Below, piece by piece: positions 1 through 64,000 of a DNA stretch of 64,000 bases (position 1 is the stretch's first letter; each line of letters starts with the position of its first letter). Source of the DNA: Sipunculus nudus. Its lineage: Eukaryota; Annelida; Sipuncula; Golfingiida; Sipunculidae. A program made the position numbers and the translations under genes. Location of the stretch: positions 1,945,318 to 2,009,317 of the forward strand of contig CM049314.1 of assembly GCA_026874595.1 (NCBI GenBank). The letters are read 5' to 3'. Under the pieces are notes generated by a model. That model had not been told where the DNA came from. It saw only the letters and a program-made list of their open reading frames with translations, and searched no databases.

Positions 1-386
1 TGCCGGTAGTAGACATTATACTTATACCGGCTCACGTAAACCGGTGTGTCGTGGTGCTAGTAGACATTATACATATACCGGCTCAGTTACATTGTGTGTC
101 AGTGGTGCTAGAAGACATTTTACAAATACCGGCTCAGGTAAACTAGTGTGTCGGGGATGCTAGTGGACAACATACAAAGGCCGGCTCAAGTAAACTAGTG
201 TGCCGTGGTGCTAGTAGACATTAAACAAATCCGGCACAGGTAAACTAGTGTGTCGGGTGTGCTAGTAGACATTATACATATACCGGCTGAGGTAAACTAG
301 ACTGTCTATGGGAAGATAGTAGACATTATACATAAACAGGCTCAGGTAAACTAGTGTGTCTTGGGTGCTAGTAGACATTAAACATA

Positions 387-400
387 TACCTGTACAGGTA
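387..400. repeat. Example of the palindromic monomer variant TACCTGTACAGGTA
   Basis: In the usual monomer this place reads TACCGGCTCAGGTA, with only 4-base inverted arms. A recurring variant reads TACCTGTACAGGTA, a perfect 14-bp palindrome. Further examples are at 747-760, 9,777-9,790, 22,364-22,377 and 22,416-22,429, and there are many more along the array. It is often followed by a monomer with TGATGTGCT in place of the G run, though 22,416 is an exception. Confidence 0.8.
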
Positions 401-914
401 AACTAATGTCTGATGTGCTAGTAGACATTATACATAAACTGGCTCAGGTAAACTAGTGTGTCGCGGTGCTAATAGACATTATACATATATTAGCTCAGGT
501 AAACTAGTGTGTCGGGGGTGCTAGTAGACATTAAACATATACCGGCTCAGGTTAACGAGGGTGTCACTGGTGCTAGTAGACATATACATATACCGGCTCA
601 GGTAAACTAGTGTGTCTGGGGTGCTAATGGACATTATACATATACCGGCACAGGTTAAGTAGTGTGTCGGGGGTGCTTGTAAACACTATACAAATAACGG
701 CACAGGTAAACTAGAGTGTCGGGGGTGCTAGTAGACATTAAACATATACCTGTACAGGTAAGCTATGTGTCTGATGTGCTAGTAGACATTATACATAAAC
801 CGGATCAGGTAAACTAGTGTGTCGGGGGTGCTAGTAGACATTATACAAATGCCGGCTTAGGTAAACTAGTGTGTCGGGGGTGCTAGTAGACATTATATAA
901 TTACAGGCTCAGGT

Positions 915-2358
915 AAACTAGTGTGTCAGGGGTGCTTGTAAACATTATACATATACCGGCACAGGTAAACTAGTGTGTCCGGTTGCTATTAGACATTATA
1001 CATGTATCCGCTCAGGTAAACTAGTGTGTCGGGGTGCTAGTAGAAATTATACATAAACAGGCTCAGGTAAACTAGTGTGTCGGGGGTGCTTGTAAACATT
1101 ATACATATACCGGCACAGGTAAACCAGAGTGTCGGGGGTGCTAGTAGACATTAAACCTATATCTGTACAGGTAAGCTATGTGTCTGATGTGGTAGTAGAC
1201 ATTATACATAAACCGGATCAGGTAAACTAGTGTGTCGGGGGTGATAGTAGACATTATACAAATGCCGGCTTAGGTAAACTAGTGTGTCGGGGGTGCTAGT
1301 AGACATTATATAATTACAGGCTCAGGTAAACTAATGTGTCAGGGGTGCTTGTAAACATTATACATATACCGGCACAGGTAAACTAGTGTGTCGAGTTGCT
1401 ATTAGACATTATACATGTACCCGCTCAGGTAAACTAGTGTGTCGGGGTGCTAGTAGAAATTATACAAAAACAGGCTCAGGTAAACTAGTGTGTCGGTTGT
1501 GCTTGTAAACATTATACATATACCGGCACAGGTAAACTAGTGTGTCGGGGGTGCTAGTAGGCTTTAAACATATACCTGTACAGGTAAGCTTTGTGTCTGA
1601 TCTGCTAGTAGACAATATACATAAACCGGATCAGGTAAACTAGTGTGTCAGGGGTGCTTGTAAACATTATACATATACCGGCACAGGTAAACTAGTGTGT
1701 CCGGTTGCTATTAGACATTATACATGTATCCGCTCAGGTAAACTAGTGTGTCGGGGTGCTAGTAGAAATTATACATAAACAGGCTCAGGTAAACTAGTGT
1801 GTCGGGGGTGCTTGTAAACATTATACATATACCGGCACAGGTAAACTAGAGTGTCGGGGGTGCTAGTAGACATTAAACCTATATCTGTACAGGTAAGCTA
1901 TGTGTCTGATGTGCTAGTAGACATTATACATAAACCGGATCAGGTAAACTAGTGTGTCGGGGGTGATAGTAGACATTATACAAATGCCGGCTTAGGTAAA
2001 CTACTGTGTCGGGGGTGCTAGTAGACATTATATAATTACAGGCTCAGGTAAACTAATGTGTCAGGGGTGCTTGTAAACATTATACATATACCGGCACAGG
2101 TAAACTAGTGTGTCGAGTTGCTATTAGACATTATACATGTACCCGCTCAGGTAAACTAGTGTGTCGGGGTGCTAGTAGAAATTATACAAAAACAGGCTCA
2201 GGTAAACTAGTGTGTCGGGGGTGCTTGTAAACATTATACATATACCGGCACAGGTAAACTAGTGTGTCGGGGGTGCTAGTAGGCTTTAAACATATACCTG
2301 TACAGGTAAGCTTTGTGTCTGATCTGCTAGTAGACAATATACATAAACCGGATCAGGT
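915..2358 (+). repeat. 722-bp higher-order tandem duplication
   Basis: Two adjacent copies, about 915-1,636 and 1,637-2,358, each hold the same ordered series of about 14 monomer variants. The variant GTGTCCGGTTGCTATTAG occurs in both, with its CCGG at 979 and 1,701. The unusual TATATAATTACAGG monomer recurs with the same 722-bp spacing (1,311 and 2,033). An earlier TAATTACAGG monomer at 898 is 413 bp before the first, so a shorter repeat preceded this one. The copies differ at scattered single bases. Boundaries are accurate to about one monomer. Confidence 0.8.
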
Positions 2359-2594
2359 AAACTAGTGTGTCGGGGGTGCTAGTAGACATTATACATATAC
2401 CTGAACAAGACTAGTGTGTCTGATGTGCTAGTAGACATACATAAACCGGCTCAGGTAAGCTAGTGTGTCGGGGGTGGTAGTAGACATTATATATATACTG
2501 GCTCAGGTAAACTAGTGTGTCGTGGCGCTAGTAGACATTATACATATACCGGCTCAGGTAAACTAGTGTATTGGGGGTGCTAGTAGACATTATA

Positions 2595-5500
2595 CATATA
2601 CTGGCTCAGGTAAACTAGTGTGTCTGGGGTGCTAGTAGACATTATACATATACCGGCTCAGGTTAAGTAGTGTCTCTGGGGTGCTAGTAGACATTATACA
2701 TATACCGGCTCAGGTGAACTAGTGTGTAAGGGGTGCTAGTAGACATATACATATACCGGCACAGGTAAACTAGTGTATCGTGCTGTTAGTAGACATAATA
2801 CTTATACCGGTTCAGGTAAACTAGTATATCGTGGTGCTAGTAGACATTATACATATACCGGCTCAGGTAAACTAGTGTGTCGGGGGTGCTAGTAGATATT
2901 TTACAAATACCTGCTCAGGTAAACTAGTGCGTCGGGGGTGCTAGTCGACATCATACAAATGCCGGTTCAGGTAAACGAGTGTGTGGGGGTGCCATTAGAC
3001 ATTAAACATATACCGGCTCAGGTAAACTAGTTTGTCGGGGCTGCTAGTAGACATTATACATATACCGGCTGAGGTAAACTAGTGTGTCTGGGGTGATAGT
3101 AGACATTATACATAAACCGGCTCAGGTAAATTAGTGTGTCGGGGGTCTAGTAGACATAATACATATACCTGTACAGGTAAACTAGTGTGTCTGATGTGCT
3201 AGTAGACATTATACATAAACCAACTCAGGTAAACTAGTGTGTCGGGGGTGCTAGTAGACATTATACATATACCGGCTGAGGTAAACTAGTGTGTCTGAGG
3301 TGATAGTACACATTATACATAAACCGGCTCAGGTAAATTAGTGTGTCGGGGGTCTAGTAGACATAATACATATACCTGTACAGGTAAACTAGTGTGTCTG
3401 ATGTGCTAGTAGACATTATACATAAACCAACTCAGGTAAACTAGTGTGTCGGGGGTGCTAGTAGACATTATATATATACCGGATGAGGTAAACTAGACTG
3501 TCTCTGGGATGATAGTAGACATTATACATAAACAGGCTCAGGTAAACTAGTGTGTCTTGGGTGCTAGCAGACATTATACATATACCTGTACAGGTAAACT
3601 AATGTCTGATGTGCTAGTAGACATTATACATAAACCGGCTCAGGTAAACTAGTGTGTCGGGGGTGCTAATAGACATTATACATATATTGGCTCAGGTAAA
3701 CTAGTGTGTCGGGGGTGCTAGTAGACATTAAACATATACCGGCTCAGGCTAACGAGTGTGTCACTGGTGCTAGTAGACATATACATATACCGGCTCAGGT
3801 AAACTAGTGTGTCTGGGGTGCTAGTGGACATTATACATATACCGGCACAGGTTAAGTAGTGTCTCTGGGATGCTAGTAGACATTATACATATACCGGCAC
3901 AGGTGAACTAGTGTGTCAGGGGTGCTAGTAGACATTATACATATACCGGCTCAGGTGAACTAGTGTGTCAGGGGTGCTAGTAGACAAATACATATACCGG
4001 CACAGGTAAACTAGTGTATCGTGCTGTTAGTAGACATAATACTTATACCGGTTCAGGTAAACTAGTATATCGTGGTGCTAGTAGACATTATACATATACC
4101 GGCTCAGGTAAACTAGTGTGTCGGGGGTGCTAGTAGATATTTTACAAATACCTGCTCAGGTAAACTAGTGCGTCGGGGGTGCTAGTCGACATCATACAAA
4201 TGCCGGTTCAGGTAAACTAGTGTGTGGGGGTGCCATTAGACATTAAACATATACCGGCTCAGGTAAACTAGTTTGTCGGGGCTGCTAGTAGACATTATAC
4301 ATATACCGGCTGAGGTAAACTAGTGTGTCTGGGGTGATAGTAGACATTATACATAAACCGGCTCAGGTAAATTAGTGTGTCGGGGGTCTAGTAGACAAAA
4401 TACATATACCTGTACAGGTAAACTAGTGTGTCTGATGTGCTAGTAGACATTATACATAAACCAACTCAGGTAAACTAGTGTGTCGGGGGTGCTAGTAGAC
4501 ATTATACATATACCGGCTGAGGTAAACTAGTGTGTCTGGGGTGATAGTAGACATTATACATAAACCGGCTCGGGTAAATTAGTGTGTCGGGGGTCTAGTA
4601 GACATAAAACATATACCTGTACAGGTAAACTAGTGTGTCTGATGTGCTAGTAGACATTATACATAAACCAACTCAGGTAAACTAGTGTGTCGGGGGTGCT
4701 AGTAGACATTATACATATACCGGATGAGGTAAACGAGTGTGTCTTGGGTGCTAGTAGACATTAAACATATACCGGCTCAGGCTAACGAGTGTGTCACTGG
4801 TGCTAGTAGACATATACATATACCGGCTCGGGAGAACTAGTGTGTCTGGGGTGCTAGTGGACATTATACATATACCGGCACAGGTTAAGTTGTGTCTCTG
4901 GGATGCTAGTAGACATTATACATATACCGGCACAGGTGAACTAGTGTGTCAGGGGTGCAAGTAGACATTATACAAACACCAGCACAGGTAAACTAGTGTG
5001 TCTGGGGGCCTAGTAGACATCATACATGTATCCGCTCAGGTAAACTAGTGTGTCGTGCTGTTAGTGGACATTATACTTATACCGGCTCAGGTAAACTAGT
5101 GTGTCGGGGGTGCTTGTAAACATTATACATATACCGGCACAGCTAAACTAGTGTGTCGGGTTGCTATTAGACATAATACATGTACCCGCTCAGGTAAACT
5201 AGTGTGTCGGGGTGCTAGTAGACATAATACATATACATTTACAGGTAAATTAGTGTGTCTGATGTGCTTGTAGACATTAAACATATACCTGTACAGGTAA
5301 ACTAGTGTGCCGGGGGTGCTAGTAGACATTATACATATACCGGCTCATGTAAACTAGTGTGTAGTGGCGGTAGTAGACATTATACATATACTGGCTCAGG
5401 TAAACTAGTGTGTCTGGGGTGCTAGTAGACATTATACATATACCGGCTCAGGTTAAGTAGTGTCTCTGGGGTGCTAGTAGACATTATACATATACCGGCT

Positions 5501-6730
5501 CAGGTGAACTAGTGTGTCAGGGGTGCTAGTAGACATATACATATACCGGCACAGGTAAACTAGTGTATCGTGCTGTTAGTAGACATAATACTTATACCGG
5601 TTCAGGTAAACTAGTATATCGTGGTGCTAGTAGACATTATACATATACCGGCTCAGGTAAACTAGTGTGTCGGGGGTGCTAGTAGATATTTTACAAATAC
5701 CTGCTCAGGTAAACTAGTGCGTCGGGGGTGCTAGTCGACATCATACAAATGCCGGTTCAGGTAAACTAGTGTGTGGGGGTGCCATTAGACATTATACATA
5801 TACCGGCTCAGGTAAACTAGTTTGTCGGGGCTGCTAGTAGACATTATACATATACCGGCTGAGGTAAACTAGTGTGTCTGGGGTGATAGTAGACATTATA
5901 CATAAACCGGCTCAGGTAAATTAGTGTGTCGGGGGTCTAGTAGACATAATACATATACCTGTACAGGTAAACTAGTGTGTCTGATGTGCTAGTAGACATT
6001 ATACATAAACCAACTCAGGTAAACTAGTGTGTCGGGGGTGCTAGTAGACATTATACATATACCGGCTGAGGTAAACTAGTGTGTCTGAGGTGATAGTAGA
6101 CATTATACATAAACCGGCTCAGGTAAATTAGTGTGTCGGGGGTCTAGTAGACATAATACATATACCTGTACAGGTAAACTAGTGTGTCTGATGTGCTAGT
6201 AGACATTATACATAAACCAACTCAGGTAAACTAGTGTGTCGGGGGTGCTAGTAGACATTATATATATACCGGATGAGGTAAACTAGACTGTCTCTGGGAT
6301 GATAGTAGACATTATACATAAACAGGCTCAGGTAAACTAGTGTGTCTTGGGTGCTAGTAGACATTATACATATACCTGTACAGGTAAACTAATGTCTGAT
6401 GTGCTAGTAGACATTATACATACACCGGCTCAGGTAAACTAGTGTGTCGGGGGTGCTAATAGACATTATACATATATTGGCTCAGGTAAACTAGTGTGTC
6501 GTGGGTGCTAGTAGACATTAAACATATACCGGCTCAGGCTAACGAGTGTGTCACTGGTGCTAGTAGACATATACATATACCGGCTCAGGTAAACTAGTGT
6601 GTCTGGGGTGCTAGTGGACATTATACATATACCGGCACAGGTTAAGTAGTGTCTTTGGGATGCTAGTAGACATTATACATATACCGGCACAGGTGAACTA
6701 GTGTGTCAGGGGTGCTAGTAGACATTATAC
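2595..6730 (+). repeat. Block of about 1.35 kb repeated at 2,790-bp spacing
   Basis: The block at about 2,595-3,940 reappears at about 5,385-6,730. A diagnostic pair is the GAGGTGATAGTA monomer just before 3,301 and just before 6,091. The copies share the ordered series that includes a GCCATTAGAC monomer, a CATAAACCAACTCAGG monomer and a TATACCGGATGAGG monomer, with scattered differences. The interval between them holds the overlapping 1,241-bp repeat, so several duplication events are superimposed here. Confidence 0.75.
2700..4731 (+). repeat. 1,241-bp higher-order repeat, two copies
   Basis: The stretch at about 2,700-3,490 is repeated at about 3,941-4,731. The GCCATTAGAC monomer lies at 2,991 and 4,232, and the GTGCTGTTAG monomer at 2,780 and 4,021, both 1,241 bp apart. 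The match is lost after the TATACCGGATGAGG monomer, where the first copy continues with GACTGTC and the second with GAGTGTGTC. It overlaps the 2,790-bp repeat, which shows successive rounds of duplication. Confidence 0.75.
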
Positions 6731-7147
6731 AAACACCAGCACAGGTAAACTAGTGTCTCTGGGGGCCTAGTAGACATCACACATGTATCCGCTCAGGTAA
6801 ACTAGTGTGTCGTGCTGTTAGTGGACATTATACGTATACCGGCTCAGGTAAACTAGTGTGTCGGGGGTGCTTGTAAACATTATACATATACCGGCACAGC
6901 TAAACTAGTGTATCGGGTTGCTATTAGACATAATACATGTACCCGCTCAGGTAAACTAGTGTGTCGGGGTGCTAGTAGACATAATACATATACCTTTACA
7001 GGTAAATTAGTGTGTCTGATGTGCTTGTAGACATTAAACATATACCTGTACAGGTAAACTAGTGTGTCGGGGGTGCTAGTAGACATTATACATATACCGG
7101 CTCAGGTAAACTAGTGTGTAGTGGCGGTAGTAGACATTATACATATA
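4745..7147 (+). repeat. 1,757-bp spaced duplication
   Basis: The stretch at about 4,745-5,390 reappears at about 6,502-7,147. The GCTAACGAG monomer at 4,781 and 6,538 and the monomer pair beginning near 5,123 and 6,880 both show the 1,757-bp shift. The copies share unusual monomers with CAAACACCAGCAC and GTGTAGTGGCGG. The similar short open frames on the minus strand at 5,123-5,329 and 6,880-7,086 are the same satellite segment read twice, not a gene pair. Confidence 0.75.
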
Positions 7148-9904
7148 CCGGCTCAGGTAAATTAGTGCATCTGATGTGCTAGTAGACATTATACATTAAC
7201 CGGCTCAGGTAAACTAGTGTGTCAGGGGGGATAGTAGACATTATACTTATACCTGTACAGGTACACTAGTGTGTCAGGGGGGATAGTAGACATTATACTT
7301 ATACCTGTACAGGTAAACTAGTGTGTCGTAGCGCTAGTAGACATTATACATATACCGGCTCAGGTAAACTATTGTATCGAGGGTGCTAGTAGACATTATA
7401 CATATACTGGCTCAGGTAAACTAGTGTGTCTGGGGTGCTAGTAGAATTTAAACATATACCGGCTCAGGTTAACGAGTATGTCACTGGTGCTAGTAGACAT
7501 ATTCATATACCGGCTCAGGTAAATTAGTTTGTCTGGGGTGCTAGTAGACATTATACATATACCGGCATAGGTGAACTAGTGTGTCGGGGTGTTACTAGAC
7601 ATTATACATATACCAGCACACTTAAACTAGTGTGTCTGGGGGCTAGTAGACATTATATATGTACCGGCTCAGGTGAACTAGTATGTCAGGGGTGCTAGTA
7701 CACATTATACATATACCAGCACTGGTAAACAAGTGTGTCTGGGGGCTAGTATACATTATACATGTACCGGCTTAGGTAAACTAGTGTGTCGTGCCGGTAG
7801 TAGACATTATGCTTATACCGGCTCACGTAAACCGGTGTGTCGTGGTGCTAGTAGACATTATACATATACCGGCACAGGTGAACTAGTGTGTCAGGGGTGC
7901 TAGTAGACATTATACATACACCAGCACAGGTAAACTAGTGTGGCTGGGGGCCTAGTAGACATTATACATGTATCCGCTCAGGTAAACTAGTGTGTCGTGC
8001 TGTTAGTAGACATTATACTTATACCGGCTCAGGTAAACTAGTGTGTCGGGGGTGCTTGTAAACATTATACATATACCGGCACAGCTAAACTGGTGTGTCG
8101 GGTTGCTATTAGACATAATACATGTACCCGCTCAGGTAAACTAGTGTGTCGGGGTGCTAGTAGAAATTATACATAAACAGGCTCAGGTAAACTAGTGTGT
8201 CTTGGGTGCTAGTACACATTATAGATATACCGACACAGGAAAACTAGTGTGTCGGGGATGCAAGTAGACATTATACATATACCGGCTCAGATATACTAGT
8301 GTATCGCGGTGCTAGTAGACATTATACATATACCGGCACAGCTAAACTAGTGTGTCGGGTTGCTATTAGACATAATACATGTACCCGCTCAGGTAAACTA
8401 GTTTGTCGGGGTGCTAGTAGAAATTATACATAAACAGGCTCAGGTAAACTAGTGTGTCTTGGGTGCTAGTAAACATTTTACAAATGCCGGCTCAGGTAAA
8501 CTAGTGTGTCGGGGTGCCAGTAGACATTAAACATATACCGGCTGAGGTAAACTAGTGTGTCGGGGGTGCTAGTAGACATTGTACATAAACCGGCACAGGT
8601 AAACTAGTGTGTCGGGGGTGCTAGTAGACATTATACAAATGCCGGTTTAGGTGAACTAGTGTGTCGGTGGTGCTAGTAGACATTATACAAATGCCGGCTT
8701 AGGTGAACTAGTGTGTCGATGGTGCTAGTAGACATTATACAAATGCCGGTTTAGTTAAACTAGTATGTCGAGGGTGCTAGTAGACATTATATAAATACCG
8801 GCTCAGGTAAACTAGTGTGTCGGGGGTGCTTGTAAACATTATACTTATACCGGCACAGGTAAACTAGTGTGTCGGGTTGCTATTAGACATTATACATGTA
8901 CCCGCTCAGGTAAACTAGTGTGTCGGGTTGCTAGTAGAAGTTATACATAAACAGGCTCAGGTAATCTAGTGTGTCGGGGTGCTTGTAAACATTATACTTA
9001 TACCGGCACAGGTAAACTAGTGTGTCCGGTTGCTATTAGACATTATACATGTATGCGCTCAGGTAAACTAGTGTGTCGGGGTGCTAGTAGAAATTATACA
9101 TAAACAGGCTCAGGTAAACTAGTGTGTCGGGGGTGCTTGTAAACATTATACATATACCGGCACAGGTAAACTAGAGTGTCGGGGGTGCTAGTAGACATTA
9201 AACATATACCTGTACAGGTAAGCTATGTATCTGATGTGCTAGTAGACATTATACATAAACCGGATCAGGTAAACTAGTGTGTCGGGGGTGCTAGTAGACA
9301 TTATACAAATGCCGGCTTAGGTAAACTAGTGTGTCGGGGGTGCTAGTAGACATTATATAATTACAGGCTCAGGTAAACTAGTGTGTCAGGGGTGCTTGTA
9401 AACATTATACATATACCGGCACAGGTAAACTAGTGTGTCGAGTTGCTATTAGACATTATACATGTACCGGCTCAGTTAAATTGGTGTGTCAGTGGTGCTA
9501 GAAGACATTTTACAAATACCGGCTCAGGTAAACTAGTGTGTCGGGAAAGCTAGTAGACAACATACAAATGCCGGCTCAAGTAAACTAGTGTGCCGTGGTG
9601 CTAGTAGACATTAAACAAATCCGGCACAGGCAAATTAGTGTGTCGGGGGTGCTAGTAGACATTATACATATACCGGCTGAGGTAAACTAGACTGTCTATG
9701 GGATGATAGTAGACATTATACATAAACAGGCTCAGGTAAACTAGTGTGTCTTGGGTGCTAGTAGACATTATACATATACCTGTACAGGTAAACTAATGTC
9801 TGATGTGCTAGTAGACATTATACATAAACCGGCTCAGGTAAACTAGTGTGTCGGGGGTGCTAATAGATATTATACATATATTGGCTCAGGTAAACTAGTG
9901 TGTC

Positions 9905-12900
9905 TGGGGTGCTAGTGGACATTATACATATACCGGCACAGGTTAAGTAGTGTCTCTGGGATGCTAGTAGACATTATACATATACCGGCACAGGTGAACT
10001 AGTGTGTCAGGGGTGCTAGTAGACATTATACATACACCAGCACAGGTAAACTAGTGTGTCTGGGGGCCTAGTAGACATTATCCATGTATCCGCTCAGGTA
10101 AACTAGTGTGTCGTGCTGTTAGTAGACATTATACTTATACCGGCTCAGGTAAACTAGTGTGTCGGGGGTGCTTGTAAACATTATACATATACCGGCACAG
10201 CTAAACTAGTGTGTCGGGTTGCTATTAGACATAATACATGTACCCGCTCAGGTAAACTAGTGTGTCGGGGTGCTAGTAGAAATTTACATAAACAGGCTCA
10301 GGTAAACTAGTGTGTCTTGGGTGCTAGTACACATTATAGATATACCGACACAGGAAAACTAGTGTGTCGGGGATGCAAGTAGACATTATACATATACCGG
10401 CTCAGGTAAACTAGTGTATCGCGGTGCTAGTAGACATTTTACAAATACCGGCTCAGGTAAACTAGTGTGTCGGGGGTGCTAGTAGACATTATATAAATGC
10501 CGCCTTAGGTAAACTAGTGTGTCGGGGGTGCTAGTAGACATTATATAAATACAGGCTCAGGTAAACTAGTGTGTCGGGGGTGCTTGTAAACATTATACAT
10601 ATACCGACAAAGGTAAACTAGTGTGTCGGGTTGCTAATAGACATTATACATGTACCCGCTCAGGTAAACTAGTGTGTCGAGGGTACTAGTAAACATTTTA
10701 CAAATGCCGGCTCAGGTAAACTAGTGTGTCGGGGTGCCAGTAGACATTAAACATATACCGGCTCAGGTAAACTAGTGTGTCGGGGTGCTAGTAGACATTA
10801 TACATATACCGGCTGAGGTAAACTAGTGTGTCGGGGGTGCTAGTAGATATTGTACATAAACCGGCACAGGTAAACTAGTGTGTCGGGGGTGCTAGTTGAC
10901 ATTATACAAATGCCGGCTCAGGTGAACTAGTGTGTCGGTGGTGCTAGTAGACATTATACAAATGCCGGTTTAGTTAAACTAGTGTGTCGAGGGTGCTAGT
11001 AGACATTATATAAATACCGGCTCAGGTAAACTAGTGTGTCGGGGGTGCCTGTAAACATTATACTTATACCGGCACAGGTAAACTAGTGTGTCGGGTTGCT
11101 ATTAGACATTATACATGTACCCGCTCAGGTAAACTAGTGTGTCAGGGTGCTAGTAGAAGTTATACATAAACAGGCTCAGGTAATCTAGTGTGCCGGGGTG
11201 CTTGTAAACATTATACTTATACCGGCACAGGTAAACTAGTGTGTCCGGTTGCTATTAGACATTATACATGTATCCGCTCAGGTAAACTAGTGTGTCGGGG
11301 TGCTAGTAGAAATTATACATAAACAGGCTCAGGTAAACTAGTGTGTCGGGGGTGCTTGTAAACATAATACATATACCGGCACAGGTAAACTAGAGTGTCG
11401 GGGGTGCTAGTAGACATTAAACATATACCTGTACAGGTAAGCTATGTGTCTGATGTGCTAGTAGACATTATACATAAACCGGATCAGGTAAACTAGTGTG
11501 TCGGGGGTGCTAGTAGACATTATACATATACCGGCTCAGGTGATCTAGTGTGTCAGGGGTGCTAGTAGACATACATATACCGGCTCAGGTTAAGTAGTGT
11601 CTCTCGGGTGCTAGTAGACATTATACATATACCATCTCAGGTGATCTAGTGTGTCAGGGGTGCTAGTAGACATATACATATACCGGCACAGGTAAACTAG
11701 TGTGTCGTGCTGTTAGAAGACATTATACTTATACAGGTTCAGGTTAACTAGTATGTCACGGTGCTAGTACACATTACACATATACCGGTTCAGGTAAACT
11801 AGTGTGTGGGGGTGCCATTAGACATTAAACATATACCGGCTCAGGTAAACTAGTGTGTCGGGGGTACCATTAAACATTTTACAAATGCCGGCTCATGTAA
11901 ACTAGTGTGTCGGGGTGCCAGTAGACATTAAACATATACCGGCGCAGGTAAACTAGTGTGTCGGGGTGCTAGTAGACATTATACATATACCGGCTTAGGT
12001 AAACTAGTGTGTCGGGGGTGTTAGTAGACATTGTACATAAAATGGCTCAGGTAAACAAGTGTGTCGGGGTGCTAGTAGACATTATACAAATGCCGGCTTA
12101 GGTAAACTAGTGTGTCGGGGGTGCTAGTAGACATTATATAAATGCCGCCTTAGGTAAACTAGTGTGTCGGGGGTGCTAGTAGACATTATATAAATACAGG
12201 CTCAGGTAAACTAGTGTGTCGGGGGTGCTTGTAAACATTATACATATACCGGCAAAGGTAAACTAGTGTGTCGGGTTGCTAATAGACATTATACATGTAC
12301 CCGCTCAGGTAAACTAGTGTGTCGAGGGTACTAGTAAACATTTTACAAATGCCGGCTCAGGTAAACTAGTGTGTCGGGGTGCCAGTAGACATTAAACATA
12401 TACCGGCTCAGGTAAACTAGTGTGTCGGGGTGCTAGTAGACATTATACATATACCGGCTGAGGTAAACTAGTGTGTCGGGGGTGCTAGTAGATATTGTAC
12501 ATAAACCGGCACAGGTAAACTAGTGTGTCGGGGGTGCTAGTAGACATTATACAAATGCCGGCTCAGGTGAACTAGTGTGTCGGTGGTGCTAGTAGACATT
12601 ATACAAATGCCGGTTTAGTTAAACTAGTGTGTCGAGGGTGCTAGTAGACATTATATAAATACCGGCTCAGGTAAACTAGTGTGTCGGGGGTGCCTGTAAA
12701 CATTATACTTATACCGGCACAGGTAAACTAGTGTGTCGGGTTGCTATTAGACATTATTCATGTACCCGCTCAGGTAAACTAGTGTGTCAGGGTGCTAGTA
12801 GATGTTGTACATAAACAGGCTCAGGTAATCTAGTGTGCCGGGGTGCTTGTAAACATTATACTTATACCGGCACAGGTAAACTAGTGTGTCCGGTTGCTAT

Positions 12901-14665
12901 TAGACATTATACATGTATCCGCTCAGGTAAACTAGTGTGTCGGGGTGCTAGTAGAAATCATATATAAACAGGCTCAGGTAAACTAGTGTGTCGGGGGTGC
13001 TTGTAAACATAATACATATACCGGCACAGGTAAACTAGAGTGTCGGGGGTGCTAGTAGACATTAAACATATACCTGTACAGGTAAGCTATGTGTCTGATG
13101 TGCTAGTAGACATTATACATAAACCGGATCAGGTAAACTAGTGTGTCGGGGGTGCTAGTAGACATTATACATATACCGGCTCAGGTGATCTAGTGTGTCA
13201 GGGGTGCTAGTAGACATACATATACCGGCTCAGGTTAAGTAGTGTCTCTCGGGTGCTAGTAGACATTATACATATACCGGCTTAGGTGATCTAGTGTGTC
13301 AGGGGTGCTAGTAGACATACATATACCGGCTCAGGTTAAGTAGTGTCTCTCGGGTGCTAGTAGACATTATACATATACCGGCTCAGGTGATCTAGTGTGT
13401 CAGGGGTGCTAGTAGACATATACATATACCGGCACAGGTAAACTAGTGTGTCGTGCTGTTAGAAGACATTATACTTATACCGGTTCAGGTAAACTAGTAT
13501 GTCACGGTGCTAGTACACATTACACATATACCGGTTCAGGTAAACTAGTGTGTGGGGGTGCCATTAGACATTAAACATATACCGGCTCAGGTAAAGTAGT
13601 GTGTCGGGGGTACTAGTAAACATTTTACAAATGCCGGCTCATGTAAACTAGTGTGTCGGGGTGCCAGTAGACATTAAACATATACCGGCGCAGGTAAACT
13701 AGTGTGTCGGGGTGCTAGTAGACATTATACATATACCGGCTTAGGTAAACTAGTGTGTCGGGGGTGTTAGTAGACATTGTACATAAACCGGCTCAGGTAA
13801 ACTAGTGTGCCGGGGGTGCTAGTAGACATTATACAAATGCTGGCTCAGGTAAACTAGTGTGTCGGGGTGCTAGTAGACATTAAACATATACCGGCTCAGG
13901 TAAACCAGTTTGTCGGGGGTGCTAGTAGACATTATACATATACCGGCTCAGGTAAACTAGTGTGTCTGGGGTGCTAGTAGACATTATACATAAACCGGAT
14001 CAGGTAAACTAGTGTGTCGGGGGTGCTAGTAGACATAATACATATACCTGTACAGGTAAATTAGTGTGTCTGATGTGCTTGTAGACATTAAACATATACC
14101 TGTACAGGTAAACTAGTGTGTCGGGGGTGCTAATAGACATTATACATATACCGGCTCAGGTAAACTAGTGTGTCGTGGCGGTAGTAGACATTATACATAT
14201 ACTGGCTCAGGTAAATTAGTGCGTCTGATGTGCTAGTAGACATTATACATAAACCGGCTCAGGTAAACTAGTGTGTCAGGGGGATAGTAGACATTATACT
14301 TATACCTGTACAGGTAAACTTGTGTGTCGGGGGTGCTAGTAGACATTATACATATACTTGCTCAGGTAAACTAGTGTGTCGTAGCGCTAGTAGACATTAT
14401 ACATATACCGGCTCAGGTAAACTAGTGTATCGAGGGTGCTAGTAGACATTATACATATACTGGCTCAGGTAAACTAGTGTGTCTGGGGTGCTAGTAGAAT
14501 TTAAACATATACCGGCTCAGGTTAACGAGTATGTCACTGGTGCTAGTAGACATATACATATACCGGCTCAGGTAAATTAGTTTGTCTGGGGCGCTAGTAG
14601 ACATTATACATATACCGGCATAGGTGAACTAGTGTGTCGGGGTGTTACTAGACATTATACATATA
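9905..14665 (+). repeat. 4.8-kb block, partner of 35,635-40,500
   Basis: About 90 monomers in the same order reappear 25.73-25.83 kb downstream. The GATGCTAGTAG monomer is at 9,960/35,692 and the GGTGTTACTAG monomer at 14,641/40,474. The spacing grows by about 100 bp, or two monomers, across the block. The match ends where this copy has CAGCACACTTAAAC and the other has CAGCACAGGTGAAC. Small differences are scattered through the copies. Inside the block lies a two-copy 1,645-bp tandem. Confidence 0.8.
10455..13800 (+). repeat. 1,645-bp higher-order tandem duplication
   Basis: Two adjacent units of about 1,645 bp hold the same monomer order. TATAAATGCC lies at 10,492 and 12,137, and GGGTTGCTAA at 10,628 and 12,273. 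In the second unit a two-monomer segment (a CTCAGGTGATCTAG monomer followed by a CTCAGGTTAAGTAG monomer, about 104 bp) is present one more time than in the first, near 13,170-13,400. This shows local gain of monomer pairs. Confidence 0.8.
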
Positions 14666-16116
14666 CCAGCACACTTAAACTAGTGTGTCTGGGGGGCTAG
14701 TAGACATTATATATATACCGGCTCAGGTGAACTAGTATGTCAGGGGTGCTAGTAGACATTATACATTTACCGGCTCAGGTTAAGTAGTATCTCTGGGATT
14801 CTAGTAGACATTATACATATACCGGCACAGGTGAACTAGTGTGTCAGGGGTGCTAGTAGACATTATACATATACCAGCACTGGTAAACAAGTGTGTCTGG
14901 GGGCTAGTATACATTATACATATACCGGCACAGCTAAACTAGTGTGTCGGGTTGCTATTAGACATAATACATGTACCCGCTCAGGTAAACTACTGTGTCG
15001 GGGTGCTAGTAGAAATTATACATAAACAGGCTCAGGTAAACCGGTGTGTCGTGGTGCTAGTAGACATTATACATATACCGGCTCAGTTAAATTGGTGTGT
15101 CAGTGGTGCTAGAAGACATTCTACAAATACCGGCTCAGGTAAACTAGTGTGTCGGGGAAGCTAGTTGACAACATGCAAATTCCGGCTCAAATAAACTAGT
15201 GTGCCGTGGTGCTAGTAGACATTAAACAAATCCGGCACAGGCAAACTAATGTGTCGGGGGTGCTGGTAGACATTATACATATACCGGCTGAGGTAAACTA
15301 GACTGTCTATGGGATGATAGTAGACATTATACATAAACAGGCTTAGGTAAACTAGTGTGTCTTGGGTGCAAGTAGACATTATACATATACCTGTACAGGT
15401 AATCTAATGTCTGATGTGCTAGTAGATATTATACATAAACCGGCTCAGGTAAACTAGTGTGTCGGGGGTGCTAATAGACATTATACATACATTGGCTCAG
15501 GTAAACTAGTGTGTCGGGGGTGCTAGTAGACATTAAACATATACCGGCTCAGGTTAACGAGTGTGTCACTGGTGCTAGTAGACATATACATATACCGGCT
15601 CAGGTAAACTAGTGTGTCTGGGGTGCTAGTGGACATTATACATATACCGGCACAGGTTAAGTAGTGTCTCTGGGATGCTAGTAGACATTGTACATATACC
15701 GGCACAGGTGAACTAGTGTGTCAGGGGTGCTAGTAGACATTATACATACACCAACACAGGTAAACTAGTGTGTCTGGGGGCCTAGTAGACATTATACATG
15801 TATCCGCTCAGGTAAACTAGTGTGTCGTGCTGTTAGTAGACATTATACTTATACCGGCTCAGGTAAACTAGTGTGTCGGGGGTGCTTGTAAACATTATAC
15901 ATATACCGGCACAGCTAAACTAGTGTGTCGGGTTGCTATTAGACATAATACATGTACCCGCTCAGGTAAACTAGTGTGTCGGGGTGCTAGTAGAAATTAT
16001 ACACAAACAGGCTCAGGTAAACTAGTGTGTCTTGGGTGCTAGTACACATTATAGATATACTGACACAGGAAAACTAGTGTGTCGGGGATGCAAGTAGACA
16101 TTATACATATACCGGC

Positions 16117-19100
16117 TCAGGTAAACTAGTGTATCGCGGTGCTAGTAGACATTTTACAAATACCGGCTCAGGTAAACTAGTATGTCGGGGGTGCTAGTAG
16201 ACATTATATAAATGCCGCCTTAGGTAAACTAGTGTGTCGGGGGTGCTAGTAGACATTATATAAATACAGGCTCAGGTAAACTAGTGTGTCGGGGGTGCTT
16301 GTAAACATTATACATATACCGGCACAGGTAAACTAGTGTGTCGGGTTGCTATTAGACATTATACATGTACCCGCTCAGGTAAACTAGTGTGTCGGGGGTA
16401 CTAGTAAACATTTTACAAATGCCGGCTCAGGTAAACTAGTGTGTCGGGGTGCCAGTAGACATTAAACATATACCGGCTCAGGTAAACTAGTGTGTCGGGG
16501 TGCTAGTAGACATTATACATATACCGGCTGAGGTAAACTAGTGTGTCGGGGGTGCTAGTAGACATTGTACATAAACCGGCACAGGTAAACTAGTGTGTCG
16601 GGGGTGCTAGTAGACATTATACAAATGCCGTCTCAGGTGAACTAGTGTGTCGGTGGTGTTAGTAGACATTATACAAATGCCTGTTTAGTTAAACTAGTGT
16701 CTCGAGGGTGCTAGTAGACATTATATAAATACCGGCTCAGGTAAACTAGTGTGTCGGGGGTGCTTGTAAACATTATACTTATACCGGCACAGGTAAACTA
16801 GTGTGTCTGATGTGCTAGTAGACATACTAGTGTATCGGGGTGTTAGAAGACATTATACATATACCGGCTCAGGTTTAGTAGTGTCTCTCGGGTACTAGTA
16901 GACATTATACATATACCGGCTCAGGTGATCTAGTGTGTCAGGGGTGCTAGTAGACATATACATATACCGGCACAGGTAAACTAGTGTGTCGTGCTGTTAG
17001 AAGACATTATACTTATACCGGTTCAGGTTAACTAGCATGTCACGGTGCTAGTAGACATTACACATATACCGGCTCAGGTAAACTAGTGTGTCGGGGGTGC
17101 TAGTAGATATTTTACAAATACCTGATCAGGTAAACAAGTGTGTCGGGGGTGCTAGTAGACATTATACAAATGCCGGCTTAGGTAAACTAGTGTGTCGGGG
17201 GTGCTAGTAGACATTATATAATTACAGGCTCAGGTAAACTAGTGTGTCAGGGGTGCTTGTAAACATTATACATATACCGGCACAGGTAAACTAGTGTGTC
17301 GAGATGCTATTAGACATTATACATGTACCCGCTCAGGTAAACTAGTTTCTCGGGGTGCTAGTAGAAATTATACATAAACAGGCTCAGGTAAACTAGTGTG
17401 TCGGGGGTACTAGTAAACATTTTACAAATGCCGGCTCATGTAAACTAGTGTGTCGGGGTGCCAGTAGACATAAAACATATACCGGCGCAGGCAAACTAGT
17501 GTGACGGGGTGCTAGTAGACATTATACATATACCGGCTTAGGTAAACTAGTGTGTCGGGGGTGTTAGTAGACATTGTACATAAACCGGCTCAGGTAAACT
17601 AGTGTGTTGGGGGTGCTAGTAGACATTATACAAATGCTGGCTCTGGTAAACTAGTGTGTCGGGGTGCTAGTAGACATTAAACATATACCGGCTCAGGTAA
17701 ACCAGTTTGTCGGGGGTGCTAGTAGACATTATACATATACCGGCTCAGGTAAACTAGTGTGTCTGGGGTGCTAGTAGACATTATACATAAACCGGATCAG
17801 GTAAACTAGTGTGTCGGGGGTGCTAGTAGACATAATACATATACCTGTACAGGTAAATTAGTGTGTCTGATGTGCTTGTAGACATTAAACATATACCTGT
17901 ACAGGTAAACTAGTGTGTCGGGGGTGCTAATAGACATTATACATATACCGGCTCAGGTAAACTAGTGTGTCGTGGCGGTAGTAGACATTATACATATTCT
18001 GGCTCAGGTAAATTAGTGCGTCTGATGTGCTAGTAGACATTATACATAAACCGGCTCAGGTAAACTAGTGTGCCAGGGGGGATAGTAGACATTATACTTA
18101 TACCTGTACAGGTAAACTTGTGTGTCGGGGGTGCTAGTAGACATAATACATATACTTGCTCAGGTAAACTAGTGTGTCGTAGCGCTAGTAGACATTATAC
18201 ATATACCGGCTCAGGTAAACTAGTGTATCGAGGGTGCTAGTAGACATTATACATATACTGGCTCAGGTAAACTAGTGTGTCTGGGGTGCTAGTAGAATTT
18301 AAACATATACCGGCTCAGGTTAACGAGTATATCACTGGTGCTAGTAGACATATTCATATACCGGCTCAGGTAAATTAGTTTGTCTGGGGTGCTAGTAGAC
18401 ATTATACATATACCGGCATAGGTGAACTAGTGTGTCGGGGTGTTACTAGACATTATACATATACCAGCACACTTAAACTAGTGTGTCTGGGGGGCTAGTA
18501 GACATTATATATGTACCGGCTCAGGTGAACTAGTATGTCAGGGGTGCTAGTAGACATTATACATTTACCGGCTCAGGTTAAGTAGTGTCTCTGGGATTCT
18601 AGTAGACATTATACATATACCGGCACAGGTGATCTAGTGTGTCAGGGGTGCTAGTAGACATTATACATATACCAGCACTGGTAAACAAGTGTGTCTGGGG
18701 GCTAGTATACATTATACATATACCGGCACAGCTAAACTAGTGTGTCGGGTTGCTATTAGACATAATACATGTACCCGCTCAGGTAAACTAGTGTGTCGGG
18801 GTGCTAGTAGAAATTATACATAAACAGGCTCAGGTAAACCGGTGTGTCGTGGTGCTAGTAGACATTATACATATACCGGCTCAGTTAAATTGGTGTGTCA
18901 GTGGTGCTAGAAGACATTTTACAAATACCGGCTCAGGTAAACTAGTGTATCGCGGTGCTAGTAGACATTTTACAAATACCGGCTCAGGTAAACTAGTATG
19001 TCGGGGGTGCTAGTAGACATTATATAAATGCCGCCTTAGGTAAACTAGTGTGTCGGGGGTGCTAGTAGACATTATATAAATACAGGCTCAGGTAAACTAG

Positions 19101-21748
19101 TGTGTCGGGGGTGCTTGTAAACATTATACATATACCGGCACAGGTAAACTAGTGTGTCGGGTTGCTATTAGACATTATACATGTACCCGCTCAGGTAAAC
19201 TAGTGTGTCGGGGGTACTAGTAAACATTTTACAAATGCCGGCTCAGGTAAACTAGTGTGTCGGGGTGCCAGTAGACATTAAACATATACCGGCTCAGGTA
19301 AACTAGTGTGTCGGGGTGCTAGTAGACATTATACATATACCGGCTGAGGTAAACTAGTGTGTCGGGGGTGCTAGTAGACATTGTACATAAACCGGCACAG
19401 GTAAACTAGTGTGTCGGGGGTGCTAGTAGACATTATACAAATGCCGTCTCAGGTGAACTAGTGTGTCGGTGGTGTTAGTAGACATTATACAAATGCCTGT
19501 TTAGTTAAACTAGTGTCTCGAGGGTGCTAGTAGACATTATATAAATACCGGCTCAGGTAAACTAGTGTGTCGGGGGTGCTTGTAAACATTATACTTATAC
19601 CGGCACAGGTAAACTAGTGTGTCTGATGTGCTAGTAGACATACTAGTGTATCGGGGTGTTAGAAGACATTATACATATACCGGCTCAGGTTTAGTAGTGT
19701 CTCTCGGGTACTAGTAGACATTATACATATACCGGCTCAGGTGATCTAGTGTGTCAGGGGTGCTAGTAGACATATACATATACCGGCACAGGTAAACTAG
19801 TGTGTCGTGCTGTTAGAAGACATTATACTTATACCGGTTCAGGTTAACTAGCATGTCACGGTGCTAGTAGACATTACACATATACCGGCTCAGGTAAACT
19901 AGTGTGTCGGGGGTGCTAGTAGATATTTTACAAATACCTGATCAGGTAAACAAGTGTGTCGGGGGTGCTAGTAGACATTATACAAATGCCGGCTTAGGTA
20001 AACTAGTGTGTCGGGGGTGCTAGTAGACATTATATAATTACAGGCTCAGGTAAACTAGTGTGTCAGGGGTGCTTGTAAACATTATACATATACCGGCACA
20101 GGTAAACTAGTGTGTCGAGATGCTATTAGACATTATACATGTACCCGCTCAGGTAAACTAGTTTCTCGGGGTGCTAGTAGAAATTATACATAAACAGGCT
20201 CAGGTAAACTAGTGTGTCGGGGGTACTAGTAAACATTTTACAAATGCCGGCTCATGTAAACTAGTGTGTCGGGGTGCCAGTAGACATAAAACATATACCG
20301 GCGCAGGCAAACTAGTGTGACGGGGTGCTAGTAGACATTATACATATACCGGCTTAGGTAAACTAGTGTGTCGGGGGTGTTAGTAGACATTGTACATAAA
20401 CCGGCTCAGGTAAACTAGTGTGTTGGGGGTGCTAGTAGACATTATACAAATGCTGGCTCTGGTAAACTAGTGTGTCGGGGTGCTAGTAGACATTAAACAT
20501 ATACCGGCTCAGGTAAACCAGTTTGTCGGGGGTGCTAGTAGACATTATACATATACCGGCTCAGGTAAACTAGTGTGTCTGGGGTGCTAGTAGACATTAT
20601 ACATAAACCGGATCAGGTAAACTAGTGTGTCGGGGGTGCTAGTAGACATAATACATATACCTGTACAGGTAAATTAGTGTGTCTGATGTGCTTGTAGACA
20701 TTAAACATATACCTGTACAGGTAAACTAGTGTGTCGGGGGTGCTAATAGACATTATACATATACCGGCTCAGGTAAACTAGTGTGTCGTGGCGGTAGTAG
20801 ACATTATACATATTCTGGCTCAGGTAAATTAGTGCGTCTGATGTGCTAGTAGACATTATACATAAACCGGCTCAGGTAAACTAGTGTGCCAGGGGGGATA
20901 GTAGACATTATACTTATACCTGTACAGGTAAACTTGTGTGTCGGGGGTGCTAGTAGACATAATACATATACTTGCTCAGGTAAACTAGTGTGTCGTAGCG
21001 CTAGTAGACATTATACATATACCGGCTCAGGTAAACTAGTGTATCGAGGGTGCTAGTAGACATTATACATATACTGGCTCAGGTAAACTAGTGTGTCTGG
21101 GGTGCTAGTAGAATTTAAACATATACCGGCTCAGGTTAACGAGTATATCACTGGTGCTAGTAGACATATTCATATACCGGCTCAGGTAAATTAGTTTGTC
21201 TGGGGTGCTAGTAGACATTATACATATACCGGCATAGGTGAACTAGTGTGTCGGGGTGTTACTAGACATTATACATATACCAGCACACTTAAACTAGTGT
21301 GTCTGGGGGGCTAGTAGACATTATATATGTAGCGGCTCAGGTGAACTAGTATGTCAGGGGTGCTAGTAGACATTATACATTTACCGGCTCAGGTTAAGTA
21401 GTGTCTCTGGGATTCTAGTAGACATTATACATATACCGGCACAGGTGATCTAGTGTGTCAGGGGTGCTAGTAGACATTATACATATACCAGCACTGGTAA
21501 ACAAGTGTGTCTGGGGGCTAGTATACATTATACATATACCGGCACAGCTAAACTAGTGTGTCGGGTTGCTATTAGACATAATACATGTACCCGCTCAGGT
21601 AAACTAGTGTGTCGGGGTGCTAGTAGAAATTATACATAAACAGGCTCAGGTAAACCGGTGTGTCGTGGTGCTAGTAGACATTATACATATACCGGCTCAG
21701 TTAAATTGGTGTGTCAGTGGTGCTAGAAGACATTTTACAAATACCGGC
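16117..21748 (+). repeat. 2,816-bp higher-order tandem duplication, near identical
   Basis: Copies at about 16,117-18,932 and 18,933-21,748 are directly adjacent. The truncated monomer GTAGACATACTAGTGT is at 16,818 and 19,634, and the CATAAAACATATACCGGCGC monomer near 17,470 and 20,286, both 2,816 bp apart. Reading along both copies I noticed very few differences, for example TGTACCGG near 18,515 against TGTAGCGG near 21,331. This points to a recent duplication or recent homogenisation. The right junction passes into the 3,359-bp unit domain. Confidence 0.88.
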
Positions 21749-24700
21749 TCAGGTAAACTAGTGTGTCGGGGAAGCTAGTTGACAACATACAAATGCCGGC
21801 TCAAGTAAACTAGTGTGCCGTGGTGCTAGTAGACATTAAACAAATCCGGCACAGGCAAACTAGTGTGTCGGGGGTGCTAGTAGACATTATACATATACCG
21901 GCTGAGGTAAACTAGACTGTCTATGGGATGATAGTAGACATTATACATAAACAGGCTCAGGTAAACTAGTGTGTCTTGGGTGCAAGTAGACATAAAACAT
22001 ATACCGGCGCAGGTAAACTAGTGTGACGGGGTGCTAGTAGACATTATACATATACCGGCTTTGGTAAACTAGTGTGTCGGGGGTGTTAGTAGACATTGTA
22101 CATAAACCGGCTCAGGTAAACTAGTGTGTCGGGGGTGCTAGTAGACATTATACAAATGCTGGCTCTGGTAAACTAGTGTGTCGGGGTGCTAGTAGACATT
22201 AAACATATACCGGCTCAGGTAAACCAGTTTGTCGGGGGTGCTAGTAGACATTATACATATACCGGCTCAGGTAAACTAGTGTGTCTGGGGTGCTAGTAGA
22301 CATTATACATAAACCGGATCAGGTAAACTAGTGTGTCGGGGGTGCTAGTAGACATAATACATATACCTGTACAGGTAAATTAGTGTGTCTGATGTGCTTG
22401 TAGACATTAAACATATACCTGTACAGGTAAACTAGTGTGTCGGGGGTGCTAATAGACATTATACATATACCGGCTCAGGTAAACTAGTGTGTCGTGGCGG
22501 TAGTAGACATTATACATATACTGGCTCAGGTAAATTAGTGCGTCTGATGTGCTAGTAGACATTATACATAAACCGGCTCAGGTAAACTAGTGTGCCAGGG
22601 GGGATAGTAGACATTATACTTATACCTGTACAGGTAAACTTGTGTGTCGGGGGTGCTAGTAGACATAATACATATACTTGCTCAGGTAAACTAGTGTGTC
22701 GTAGCGCTAGTAGACATTATACATATACCGGCTCAGGTAAACTAGTGTATCGAGGGTGCTAGTAGACATTATACATATACTGGCTCAGGTAAACTAGTGT
22801 GTCTGGGGTGCTAGTAGAATTTAAACATATACCGGCTCAGGTTAACGAGTATATCACTGGTGCTAGTAGACATATTCATATACCGGCTCAGGTAAATTAG
22901 TTTGTCTGGGGTGCTAGTAGACATTATACATATACCGGCATAGGTGAACTAGTGTGTCGGGGTGTTACTAGACATTATACATATACCAGCACACTTAAAC
23001 TAGTGTGTCTGGGGGGCTAGTAGACATTATATATGTACCGGCTCAGGTGAACTAGTATGTCAGGGGTGCTAGTAGACATTATACATTTACCGGCTCAGGT
23101 TAAGTAGTGTCTCTGGGATTCTAGTAGACATTATACATATACCGGCACAGGTGATCTAGTGTGTCAGGGGTGCTAGTAGACATTATACATATACCAGCAC
23201 TGGTAAACAAGTGTGTCTGGGGGTTAGTATACATTATACATATACCGGCACAGCTAAACTAGTGTGTCGGGTTGCTATTAGACATAATACATGTACCCGC
23301 TCAGGTAAACTAGTGTGTCGGGGTGCTAGTAGAAATTATACATAAACAGGCTCAGGTAAACCGGTGTGTCGTGGTGCTAGTAGACATTATACATATACCG
23401 GCTCAGTTAAATTGGTGTGTCAGTGGTGCTAGAAGACATTTTACAAATACCGGCTCAGGTAAACTAGTGTGTCGGGGAAGCTAGTTGACAACATACAAAT
23501 GCCGGCTCAAGTAAACTAGTGTGCCGTGGTGCTAGTAGACATTAAACAAATCCGGCACAGGCAAACTAGTGTGTCGGGGGTGCTAGTAGACATTATACAT
23601 ATACCGGCTGAGGTAAACTAGACTGTCTATGGGATGATAGTAGACATTATACATAAACAGGCTCAGGTAAACTAGTGTGTCTTGGGTGCAAGTAGACATT
23701 ATACATATACCTGTACAGGTAATCTAATGTCTGATGTGCTAGTAGACATTATACATAAACCGGCTCAGGTAAACTAGTGTGTCGGGGGTGCATATAGACA
23801 TTATACATATATTGGCTCAGGTAAACTAGTGTGTCGGGGGTGCTAGTAGACATTAAACATATACCGGCTCAGGTAAACGAGTGTGTCACTGGTGCTAGTA
23901 GACATATACATATACCGGCTCAGGTAAACTAGTGTGTCTGGGGTGCTAGTGGACATTATACATATACCGGCACAGGTTAAGTAGTGTCTCTGGGATGCTA
24001 GTAGACATTATACATATATCGGCACAGGTGAACTAGTGTGTCAGGGGTGCTGGTAGACATTATACATGTATCCGCTCAGGTAAACTAGTGTGTCTGATGT
24101 GCTTGTAGACATTAAACATATACCTGTACAGGTAAACTAGTGTGTCGGGGGTGCTAATAGACATTATACATATACCGGCTCAGGTAAACTAGTGTGTCGT
24201 GGCGGTAGTAGACATTATACATATACTGGCTCAGGTAAATTAGTGCGTCTGATGTGCTAGTAGACATTATACATAAACCGGCTCAGGTAAACTAGTGTGC
24301 CAGGGGGGATAGTAGACATTATACTTATACCTGTACAGGTAAACTTGTGTGTCGGGGGTGCTAGTAGACATAATACATATACTTGCTCAGGTAAACTAGT
24401 GTGTCGTAGCGCTAGTAGACATTATACATATACCGGCTCAGGTAAACTAGTGTATCGAGGGTGCTAGTAGACATTATACATATACTGGCTCAGGTAAACT
24501 AGTGTGTCTGGGGTGCTAGTAGAATTTAAACATATACCGGCTCAGGTTAACGAGTATATCACTGGTGCTAGTAGACATATTCATATACCGGCTCAGGTAA
24601 ATTAGTTTGTCTGGGGTGCTAGTAGACATTATACATATACCGGCATAGGTGAACTAGTGTGTCGGGGTGTTACTAGACATTATACATATACCAGCACACT

Positions 24701-27700
24701 TAAACTAGTGTGTCTGGGGGGCTAGTAGACATTATATATGTACCGGCTCAGGTGAACTAGTATGTCAGGGGTGCTAGTAGACATTATACATTTACCGGCT
24801 CAGGTTAAGTAGTGTCTCTGGGATTCTAGTAGACATTATACATATACCGGCACAGGTGATCTAGTGTGTCAGGGGTGCTAGTAGACATTATACATATACC
24901 AGCACTGGTAAACAAGTGTGTCTGGGGGCTAGTATACATTATACATATACCGGCACAGCTAAACTAGTGTGTCGGGTTGCTATTAGACATAATACATGTA
25001 CCCGCTCAGGTAAACTAGTGTGTCGGGGTGCTAGTAGAAATTATACATAAACAGGCTCAGGTAAACCGGTGTGTCGTGGTGCTAGTAGACATTTTACAAA
25101 TACCGGCTCAGGTAAACTAGTGTGTCGGGGAAGCTAGTTGACAACATACAAATGCCGGCTCAAGTAAACTAGTGTGCCGTGGTGCTAGTAGACATTAAAC
25201 AAATCCGGCACAGGCAAACTAGTGTGTCGGGGGTGCTAGTAGACATTATACATATACCGGCTGAGGTAAACTAGACTGTCTATGGGATGATAGTAGACAT
25301 TATACATAAACAGGCTCAGGTAAACTAGTGTGTCTTGGGTGCAAGTAGACATAAAACATATACCGGCGCAGGTAAACTAGTGTGACGGGGTGCTAGTAGA
25401 CATTATACATATACCGGCTTTGGTAAACTAGTGTGTCGGGGGTGTTAGTAGACATTGTACATAAACCGGCTCAGGTAAACTAGTGTGTCGGGGGTGCTAG
25501 TAGACATTATACAAATGCTGGCTCTGGTAAACTAGTGTGTCGGGGTGCTAGTAGACATTAAACATATACCGGCTCAGGTAAACCAGTTTGTCGGGGGTGC
25601 TAGTAGACATTATACATATACCGGCTCAGGTAAACTAGTGTGTCTGGGGTGCTAGTAGACATTATACATAAACCGGATCAGGTAAACTAGTGTGTCGGGG
25701 GTGCTAGTAGACATAATACATATACCTGTACAGGTAAATTAGTGTGTCTGATGTGCTTGTAGACATTAAACATATACCTGTACAGGTAAACTAGTGTGTC
25801 GGGGGTGCTAATAGACATTATACATATACCGGCTCAGGTAAACTAGTGTGTCGTGGCGGTAGTAGACATTATACATATACTGGCTCAGGTAAATTAGTGC
25901 GTCTGATGTGCTAGTAGACATTATACATAAACCGGCTCAGGTAAACTAGTGTGCCAGGGGGGATAGTAGACATTATACTTATACCTGTACAGGTAAACTT
26001 GTGTGTCGGGGGTGCTAGTAGACATAATACATATACTTGCTCAGGTAAACTAGTGTGTCGTAGCGCTAGTAGACATTATACATATACCGGCTCAGGTAAA
26101 CTAGTGTATCGAGGGTGCTAGTAGACATTATACATATACTGGCTCAGGTAAACTAGTGTGTCTGGGGTGCTAGTAGAATTTAAACATATACCGGCTCAGG
26201 TTAACGAGTATATCACTGGTGCTAGTAGACATATTCATATACCGGCTCAGGTAAATTAGTTTGTCTGGGGTGCTAGTAGACATTATACATATACCGGCAT
26301 AGGTGAACTAGTGTGTCGGGGTGTTACTAGACATTATACATATACCAGCACACTTAAACTAGTGTGTCTGGGGGGCTAGTAGACATTATATATGTACCGG
26401 CTCAGGTGAACTAGTATGTCAGGGGTGCTAGTAGACATTATACATTTACCGGCTCAGGTTAAGTAGTGTCTCTGGGATTCTAGTAGACATTATACATATA
26501 CCGGCACAGGTGATCTAGTGTGTCAGGGGTGCTAGTAGACATTATACATATACCAGCACTGGTAAACAAGTGTGTCTGGGGGTTAGTATACATTATACAT
26601 ATACCGGCACAGCTAAACTAGTGTGTCGGGTTGCTATTAGACATAATACATGTACCCGCTCAGGTAAACTAGTGTGTCGGGGTGCTAGTAGAAATTATAC
26701 ATAAACAGGCTCAGGTAAACCGGTGTGTCGTGGTGCTAGTAGACATTATACATATACCGGCTCAGTTAAATTGGTGTGTCAGTGGTGCTAGAAGACATTT
26801 TACAAATACCGGCTCAGGTAAACTAGTGTGTCGGGGAAGCTAGTTGACAACATACAAATGCCGGCTCAAGTAAACTAGTGTGCCGTGGTGCTAGTAGACA
26901 TTAAACAAATCCGGCACAGGCAAACTAGTGTGTCGGGGGTGCTAGTAGACATTATACATATACCGGCTGAGGTAAACTAGACTGTCTATGGGATGATAGT
27001 AGACATTATACATAAACAGGCTCAGGTAAACTAGTGTGTCTTGGGTGCAAGTAGACATTATACATATACCTGTACAGGTAATCTAATGTCTGATGTGCTA
27101 GTAGACATTATACATAAACCGGCTCAGGTAAACTAGTGTGTCGGGGGTGCATATAGACATTATACATATATTGGCTCAGGTAAACTAGTGTGTCGGGGGT
27201 GCTAGTAGACATTAAACATATACCGGCTCAGGTAAACGAGTGTGTCACTGGTGCTAGTAGACATATACATATACCGGCTCAGGTAAACTAGTGTGTCTGG
27301 GGTGCTAGTGGACATTATACATATACCGGCACAGGTTAAGTAGTGTCTCTGGGATGCTAGTAGACATTATACATATATCGGCACAGGTGAACTAGTGTGT
27401 CAGGGGTGCTAGTAGACATTATACATGTATCCGCTCAGGTAAACTAGTGTGTCTGATGTGCTTGTAGACATTAAACATATACCTGTACAGGTAAACTAGT
27501 GTGTCGGGGGTGCTAATAGACATTATACATATACCGGCTCAGGTAAACTAGTGTGTCGTGGCGGTAGTAGACATTATACATATACTGGCTCAGGTAAATT
27601 AGTGCGTCTGATGTGCTAGTAGACATTATACATAAACCGGCTCAGGTAAACTAGTGTGCCAGGGGGGATAGTAGACATTATACTTATACCTGTACAGGTA

Positions 27701-30700
27701 AACTTGTGTGTCGGGGGTGCTAGTAGACATAATACATATACTTGCTCAGGTAAACTAGTGTGTCGTAGCGCTAGTAGACATTATACATATACCGGCTCAG
27801 GTAAACTAGTGTATCGAGGGTGCTAGTAGACATTATACATATACTGGCTCAGGTAAACTAGTGTGTCTGGGGTGCTAGTAGAATTTAAACATATACCGGC
27901 TCAGGTTAACGAGTATATCACTGGTGCTAGTAGACATATTCATATACCGGCTCAGGTAAATTAGTTTGTCTGGGGTGCTAGTAGACATTATACATATACC
28001 GGCATAGGTGAACTAGTGTGTCGGGGTGTTACTAGACATTATACATATACCAGCACACTTAAACTAGTGTGTCTGGGGGGCTAGTAGACATTATATATGT
28101 ACCGGCTCAGGTGAACTAGTATGTCAGGGGTGCTAGTAGACATTATACATTTACCGGCTCAGGTTAAGTAGTGTCTCTGGGATTCTAGTAGACATTATAC
28201 ATATACCGGCACAGGTGATCTAGTGTGTCAGGGGTGCTAGTAGACATTATACATATACCAGCACTGGTAAACAAGTGTGTCTGGGGGCTAGTATACATTA
28301 TACATATACCGGCACAGCTAAACTAGTGTGTCGGGTTGCTATTAGACATAATACATGTACCCGCTCAGGTAAACTAGTGTGTCGGGGTGCTAGTAGAAAT
28401 TATACATAAACAGGCTCAGGTAAACCGGTGTGTCGTGGTGCTAGTAGACATTTTACAAATACCGGCTCAGGTAAACTAGTGTGTCGGGGAAGCTAGTTGA
28501 CAACATACAAATGCCGGCTCAAGTAAACTAGTGTGCCGTGGTGCTAGTAGACATTAAACAAATCCGGCACAGGCAAACTAGTGTGTCGGGGGTGCTAGTA
28601 GACATTATACATATACCGGCTGAGGTAAACTAGACTGTCTATGGGATGATAGTAGACATTATACATAAACAGGCTCAGGTAAACTAGTGTGTCTTGGGTG
28701 CAAGTAGACATAAAACATATACCGGCGCAGGTAAACTAGTGTGACGGGGTGCTAGTAGACATTATACATATACCGGCTTTGGTAAACTAGTGTGTCGGGG
28801 GTGTTAGTAGACATTGTACATAAACCGGCTCAGGTAAACTAGTGTGTCGGGGGTGCTAGTAGACATTATACAAATGCTGGCTCTGGTAAACTAGTGTGTC
28901 GGGGTGCTAGTAGACATTAAACATATACCGGCTCAGGTAAACCAGTTTGTCGGGGGTGCTAGTAGACATTATACATATACCGGCTCAGGTAAACTAGTGT
29001 GTCTGGGGTGCTAGTAGACATTATACATAAACCGGATCAGGTAAACTAGTGTGTCGGGGGTGCTAGTAGACATAATACATATACCTGTACAGGTAAATTA
29101 GTGTGTCTGATGTGCTTGTAGACATTAAACATATACCTGTACAGGTAAACTAGTGTGTCGGGGGTGCTAATAGACATTATACATATACCGGCTCAGGTAA
29201 ACTAGTGTGTCGTGGCGGTAGTAGACATTATACATATACTGGCTCAGGTAAATTAGTGCGTCTGATGTGCTAGTAGACATTATACATAAACCGGCTCAGG
29301 TAAACTAGTGTGCCAGGGGGGATAGTAGACATTATACTTATACCTGTACAGGTAAACTTGTGTGTCGGGGGTGCTAGTAGACATAATACATATACTTGCT
29401 CAGGTAAACTAGTGTGTCGTAGCGCTAGTAGACATTATACATATACCGGCTCAGGTAAACTAGTGTATCGAGGGTGCTAGTAGACATTATACATATACTG
29501 GCTCAGGTAAACTAGTGTGTCTGGGGTGCTAGTAGAATTTAAACATATACCGGCTCAGGTTAACGAGTATATCACTGGTGCTAGTAGACATATTCATATA
29601 CCGGCTCAGGTAAATTAGTTTGTCTGGGGTGCTAGTAGACATTATACATATACCGGCATAGGTGAACTAGTGTGTCGGGGTGTTACTAGACATTATACAT
29701 ATACCAGCACACTTAAACTAGTGTGTCTGGGGGGCTAGTAGACATTATATATGTACCGGCTCAGGTGAACTAGTATGTCAGGGGTGCTAGTAGACATTAT
29801 ACATTTACCGGCTCAGGTTAAGTAGTGTCTCTGGGATTCTAGTAGACATTATACATATACCGGCACAGGTGATCTAGTGTGTCAGGGGTGCTAGTAGACA
29901 TTATACATATACCAGCACTGGTAAACAAGTGTGTCTGGGGGTTAGTATACATTATACATATACCGGCACAGCTAAACTAGTGTGTCGGGTTGCTATTAGA
30001 CATAATACATGTACCCGCTCAGGTAAACTAGTGTGTCGGGGTGCTAGTAGAAATTATACATAAACAGGCTCAGGTAAACCGGTGTGTCGTGGTGCTAGTA
30101 GACATTATACATATACCGGCTCAGTTAAATTGGTGTGTCAGTGGTGCTAGAAGACATTTTACAAATACCGGCTCAGGTAAACTAGTGTGTCGGGGAAGCT
30201 AGTTGACAACATACAAATGCCGGCTCAAGTAAACTAGTGTGCCGTGGTGCTAGTAGACATTAAACAAATCCGGCACAGGCAAACTAGTGTGTCGGGGGTG
30301 CTAGTAGACATTATACATATACCGGCTGAGGTAAACTAGACTGTCTATGGGATGATAGTAGACATTATACATAAACAGGCTCAGGTAAACTAGTGTGTCT
30401 TGGGTGCAAGTAGACATTATACATATACCTGTACAGGTTATCTAATGTCTGATGTGCTAGTAGACATTATACATAAACCGGCTCAGGTAAACTAGTGTGT
30501 CGGGGGTGCTAATAGACATTATACATATATTGGCTCAGGTAAACTAGTGTGTCGGGGGTGCTAGTAGACATTAAACATATACCGGCTCAGGTAAACGAGT
30601 GTGTCACTGGTGCTAGTAGACATATACATATACCGGCTCAGGTAAACTAGTGTGTCTGGGGTGCTTGTAAACATTATACATATACCGGCACAGGTAAACT

Positions 30701-32240
30701 AGTGTGTCGAGTTGCTATTAGACATTATACATGTACCCGCTCAGGTAAACTAGTGTCTCGGGGTGCTAGTAGAAATTATACATAAACAGGCTCAGGTAAA
30801 CTAGTGTGTCGGGGGTGCTTGTAAACATAATACATATACTTGCTCAGGTAAACTAGTGTGTCGTAGCGCTAGTAGACATTATACATATACCGGCTCAGGT
30901 AAACTAGTGTATCGAGGGTGCTAGTAGACATTATACATATACTGGCTCAGGTAAACTAGTGTGTCTGGGGTGCTAGTAGAATTTAAACATATACCGGCTC
31001 AGGTTAACGAGTATATCACTGGTGCTAGTAGACATATTCATATACCGGCTCAGGTAAATTAGTTTGTCTGGGGTGCTAGTAGACATTATACATATACCGG
31101 CATAGGTGAACTAGTGTGTCGGGGTATTACTAGACATTATACATATACCAGCACACTTAAACTAGTGTGTCTGGGGGGCTAGTAGACATTATATATGTAC
31201 CGGCTCAGGTGAACTAGTATGTCAGGGGTGCTAGTAGACATTATACATTTACCGGCTCAGGTTAAGTAGTGTCTCTGGGATTCTAGTAGACATTATACAT
31301 ATACCGGCACAGGTGATCTAGTGTGTCAGGGGTGCTAGTAGACATTATACATATACCAGCACTGGTAAACAAGTGTGTCTGGGGGTTAGTATACATTATA
31401 CATATACCGGCACAGCTAAACTAGTGTGTCGGGTTGCTATTAGACATAATACATGTACCCGCTCAGGTAAACTAGTGTGTCGGGGTGCTAGTAGAAATTA
31501 TACATAAACAGGCTCAGGTAAACCGGTGTGTCGTGGTGCTAGTAGACATTATACATATACCGGCTCAGTTAAATTGGTGTGTCAGTGGTGCTAGAAGACA
31601 TTTTACAAATACCGGCTCAGGTAAACTAGTGTGTCGGGGAAGCTAGTTGACAACATACAAATGCCGGCTCAAGTAAACTAGTGTGCCGTGGTGCTAGTAG
31701 ACATTAAACAAATCCGGCACAGGCAAACTAGTGTGTCGGGGGTGCTAGTAGACATTATACATATACCGGCTGAGGTAAACTAGACTGTCTATGGGATGAT
31801 AGTAGACATTATACATAAACAGGCTCAGGTAAACTAGTGTGTCTTGGGTGCAAGTAGACATTATACATATACCTGTACAGGTTATCTAATGTCTGATGTG
31901 CTAGTAGACATTATACATAAACCGGCTCAGGTAAACTAGTGTGTCGGGGGTGCTAATAGACATTATACATATATTGGCTCAGGTAAACTAGTGTGTCGGG
32001 GGTGCTAGTAGACATTAAACATATACCGGCTCAGGTAAACGAGTGTGTCACTGGTGCTAGTAGACATATACATATACCGGCTCAGGTAAACTAGTGTGTC
32101 TGGGGTGCTAGTGGACATTATACATATACCGGCACAGGTTAAGTAGTGTCTCTGGGATGCTAGTAGACATTATACATATATCGGCACAGGTGAACTAGTG
32201 TGTCAGGGGTGCTAGTAGACATTATACATGTATCCGCTCA
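21730..32240 (+). repeat. 3,359-bp higher-order repeat domain, about three copies
   Basis: Units run about 21,730-25,088, 25,089-28,447 and 28,448 onward. The marker GACTGTCTATGG falls at 21,915, 23,621, 25,274, 26,980, 28,633, 30,339 and 31,783, so spacings alternate 1,706/1,653/1,706/1,653/1,706 and then 1,444. Each 3,359-bp unit is therefore two related half units of about 1.7 kb. The halves share about 1.3 kb and differ in the first 0.4 kb. The 53-bp difference between them is one monomer missing at the junctions near 25,085 and 28,444. Units 1 and 2 look almost identical (one noticed change: GCTGGTAGAC near 24,052 against GCTAGTAGAC near 27,411). The third unit is altered: about 30,666-30,835 carries other monomers and about 260 bp is missing. 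Confidence 0.9.
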
Positions 32241-35200
32241 GGTAAACTAGTGTGTCGTGCTGTTAGTAGACATTATACTTATACCGGCTCAGGAAAACTA
32301 GTGAGTCGGGGGTGCTTGTAAACATTATACATATACCGGCACAGCTAAACTAGTGTGTCGGGTTGCTATTAGACATAATACATGTACCCGCTCAGGTAAA
32401 CTAGTGTGTCGGGGTGCTAGTAGAAATTATACACAAACAGGCTCAGGTAAACTAGTGTGTCTTGGGTGCTAGTACACATTATAGATATACTGACACAGGA
32501 AAACTAGTGTGTCGGGGATGCAAGTAGACATTATACATATACCGGCTCAGGTAAACTAGTGTATCGCGGTGCTAGTAGACATTTTACAAATACCGGCTCA
32601 GGTAAACTAGTATGTCGGGGGTGCTAGTAGACATTATATAAATGCCCCCTTAGGTAAACTAGTGTGTCGGGGGTGCTTGTAAACATTATACATATACCGG
32701 CACAGGTAAACTAGTGTGTCGGGTTGCTATTAGACATTATACATGTACCCGCTCAGGTAAACTAGTGTGTCGGGGGTACTAGTAAACATTTTACAAATGC
32801 CGGCTCAGGTAAACTAGTGTGTCGGGGTGCCAGTAGACATTAAACATATACCGGCTCAGGTAAACTAGTGTGTCGGGGTGCTAGTAGACATTATACATAT
32901 ACCGGCTGAGGTAAACTAGTGTGTCGGGGGTGCTAGTAGACATTGTACATAAACCGGCACAGGTAAACTAGTGTGTCGGGGGTGCTAGTAGACATTATAC
33001 AAATGCCGGCTCAGGTGAACTAGTGTGTCGGTGGTGCTAGTAGACATTATACAAATGCCGGTTTAGTTAAACTAGTGTCTCGAGGGTGCTAGTAGACATT
33101 ATATAAATACCGGCTCAGGTAAACTAGTGTGTCGGGGGTGCTTGTAAACATTATACTTATACCGGCATAGGTAAACTAGTGAGTCTGATGTGCTAGTAGA
33201 CATACTAGTGTATCGGGGTGTTAGAAGACATTATACATATACCGGCTCAGGTTAAGTAGTGTCTCTCGGGTACTAGTAGACATTATACATATACCGGCTC
33301 AGGTGATCTAGTGTGTCAGGGGTGCTAGTAGACATATACATATACCGGCACAGGTAAATTAGTGTGTCGTGCTGTTAGAAGACATTATACTTATACCGGT
33401 TCAGGTTAACTAGCATGTCACGGTGCTAGTAGACATTACACATATACCGGCTCAGGTAAACTAGTGTGTCGGGGGTGCTAGTAGATATTTTACAAATACC
33501 TGATCAGGTAAACAAGTGTGTCGGGGGTGCTAGTAGACATTATACAAATGCCGGCTTAGGTAAACTAGTGTGTCGGGGGTGCTAGTAGACATTATATAAT
33601 TACAGGCTCAGGTAAACTAGTGTGTCAGGGGTGCTTGTAAACATTATACATATACCGGCACAGGTAAACTAGTGTGTCGAGTTGCTATTAGACATTATAC
33701 ATGTACCCGCTCAGGTAAACTAGTGTCTCGGGGTGCTAGTAGAAATTATACATAAACAGGCTCAGGTAAACTAGTGTGTCGGGGGTGCTTGTAAACATTA
33801 TACATATACCGGCACAGGTAAACTAGTGTGTCGGGGGTGCTAGTAGGCTTTAAAAAAATACCTGTACAGGTAAGATTTGTGTCTGATGTGCTAGTAGACA
33901 ATATACATAAAAACCGGATCAGGTAAACTAGAGTGTCGGGGGTGCTAGTAGACATTATACATATACCTGTACAAGTAAACTAGTGTGTCTGATGTGCTAG
34001 TAGACATACATATACCGGCTCAGGTAAGCTAGTGTGTCGGGGGTGTTAGTAGACATTATATATATACTGGCTCAGGTAAACTAGTGTGTCGTGGCGCTAG
34101 TAGACATTATACATATACCGGCTCAGGTAAACTAGTGTATTGGGGGTGCTAGTAGACATTATACATATACTGGCTCAGGTAAACTAGTGTGTCTGGGGTG
34201 CTAGTAGACATTATACATATACCGGCTCAGGTTAACTAGTGTGTCAGGGGTGCTAGTAGACATATACATATACCGGCAGAGGTAAACTAGTGTATCGTGC
34301 TGTTAGTAGACATTATACTTATACCGGTTCAGGTAAACTAGTATATCGTGGTGCTAGTAGACATTATACATATACCGGCTCAGGTAAACTAGTGTGTCGG
34401 GGGTGCTAGTAGATATTTTACAAATACCTGCTCAGGTAAACTAGTGTGTCGGGGGTGCTAGTCGACATCATACAAATGCCGGTTCAGGTAAACTAGTGGG
34501 TGGGGGTGCCATTAGACATTAAACATATACCGGCTCAGGTAAACTAGTGTGTCGGGGCTGCTAGTAGACATTATACATATACCGGCTGAGGTAAACTAGT
34601 GTGTCTGGGGTGATAGTAGACATTATACATAAACCGGCTCAGGTAAATTAGTGTGTCGGGGGTCTAGTAGACATAATACATATACCTGTACAGGTAAACT
34701 AGTGTGTCTGATGTGCTAGTAGACATTATACATAAACCAACTCAGGTAAACTAGTGTGTCGGGGGTGCTAGTAAACATTTTACAAATGCCGGCTCATTTA
34801 AACTAGTGTGTCCGGGTGCCAGTAGACATTAAACATATACCGGCTCAGGTAAACTAGTGTGTCGGGGGTGCTAGTAGACATTATACATATACCGGCTCAG
34901 GTGATCTAGTGTGTCAGGGGTGCTAGTAGACATATACATATACCGGCACAGGTAAACTAGTGTGTCGTGCTGTTAGAAGACATTATACTTATACCGGTTC
35001 AGGTTAACTAGCATGTCACGGTGCTAGTAGACATTACACATATACCGGCTCAGGTAAACTAGTGTGTCGGGGGTGCTAGTAGATATTTTACAAATACCTG
35101 ATCAGGTAAACAAGTGTGTCGGGGGTGCTAGTAGACATTATACAAATGCCGGCTTAGGTAAACTAGTGTGTCGGGGGTGCTAGGAGACATTATATAATTA

Positions 35201-35530
35201 CAGGCTCAGGTAAACTAGTGTGTCAGGGGTGCTTGTAAACATTATACATATACCGGCACAGGTAAACTAGTGTGTCGAGTTGCTATTAGACATTATACAT
35301 GTACCCGCTCAGGTAAACTAGTGTCTCGGGGTGCTAGTAGAAATTATACATAAACAGGCTCAGGTAAACTAGTGTGTCGGGGGTGCTTGTAAACATTATA
35401 CATATACCGGCACGGGTAAACTAGTGTGTCGGGGGTGCTAGTAGGCTTTAAACATATACCTGTACAGGTAAGATTTGTGTCTGATGTGCTAGTAGACAAT
35501 ATACATAAACCGGATCAGGTAAACTAGTGT
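30836..35530 (+). repeat. 4.7-kb block, partner of 48,108-52,905
   Basis: The monomer order here is repeated about 17.27 kb downstream. GACTGTCTATGG lies at 31,783 and 49,055, the truncated GTAGACATACTAGTGT monomer at 33,196 and 50,467, and the minus-strand frames ending at 33,746 and 51,017 correspond. Spacing rises to 17.37 kb near the right end because the downstream copy has about two extra monomers near 51,490-51,590. The left end coincides with the altered third 3,359-bp unit, so the block includes part of that unit. Scattered single-base differences separate the copies. Confidence 0.82.
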
Positions 35531-35634
35531 GTCGGGGGTGCTAGTAGACATTAAACAAATACCGGCTCAGGTTAACGAGTGTGTCACTGGTGCTAGTAGA
35601 AATATACATATACCGGCTCAGGTAAACTAGTGTG

Positions 35635-38600
35635 TCTGGGGTGCTAGTGGACATTATACATATACCGGCACAGGTTAAGTAGTGTCTCTGGGATGCTAGT
35701 AGACATTATACATATACCGGCACAGGTGAACTAGTGTTTCAGGGGTGCTAGTAGACATTATACATACACCAGCACAGGTAAACTAGTGTGTCTGGGGGCC
35801 TAGTAGACATTATACATGTATCCGCTCAGGTAAACTAGTGTGTCGTGCTGTTAGTAGACATTATACTTATACCGGCTCAGGTAAACTAGTGTGTCGGGGG
35901 TGCTTGTAAACATTATACATATACCGGCACAGCTAAACTAGTGTGTCGGGTTGCTATTAGACATAATACATGTACCCGCTCAGGTAAACTAGTGTGTCGG
36001 GGTGCTAGTAGAAATTATACATAAACAGGCTCAGGTAAACTAGTGTGTCTTGGGTGCTAGTACACATTATAGATATACCGACACAGGAAAACTAGTGTGT
36101 CGGGGATGCAAGTAGACATTATACATATACCGGCTCAGGTAAACTAGTGTATCGCGGTGATAGTAGACATTTTACAAATACCGGCTCAGGTAAACTAGTG
36201 TGTCGGGGGTGCTAGTAGACATTATATAAATGCCGCCTTAGGTAAACTAGTGTGTCGGGGGTGCTAGTAGACATTATATAAATACAGGCTCAGGTAAACT
36301 AGTGTGTCGGGGGTGCTTGTAAACATTATACATATACCGACAAAGGTAAACTAGTGTGTCGGGTTGCTAATAGACATTATACATGTACCCGCTCAGGTAA
36401 ACTAGTGTGTCGAGGGTACTAGTAAACATTTTACAAATGCCGGCTCAGGTAAACTAGTGTGTCGGGGTGCCAGTAGACATTAAACATATACCGGCTCAGG
36501 TAAACAAGTGTGTCGGGGTGCTAGTAGACATTATACATATACCGGCTGAGGTAAACTAGTGTGTCGGGGGTGCTAGTAGATATTGTACATAAACCGGCAC
36601 AGGTAAACTAGTGTGTCGGGGGTGCTAGTAGACATTATACAAATGCCGGCTCAGGTGAACTAGTGTGTCGGTGGTGCTAGTAGACATTATACAAATGCCG
36701 GTTTAGTTAAACTAGTGTGTCGAGGGTGCTAGTAGACATTATATAAATACCGGCTCAGGTAAACTAGTGTGTCGGGGTTTCCTGTAAACATTATACTTAT
36801 ACCGGCACAGGTAAACTAGTGTGTCGGGTTGCTATTAGACATTATACATGTACCCGCTCAGGTAAACTAGTGTGTCAGGGTGCTAGTAGAAGTTATACAT
36901 AAACAGGCTCAGGTAATCTAGTGTGCCGGGGTGCTTGTAAACATTATACTTATATCGGCACAGGTAAACTAGTGTGTCCGGTTGCTATTAGACATTATAC
37001 ATGTATCCGCTCAGGTAACTAGTGTGTCGGGGTGCTAGTAGAAATTATACATAAACAGGCTCAGGTAAACTAGTGTGTCGGGGGTGCTTGTAAACATAAT
37101 ACATATACCGGCACAGGTAAACTAGAGTGTCGGGGGTGCTAGTAGACATTAAACATATACCTGTACAGGTAAGCTATGTGTCTGATGTGCTAGTAGACAT
37201 TATACATAAACCGGATCAGGTAAACTAGTGTGTCGGGGGTGCTAGTAGACATTATACATATACCGGCTCAGGTGATCTAGTGTGTCAGGGGTGCTAGTAG
37301 ACATACATATACCGGCTCAGGTTAAGTAGTGTCTCTCGGGTGCTAGTAGACATTATACATATACCGGCTTAGGTGATCTAGTGTGTCAGGGGGGCTAGTA
37401 GACATACATATACCGGCTCAGGTTAAGTAGTGTCTCTCGGGTGCTAGTAGACATTATACATATACCGGCTCAGGTGATCTAGTGTGTCAGGGGTGCTAGT
37501 AGACATATACATATACCGGCACAGGTAAACTAGTGTGTCGTGCTGTTAGAAGACATTATACTTATACAGGTTCAGGTTAACTAGTATGTCACGGTGCTAG
37601 TACACATTACACATATACCGGTTCAGGTAAACTAGTGTGTGGGGGTGCCATTAGACATTAAACATATACCGGCTCAGGTAAAGTAGTGTGTCGGGGGTAC
37701 TAGTAATCATTTTACAAATGCCGGCTCATGTAAACTAGTGTGTCGGGGTGCCAGTAGACATTAAACATATACCGGCGCAGGTAAACTAGTGTGTCGGGGT
37801 GCTAGTAGACATTATACATATACCGGCTTAGGTAAACTAGTGTGTCGGGGGTGTTAGTAGACATTGTACATAAAATGGCTCAGGTAAACAAGTGTGTCGG
37901 GGTGCTAGTAGACATTATACAAATGCCGGCTTAGGTAAACTAGTGTGTCGGGGGTGCTAGTAGACATTATATAAATGCCGCCTTAGGTAAACTAGTGTGT
38001 CGGGGGTGCTAGTTGACATTATATAAATACAGGCTCAGGTAAACTAGTGTGTCGGGGGTGCTTGTAAACATTATACATATACCGGCAAAGGTAAACTAGT
38101 GTGTCGGGTTGCTAATAGACATTATACATGTACCCGCTCAGGTAAACTAGTGTGTCGAGGGTACTAGTAAACATTTTACAAATGCCGGCTCAGGTAAACT
38201 AGTGTGTCGGGGTGCCAGTAGACATTAAACATATACCGGCTCAGGTAAACTAGTGTGTCGGGGTGCTAGTAGACATTATACATATACCGGCTGAGGTAAA
38301 CTAGTGTGTCGGGGGTGCTAGTAGATATTGTACATAAACCGGCACAGGTAAACTAGTGTGTCGGGGGTGCTAGTAGACATTATACAAATGCCGGCTCAGG
38401 TGAACTAGTGTGTCGGTGGTGCTAGTAGACATTATACAAATGCCGGTTTAGTTAAACTAGTGTGTCGAGGGTGCTAGTAGACATTATATAAATACCGGCT
38501 CAGGTAAACTAGTGTGTCGGGGGTGCCTGTAAACATTATACTTATACCGGCACAGGTAAACTAGTGTGTCGGGTTGCTATTAGACATTATACATGTACCC

Positions 38601-40500
38601 GCTCAGGTAAACTAGTGTGTCAGGGTGCTAGTAGATGTTGTACATAAACAGGCTCAGGTAATCTAGTGTGCCGGGGTGCTTGTAAACATTATACTTATAC
38701 CGGCACAGGTAAACTAGTGTGTCCGGTTGCTATTAGACATTATACATGTATCCGCTCAGGTAAACTAGTGTGTCGGGGTGCTAGTAGAAATTATACATAA
38801 ACAGGCTCAGGTAAACTAGTGTGTCGGGGGTGCTTGTAAACATAATACATATACCGGCACAGGTAAACTAGAGTGTCGGGGGTGCTAGTAGACATTAAAC
38901 ATATACCTGTACAGGTAAGCTATGTGTCTGATGTGCTAGTAGACATTATACATAAACCGGATCAGGTAAACTAGTGTGTCGGGGGTGCTAGTAGACATTA
39001 TACATATACCGGCTCAGGTGATCTAGTGTGTCAGGGGTGCTAGTAGACATACATATACCGGCTCAGGTTAAGTAGTGTCTCTCGGGTGCTAGTAGACATT
39101 ATACATATACCGGCTTAGGTGATCTAGTGTGTCAGGGGTGCTAGTAGACATACATATACCGGCTCAGGTTAAGTAGTGTCTCTCGGGTGCTAGTAGACAT
39201 TATACATATACCGGCTCAGGTGATCTAGTGTGTCAGGGGTGCTAGTAGACATATACATATACCGGCACAGGTAAACTAGTGTGTCGTGCTGTTAGAAGAC
39301 ATTATACTTATACCGGTTCAGGTAAACTAGTATGTCACGGTGCTAGTACACATTACAAATATACCGGTTCAGGTAAACTAGTGTGTGGGGGTGCCATTAG
39401 ACATTAAACATATACCGGCTCAGGTAAAGTAGTGTGTCGGGGGTACTAGTAAACATTTTACAAATGCCGGCTCATGTAAACTAGTGTGTCGGGGTGCCAG
39501 TAGACATTAAACATATACCGGCGCAGGTAAACTAGTGTGTCGGGGTGCTAGTAGACATTATACATATACCGGCTTAGGTAAACTAGTGTGTCGGGGGTGT
39601 TAGTAGACATTGTACATAAACCGGCTCAGGTAAACTAGTGTGTCGGGGGTGCTAGTAGACATTATACAAATGCTGGCTCAGGTAAACTAGTGTGTCGGGG
39701 TGCTAGTAGACATTAAACATATACCGGCTCAGGTAAACCAGTTTGTCGGGGGTGCTAGTAGACATTATACATATACCGGCTCAGGTAAACTAGTGTGTCT
39801 GGGGTGCTAGTAGACATTATACATAAACCGGATCAGGTAAACTAGTGTGTCGGGGGTGCTAGTAGACATAATACATATACCTGTACAGGTAAATTAGTGT
39901 GTCTGATGTGCTTGTAGACATTAAACATATACCTGTACAGGTAAACTAGTGTGTCGAGGGTGCTAATAGACATTATACATATACCGGCTCAGGTAAACTA
40001 GTGTGTCGTGGCGGTAGTAGACATTATACATATACTGGCTCAGGTAAATTAGTGCGTCTGATGTGCTAGTAGACATTATACATAAACCGGCTCAGGTAAA
40101 CTAGTGTGTCAGGGGGATAGTAGACATTATACTTATACCTGTACAGGTAAACTTGTGTGTCGGGGGTGCTAGTAGACATTATACATATACTTGCTCAGGT
40201 AAACTAGTGTGTCGTAGCGCTAGTAGACATTATACATATACCGGCTCAGGTAAACTAGTGTATCGAGGGTGCTAGTAGACATTATACATATACTGGCTCA
40301 GGTAAACTAGTGTGTCTGGGGTGCTAGTAGAATTTAAACATATACCGGCTCAGGTTAACGAGTATGTCACTGGTGCTAGTAGACATATACATATACCGGC
40401 TCAGGTAAATTAGTTTGTCTGGGGCGCTAGTAGACATTATACATATACCGGCATAGGTGAACTAGTGTGTCGGGGTGTTACTAGACATTATACATATACC
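35635..40500 (+). repeat. 4.8-kb block, partner of 9,905-14,665
   Basis: This is the downstream copy of the block at 9.9-14.7 kb, at 25.73-25.83 kb spacing. It keeps the internal tandem, but with a period of 1,745 bp instead of 1,645 (GGGTTGCTAA at 36,361 and 38,106), so about two monomers were gained or lost after the copies separated. Private changes include GGGGTTTCCTG near 36,775 and GGTGATAGTAG near 36,157. Confidence 0.8.
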
Positions 40501-41659
40501 AGCACAGGTGAACTAGTGTGTCAGGGGTGCTAGTAGACATTATACATGTATCCGCTCAGGTAAACTAGTGTGTCGTGCTGTTAGTAGACATTATACTTAT
40601 ACCGGCTCAGGTAAACTAGTGTGTCGGGGGTGCTTGTAAACATTATACATATACCGGCACAGCTAAACTAGTGTGTCGGGTTGCTATTAGACATAATACA
40701 TGTACCCGCTCAGGTAAACTAGTGTGTCGGGGTGCTAGTAGAAATTATACACAAACAGGCTCAGGTAAACTAGTGTGTCTTGGGTGCTAGTACACATTAT
40801 AGATATACTGACACAGGAAAACTAGTGTGTCGGGGATGCAAGTAGACATTATACATATACCGGCTCAGGTAAACTAGTGTATCGCGGTGCTAGTAGACAT
40901 TTTACAAATACCGGCTCAGGTAAATTAGTATGTCGGGGGTGCTAGTAGACATTATATAAATGCCGCCTTAGGTAAACTAGTGTGTCGGGGGTGCTAGTAG
41001 ACATTATATAAATACAGGCTCAGGTAAACTAGTGTGTCGGGGGTGCTTGTAAACATTATACATATACCGGCACAGGTAAACTAGTGTGTCGGGTTGCTAT
41101 TAGACATTATACATGTACCCGCTCAGGTAAACTAGTGTGTCGGGGGTACTAGTAAACATTTTACAAATGCCGGCTCAGGTAAACTAGTGTGTCGGGGTGC
41201 CAGTAGACATTAAACATATACCGGCTCAGGTAAACTAGTGTGTCGGGGTGCTAGTAGACATTATACATATACCGGCTGAGGTAAACTAGTGTGTCGGGGG
41301 TGCTAGTAGACATTGTACATAAACCGGCACAGGTAAACTAGTGTGTCGGGGGTGCTAGTAGACATTATACAAATGCCGTCTCAGGTGAACTAGTGTGTCG
41401 GTGGTGTTAGTAGACATTATACAAATGCCTGTTTAGTTAAACTAGTGTCTCGAGGGTGCTAGTAGACATTATATAAATACCGGCTCAGGTAAACTAGTGT
41501 GTCGGGGGTGCTTGTAAACATTATACTTATACCGGCACAGGTAAACTAGTGTGTCTGATGTGCTAGTAGACATACTAGTGTATCGGGGTGTTAGAAGACA
41601 TTATACATATACCGGCTCAGGTTTAGTAGTGTCTCTCGGGTACTAGTAGACATTATACA

Positions 41660-43075
41660 TATACCGGCTCAGGTGATCTAGTGTGTCAGGGGTGCTAGTA
41701 GACATATACATATACCGGCACAGGTAAACTAGTGTGTCGTGCTGTTAGAAGACATTATACTTATACCGGTTCAGGTTAACTAGCATGTCACGGTGCTAGT
41801 AGACATTACACATATACCGGCTCAGGTAAACTAGTGTGTCGGGGGTGCTAGTAGATATTTTACAAATACCTGATCAGGTAAACAAGTGTGTCGGGGGTGC
41901 TAGTAGACATTATACAAATGCCGGCTTAGGTAAACTAGTGTGTCGGGGGTGCTTGTAGACATTATATAATTACAGGCTCAGGTAAACTAGTGTGTCAGGG
42001 GTGCTTGTAAACATTATACATATACCGGCACAGGTAAACTAGTGTGTCGAGTTGCTATTAGACATTATACATGTACCCGCTCAGGTAAACTAGTTTCTCG
42101 GGGTGCTAGTAGAAATTATACATAAACAGGCTCAGGTAAACTAGTGTGTCGGGGGTGCTTGTAAACATTATACATATACCGGCACAGGTAAACTAGTGTG
42201 TCGGGGGTGCTAGTAGGCTTTAAACATATACCTGTACAGGTTAGATTTGTGGCTGATGTGCTAGTAGACAATATACATAAACCAGATCAGGTAAACTAGA
42301 GTGTCGGGGGTGCTAGTAGACATTATACATATACCTGTTCAAGTAAACTAGTGTGTCTGATGTGCTAGTAGACATACATATACCGGCTCAGGTAAGCTAG
42401 TGTGTCGGGGGTGTTAGTAGACATTATATATATACTGGCTCAGGTAAACTAGTGTGTCGTGGCGCTAGTAGACATTATACATATACCGGCTCAGGTAAAC
42501 TAGTGTATTGGGGGTGCTAGTAGACATTATACATATACCGGCTCAGGTGATCTAGTGTGTCAGGGGTGCTAGTAGACATATACATATACCGGCACAGGTA
42601 AACTAGTGTGTCGTGCTGTTAGAAGACATTATACTTATACCGGTTCAGGTTAACTAGCATGTCACGGTGCTAGTAGACATTACACATATACCGGCTCAGG
42701 TAAACTAGTGTGTCGGGGGTGCTAGTAGATATTTTACAAATACCTGATCAGGTAAACAAGTGTGTCGGGGGTGCTAGTAGACATTATACAAATGCCGGCT
42801 TAGGTAAACTAGTGTGTCGGGGGTGCTTGTAGACATTATATAATTACAGGCTCAGGTAAACTAGTGTGTCAGGGGTGCTTGTAAACATTATACATATACC
42901 GGCACAGGTAAACTAGTGTGTCGAGTTGCTATTAGACATTATACATGTACCCGCTCAGGTAAACTAGTTTCTCGGGGTGCTAGTAGAAATTATACATAAA
43001 CAGGCTCAGGTAAACTAGTGTGTCGGGGGTGCTTGTAAACATTATACATATACCGGCACAGGTAAACTAGTGTGT
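41660..43075 (+). repeat. 874-bp tandem segment
   Basis: The series starting with a CTCAGGTGATCTAG monomer and including CGTGCTGTTAG (41,738 and 42,612) is repeated at 874 bp. It recurs 1,009 bp later (43,621) inside the neighbouring 2,710-bp unit. The second 874-bp copy is cut short at about 43,075, where the 2,710-bp repeat begins. The segment 41,660-42,530 also matches about 43,543-44,410 at 1,883-bp spacing. Confidence 0.7.
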
Positions 43076-46000
43076 CGGGGTGCCAGTAGACATTAAACAT
43101 ATACCGGCTCAGGTAAACTAGTGTGTCGGGGTGCTAGTAGACATTATACATATACCGGCTGAGGTAAACTAGTGTGTCGGGGGTGCTAGTAGACATTGTA
43201 CATAAACCGGCACAGGTAAACTAGTGTGTCGGGGGTGCTAGTAGACATTATACAAATGCCGTCTCAGGTGAACTAGTGTGTCGGTGGTGTTAGTAGACAT
43301 TATACAAATGCCTGTTTAGTTAAACTAGTGTCTCGAGGGTGCTAGTAGACATTATATAAATACCGGCTCAGGTAAACTAGTGTGTCGGGGGTGCTTGTAA
43401 ACATTATACTTATACCGGCACAGGTAAACTAGTGTGTCTGATGTGCTAGTAGACATACTAGTGTATCGGGGTGTTAGAAGACATTATACATATACCGGCT
43501 CAGGTTTAGTAGTGTCTCTCGGGTACTAGTAGACATTATACATATACCGGCTCAGGTGATCTAGTGTGTCAGGGGTGCTAGTAGACATATACATATACCG
43601 GCACAGGTAAACTAGTGTGTCGTGCTGTTAGAAGACATTATACTTATACCGGTTCAGGTTAACTAGCATGTCACGGTGCTAGTAGACATTACACATATAC
43701 CGGCTCAGGTAAACTAGTGTGTCGGGGGTGCTAGTAGATATTTTACAAATACCTGATCAGGTAAACAAGTGTGTCGGGGGTGCTAGTAGACATTATACAA
43801 ATGCCGGCTTAGGTAAACTAGTGTGTCGGGGGTGCTTGTAGACATTATATAATTACAGGCTCAGGTAAACTAGTGTGTCAGGGGTGCTTGTAAACATTAT
43901 ACATATACCGGCACAGGTAAACTAGTGTGTCGAGTTGCTATTAGACATTATACATGTACCCGCTCAGGTAAACTAGTTTCTCGGGGTGCTAGTAGAAATT
44001 ATACATAAACAGGCTCAGGTAAACTAGTGTGTCGGGGGTGCTTGTAAACATTATACATATACCGGCACAGGTAAACTAGTGTGTCGGGGGTGCTAGTAGG
44101 CTTTAAACATATACCTGTACAGGTTAGATTTGTGTCTGATGTGCTAGTAGACAATATACATAAACCGGATCAGGTAAACTAGAGTGTCGGGGGTGCTAGT
44201 AGACATTATACATATACATGTTCAAGTAAACTAGTGTGTCTGATGTGCTAGTAGACATACATATACCGGCTCAGGTAAGCTAGTGTGTCGGGGGTGTTAG
44301 TAGACATTATATATATACTGGCTCAGGTAAACTAGTGTGTCGTGGCGCTAGTAGACATTATACATATACCGGCTCAGGTAAACTAGTGTATTGGGGGTGC
44401 TAGTAGACATTATACATATACCGGCTCAGGTGATCTAGTGTGTCAGGGGTGCTAGTAGACATATACATATACCGGCACAGGTAAACTAGTGTGTCGTGCT
44501 GTTAGAAGACATTATACTTATACCGGTTCAGGTTAACTAGTATGTCACGGTGCTAGTACACATTACACATATACCGGTTCAGGTAAACTAGTGTGTGGGG
44601 GTGCCATTAGACATTAAACATATACCGGCTCAGGTAAACTAGTGTGTCGGGGGTACTAGTAAACATTTTACAAATGCCGGCTCATGTAAACTAGTGTGTC
44701 GGGGTGCCAGTAGACATAAAACATATACCGGCGCAGGTAAACTAGTGTGACGGGGTGCTAGTAGACATTATACATATACCGGCTTAGGTAAACTAGTGTG
44801 TCGGGGGTGTTAGTAGACATTGTACATAAACCGGCTCAGGTAAACTAGTGTGTCGGGGGTGCTAGTAGACATTATACAAATGCTGGCTCTGGTAAACTAG
44901 TGTGTCGGGGTGCTAGTAGACATTAAACATATACCGGCTCAGGTAAACCAGTTTGTCGGGGGTGCTAGTAGACATTATACATATACCGGCTCATGTAAAC
45001 TAGTGTGTCTGGGGTGCTAGTAGACATTATACATAAACCGGATCAGGTAAACTAGTGTGTCGGGGGTGCTAGTAGACATAATACATATACCTGTACAGGT
45101 AAATTAGTGTGTCTGATGTGCTTGTAGACATTAAACATATACCTGTACAGGTAAACTAGTGTGTCGGGGGTGCTAATAGACATTATACATATACCGGCTC
45201 AGGTAAACTAGTGTGTCGTGGCGGTAGTAGACATTATACATATACTGGCTCAGGTAAATTAGTGCGTCTGATGTGCTAGTACACATTATACATAAACCGG
45301 CTCAGGTAAACTAGTGTGCCAGGGGGGATAGTAGACATTATACTTATACCTGTACAGGTAAACTTGTGTGTCGGGGGTGCTAGTAGACATAATACATATA
45401 CTTGCTCAGGTAAACTAGTGTGTCGTAGCGCTAGTAGACATTATACATATACCGGCTCAGGTAAACTAGTGTATCGAGGGTGCTAGTAGACATTTTACAA
45501 ATACCGGCTCAGGTAAACTAGTATGTCGGGGGTGCTAGTAGACATTATATAAATGCCGCCTTAGGTAAACTAGTGTGTCGGGGGTGCTAGTAGACATTAT
45601 ATAAATACAGGCTCAGGTAAACTAGTGTGTCGGGGGTGCTTGTAAACATTATACATATACTGGCACAGGTAAACTAGTGTGTCGGGTTGCTATTAGACAT
45701 TATACATGTACCCGCTCAGGTAAACTAGTGTGTCGGGGGTACTAGTAAACATTTTACAAATGCCGGCTCAGGTAAACTAGTGTGTCGGGGTGCCAGTAGA
45801 CATTAAACATATACCGGCTCAGGTAAACTAGTGTGTCGGGGTGCTAGTAGACATTATACATATACCGGCTGAGGTAAACTAGTGTGTCGGGGGTGCTAGT
45901 AGACATTGTACATAAACCGGCACAGGTAAACTAGTGTGTCGGGGGTGCTAGTAGACATTATACAAATGCCGTCTCAGGTGAACTAGTGTGTCGGTGGTGT

Positions 46001-48190
46001 TAGTAGACATTATACAAATGCCTGTTTAGTTAAACTAGTGTCTCGAGGGTGCTAGTAGACATTATATAAATACCGGCTCAGGTAAACTAGTGTGTCGGGG
46101 GTGCTTGTAAACATTATACTTATACCGGCACAGGTAAACTAGTGTGTCTGATGTGCTAGTAGACATACTAGTGTATCGGGGTGTTAGAAGACATTATACA
46201 TATACCGGCTCAGGTTTAGTAGTGTCTCTCGGGTACTAGTAGACATTATACATATACCGGCTCAGGTGATCTAGTGTGTCAGGGGTGCTAGTAGACATAT
46301 ACATATACCGGCACAGGTAAACTAGTGTGTCGTGCTGTTAGAAGACATTATACTTATACCGGTTCAGGTTAACTAGCATGTCACGGTGCTAGTAGACATT
46401 ACACATATACCGGCTCAGGTAAACTAGTGTGTCGGGGGTGCTAGTAGATATTTTACAAATACCTGATCAGGTAAACAAGTGTGTCGGGGGTGCTAGTAGA
46501 CATTATACAAATGCCGGCTTAGGTAAACTAGTGTGTCGGGGGTGCTAGTAGACATTATATAATTACAGGCTCAGGTAAACTAGTGTGTCAGGGGTGCTTG
46601 TAAACATTATACATATACCGGCACAGGTAAACTAGTGTGTCGAGATGCTATTAGACATTATACATGTACCCGCTCAGGTAAACTAGTTTCTCGGGGTGCT
46701 AGTAGAAATTATACATAAACAGCCTCAGGTAAACTAGTGTGTCGGGGGTGCTTGTAAACATTATACATATACCGGCACAGGTAAACTAGTGTGTCGGGGG
46801 TGCTAGTAGGCTTTAAACATATACCTGTACAGGTAAGATTTGTGTCTGATGTGCTAGTAGACAATATACATAAACCGGATCAGGTAAACTAGAGTGTCGG
46901 GGGTGCTAGTAGACATTATACATATACCTGTTCAAGTAAACTAGTGTGTCTGATGTGCTAGTAGACATACATATACCGGCTCAGGTAAGCTAGTGTGTCG
47001 GGGGTGTAAGTAGACATTATATATATACTGGCTCAGGTAAACTAGTGTGTCGTGGCGCTAGTAGACATTATACATATACCGGCTCAGGTAAACTAGTGTA
47101 TTGGGGGTGCTAGTAGACATTATACATATACCGGCTCAGGTGATCTAGTGTGTCAGGGGTGCTAGTAGACATATACATATACCGGCACAGGTAAACTAGT
47201 GTGTCGTGCTGTTAGAAGACATTATACTTATACCGGTTCAGGTTAACTAGTATGTCACGGTGCTAGTACACATTACACATATACCGGTTCAGGTAAACTA
47301 GTGTGTGGGGGTGCCATTAGACATTAAACATATACCGGCTCAGGTAAACTAGTGTGTCGGGGGTACTAGTAAACATTTTACAAATGCCGGCTCATGTAAA
47401 CTAGTGTGTCGGGGTGCCAGTAGACATAAAACATATACCGGCGCAGGTAAACTAGTGTGACGGGGTGCTAGTAGACATTATACATATACCGGCTTAGGTA
47501 AACTAGTGTGTCGGGGGTGTTAGTAGACATTGTACATAAAGCGGCTCAGGTAAACTAGTGTGTCGGGGGTGCTAGTAGACATTATACAAATGCTGGCTCT
47601 GGTAAACTAGTGTGTCGGGGTGCTAGTAGACATTAAACATATACCGGCTCAGGTAAACCAGTTTGTCGGGGGTGCTAGTAGACATTATACATATACCGGC
47701 TCAGGTAAACTAGTGTGTCTGGGGTGCTAGTAGACATTATACATAAACCGGATCAGGTAAACTAGTGTGTCGGGGGTGCTAGTAGACATAATACATATAC
47801 CTGTACAGGTAAATTAGTGTGTCTGATGTGCTTGTAGACATTAAACATATACCTGTACAGGTAAACTAGTGTTTCGGGGGTGCTAATAGACATTATACAT
47901 ATACCGGCTCAGGTAAACTAGTGTGTCGTGGCGGTAGTAGACATTATACATATACTGGCTCAGGTAAATTAGTGCGTCTGATGTGCTAGTAGACATTATA
48001 CATAAACCGGCTCAGGTAAACTAGTGTGCCAGGGGGGATAGTAGACATTATACTTATACCTGTACAGGTAAACTTGTGTGTCGGGGGTGCTAGTAGACAT
48101 AATACATATACTTGCTCAGGTAAACTAGTGTGTCGTAGCGCTAGTAGACATTATACATATACCGGCTCAGGTAAACTAGTGTATCGAGGG
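43075..48190 (+). repeat. 2,710-bp higher-order repeat, two copies
   Basis: Copies run about 43,075-45,480 and 45,785-48,190. Several markers show the same shift: TGCCAGTAGAC at 43,081/45,791, CGTGCTGTTAG at 43,621/46,331 and 44,495/47,205, and the truncated GTAGACATACTAGTGT monomer at 43,449/46,159. About 300 bp between the copies (45,481-45,784) are monomers found in other blocks, such as those near 16.2-16.4 kb and 41 kb. Differences between copies are few, for example ACACATTATAC near 45,281 against AGACATTATAC. Confidence 0.83.
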
Positions 48191-51100
48191 TGCTAGTAGA
48201 CATTATACATATACTGGCTCAGGTAAACTAGTGTGTCTGGGGTGCTAGTAGAATTTAAACATATACCGGCTCAGGTTAACGAGTATATCACTGGTGCTAG
48301 TAGACATATTCATATACCGGCTCAGGTAAATTAGTTTGTCTGGGGTGCTAGTAGACATTATACATATACCGGCATAGGTGAACTAGTGTGTCGGGGTGTT
48401 ACTAGACATTATACATATACCAGCACACTTAAACTAGTGTGTCTGGGGGGCTAGTAGACATTATATATGTACCGGCTCAGGTGAACTAGTATGTCAGGGG
48501 TGCTAGTAGACATTATACATTTACCGGCTCAGGTTAAGTAGTGTCTCTGGGATTCTAGTAGACATTATACATATACCGGCACAGGTGATCTAGTGTGTCA
48601 GGGGTGCTAGTAGACATTATACATATACCAGCACTGGTAAACAAGTGTGTCTGGGGGCTAGTATACATTATACATATACCGGCACAGCTAAACTAGTGTG
48701 TCGGGTTGCTATTAGACATAATACATGTACCCGCTCAGGTAAACTAGTGTGTCGGGGTGCTAGTAGAAATTATACATAAACAGGCTCAGGTAAACCGGTG
48801 TGTCGTGGTGCTAGTAGACATTATACATATACCGGCTCAGTTAAATTGGTGTGTCAGTGGTGCTAGAAGACATTTTACAAATACCGGCTCAGGTAAACTA
48901 GTGTGTCGGGGAAGCTAGTTGACAACATACAAATGCCGGCTCAAGTAAACTAGTGTGCCGTGGTGCTAGTAGACATTAAACAAATCCGGCACAGGCAAAC
49001 TAGTGTGTCGGGGGTGCTAGTAGACATTATACATATACCGGCTGAGGTAAACTAGACTGTCTATGGGATGATAGTAGACATTATACATAAACAGGCTCAG
49101 GTAAACTAGTGTGTCTTGGGTGCAAGTAGACATTATACATATACCTGTACAGGTAATCTAATGTCTGATGTGCTAGTAGACATTATACATAAACCGGCTC
49201 AGGTAAACTAGTGTGTCGGGGGTGCTAATAGACATTATACATATATTGGCTCAGGTAAACTAGTGTGTCGGGGGTGCTAGTAGACATTAAACATATACCG
49301 GCTCAGGTAAACGAGTGTGTCACTGGTGCTAGTAGACATATACATATACCGGCTCAGGTAAACTAGTGTGTCTGGGGTGCTAGTGGACATTATACATATA
49401 CCGGCACAGGTTAAGTAGTGTCTCTGGGATGCTAGTAGACATTATACATATATCGGCACAGGTGAACTAGTGTGTCAGGGGTGCTAGTAGACATTATACA
49501 TGTATCCGCTCAGGTAAACTAGTGTGTCGTGCTGTTAGTAGACATTATACTTATACCGGCTCAGGAAAACTAGTGAGTCGGGGGTGCTTGTAAACATTAT
49601 ACATATACCGGCACAGCTAAACTAGTGTGTCGGGTTGCTATTAGACATAATACATGTACCCGCTCAGGTAAACTAGTGTGTCGGGGTGCTAGTAGAAATT
49701 ATACACAAACAGGCTCAGGTAAACTAGTGTGTCACGGGTGCTAGTACACATTATAGATATACTGACACAGGAAAACTAGGGTGTCGGGGATGCAAGTAGA
49801 CATTATACATATACCGGCTCAGGTAAACTAGTGTATCGCGGTGCTAGTAGACATTTTACAAATACCGGCTCAGGTAAACTAGTATGTCGGGGTTGCTAGT
49901 AGACATTATATAAATGCCCCCTTAGGTAAACTAGTGTGTCGGGGGTGCTTGTAAACATTATACATATACCGGCACAGGTAAACTAGTGTGTCGGGTTGCT
50001 ATTAGACATTATACATGTACCCGCTCAGGTAAACTAGTGTGTCGGGGGTACTAGTAAACATTTTACAAATGCCGGCTCAGGTAAACTAGTGTGTCGGGGT
50101 GCCAGTAGACATTAAACATATACCGGCTCAGGTAAACTAGTGTGTCGGGGTGCTAGTAGACATTATACATATACCGGCTGAGGTAAACTAGTGTGTCGGG
50201 GGTGCTAGTAGACATTGTACATAAACCGGCACAGGTAAACTAGTGTGTCGGGGGTGCTAGTAGACATTATACAAATGCCGGCTCAGGTGAACTAGTGTGT
50301 CGGTGGTGCTAGTAGACATTATACAAATGCCGGTTTAGTTAAACTAGTGTCTCGAGGGTGCTAGTAGACTAAAATAAATACCGGCTCAGGTAAACTAGTG
50401 TGTCGGGGGTGCTTGTAAACATTATACTTATACCGGCACAGGTAAACTAGTGTGTCTGATGTGCTAGTAGACATACTAGTGTGTCGGGGTGTTAGAAGAC
50501 ATTATACATATACCGGCTCAGGTTAAGTAGTGTCTCTCGGGTACTAGTAGACATTATACATATACCGGCTCAGGTGATCTAGTGTGTCAGGGGTGCTAGT
50601 AGACATATACATATACCGGCACAGGTAAACTAGTGTGTCGTGCTGTTAGAAGACATTATACTTATACCGGTTCAGGTTAACTAGCATGTCACGGTGCTAG
50701 TAGACATTACACATATACCGGCTCAGGTAAACTAGTGTGTCGGGGGTGCTAGTAGATATTTTACAAATACCTGATCAGGTAAACAAGTGTGTCGGGGGTG
50801 CTAGTAGACATTATACAAATGCCGGCTTAGGTAAACTAGTGTGTCGGGGGTGCTAGTAGACATTATATAATTACAGGCTCAGGTAAACTAGTGTGTCAGG
50901 GGTGCTTGTAAACATTATACATATACCGGCACAGGTAAACTAGTGTGTCGAGTTGCTATTAGACATTATACATGTACCCGCTCAGGTAAACTAGTGTCTC
51001 GGGGTGCTAGTAGAAATTATACATAAACAGGCTCAGGTAAACTAGTGTGTCGGGGGTGCTTGTAAACATTATACATATACCGGCACAGGTAAACTAGTGT

Positions 51101-52905
51101 GTCGGGGGTGCTAGTAGGCTTTAAACAAATACCTGTACAGGTAAGATTTGTGTCTGATGTGCTAGTAGACAATATACATAAAAACCGGATCAGGTAAACT
51201 AGAGTGTCGGGGGTGCTAGTAGACATTATACATATACCTGTACAAGTAAACTAGTGTGTCTGATGTGCTAGTAGACATACATATACCGGCTCAGGTAAGC
51301 TAGTGTGTCGGGGGTGTTAGTAGACATTATATATATACTGGCTCAGGTAAACTAGTGTGTCGTGGCGCTAGTAGACATTATACATATACCGGCTCAGGTA
51401 AACTAGTGTATTGGGGGTGCTAGTAGACATTATACATATACTGGCTCAGGTAAACTAGTGTGTCTGGGGTGCTAGTAGACATTATACATATACCGGCACA
51501 GGTGAACCAGTGTATCGGGGTGTTAGAAGACATTATACATATACCGGCTCAGGTAAACTAGTGTCTCTGGGGTGCTAGTAGACATTATACATATACCGGC
51601 TCAGGTTAACTAGTGTGTCAGGGGTGCTAGTAGACATATACATATACCGGCAGAGGTAAACTAGTGTATCGTGCTGTTAGTAGACATAATACTTATACCG
51701 GTTCAGGTAAACTAGTATATCGTGGTGCTAGTAGACATTATACATATACCGGCTTAGGTAAACTAGTGTGTCGGGGGTGCTAGTAGATATTTTACAAATA
51801 CCTGCTCAGGTAAACTAGTGTGTCGGGGGTGCTAGTCGACATCATACAAATGCCGGTTCAGGTAAACTAGTGGGTGGGGGTGCCATTAGACATTAAACAT
51901 ATACCGGCTCAGGTAAACTAGTGTGTCGGGGCTGCTAGTAGACATTATACATATACCGGCTGAGGTAAACTAGTGTGTCTGGGGTGATAGTAGACATTAT
52001 ACATAAACCGGCTCAGGTAAATTAGTGTGTCGGGGGTCTAGTAGACATAATACATATACCTGTACAGGTAAACTAGTGTGTCTGATGTGCTAGTAGACAT
52101 TATACATAAACCAACTCAGGTAAACTAGTGTGTCGGGGGTGCTAGTAAACATTTTACAAATGCCGGCTCATTTAAACTAGTGTGTCCGGGTGCCAGTAGA
52201 CATTAAACATATACCGGCTCAGGTAAACTAGTGTGTCGGGGGTGCTAGTAGACATTATACATATACCGGCTCAGGTGATCTAGTGTGTCAGGGGTGCTAG
52301 TAGACATATACATATACCGGCACAGGTAAACTAGTGTGTCGTGCTGTTAGAAGACATTATACTTATACCGGTTCAGGTTAACTAGCATGTCACGGTGCTA
52401 GTAGACATTACACATATACCGGCTCAGGTAAACTAGTGTGTCGGGGGTGCTAGTAGATATTTTACAAATACCTGATCAGGTAAACAAGTGTGTCGGGGGT
52501 GCTAGTAGACATTATACAAATGCCGGCTTAGGTAAACTAGTGTGTCGGGGGTGCTAGGAGACATTATATAATTACAGGCTCAGGTAAACTAGTGTGTCAG
52601 GGGTGCTTGTAAACATTATACATATACCGGCACAGGTAAACTAGTGTGTCGAGTTGCTATTAGACATTATACATGTACCCGCTCAGGTAAACTAGTGTCT
52701 CGGGGTGCTAGTAGAAATTATACATAAACAGGCTCAGGTAAACTAGTGTGTCGGGGGTGCTTGTAAACATTATACATATACCGGCACAGGTAAACTAGTG
52801 TGTCGGGGGTGCTAGTAGGCTTTAAACATATACCTGTACAGGTAAGATTTGTGTCTGATGTGCTAGTAGACAATATACATAAACCGGATCAGGTAAACTA
52901 GAGTG
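48108..52905 (+). repeat. 4.7-kb block, partner of 30,836-35,530
   Basis: This is the downstream copy of the block at 30.8-35.5 kb, offset by 17.27-17.37 kb. Relative to its partner it has about 100 extra bases near 51,490-51,590 (a GTGAACCAGTGTATCGGGG monomer and its neighbour). It also has private substitutions such as GACTAAAATAAATACC near 50,368. Its left end overlaps the second 2,710-bp copy by a short stretch, because both contain the same ordered monomers. Confidence 0.82.
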
Positions 52906-54205
52906 TCGGGGGTGCTAGTAGACATTATACATATACCTGTACAAGTAAACTAGTGTGTCTGATATGCTAGTAGACATACATATACCGGCTCAGGTAAGTT
53001 AGTGTGTCGGGGGTGTTAGTAGACATTATATATATACTGGCTCAGGTAAACTAGTGTGTCGTGGCGCTAGTAGACATTATACATATACCGGCTCAGGTAA
53101 ACTAGTGTATTGGGGGTGCTAGTAGACATTATACATATACTGGCTCAGGTAAACTAGTGTGTCTGGGGTGCTAGTAGACATTATACATATACCGGCACAG
53201 GTGAACCAGTGTATCGGGGTGTTAGAAGACATTATACATATACCGGCTCAGGTAAACTAGTGTCTCTGGGGTGCTAGTAGACATTATATATATACCGGCT
53301 CAGGTTAACTAGTGTGTCGGGGGTGCTAGTAGACATTAAACATATACCGGTACAGTTGAACCAGTGTATCGGGGTGTTAGAAGACATTATACATATACCG
53401 GCTTAGGTTACGTAGTGTCTCTGGGGTGCTAGTAGACATTATACATATCCCGACTCAGGTAAACTAGTATGTCAGGGGTGCTAGTAGACATTATACATAT
53501 ACCGGCACAGGTAAACTAGTGTGTCGGGGGTGCTAGTAGGCTTTAAACATATACCTGTACAGGTAAGATTTGTGTCTGATGTGCTAGTAGACAATATACA
53601 TAAACCGGATCAGGTAAACTAGAGTGTCGGGGTGCTAGTAGACATTATACATATACCTGTACAAGTAAACTAGTGTGTCTGATATGCTAGTAGACATACA
53701 TATACCGGCTCAGGTAAGTAAGTGTGTCGGGGGTGTTAGTAGACATTATATATATACTGGCTCAGGTAAACTAGTGTGTCGTGGCGCTAGTAGACATTAT
53801 ACATATACCGGCTCAGGTAAACTAGTGTATTGGGGGTGCTAGTAGACATTATACATATACTGGCTCAGGTAAACTAGTGTGTCTGGGGTGCTAGTAGACA
53901 TTATACATATACCGGCACAGGTGAACCAGTGTATCGGGGTGTTAGAAGACATTATACATATACCGGCTCAGGTAAACTAGTGTCTCTGGGGTGCTAGTAG
54001 ACATTATACATATACCGGCTCAGGTTAACTAGTGTGTCGGGGGTGCTAGTAGACATTAAACATATACCGGTACAGTTGAACCAGTGTATCGGGGTGTTAG
54101 AAGACATTATACATATACCGGCTTAGGTTACGTAGTGTCTCTGGGGTGCTAGTAGACATTATACATATACCGGCTCAGGTTAACTAGTGTGTCGGGGGTG
54201 CTAGT
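52765..54205 (+). repeat. 720-bp higher-order tandem duplication
   Basis: Two adjacent copies, about 52,765-53,485 and 53,486-54,205, match closely. GCTAGTAGGCTTT is at 52,811 and 53,532 (721 bp), and GTGAACCAGT at 53,201 and 53,921 (720 bp); one G is lost from a G run in the second copy near 53,630. Other differences noticed are AAGTTAGTG/AAGTAAGTG near 52,999/53,719 and ATTATATATATACC/ATTATACATATACC near 53,285/54,005. Confidence 0.85.
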
Positions 54206-56955
54206 AGACATTAAACATATACCGGTACAGGTAAACTAGTGTGTCGTGCTGTTAGTAGACATTAAACATATACCGGCACAGGTGAACCAGTGTATCGGGG
54301 TGTTAGAAGACATTATACATATACCGGCTGAGGTAAACTAGTGTGTCTGGGGTGATAGTAGACATTATACATAAACCGGCTCAGGTAAATTAGTGTGTCG
54401 GGGGTCTAGTAGACATAATACATATACCTGTACAGGTAAACTAGTGTGTCTGATGTGCTAGTAGACATTATACATAAACCAACTCAGGTAAACTAGTGTG
54501 TCGGGGGTGCTAGTAAACATTTTACAAATGCCGGCTCATTTAAACTAGTGTGTCCGGGTGCCAGTAGACATTAAACATATACCGGCTCAGGTAAACTAGT
54601 GTGTCGGGGGTGCTAGTAGACATTATACATATACCGGCTGAGGTAAACTAGTGTGTCGGGGGTGCTAGTAGACATTAAACATATACCGGTACAGTTGAAC
54701 CAGTGTATCGGGGTGTTAGAAGACATTATACATATACCGGCTTAGGTTATGTAGTGTCTCTGGGGTGCTAGTAGACATTATACATATCCCGACTCAGGTG
54801 AACTAGTATGTCAGGGGTGCTAGTAGACATATACATATACCGGTACAGGTAAACTAGTGTGTCGTGCTGTTAGTAGACATTAAACATATACCGGCACAGG
54901 TGAACCAGTGTATCGGGGTGTTAGAAGACATTATACATATACCGGCTGAGGTAAATTAGTGTGTCGGGGGTGCTAGTAGACATTGTACATAAACCGGCTC
55001 AGGTAAACTAGTGTGTACGGGGTGCTTGTAGACATTATACATAAACCGGCTCAGGCAAACTAGTGTGTCATGGGGGCTAGTAGACATTATCCATATACCG
55101 GCTCAGGTAAACTAGTGTGTCGGGGTGCTTGTAGACATTATACATAAACCGGCTCAGGCAAACTAGTGTGTCATGGGGGCTAGTAGACATTATACATATA
55201 CCTGTATAGGTAAACTTGTGTGTCGGGGGTGCTTATTCACATTATACATATACCCCCTTAGGTAAACTAGTGTGTCATGGCGGTAGTAGACATTATACAT
55301 ATACTGGCTCAGGTAAATTAGTGTGTCTGATGTGCTAGTAGACATTATACATAAACCGGCTCAGGTAAACTAGTGTGTCAGGGGGGCCAGTAGACATTAT
55401 ACTTATACCTGTACAGGTAAAATTGTGTGTCGGGGGTCCTAGTAGACATTATACATATACTTGATAAGGTAAACTAGTGTGTCGTTGCGCTAGAAGACAT
55501 TATACATATACCGGCTCAGGTTAAGTAGTGTCTCTGCGGTGCTAGTAGACATTATAGATATCCCAACTCAGGTGAACTAGTGTGTCAGGGATGCTAGTAG
55601 ACATAAACATATACCGGCACAGGTAAACTAGTGTGTCGTGCTGTTAGTAGACATTATACATAAACCAGCTCAGGTAAACTAGTGTGTCGGGAGTGCTCGT
55701 AGATATTTTACAAATACCTGCTCAGGTAAACTAGTGTGTCGGGGGTGCTAGTCGATATTATACATATACTGGCTGAGGTAAACTAGTGTGTGGGGTGCTA
55801 GTAGACATTATACATATACCTGCTGAGGTAAACTAGTGTGTATGGGGTGCTAGTAGACATTATACATAAACCGGCTCAGGTAAACTAGTGTGTCGGGGGT
55901 GCTAGTAGACATAATACATATATACCTGTACAGGTAAACTAGTGTGTCTGATGTGCTAGTAGACATTATACATACACCGGCTCAGGTAAACTAGTGTGTC
56001 GGGGGTACTAGTAAACATTTTACAAATGCTGGCTCAGGTAAACTAGTGTGTCGGGGTGCCAGTAGACATTAAACATATACCGGCTCAGGTAAACTAGTGT
56101 GTCGGGGGTGCTAGTAGACATTTTACATATACCGGCTGAGGTAAACTAGTGTGTCGGGGGTGCTAGTAGACATTGTTCATAAACCGGCTCAGGTAAACTA
56201 GTATGTCGGGGGTGCTAGTAGACATAATACAAATGCCGGCTCAGGTAAACTAGTGTGTCGATGGTGCTAGTAGACATTATACAAATGCCGGTTTAGTTAA
56301 ACTAGTGTATCGGGGGTGCTAGTAGACATTATATAAATACCGGCTCAGGTAAACTAGTGTGTCGGGGGTGCTTGTAAACATTATACTTATACCGGCACAG
56401 GTAAACTAGTGTGTCGGTTGCTATTAGACATTATACATGTACCCGCTCAGGTAAACTAGTGTGTCGGGGTGCTAGTAGAAATTATACATAAACAGGCTCA
56501 GGTAAACTAGTGTGTCGGGGGTGCTTGTTAACATTATACTTATACCGGCAGAGGTAAACTAGTCTGTCGGGTTGCTATAAGACATTATACATGTACCCGC
56601 TCAGGTAAACTAGTGTGTCGGGGTGCTAGTAGAAATTATACATAAACAGGCTCAGGTAAACTAGTGTCGGGGGTGCTAGTAGACATTATACATATACCGA
56701 CACAGGAAAACTAGTGTTCCGGGTGTGCTAGTAGACATTATTTTATATATAACGGCTCAGGGAAACTAGTGTGTCTTGGATACTAGTAGACATTATACAT
56801 ATACCGATACAGGTAAACTAGTGTGTCGGTGTGCTAGTAGACATTATAAATTTACCGGTAGGTAAAATAGTGTGCAGGGGTGCTGGCAGACATTATTCAT
56901 ATATGGGTACAGGTAAACTAGTGTGTCGGGGGTGCCAGTAGAAACTATACATATA
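54206..56955 (+). repeat. Right edge of the satellite array, progressively irregular
   Basis: From about 54.2 kb monomers stop fitting a clean higher-order period. From about 56,660 they carry many private changes: ATTATTTTATATATAACGG near 56,738, a shortened ACCGGTAGGTAAAATAG near 56,852, and ATATATGGGTACAGG near 56,900. The last recognisable piece is GTAGAAACTATACATATAC ending at about 56,955. The sequence then changes abruptly to TTTATCTCATTC and unique DNA. This is the only true array boundary in the window. Confidence 0.85.
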
Positions 56956-58036
56956 CTTTATCTCATTCTCGGAATATCGTATTTTCTTCACTTCTACCAA
57001 ATATTATGAAATATATATTTACATAATACAAAACTTTTTTTTCTCAATTTCAGGATCATATTATTAATAACTTGTATTTGATTTTAACATGAAGGACAAC
57101 CATGTGCGGATATTAACTCATGTACAATAATGACAACCCTGTGAAGAAATTACCTTATGTACTTTTCGAAATAGTTTTGATATGATATGCATAAAAGAAG
57201 ATTGTTGACGAAAACATGAGGAAATTCTGAACTGATCGACGGAAACATATTGAAATTTTTAAACTTATTTGTGTCAATCCCGTAAAAAGGGTACTACAAG
57301 AAAGAGGCACATTAATGATTTTATTCCATTGTGGCACATTCCTATATCGCCGGCTAGATTGGTTTATGAATTATTTGGTAGGGGGCGCTTTGTTACAGAG
57401 CCTGGTGTACATGTGTCGGTCACGTGTGACATTATGTTTAACACAAGAAATATGGATCACAACTACACACATCTAGTATGCAAATATTTTCTTTTTATTT
57501 TGAGACAAAGTTTTATATCTATTGACTGGAGAGGCTTTTAAAGTCTTCTTCTTTCATTCTGCAGGAAACATGTTTAGTTTAAATATGTATGGATATTGAC
57601 TTTTCACCACGACTTGCACGTTAACGGAAGGGAATGGGCGTCACGGCTTAAAGTGGGAGGCACGACGGAATGAAAAGACTTCCTTAATCTTTAATTACAG
57701 TCAATAATTCTTATATGTTATTAGAGCACAGAGCTGACGATTATATAAGGCCACCGGCGTTTAATCTATAGCTGCACTCTTAATCATAAAAAAACATCCA
57801 TTTGTTTTTTTTTTCTATTTTTTGTTGGGTATCTGACTACATAAAAAGGTCGCAATAATGATCACTGACAACAATTAAAATGGATAAAAGAAACAAAATG
57901 TATAATATCTAATACTTGCGAAAATATTGTGTGCAAAAAGACTGGTTCAATAATAGCAAGCAAATGTATTAACTATATATCTGCATTCTAATAAATGCAA
58001 GCCCCCGCCATTCACTTATTCGGTCTATATTCCCAG
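56956..58036. other. Unique AT-rich DNA next to the array, no gene recognised
   Basis: This is ordinary non-repetitive sequence rich in A and T, with T runs near 57,038 and 57,800-57,825. Open frames of 60-90 codons occur on both strands (for example + 57,269-57,541), but that one begins at TTG and none shows a recognisable domain. A more GC-rich patch at 57,610-57,670 has no motif I can name. I see no RNA gene or transposon end here. Confidence 0.6.
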
Positions 58037-58155
58037 GTAAATTCCATGATGACGTGACTGTATATTTGTGTAAATTCCATGATGACGTGACTGTATATTT
58101 GTGTAAATTCCATGATGACGTGACTGTATATTTGGGTATATTCCCTGATGACGTT
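58037..58155 (+). repeat. 33-bp minisatellite, about 3.6 copies, with TGACGT cores
   Basis: Units begin at 58,037, 58,070, 58,103 and 58,136, exactly 33 bp apart. The first three are almost identical and the fourth is diverged and cut short. Each contains ATGATGACGTGAC, whose TGACGT core is the half site of CREB/ATF-type factors. Because 33 is a multiple of three, a minus-strand frame (57,969-58,208) stays open and reads an 11-residue repeat. I judge that a by-product, since it shows no domain or splice context. Confidence 0.88.
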
Positions 58156-59367
58156 CCTTGAACCGGATCATGTGCTGGATCCACATCAAAATCTAATCGA
58201 TTCTTCATTGGCCCATTTCCGAAAATCCCTTAAAATGTTATGAGAATCCGTTAATGATTGTGTGAGGTTGTTGTGATCAAACACACAGAATCACACACAC
58301 ACGAACGGGAATGAAAGCACATGTGCTTCATGGGGAAACAGGTAAACAAAGTGTAATACATGTGGTAATCTAAGTGCCTTACTTTATGTCGGATACCGCT
58401 TATATTTAATCAGGAGTATCATAACCTTCCGCAATATTACCCATTTATGTAAAAGAAAACTTATAGAGATATACATGAAAAGGGACAAGCCAAGAAATAT
58501 ACCAATAATAATTACACTGTTAAATATAAGGTTCTTAATATATCGATGCTCTTCGACCAACGACAAATAAAACTAATTATGGAGAGTAATAAGAGTTTGT
58601 TCAAATATTGTTTACTTTTAATGACCAAAGAATATGCAAGGCCATTGAGACGAGCAAAATCAAAACTAAAAAAAGCAATAAAAAAGACATTAAATCAGGA
58701 CCTCGCCAATTCTGGACTTTCCATATAAATCATAATTATACATTTGAAGATCCATTGCTATTAGGGATTCAGTCCCATATATGTCCATTAATTTCCTACC
58801 ACCGATAGGTAGTTGTGGGCGAGGCTTACAGGGGTTTATGAATTTATATAAATATGTATGTCGAGATGTATACGTCGGCTAGAAATTCTTTTTTTTTTCT
58901 ACCTGTTAATTGAATAATGAACAAGCCTGCAAGTGTTTTAGGCCGAAATTATAACTGCCAATCAAATCGAACGAACACTCACAGTCTGTACAAGAACACA
59001 TGTACACAACGGGACAGGTTTATATCGATCTATTTGATTGGTCAAAGTCCCGATACCCTCCAGGCAATGTTAAACATCTAGAACTAGAACCAGACGTGCT
59101 CTGGCCGCCGCGTAAAACAAGTTTAAACGAGTCATTTGTTAGGTTCAATTGCCCTATGCTTTATTCATGAAATGGAAACCAGAGTGGCTCGCAGAATCAA
59201 GGTCTGTGATATCATTGCTACCACAGGACGGGTTGTATGAAATGTTTATATTTGACCTTGAACTAAATTTCAAGGTTGTGATCTATTTAGCATATATTTG
59301 CTCATGGGTTATAATCGGTCAACATTTTTTGACGCGGATTGCTTTTATGCACAACATGTCCCATGTA
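58156..59367. other. Non-coding stretch, no gene recognised
   Basis: AT-rich unique sequence with a short CA-rich patch near 58,281-58,302 and a T run near 58,890. A 60-codon ATG frame at + 58,546-58,728 is Lys-rich near its end but resembles no family I know. An overlapping hydrophobic frame on the minus strand (58,384-58,566) starts at TTG. Neither has supporting context. Confidence 0.55.
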
Positions 59368-59463
59368 TGACGTTTCGTGACGTTTTAGGCTGCTGATTGG
59401 TTGCTGGCTGTCATAAATATTCTAAAATAAATCATCTGGCAATAGTTGAGTTGGAGACGCCAT
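59368..59463 (+). promoter_or_regulatory. Promoter-like cluster: two TGACGT sites, inverted CCAAT, TATA-like box
   Basis: In order on the plus strand there are TGACGT at 59,368 and 59,378, ATTGG (inverted CCAAT box) at 59,396-59,400, and CATAAATAT at 59,412-59,420. An ATG follows at 59,462 in the context GCCATGT. Order and spacing resemble a small animal promoter. From that ATG the frame is open for about 55 codons, with a possible donor AAG|GTTGTA near 59,495. No downstream plus-strand exon was recognised, so this could be chance or the start of a non-coding RNA. Confidence 0.3.
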
Positions 59464-60041
59464 GTCACCTGCCTACAGACCGTGTAGAACCATGAAGGTT
59501 GTAACAGTTAAAGGTTTTTTTATGATGTTGTTTCATGAAGTTTTTATCTTAAATTATATCTTTACAACCATATTCCCTTTACAGAATATTCGCAAAAATT
59601 GGTTAACTCCTTGTTCGTTCTTTATGTAGCAGTTGTCTAGTTGAACAAATGGCTTGCCCTAGACAAGGTCGATTTCGTTAAAGAAGTTGTTGCACTCACA
59701 ACAGTGTCGTGCATTCGTTTAATTGTTTAGACATAATACACGGTATAACTATAACTATATATATCAATAAAACAGATTCACAAAAATTAATCCAAGTTAG
59801 GGACGAAGTCAGCAAGTAGGCACATGGATATTTCCTTTGGAAATCTGAAGGTTTAATAAGTCAAAATTACTTTCTACATAGCCACAAAACCTACGCAATA
59901 AATATAAGCATAAAAATATGATTTCTTTTGACAACTCTCATTTGTCGTTTCAAATCAAATACTGGTGGTTATGTATCAAGGAGTCAGAAAAGAAATAAAT
60001 AGTTTTTGGTCGTTTCAAGGCGGTCGCGTCTGTCCGATGCA
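59464..60041. other. 3' flank of the lectin gene, with possible poly(A) signal
   Basis: Read on the minus strand this is the DNA after the lectin stop codon. There is no AATAAA in the near flank. The variant signal ATTAAA lies at 59,852-59,857, about 185 bases after the stop, a reasonable 3' UTR length. No other gene was recognised in the stretch. Confidence 0.4.
59852..59857 (-). terminator. Candidate polyadenylation signal ATTAAA for the lectin gene
   Basis: The minus strand reads ATTAAA about 185 nt past the TGA stop that ends at 60,042. ATTAAA is the commonest natural variant of AATAAA in animals. The hexamer is frequent by chance in AT-rich DNA, so the call is weak. Confidence 0.3.
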
Positions 60042-60187
60042 TCAAGGTGTATCTCTTTCACAGAGGAATTTCATCGGGTAAATACAATTTTGATCGATCC
60101 ATTTGAAACCACAGCCGGTGTATATTAAACCGCAGTCATCGTCTTGATGATCATTGACGTAACTGCCACACCAGTGCTGAAACCCGC
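60042..60187 (-). other. Lectin exon 5: C-terminal part of the C-type lectin domain and stop
   Basis: A 146-nt exon after ATTTCAG. It contains DDDCGLI, KWIDQNC and KFLCERDTP followed by TGA. Three of the four canonical cysteines and the WND-like motif (here WID) are in this exon. HWC and TGC add a further cysteine pair not found in most lectin domains. The long-loop sugar motif EPN/QPD is absent. Confidence 0.9.
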
Positions 60188-62255
60188 CTGAAATAAAGGT
60201 TAACCCGATTACGGTAACGTTACGGCATTCGATTGTACATTAGTCGTATTTCCCTCTACTGAAATTTTTAGTTAGGCAATTCTAACGTTTGGCAATTTTA
60301 CAAATAATTGCTTATTTAAGATATAAGGGACCTATGGGTCTGGATGCTCAGCTGAATTTGCTTGTAACATTAATTCATCAATCCTGGCATATATACGAAA
60401 ACATTATTTTTTATGCTGGTACACTTGTAAATCCTTATGCTGCCGTCATTTGGTTTTTATTCTTATTAAGTCAGTCCTGCATGTATGGTCTCCTTTCTCT
60501 AAGTTCCAAGTACATGTGTTGTTGCTTGGGCACCAACACTGATTATACATGCTGAGGCGTATGAATAATGAAAACATGTTTGGATCAATGTTTTCAATAT
60601 TCAAAATGAATCATAAATTTGTACGTATATAAAAATTAGCAGAAAGTATGTTGATTCAGAATGATCAGATATTGAAAGGTAGACATGGCGATGGAAAGAC
60701 AGAGCTGACGACTGTATGTCTCATTTTGCTGAGGCAGGGAAATAAAAAATGCGTGTTTGCATAAGATCCTATTTTTTATCATATGTCTGAAAATACAAAG
60801 ATTTATCAGAATAATAAGTTGCATCATGATTCATACTTTATTTAGCTCATTTAATGTCTAAATTATGCTTACACAAATATATAATCATTTTTTTATTATT
60901 GAATTTTTAAACTAAATTCAAAAGGTTACTCAGCTGACCACGCAATCTATCACGTGGTCAAACGTGGGTAACACCCTAAGGGGTCAGGTGTTACAACATC
61001 TTTCACTGCAACTATACATAAATAATCACTGGTATCCTTAGATTTGATGCCCTCCTTCCTGAATTAGTCTTAACTTTGTAATGTTCATAAAGGCGCTTTT
61101 AATGCCAAATTTTAGGTAAAAAAACGTATCAAACTAGTTTATCATATTGTGGAACCCAAAATTTGTACTTCTGTAATATAAAAGCATTGTGCCTATATTA
61201 ATACTTCATAATACAAGTAAATAGAAACTTCATAATAAACAGAACATATTCCTGTAATATATATATATATATTCACGTGACCTACTGGTGACGTCGATCC
61301 CTGCCGCTCCGTCTCTGACCCATTCCCAGTTGCCTGGACTTGCTTCATGCAGCGACACCCAGAGACCATCCGTGGCAATAGATCCAAAATATTCTGTAAT
61401 GAGTAAACATTAACATGACATACCTATAAATAATTTTATTTCAATCAAAAGGTCCTAACAAGGACAATAACAACAAGGGATTGAACAATCGAAACTTTAA
61501 AAATGCAGTTGTAATTGTAATGTTGATGTTTAATAAAATTTCCTCGCGCTCTCCCTCTCACGCTGTCTCCTTCAAAATGTATATTCCCACTATGTATGCT
61601 ATCTCTTCAAAAATATATATATCTGATGAGAACACTTTTAACATTAGAAATTAGAATTTTATTCGTCTGTGTACCTACCTGGATGCGCTTTGAAGTAATT
61701 TTCAACAAAATCATTTTCGGCGAGAGTTTCTATAATGGCCAGGTTACCACCCTCGGCCACACAGTAGGCCTGCGCATCGTCCCAGTTGTGTTGTAGAGGG
61801 TCTCCTGTGCCGCAGTCACCCGGGATTTTGTAGTATTTTCCTTGGAATTCCGTGTACTGCTGCATAACACACTGGAAATTTAGCAAAATGATGTATATTA
61901 TTAATTCCTTTAAAAAAATTTAAAAGACACAGAAATATTTTTTATGAATCCAGTTTTTAAAAGTACGTAACATTTTACAGGAAACAATCAAGAAAAGATA
62001 GACACATATATGTCAATATTATCATCCCTCTGTTATTTAGAGAAATATATTGATACATATTGATATATTGTAAATGAAATGAAATATATTAATAACCAGA
62101 ATTATAAACTTTGGTTCTATTTCTAAATTATTACATATCTTAAACTGGTTTAGAATTTACCTATACTGAAAACAATATACCTTGTAATTAAAACCTAACT
62201 TTATACTTCATTGTTATATATTTGGATGGTGTCACACAAACAATAAAAGGTAGGT

Positions 62256-62301
<46 letters not shown>

Positions 62302-63299
62302 GCAAATAGAGGAATCAAATTTTTTCCGACATTTTTACTTCTATGTAGTTACGTGCAACGAGTTGCACTCATATATTCATATATATATATATATTATAAA
62401 GTTTTCACAAATTTGATTACCCTCCCACACCCATCCATGAAGATATATTGACGCCACCGGGCTTACCGGAGTAGATGTTGATTTTGGCGCTGGCTGTGTA
62501 GATGCTGATACTGTAGCATCGCTCTGTTTTAAAATAAAACATGCTACTTGCTATTAAAAATAGAAAAGAGAATCTCCCAGCTTAAGGAATTTAAAATCAT
62601 CATTACTCTTATAAATTTTATTCAGCGTATATCTTTTAAGATCGATTTGATTTGAGGTCTATGCGATCCTTATCATGATAAATTCCTTTAAATTAATTCA
62701 TTTTTAAGATGTAACACAAACAAGCAATATCCTTTGATGACAGCAGAAGGCATAGAGAAAACTTTGTATTTGTCCTCTACAGTGAACTTCTAAATTTTTA
62801 AAACATAAACTTAAATTTTGCTCGTCTCAACGTTAACCTTTTACTATAACCCTACCTTTTTCTTAATTTTAAAATTATGAACATCAAGTCGTCCCCTTGA
62901 AATATTGCTTTTGTTTTCTTAAGACAGTCATACAGACAAACTAATATAAAAAATTACAACAATTACTCAGAATTGTTTACTGACCACTGCGAAGTAAGTA
63001 CATTTCCCAGCACTGTTTCCTATCACGCTCAGGTCTTCGACAGTCTCAGTCAGCAGCTGACAGGTGTAGGTGGAGCCCGGGGCCAGTCCTGCGGCCGAGT
63101 AGCCGACCGTCCGACAGCCAGTCTCAGCAGCGCATTCGATTCCACATTGAATCAGGCTTTCCGCTTTAACTCTCTTTGCGCTGTTATTTAAACCACAGTC
63201 GCGGTTCTCATACACCTTCTTATAAACCTGAACAAAGGTTGTGCCAAACGCGCACATAGGAAGGAATGATACAATGCCAATTATGTTTACCAGACCCAT
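60042..63299 (-). CDS. Secreted PAN/Apple plus C-type lectin domain protein, five exons
   Basis: The spliced product is about 272 residues. Residues 1-19 are a hydrophobic signal peptide. Residues 20-105 form a PAN/Apple-like domain with six Cys (35, 52, 56, 62, 80, 100) and a CGIECAAETGC core. Residues 106-124 are a Ser/Thr/Pro-rich linker. Residues 125-272 form a C-type lectin domain containing WVSLHEA (200-206), NWEW (210-213), KWID (253-256) and FLCE (265-268). The four canonical lectin cysteines are present (161, 243, 259, 267), with extra Cys at 125, 144, 231 and 250. The sugar-type motif EPN or QPD is missing; the region reads HWCGSYVNDH, so calcium-dependent sugar binding of the usual type is doubtful. 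Exons are 63,299-62,985, 62,523-62,467, 61,871-61,679, 61,393-61,286 and 60,187-60,042, with phases 0, 0, 1, 1. The start ATG has a strong context (AAAATGG). Family knowledge suggests an extracellular recognition or binding role; the ligand is unknown. The first donor is the least certain boundary. Confidence 0.87.
60935..60960. repeat. Inverted repeat TGACCACG...CGTGGTCA in lectin intron 4
   Basis: Eight-base arms at 60,935-60,942 and 60,953-60,960 are perfect reverse complements separated by 10 bases. They could form a small stem or be a dyad binding site. No target-site duplication or longer element was seen around them. Confidence 0.6.
61256..61272. repeat. AT-dinucleotide microsatellite beside a splice donor
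   Basis: An uninterrupted AT run in intron 4 that begins about 13 bases past the exon 4 donor at 61,285. A CACGTG palindrome (61,274-61,279) lies between them. Confidence 0.85.
61286..61393 (-). other. Lectin exon 4: central part of the C-type lectin domain
   Basis: A 108-nt exon between TTACAG and ACCA|GTAGGT. It reads YFGSIATDGLWVSLHEASPG and then NWEWVRDG, matching the WIGL and W-x-W core of the fold. Both flanking introns are phase 1. The intron after it begins with a CACGTG and an AT-dinucleotide run within about 15 bases of the donor. Confidence 0.88.
61679..61871 (-). other. Lectin exon 3: N-terminal part of the C-type lectin domain
   Basis: A 193-nt exon between TTTCCAG and CCAG|GTAGGT. 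It codes for 64 residues plus one base. It includes WDDAQAYCVAEGGNLA, the first-helix motif of C-type lectin domains with canonical Cys 161, followed by the second-helix segment ENDFVENYFKAHP. The split codon joins G to AA of the next exon, giving Glu. Confidence 0.88.
62258..62298. repeat. AT-dinucleotide microsatellite in lectin intron 2
   Basis: About 20 uninterrupted AT units within the 595-bp intron between the linker exon and the first lectin-domain exon. A second, shorter AT tract is at about 62,379-62,395. Confidence 0.92.
62353..62368. repeat. Inverted repeat GTGCAAC-GA-GTTGCAC in lectin intron 2
   Basis: Two perfect 7-base arms are separated by two bases. It is a compact dyad between two AT tracts, with no further context to assign a role. 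Confidence 0.6.
62467..62523 (-). other. Lectin exon 2: 19-residue Ser/Thr/Pro linker
   Basis: A 57-nt exon bounded by ACAG and CCG|GTAAGC. It reads SDATVSASTQPAPKSTSTP, almost entirely Ser, Thr, Pro and Ala, as in a mucin-like, probably O-glycosylated spacer between two folded domains. It starts and ends in phase 0, so it could be skipped without a frame change. The left boundary depends on which exon 1 donor is used. Confidence 0.7.
62985..63299 (-). other. Lectin exon 1: signal peptide and PAN/Apple-like domain
   Basis: It encodes residues 1-105. The start MGLVNIIGIVSFLPMCAFG is a typical secretion signal. It is followed by a cysteine pattern of the PAN/Apple kind and ends with KCTYFAV. 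An N-linked glycosylation sequon NNS is at residue 38. The donor GTG|GTCAGT at 62,984 keeps the frame into the next exon as annotated. An alternative donor GTCA|GTAAAC at 62,980 would add four bases and would need a later acceptor in exon 2 (after CTACAG or TATCAG). Confidence 0.85.
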
Positions 63300-63482
63300 T
63301 TTCCTTTTCCTACGTTTTAATTGTGCTAAGCATGCGAAAAGCTCACAGATATTTCGTATCTTATTGTGGCTGGCGGCAGATGATGTCTGTGGGAACGAAC
63401 CCTGGAGCGGCTAAGGAACTTTAATGCAAGCAAAAGTCTTTCTGCTTCGAGGGTCTGTTGTAAGAGCCCGGAAGTCTTCGTT

Positions 63483-63494
63483 ATTAGCGCTAAT
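63483..63494. promoter_or_regulatory. Palindrome ATTAGCGCTAAT upstream of the lectin start
   Basis: A perfect 12-bp palindrome about 185 bases before the lectin ATG. Its outer ATTA/TAAT halves are the core recognised by many homeodomain proteins, arranged as an inverted pair. Its position suits a promoter element, but no factor can be named from sequence alone. Confidence 0.3.
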
Positions 63495-63884
63495 GCACAG
63501 TACATTGTGTTTTTATGTATGAAAATGCCGAAAAAAACATATCCCTTTAGCGAAAGTCACGAAAAAATTGAGTGATTTCCTGTTTAACTTGTCCCGTGGT
63601 TTTATAGGGGTCTCGAAGACGTGGAGAGCCAGTGAAACTGTGAAAGTATCCCCTTAACTGTATAGTTTATAGTCAATCTTTCAATGGGGGTCAATGGGAT
63701 GGTCTATTTTTGCTTTATGGTATTCTCTCATACTATACCCATCTACATCAAGAAACAAGTGGTTGATGTCTGGGCTTTGTCAGCATGTCTTAGAGTGGTG
63801 TGTTTGCAGTCTTCTTGTCGTCTCTCATTTCATATGCATATGGAAAATTACAGAGGTTCTTGGATACTTGTAAAGTAAAGTTCA

Positions 63885-63886
<2 letters not shown>

Positions 63887-63916
<30 letters not shown>
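63887..63916 (+). repeat. TC-dinucleotide microsatellite, 15 units
   Basis: An uninterrupted TC run about 590 bases upstream of the lectin start codon, on the far side of the flank. Confidence 0.95.
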
Positions 63917-63920
<4 letters not shown>

Positions 63921-64000
63921 TCAGTAAAAAATACTTGGTAATCCCCAAAAATGGCTACGCAAAGACACGTCCATTGCACATGCGCAATCATGGTTGATGT

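What the first reader, a model, noticed from the sequence alone, without database searches (positions are those of the whole stretch)
1..56955. A 57-kb satellite with at least three nested levels of organisation
The sequence shows about 1,100 same-orientation 52-bp monomers. Variant monomers recur in fixed order at 0.7-3.4 kb periods, and blocks of 4.7-4.8 kb recur 17 and 26 kb apart. Such higher-order structure is best known from centromeric satellites such as primate alpha satellite, and is less often described for monomers this short in invertebrates. A centromeric or heterochromatic role is inference.
Basis: partly seen in the sequence, partly recalled or inferred. Interest (0 to 1): 0.75.

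Follow-up and report, generated by a model that had tools for sequence, protein, structure and literature searches.

The report
Transposon-derived satellite grown by block copying
A 103-kb stretch of about 2,000 copies of a 52-base unit, found at one place in this animal's 1.4-billion-base genome, looks like a fragment of a small scattered mobile element that was copied head to tail and then grew by duplicating large blocks; it is probably not a centromere repeat.

Summary
The window carries the right-hand 57 kb (1,107 monomers) of one 102,865-bp array of 1,998 same-strand 52-bp monomers. Variant order is far from random: 31% of 10-monomer words recur, against 0 in 200 shuffles. The reported 4.7-4.8 kb blocks, 17 and 26 kb apart, are real (99.0% and 99.5% identical). 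But there is no regular higher-order repeat: among lags 1-1499 none has over 6.7% identical monomers, no block stands more than about 2.9 times in tandem, and neighbours are no more alike than random pairs. The array is a mosaic of block duplications; 97.2% of monomers lie in at least one. A 48-base core (up to 3 mismatches) occurs 573 times in the 1.43-Gb genome, all in this array, 1.9 Mb from a contig end. A 21-base core occurs 285 times elsewhere, on both strands; the listed rows touch all 17 large contigs. Twenty-five fetched copies fit a roughly 240-bp interspersed element with inverted-repeat ends. Two smaller arrays (51-bp units on C10, 88-bp on C1) use overlapping parts of it. Best reading: a single-locus satellite seeded by a MITE-like element, expanded by in-register block exchange. 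Transposon-derived satellites are known in bivalves.

The parts
1..56955 (+). right-hand 57 kb (1,107 monomers) of the 102,865-bp, 52-bp-monomer array C9:1899408-2002272; the array continues left beyond the window
9883..14668 (+). block copy A of the pair at offset 25,732 bp, 99.5% identical over 93 monomer pairs
35615..40501 (+). block copy B of the pair at offset 25,732 bp
30841..35563 (+). block copy A of the pair at offset 17,272 bp, 99.0% identical over 92 monomer pairs
48113..52937 (+). block copy B of the pair at offset 17,272 bp
16114..21745 (+). 55-monomer block (2,816 bp) in direct tandem duplicate, over 99.9% identical on aligned monomer columns
   Evidence: C9:1961431 and 1964247
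21746..30686 (+). 65-monomer (3,359-bp) block, about 2.7 tandem copies, 99.9%
54636..56955 (+). right edge of the array: a 26-monomer run from 54636 and the last 5 monomers (56699-56955) belong to no detected duplicated block; the left end of the whole array has 17 such monomers
56960..57289 (+). a different dispersed repeat that abuts the array end (pieces match seven fetched loci, 69-77%)

Best explanation
The array is a single-locus satellite born from the core of a short interspersed, MITE-like element. Shown: the 52-bp monomer aligns to model columns 88-141 of an interspersed element of about 240 bp with inverted-repeat ends; the core occurs 285 times outside this locus on both strands; two further arrays (51-bp and 88-bp units) come from overlapping parts of the same core and run into the element's right half. 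Shown: the array is a mosaic of block duplications, with offsets from 8 monomers (0.4 kb) upward, kept in monomer register. Inferred: after first tandemisation, unequal exchange or break-induced copying between misaligned arrays repeatedly duplicated and deleted blocks, while monomer-scale slippage contributed little. Inferred: the array has no sequence-encoded function of its own and behaves as near-neutral tandem DNA close to ordinary genes.
For: Single locus: 573 of 573 matches, 0 reverse, control 0/0. Dispersed core: 615 forward and 145 reverse at up to 2 mismatches, control 0/0, 475 of them in the 194 kb around the array, so 285 elsewhere. Inverted-repeat ends: 5' end in 13 of 25 fetched copies and 3' end in 11 of 25, against 2 and 5 of 300 random pieces; 5' end genome-wide 87 forward / 69 reverse, control 0/0. 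Monomer against the element model E=2.2e-14; C10 array 2.1e-29 (columns 82-252) and C1 array 1.8e-20 (columns 82-194), E-values for the small sets searched. Block copying: 759 diagonal blocks, 97.2% of 1,998 monomers covered, none in two order shuffles. No slippage signal: lag-1 identity 0.828 against permuted 0.830 (sd 0.0007); 2 of 1,997 neighbours identical, 10.1 expected. Register kept: 18 of 1,998 monomers shorter than 49 or longer than 54 bases, 8 distinct. No stop-to-stop frame over 77 codons in the window's array.
Against: At this array itself the rest of the element was not recognised: only a weak blastn trace of the right half 11 bp past the array end (E=0.37, in a stretch that matches another repeat family better) and a model match running about 11 bases past the end; so birth in place is inferred. 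The 25 copies were chosen by the core pattern, which inflates conservation of the core itself. None of 8 copies with both ends located shows an 8-bp target-site duplication (one had only 6 bases downstream), so the element's class is open. Exchange and break-induced copying cannot be told apart from one assembly. The simulations were single runs; two of four missed the observed mean identity, a run with 1-100-monomer tracts gave only a slight neighbour excess (0.857 against 0.848), and all four kept fewer distinct monomers (43-108 of 600) than observed (532 of 1,998). Assembly error was not tested with reads.
Confidence: 0.75

Rival explanations
1. The array is the centromere (or pericentromere) of this one chromosome: a chromosome-specific centromeric satellite with young higher-order structure.
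For: It is long, uninterrupted (no N in 194 kb) and recently block-duplicated. [quoted passage not shown]
Against: No match to its 48-base core on the other 16 large contigs at up to 3 mismatches; 1.9 Mb from the end of a 79.8-Mb contig; lectin and PAN exons 4.7-6.5 kb away; no exact CENP-B box in the 103-kb array on either strand; no homogenised n-mer.
Confidence: 0.06
2. A functional non-coding locus: the array is transcribed or binds a factor (the core GTAAACA resembles the forkhead motif, recalled) and acts as a repeat RNA or boundary, like single-locus macrosatellites (recalled).
For: Single locus and uniform strand; some monomer columns are 97-99% conserved.
Against: A close form of the same core is scattered in 285 other places; mean identity to the consensus is 0.90 and flat along the array; no long reading frame. 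No transcription data were available either way.
Confidence: 0.1
3. An ordinary satellite of independent origin; the likeness to the dispersed element is convergence, or the dispersed copies descend from the satellite.
For: Element halves were not recognised at this array's edges. 1,543 of 1,998 monomers carry CTAG, while 5 of the 6 off-array rows listed for the CTAG-type pattern carry CAAG.
Against: About 49 aligned bases in fixed order and strand (E=2.2e-14); fetched dispersed copies have flanks and inverted ends that the satellite lacks; the C1 and C10 arrays run into the element.
Confidence: 0.08
4. Assembly artefact: misplaced or duplicated reads created the near-identical blocks.
For: Some blocks are 99.9% identical or more; reads were not available.
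Against: No N in the 194 kb; the 625 blocks of 10 or more monomers span many ages, 94.6 to 99.97% identity; the array runs into other sequence on both sides without a gap.
Confidence: 0.06

Closest known systems
MITE-internal tandem repeats and derived satellites (Xstir and miDNA4 in Xenopus; tandem-repeat MITEs of the clam Donax trunculus), as reviewed in PMC12628747
   Same: Tandem units derive from, or sit inside, a short non-autonomous element; element, composite and pure-array forms occur together (here C10 and C1 composite, C9 pure array).
   Different: Three loci amplified different but overlapping parts of one core (51, 52, 88 bp), and one reached about 2,000 copies. Parent element class unproven. 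Review passages seen; the Donax paper is known to me only from reference lists and was not held.
Crassostrea gigas satellitome, including Helitron/Helentron-linked satellites (PMC8268682, PMC7492417)
   Same: Mobile-element-linked satellites in a bivalve; some restricted to a single chromosome (passages of PMC8268682; PMC7492417 listing and start of abstract only).
   Different: Longest array named there is 232 monomers, about 40 kb; here 1,998 monomers, 103 kb, and the parent element has inverted-repeat ends.
Primate alpha-satellite higher-order repeats (recalled)
   Same: Variant monomers recur in fixed order; young blocks are nearly identical.
   Different: No fixed n-mer and at most about 2.9 tandem block copies, one chromosome only, 52-bp rather than 171-bp unit.
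Single-locus macrosatellites such as human DXZ4 or D4Z4 (recalled)
   Same: One large array at one locus.
   Different: Those have kilobase units with known transcripts or factor sites; none shown here.

Membership tests
Satellite DNA derived from an interspersed (MITE-like) element | Monomer homologous to part of a dispersed element | tested here: met
   E=2.2e-14 to the model of 25 dispersed copies; 285 core matches outside this locus
Satellite DNA derived from an interspersed (MITE-like) element | Array still embedded in the element's remaining parts | tested here: inconclusive
   Right half found at the C10 and C1 arrays; not recognised at this array's edges beyond weak traces
MITE of the hAT superfamily | Terminal inverted repeats | tested here: met
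   13 of 25 5' ends and 11 of 25 3' ends against 2 and 5 of 300; that the lettering is hAT-like is recalled
MITE of the hAT superfamily | 8-bp target-site duplication | tested here: not met
   0 of 8 copies with both ends located; best 2 matching positions; one copy had only 6 bases downstream; copies are old and ends approximate
MITE of the hAT superfamily | Matching autonomous transposase in the genome | tested here: inconclusive
   150 scored hAT dimerisation-domain matches of 667 candidates; no link to these ends tested
Alpha-satellite-like higher-order repeat | Fixed n-mer repeated many times and homogenised | tested here: not met
   Best lag 6.7% identical; at most about 2.9 tandem copies
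Centromeric satellite | Present on most chromosomes | tested here: not met
   573 of 573 matches in one array
Centromeric satellite | CENP-A nucleosomes | not testable with these tools
   Needs ChIP or CUT&Tag
Centromeric satellite | CENP-B box (optional feature, recalled motif) | tested here: not met
   0 exact on either strand; 1 at up to one mismatch, 81 at up to two; no null run
Protein-coding tandem repeat | Open frame through the repeats | tested here: not met
   Longest stop-to-stop frame 77 codons in the window's array

The most novel reading that the evidence does not exclude
The core of this scattered element is a recurrent seed for satellites. It has turned into head-to-tail arrays at least three times with different unit lengths (51, 52, 88 bp), perhaps helped by the 9-bp-stem hairpin in the element's consensus core. 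At C9 it has passed into a self-sustaining regime in which blocks of 8 or more monomers are exchanged: a satellite caught at one locus before spreading.
Probability: 0.3. Interest if true: 0.55.

Novelty: new member of a known kind. Interest (0 to 1): 0.38.

Why it matters
It shows satellite birth with its parts still in view: parent element, two small arrays that run into element copies, and one large array with its duplication history readable block by block. Because neighbours carry no extra similarity, it suggests that such an array grows by large in-register copying rather than by slippage of single monomers. It also warns that long, hierarchical tandem DNA need not be centromeric.

Tried and rejected
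Centromere-wide satellite: rejected, one locus only. Regular higher-order repeat: rejected, no dominant lag. Coding repeat: rejected. Conserved hairpin: the element's consensus core folds (DNA, z -2.9), but pairing across the 25 copies is no better than re-dealt arms (0.787 against 0.786), and the C9 monomer does not fold (z +1.0), so no structural selection is claimed. Element halves at the C9 edges: sought by blastn and nhmmer, not recognised beyond weak traces. Self-blast for blocks gave no rows with two settings (cause not found) and was replaced by monomer-level alignment. A search for single-locus block-duplicated satellites in print gave two forensic papers. A search for hAT-derived satellites was seen as a listing only, so I do not claim the case is absent from print.
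Full report
Location. The window is C9:1945318-2009317 of a 1,426,538,692-bp genome in 153 contigs. Contigs C1-C17 are 61-111 Mb; C18 and C19 are under 0.1 Mb; C9 is 79.8 Mb. The array does not begin in the window. Fetching 100 kb to the left and 30 kb to the right shows it runs from C9:1899408 to 2002272, 102,865 bp, with no N in 194 kb.

Monomers. Cyclic alignment gives 1,998 monomers, all on the + strand; 1,147 are 52 bp and 722 are 51 bp; mean identity to the consensus is 0.90 and flat along the array. There are 537 distinct monomer sequences. Eighteen of 1,998 monomers are shorter than 49 or longer than 54 bases, in 8 distinct forms, so breaks of register are rare.

Order. In the whole array 31.2% of 10-monomer words and 14.8% of 20-monomer words recur, against 0 in 200 order shuffles; for the window alone 29.1% and 15.3%, also 0 in 200. 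759 diagonal blocks were found, covering 97.2% of 1,998 monomers; two order shuffles gave no diagonal that reached the same score. Within the window alone there are 206 blocks covering 95.9% of 1,107 monomers. The longest pairs include 6.3 kb at offset 9.8 kb, 5.6 kb at offset 3,359 bp (99.9%) and a 4,802-bp tandem pair (99.9%) left of the window.

Not a regular higher-order repeat. Among lags 1-1499 the best (191 monomers) has 6.7% exactly identical monomers, against 0.5% by chance. Fifteen blocks are nearly or fully tandem (length at least 0.9 of the lag), none over about 2.9 copies. Lag-1 identity is 0.828, against 0.830 (sd 0.0007) in 200 permutations, and 2 of 1,997 neighbours are identical where 10.1 are expected. 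The smallest lag with a block is 8 monomers. In single-run simulations, exchange of 1-3 monomers made neighbours far more alike than pairs in general (0.990 against 0.938), exchange of 1-100 slightly so (0.857 against 0.848), and exchange of 20-150 not (0.846 against 0.847). The 1-3 and 8-100 runs missed the target mean identity, and all four runs kept fewer distinct monomers than the real array, so this is illustrative only. The monomers that belong to no block lie mostly near the two ends (17 left; 3, 26 and 5 within the last 2.8 kb), with one run of 3 inside, as expected if exchange is rarer at edges.

One locus. A 48-base core with up to 3 mismatches occurs 573 times on one strand and 0 on the other, control 0/0; all 573 lie in this array. 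A 25-base core (up to 3 mismatches) occurs 1,225 times, 1,191 of them here, 34 elsewhere.

The parent element. A 21-base form of the core with CAAG in place of CTAG (up to 2 mismatches) occurs 760 times, 475 here and 285 elsewhere (140 forward, 145 reverse), control 0/0; the 100 rows listed touch all 17 large contigs. The 285 include the C1 array and 8 sites in the C10 locus. Twenty-five off-array copies were fetched, all chosen from the best core matches, which inflates conservation of the core. Conservation extends beyond the pattern on both sides: inverted-repeat ends, a G-rich stretch, the core, then a longer right half. A 5' end was found in 13 of 25 and a 3' end in 11 of 25, against 2 and 5 of 300 random pieces. 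The 5' end occurs 87 forward / 69 reverse in the genome, control 0/0. Eight copies had both ends located, giving lengths of 186-277 bp, and 0 of 8 show an 8-bp target duplication (one had only 6 bases downstream). The ends look hAT-like by recall only, so I do not file the element as hAT. The genome has many hAT transposase domains (150 scored of 667 candidates), not linked to it here.

Other arrays. C10:27.909-27.912 Mb holds 51-bp units and C1:24.720-24.723 Mb holds 88-bp units with the same core. The model matches the C10 array's end over columns 82-252 and the C1 array's end over 82-194, that is, beyond the repeated part into the element's right half. The repeated parts differ: about columns 83-127 (C10), 88-141 (C9), 81-159 (C1). 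Exact tandem-core searches found 1 pair on C10, 36 on C1 and none elsewhere; these patterns exclude the CTAG form and diverged arrays, so more may exist. At C9 the right edge abuts another dispersed repeat and the left edge follows a G run; no element half was recognised, apart from a blastn trace at E=0.37 and a model match running about 11 bases past the right end.

Hairpin. The element's consensus core can form a 9-bp stem with a 10-base loop (z -2.9). Published models of MITE tandemisation invoke stem-loops (passages of PMC12628747 and PMC8268682). Pairing is not maintained across copies and is lost in the C9 monomer.

Surroundings. Downstream, two minus-strand open frames match Lectin_C and PAN. 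The left flank has frames with DDE_1, HTH_psq and Tc5 domains and a zf-RVT match; the right flank has an RVT_1 match. Fourteen selected frames were scanned in all, so the gene list is partial. No doubled TTAGGG or its complement occurs in the 194 kb. CpG observed/expected is 0.64 in the array and 0.72 in its flanks. Chromatin state is unknown.

Verdict. A real, large and well-structured array, explained as a single-locus satellite derived from an interspersed element and enlarged by block duplication. The centromere reading lacks support but needs CENP-A data to close. Transposon-derived satellites are known in bivalves (listings and passages), so this is a new member of a known kind, unusual for its size and for the visible parent and sister arrays.

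Noticed in passing
C1:24719700-24723401 and C10:27908900-27912200 (L086 in part, L085): Two further tandem arrays (88-bp and 51-bp units) that share the core of the 52-bp monomer and run into the parent element's right half.
   Followed up: partly
window 56960-57289: Another dispersed repeat family begins within about 5 bp of the array's right end; pieces match 11 contigs at 72-90% identity.
   Followed up: partly
window 58037-58154: 33-bp tandem repeat, 3.6 copies at 96%, each unit with a TGACGTGA motif (cAMP-response-like, recalled).
   Followed up: no
window 61662-61919 and 62970-63410 (minus strand): Open frames with C-type lectin and PAN domains, probably exons of one gene, 4.7-6.5 kb from the array end.
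   Followed up: partly
C9:1878169-1880284 (L012): Open frames with DDE_1, HTH_psq and Tc5 domains: probably a pogo/Tc5-type transposase about 20 kb left of the array.
   Followed up: no
array C9:1899408-2002272: Adjacent identical monomers are rarer than chance (2 against 10.1 expected); cause unknown, perhaps instability of identical neighbours.
   Followed up: no
C4:75554506-75621780: Six listed copies of the element's 5' end with the same single mismatch, five of them about 6.9 kb apart: possibly a tandemly duplicated larger unit carrying the element.
   Followed up: no
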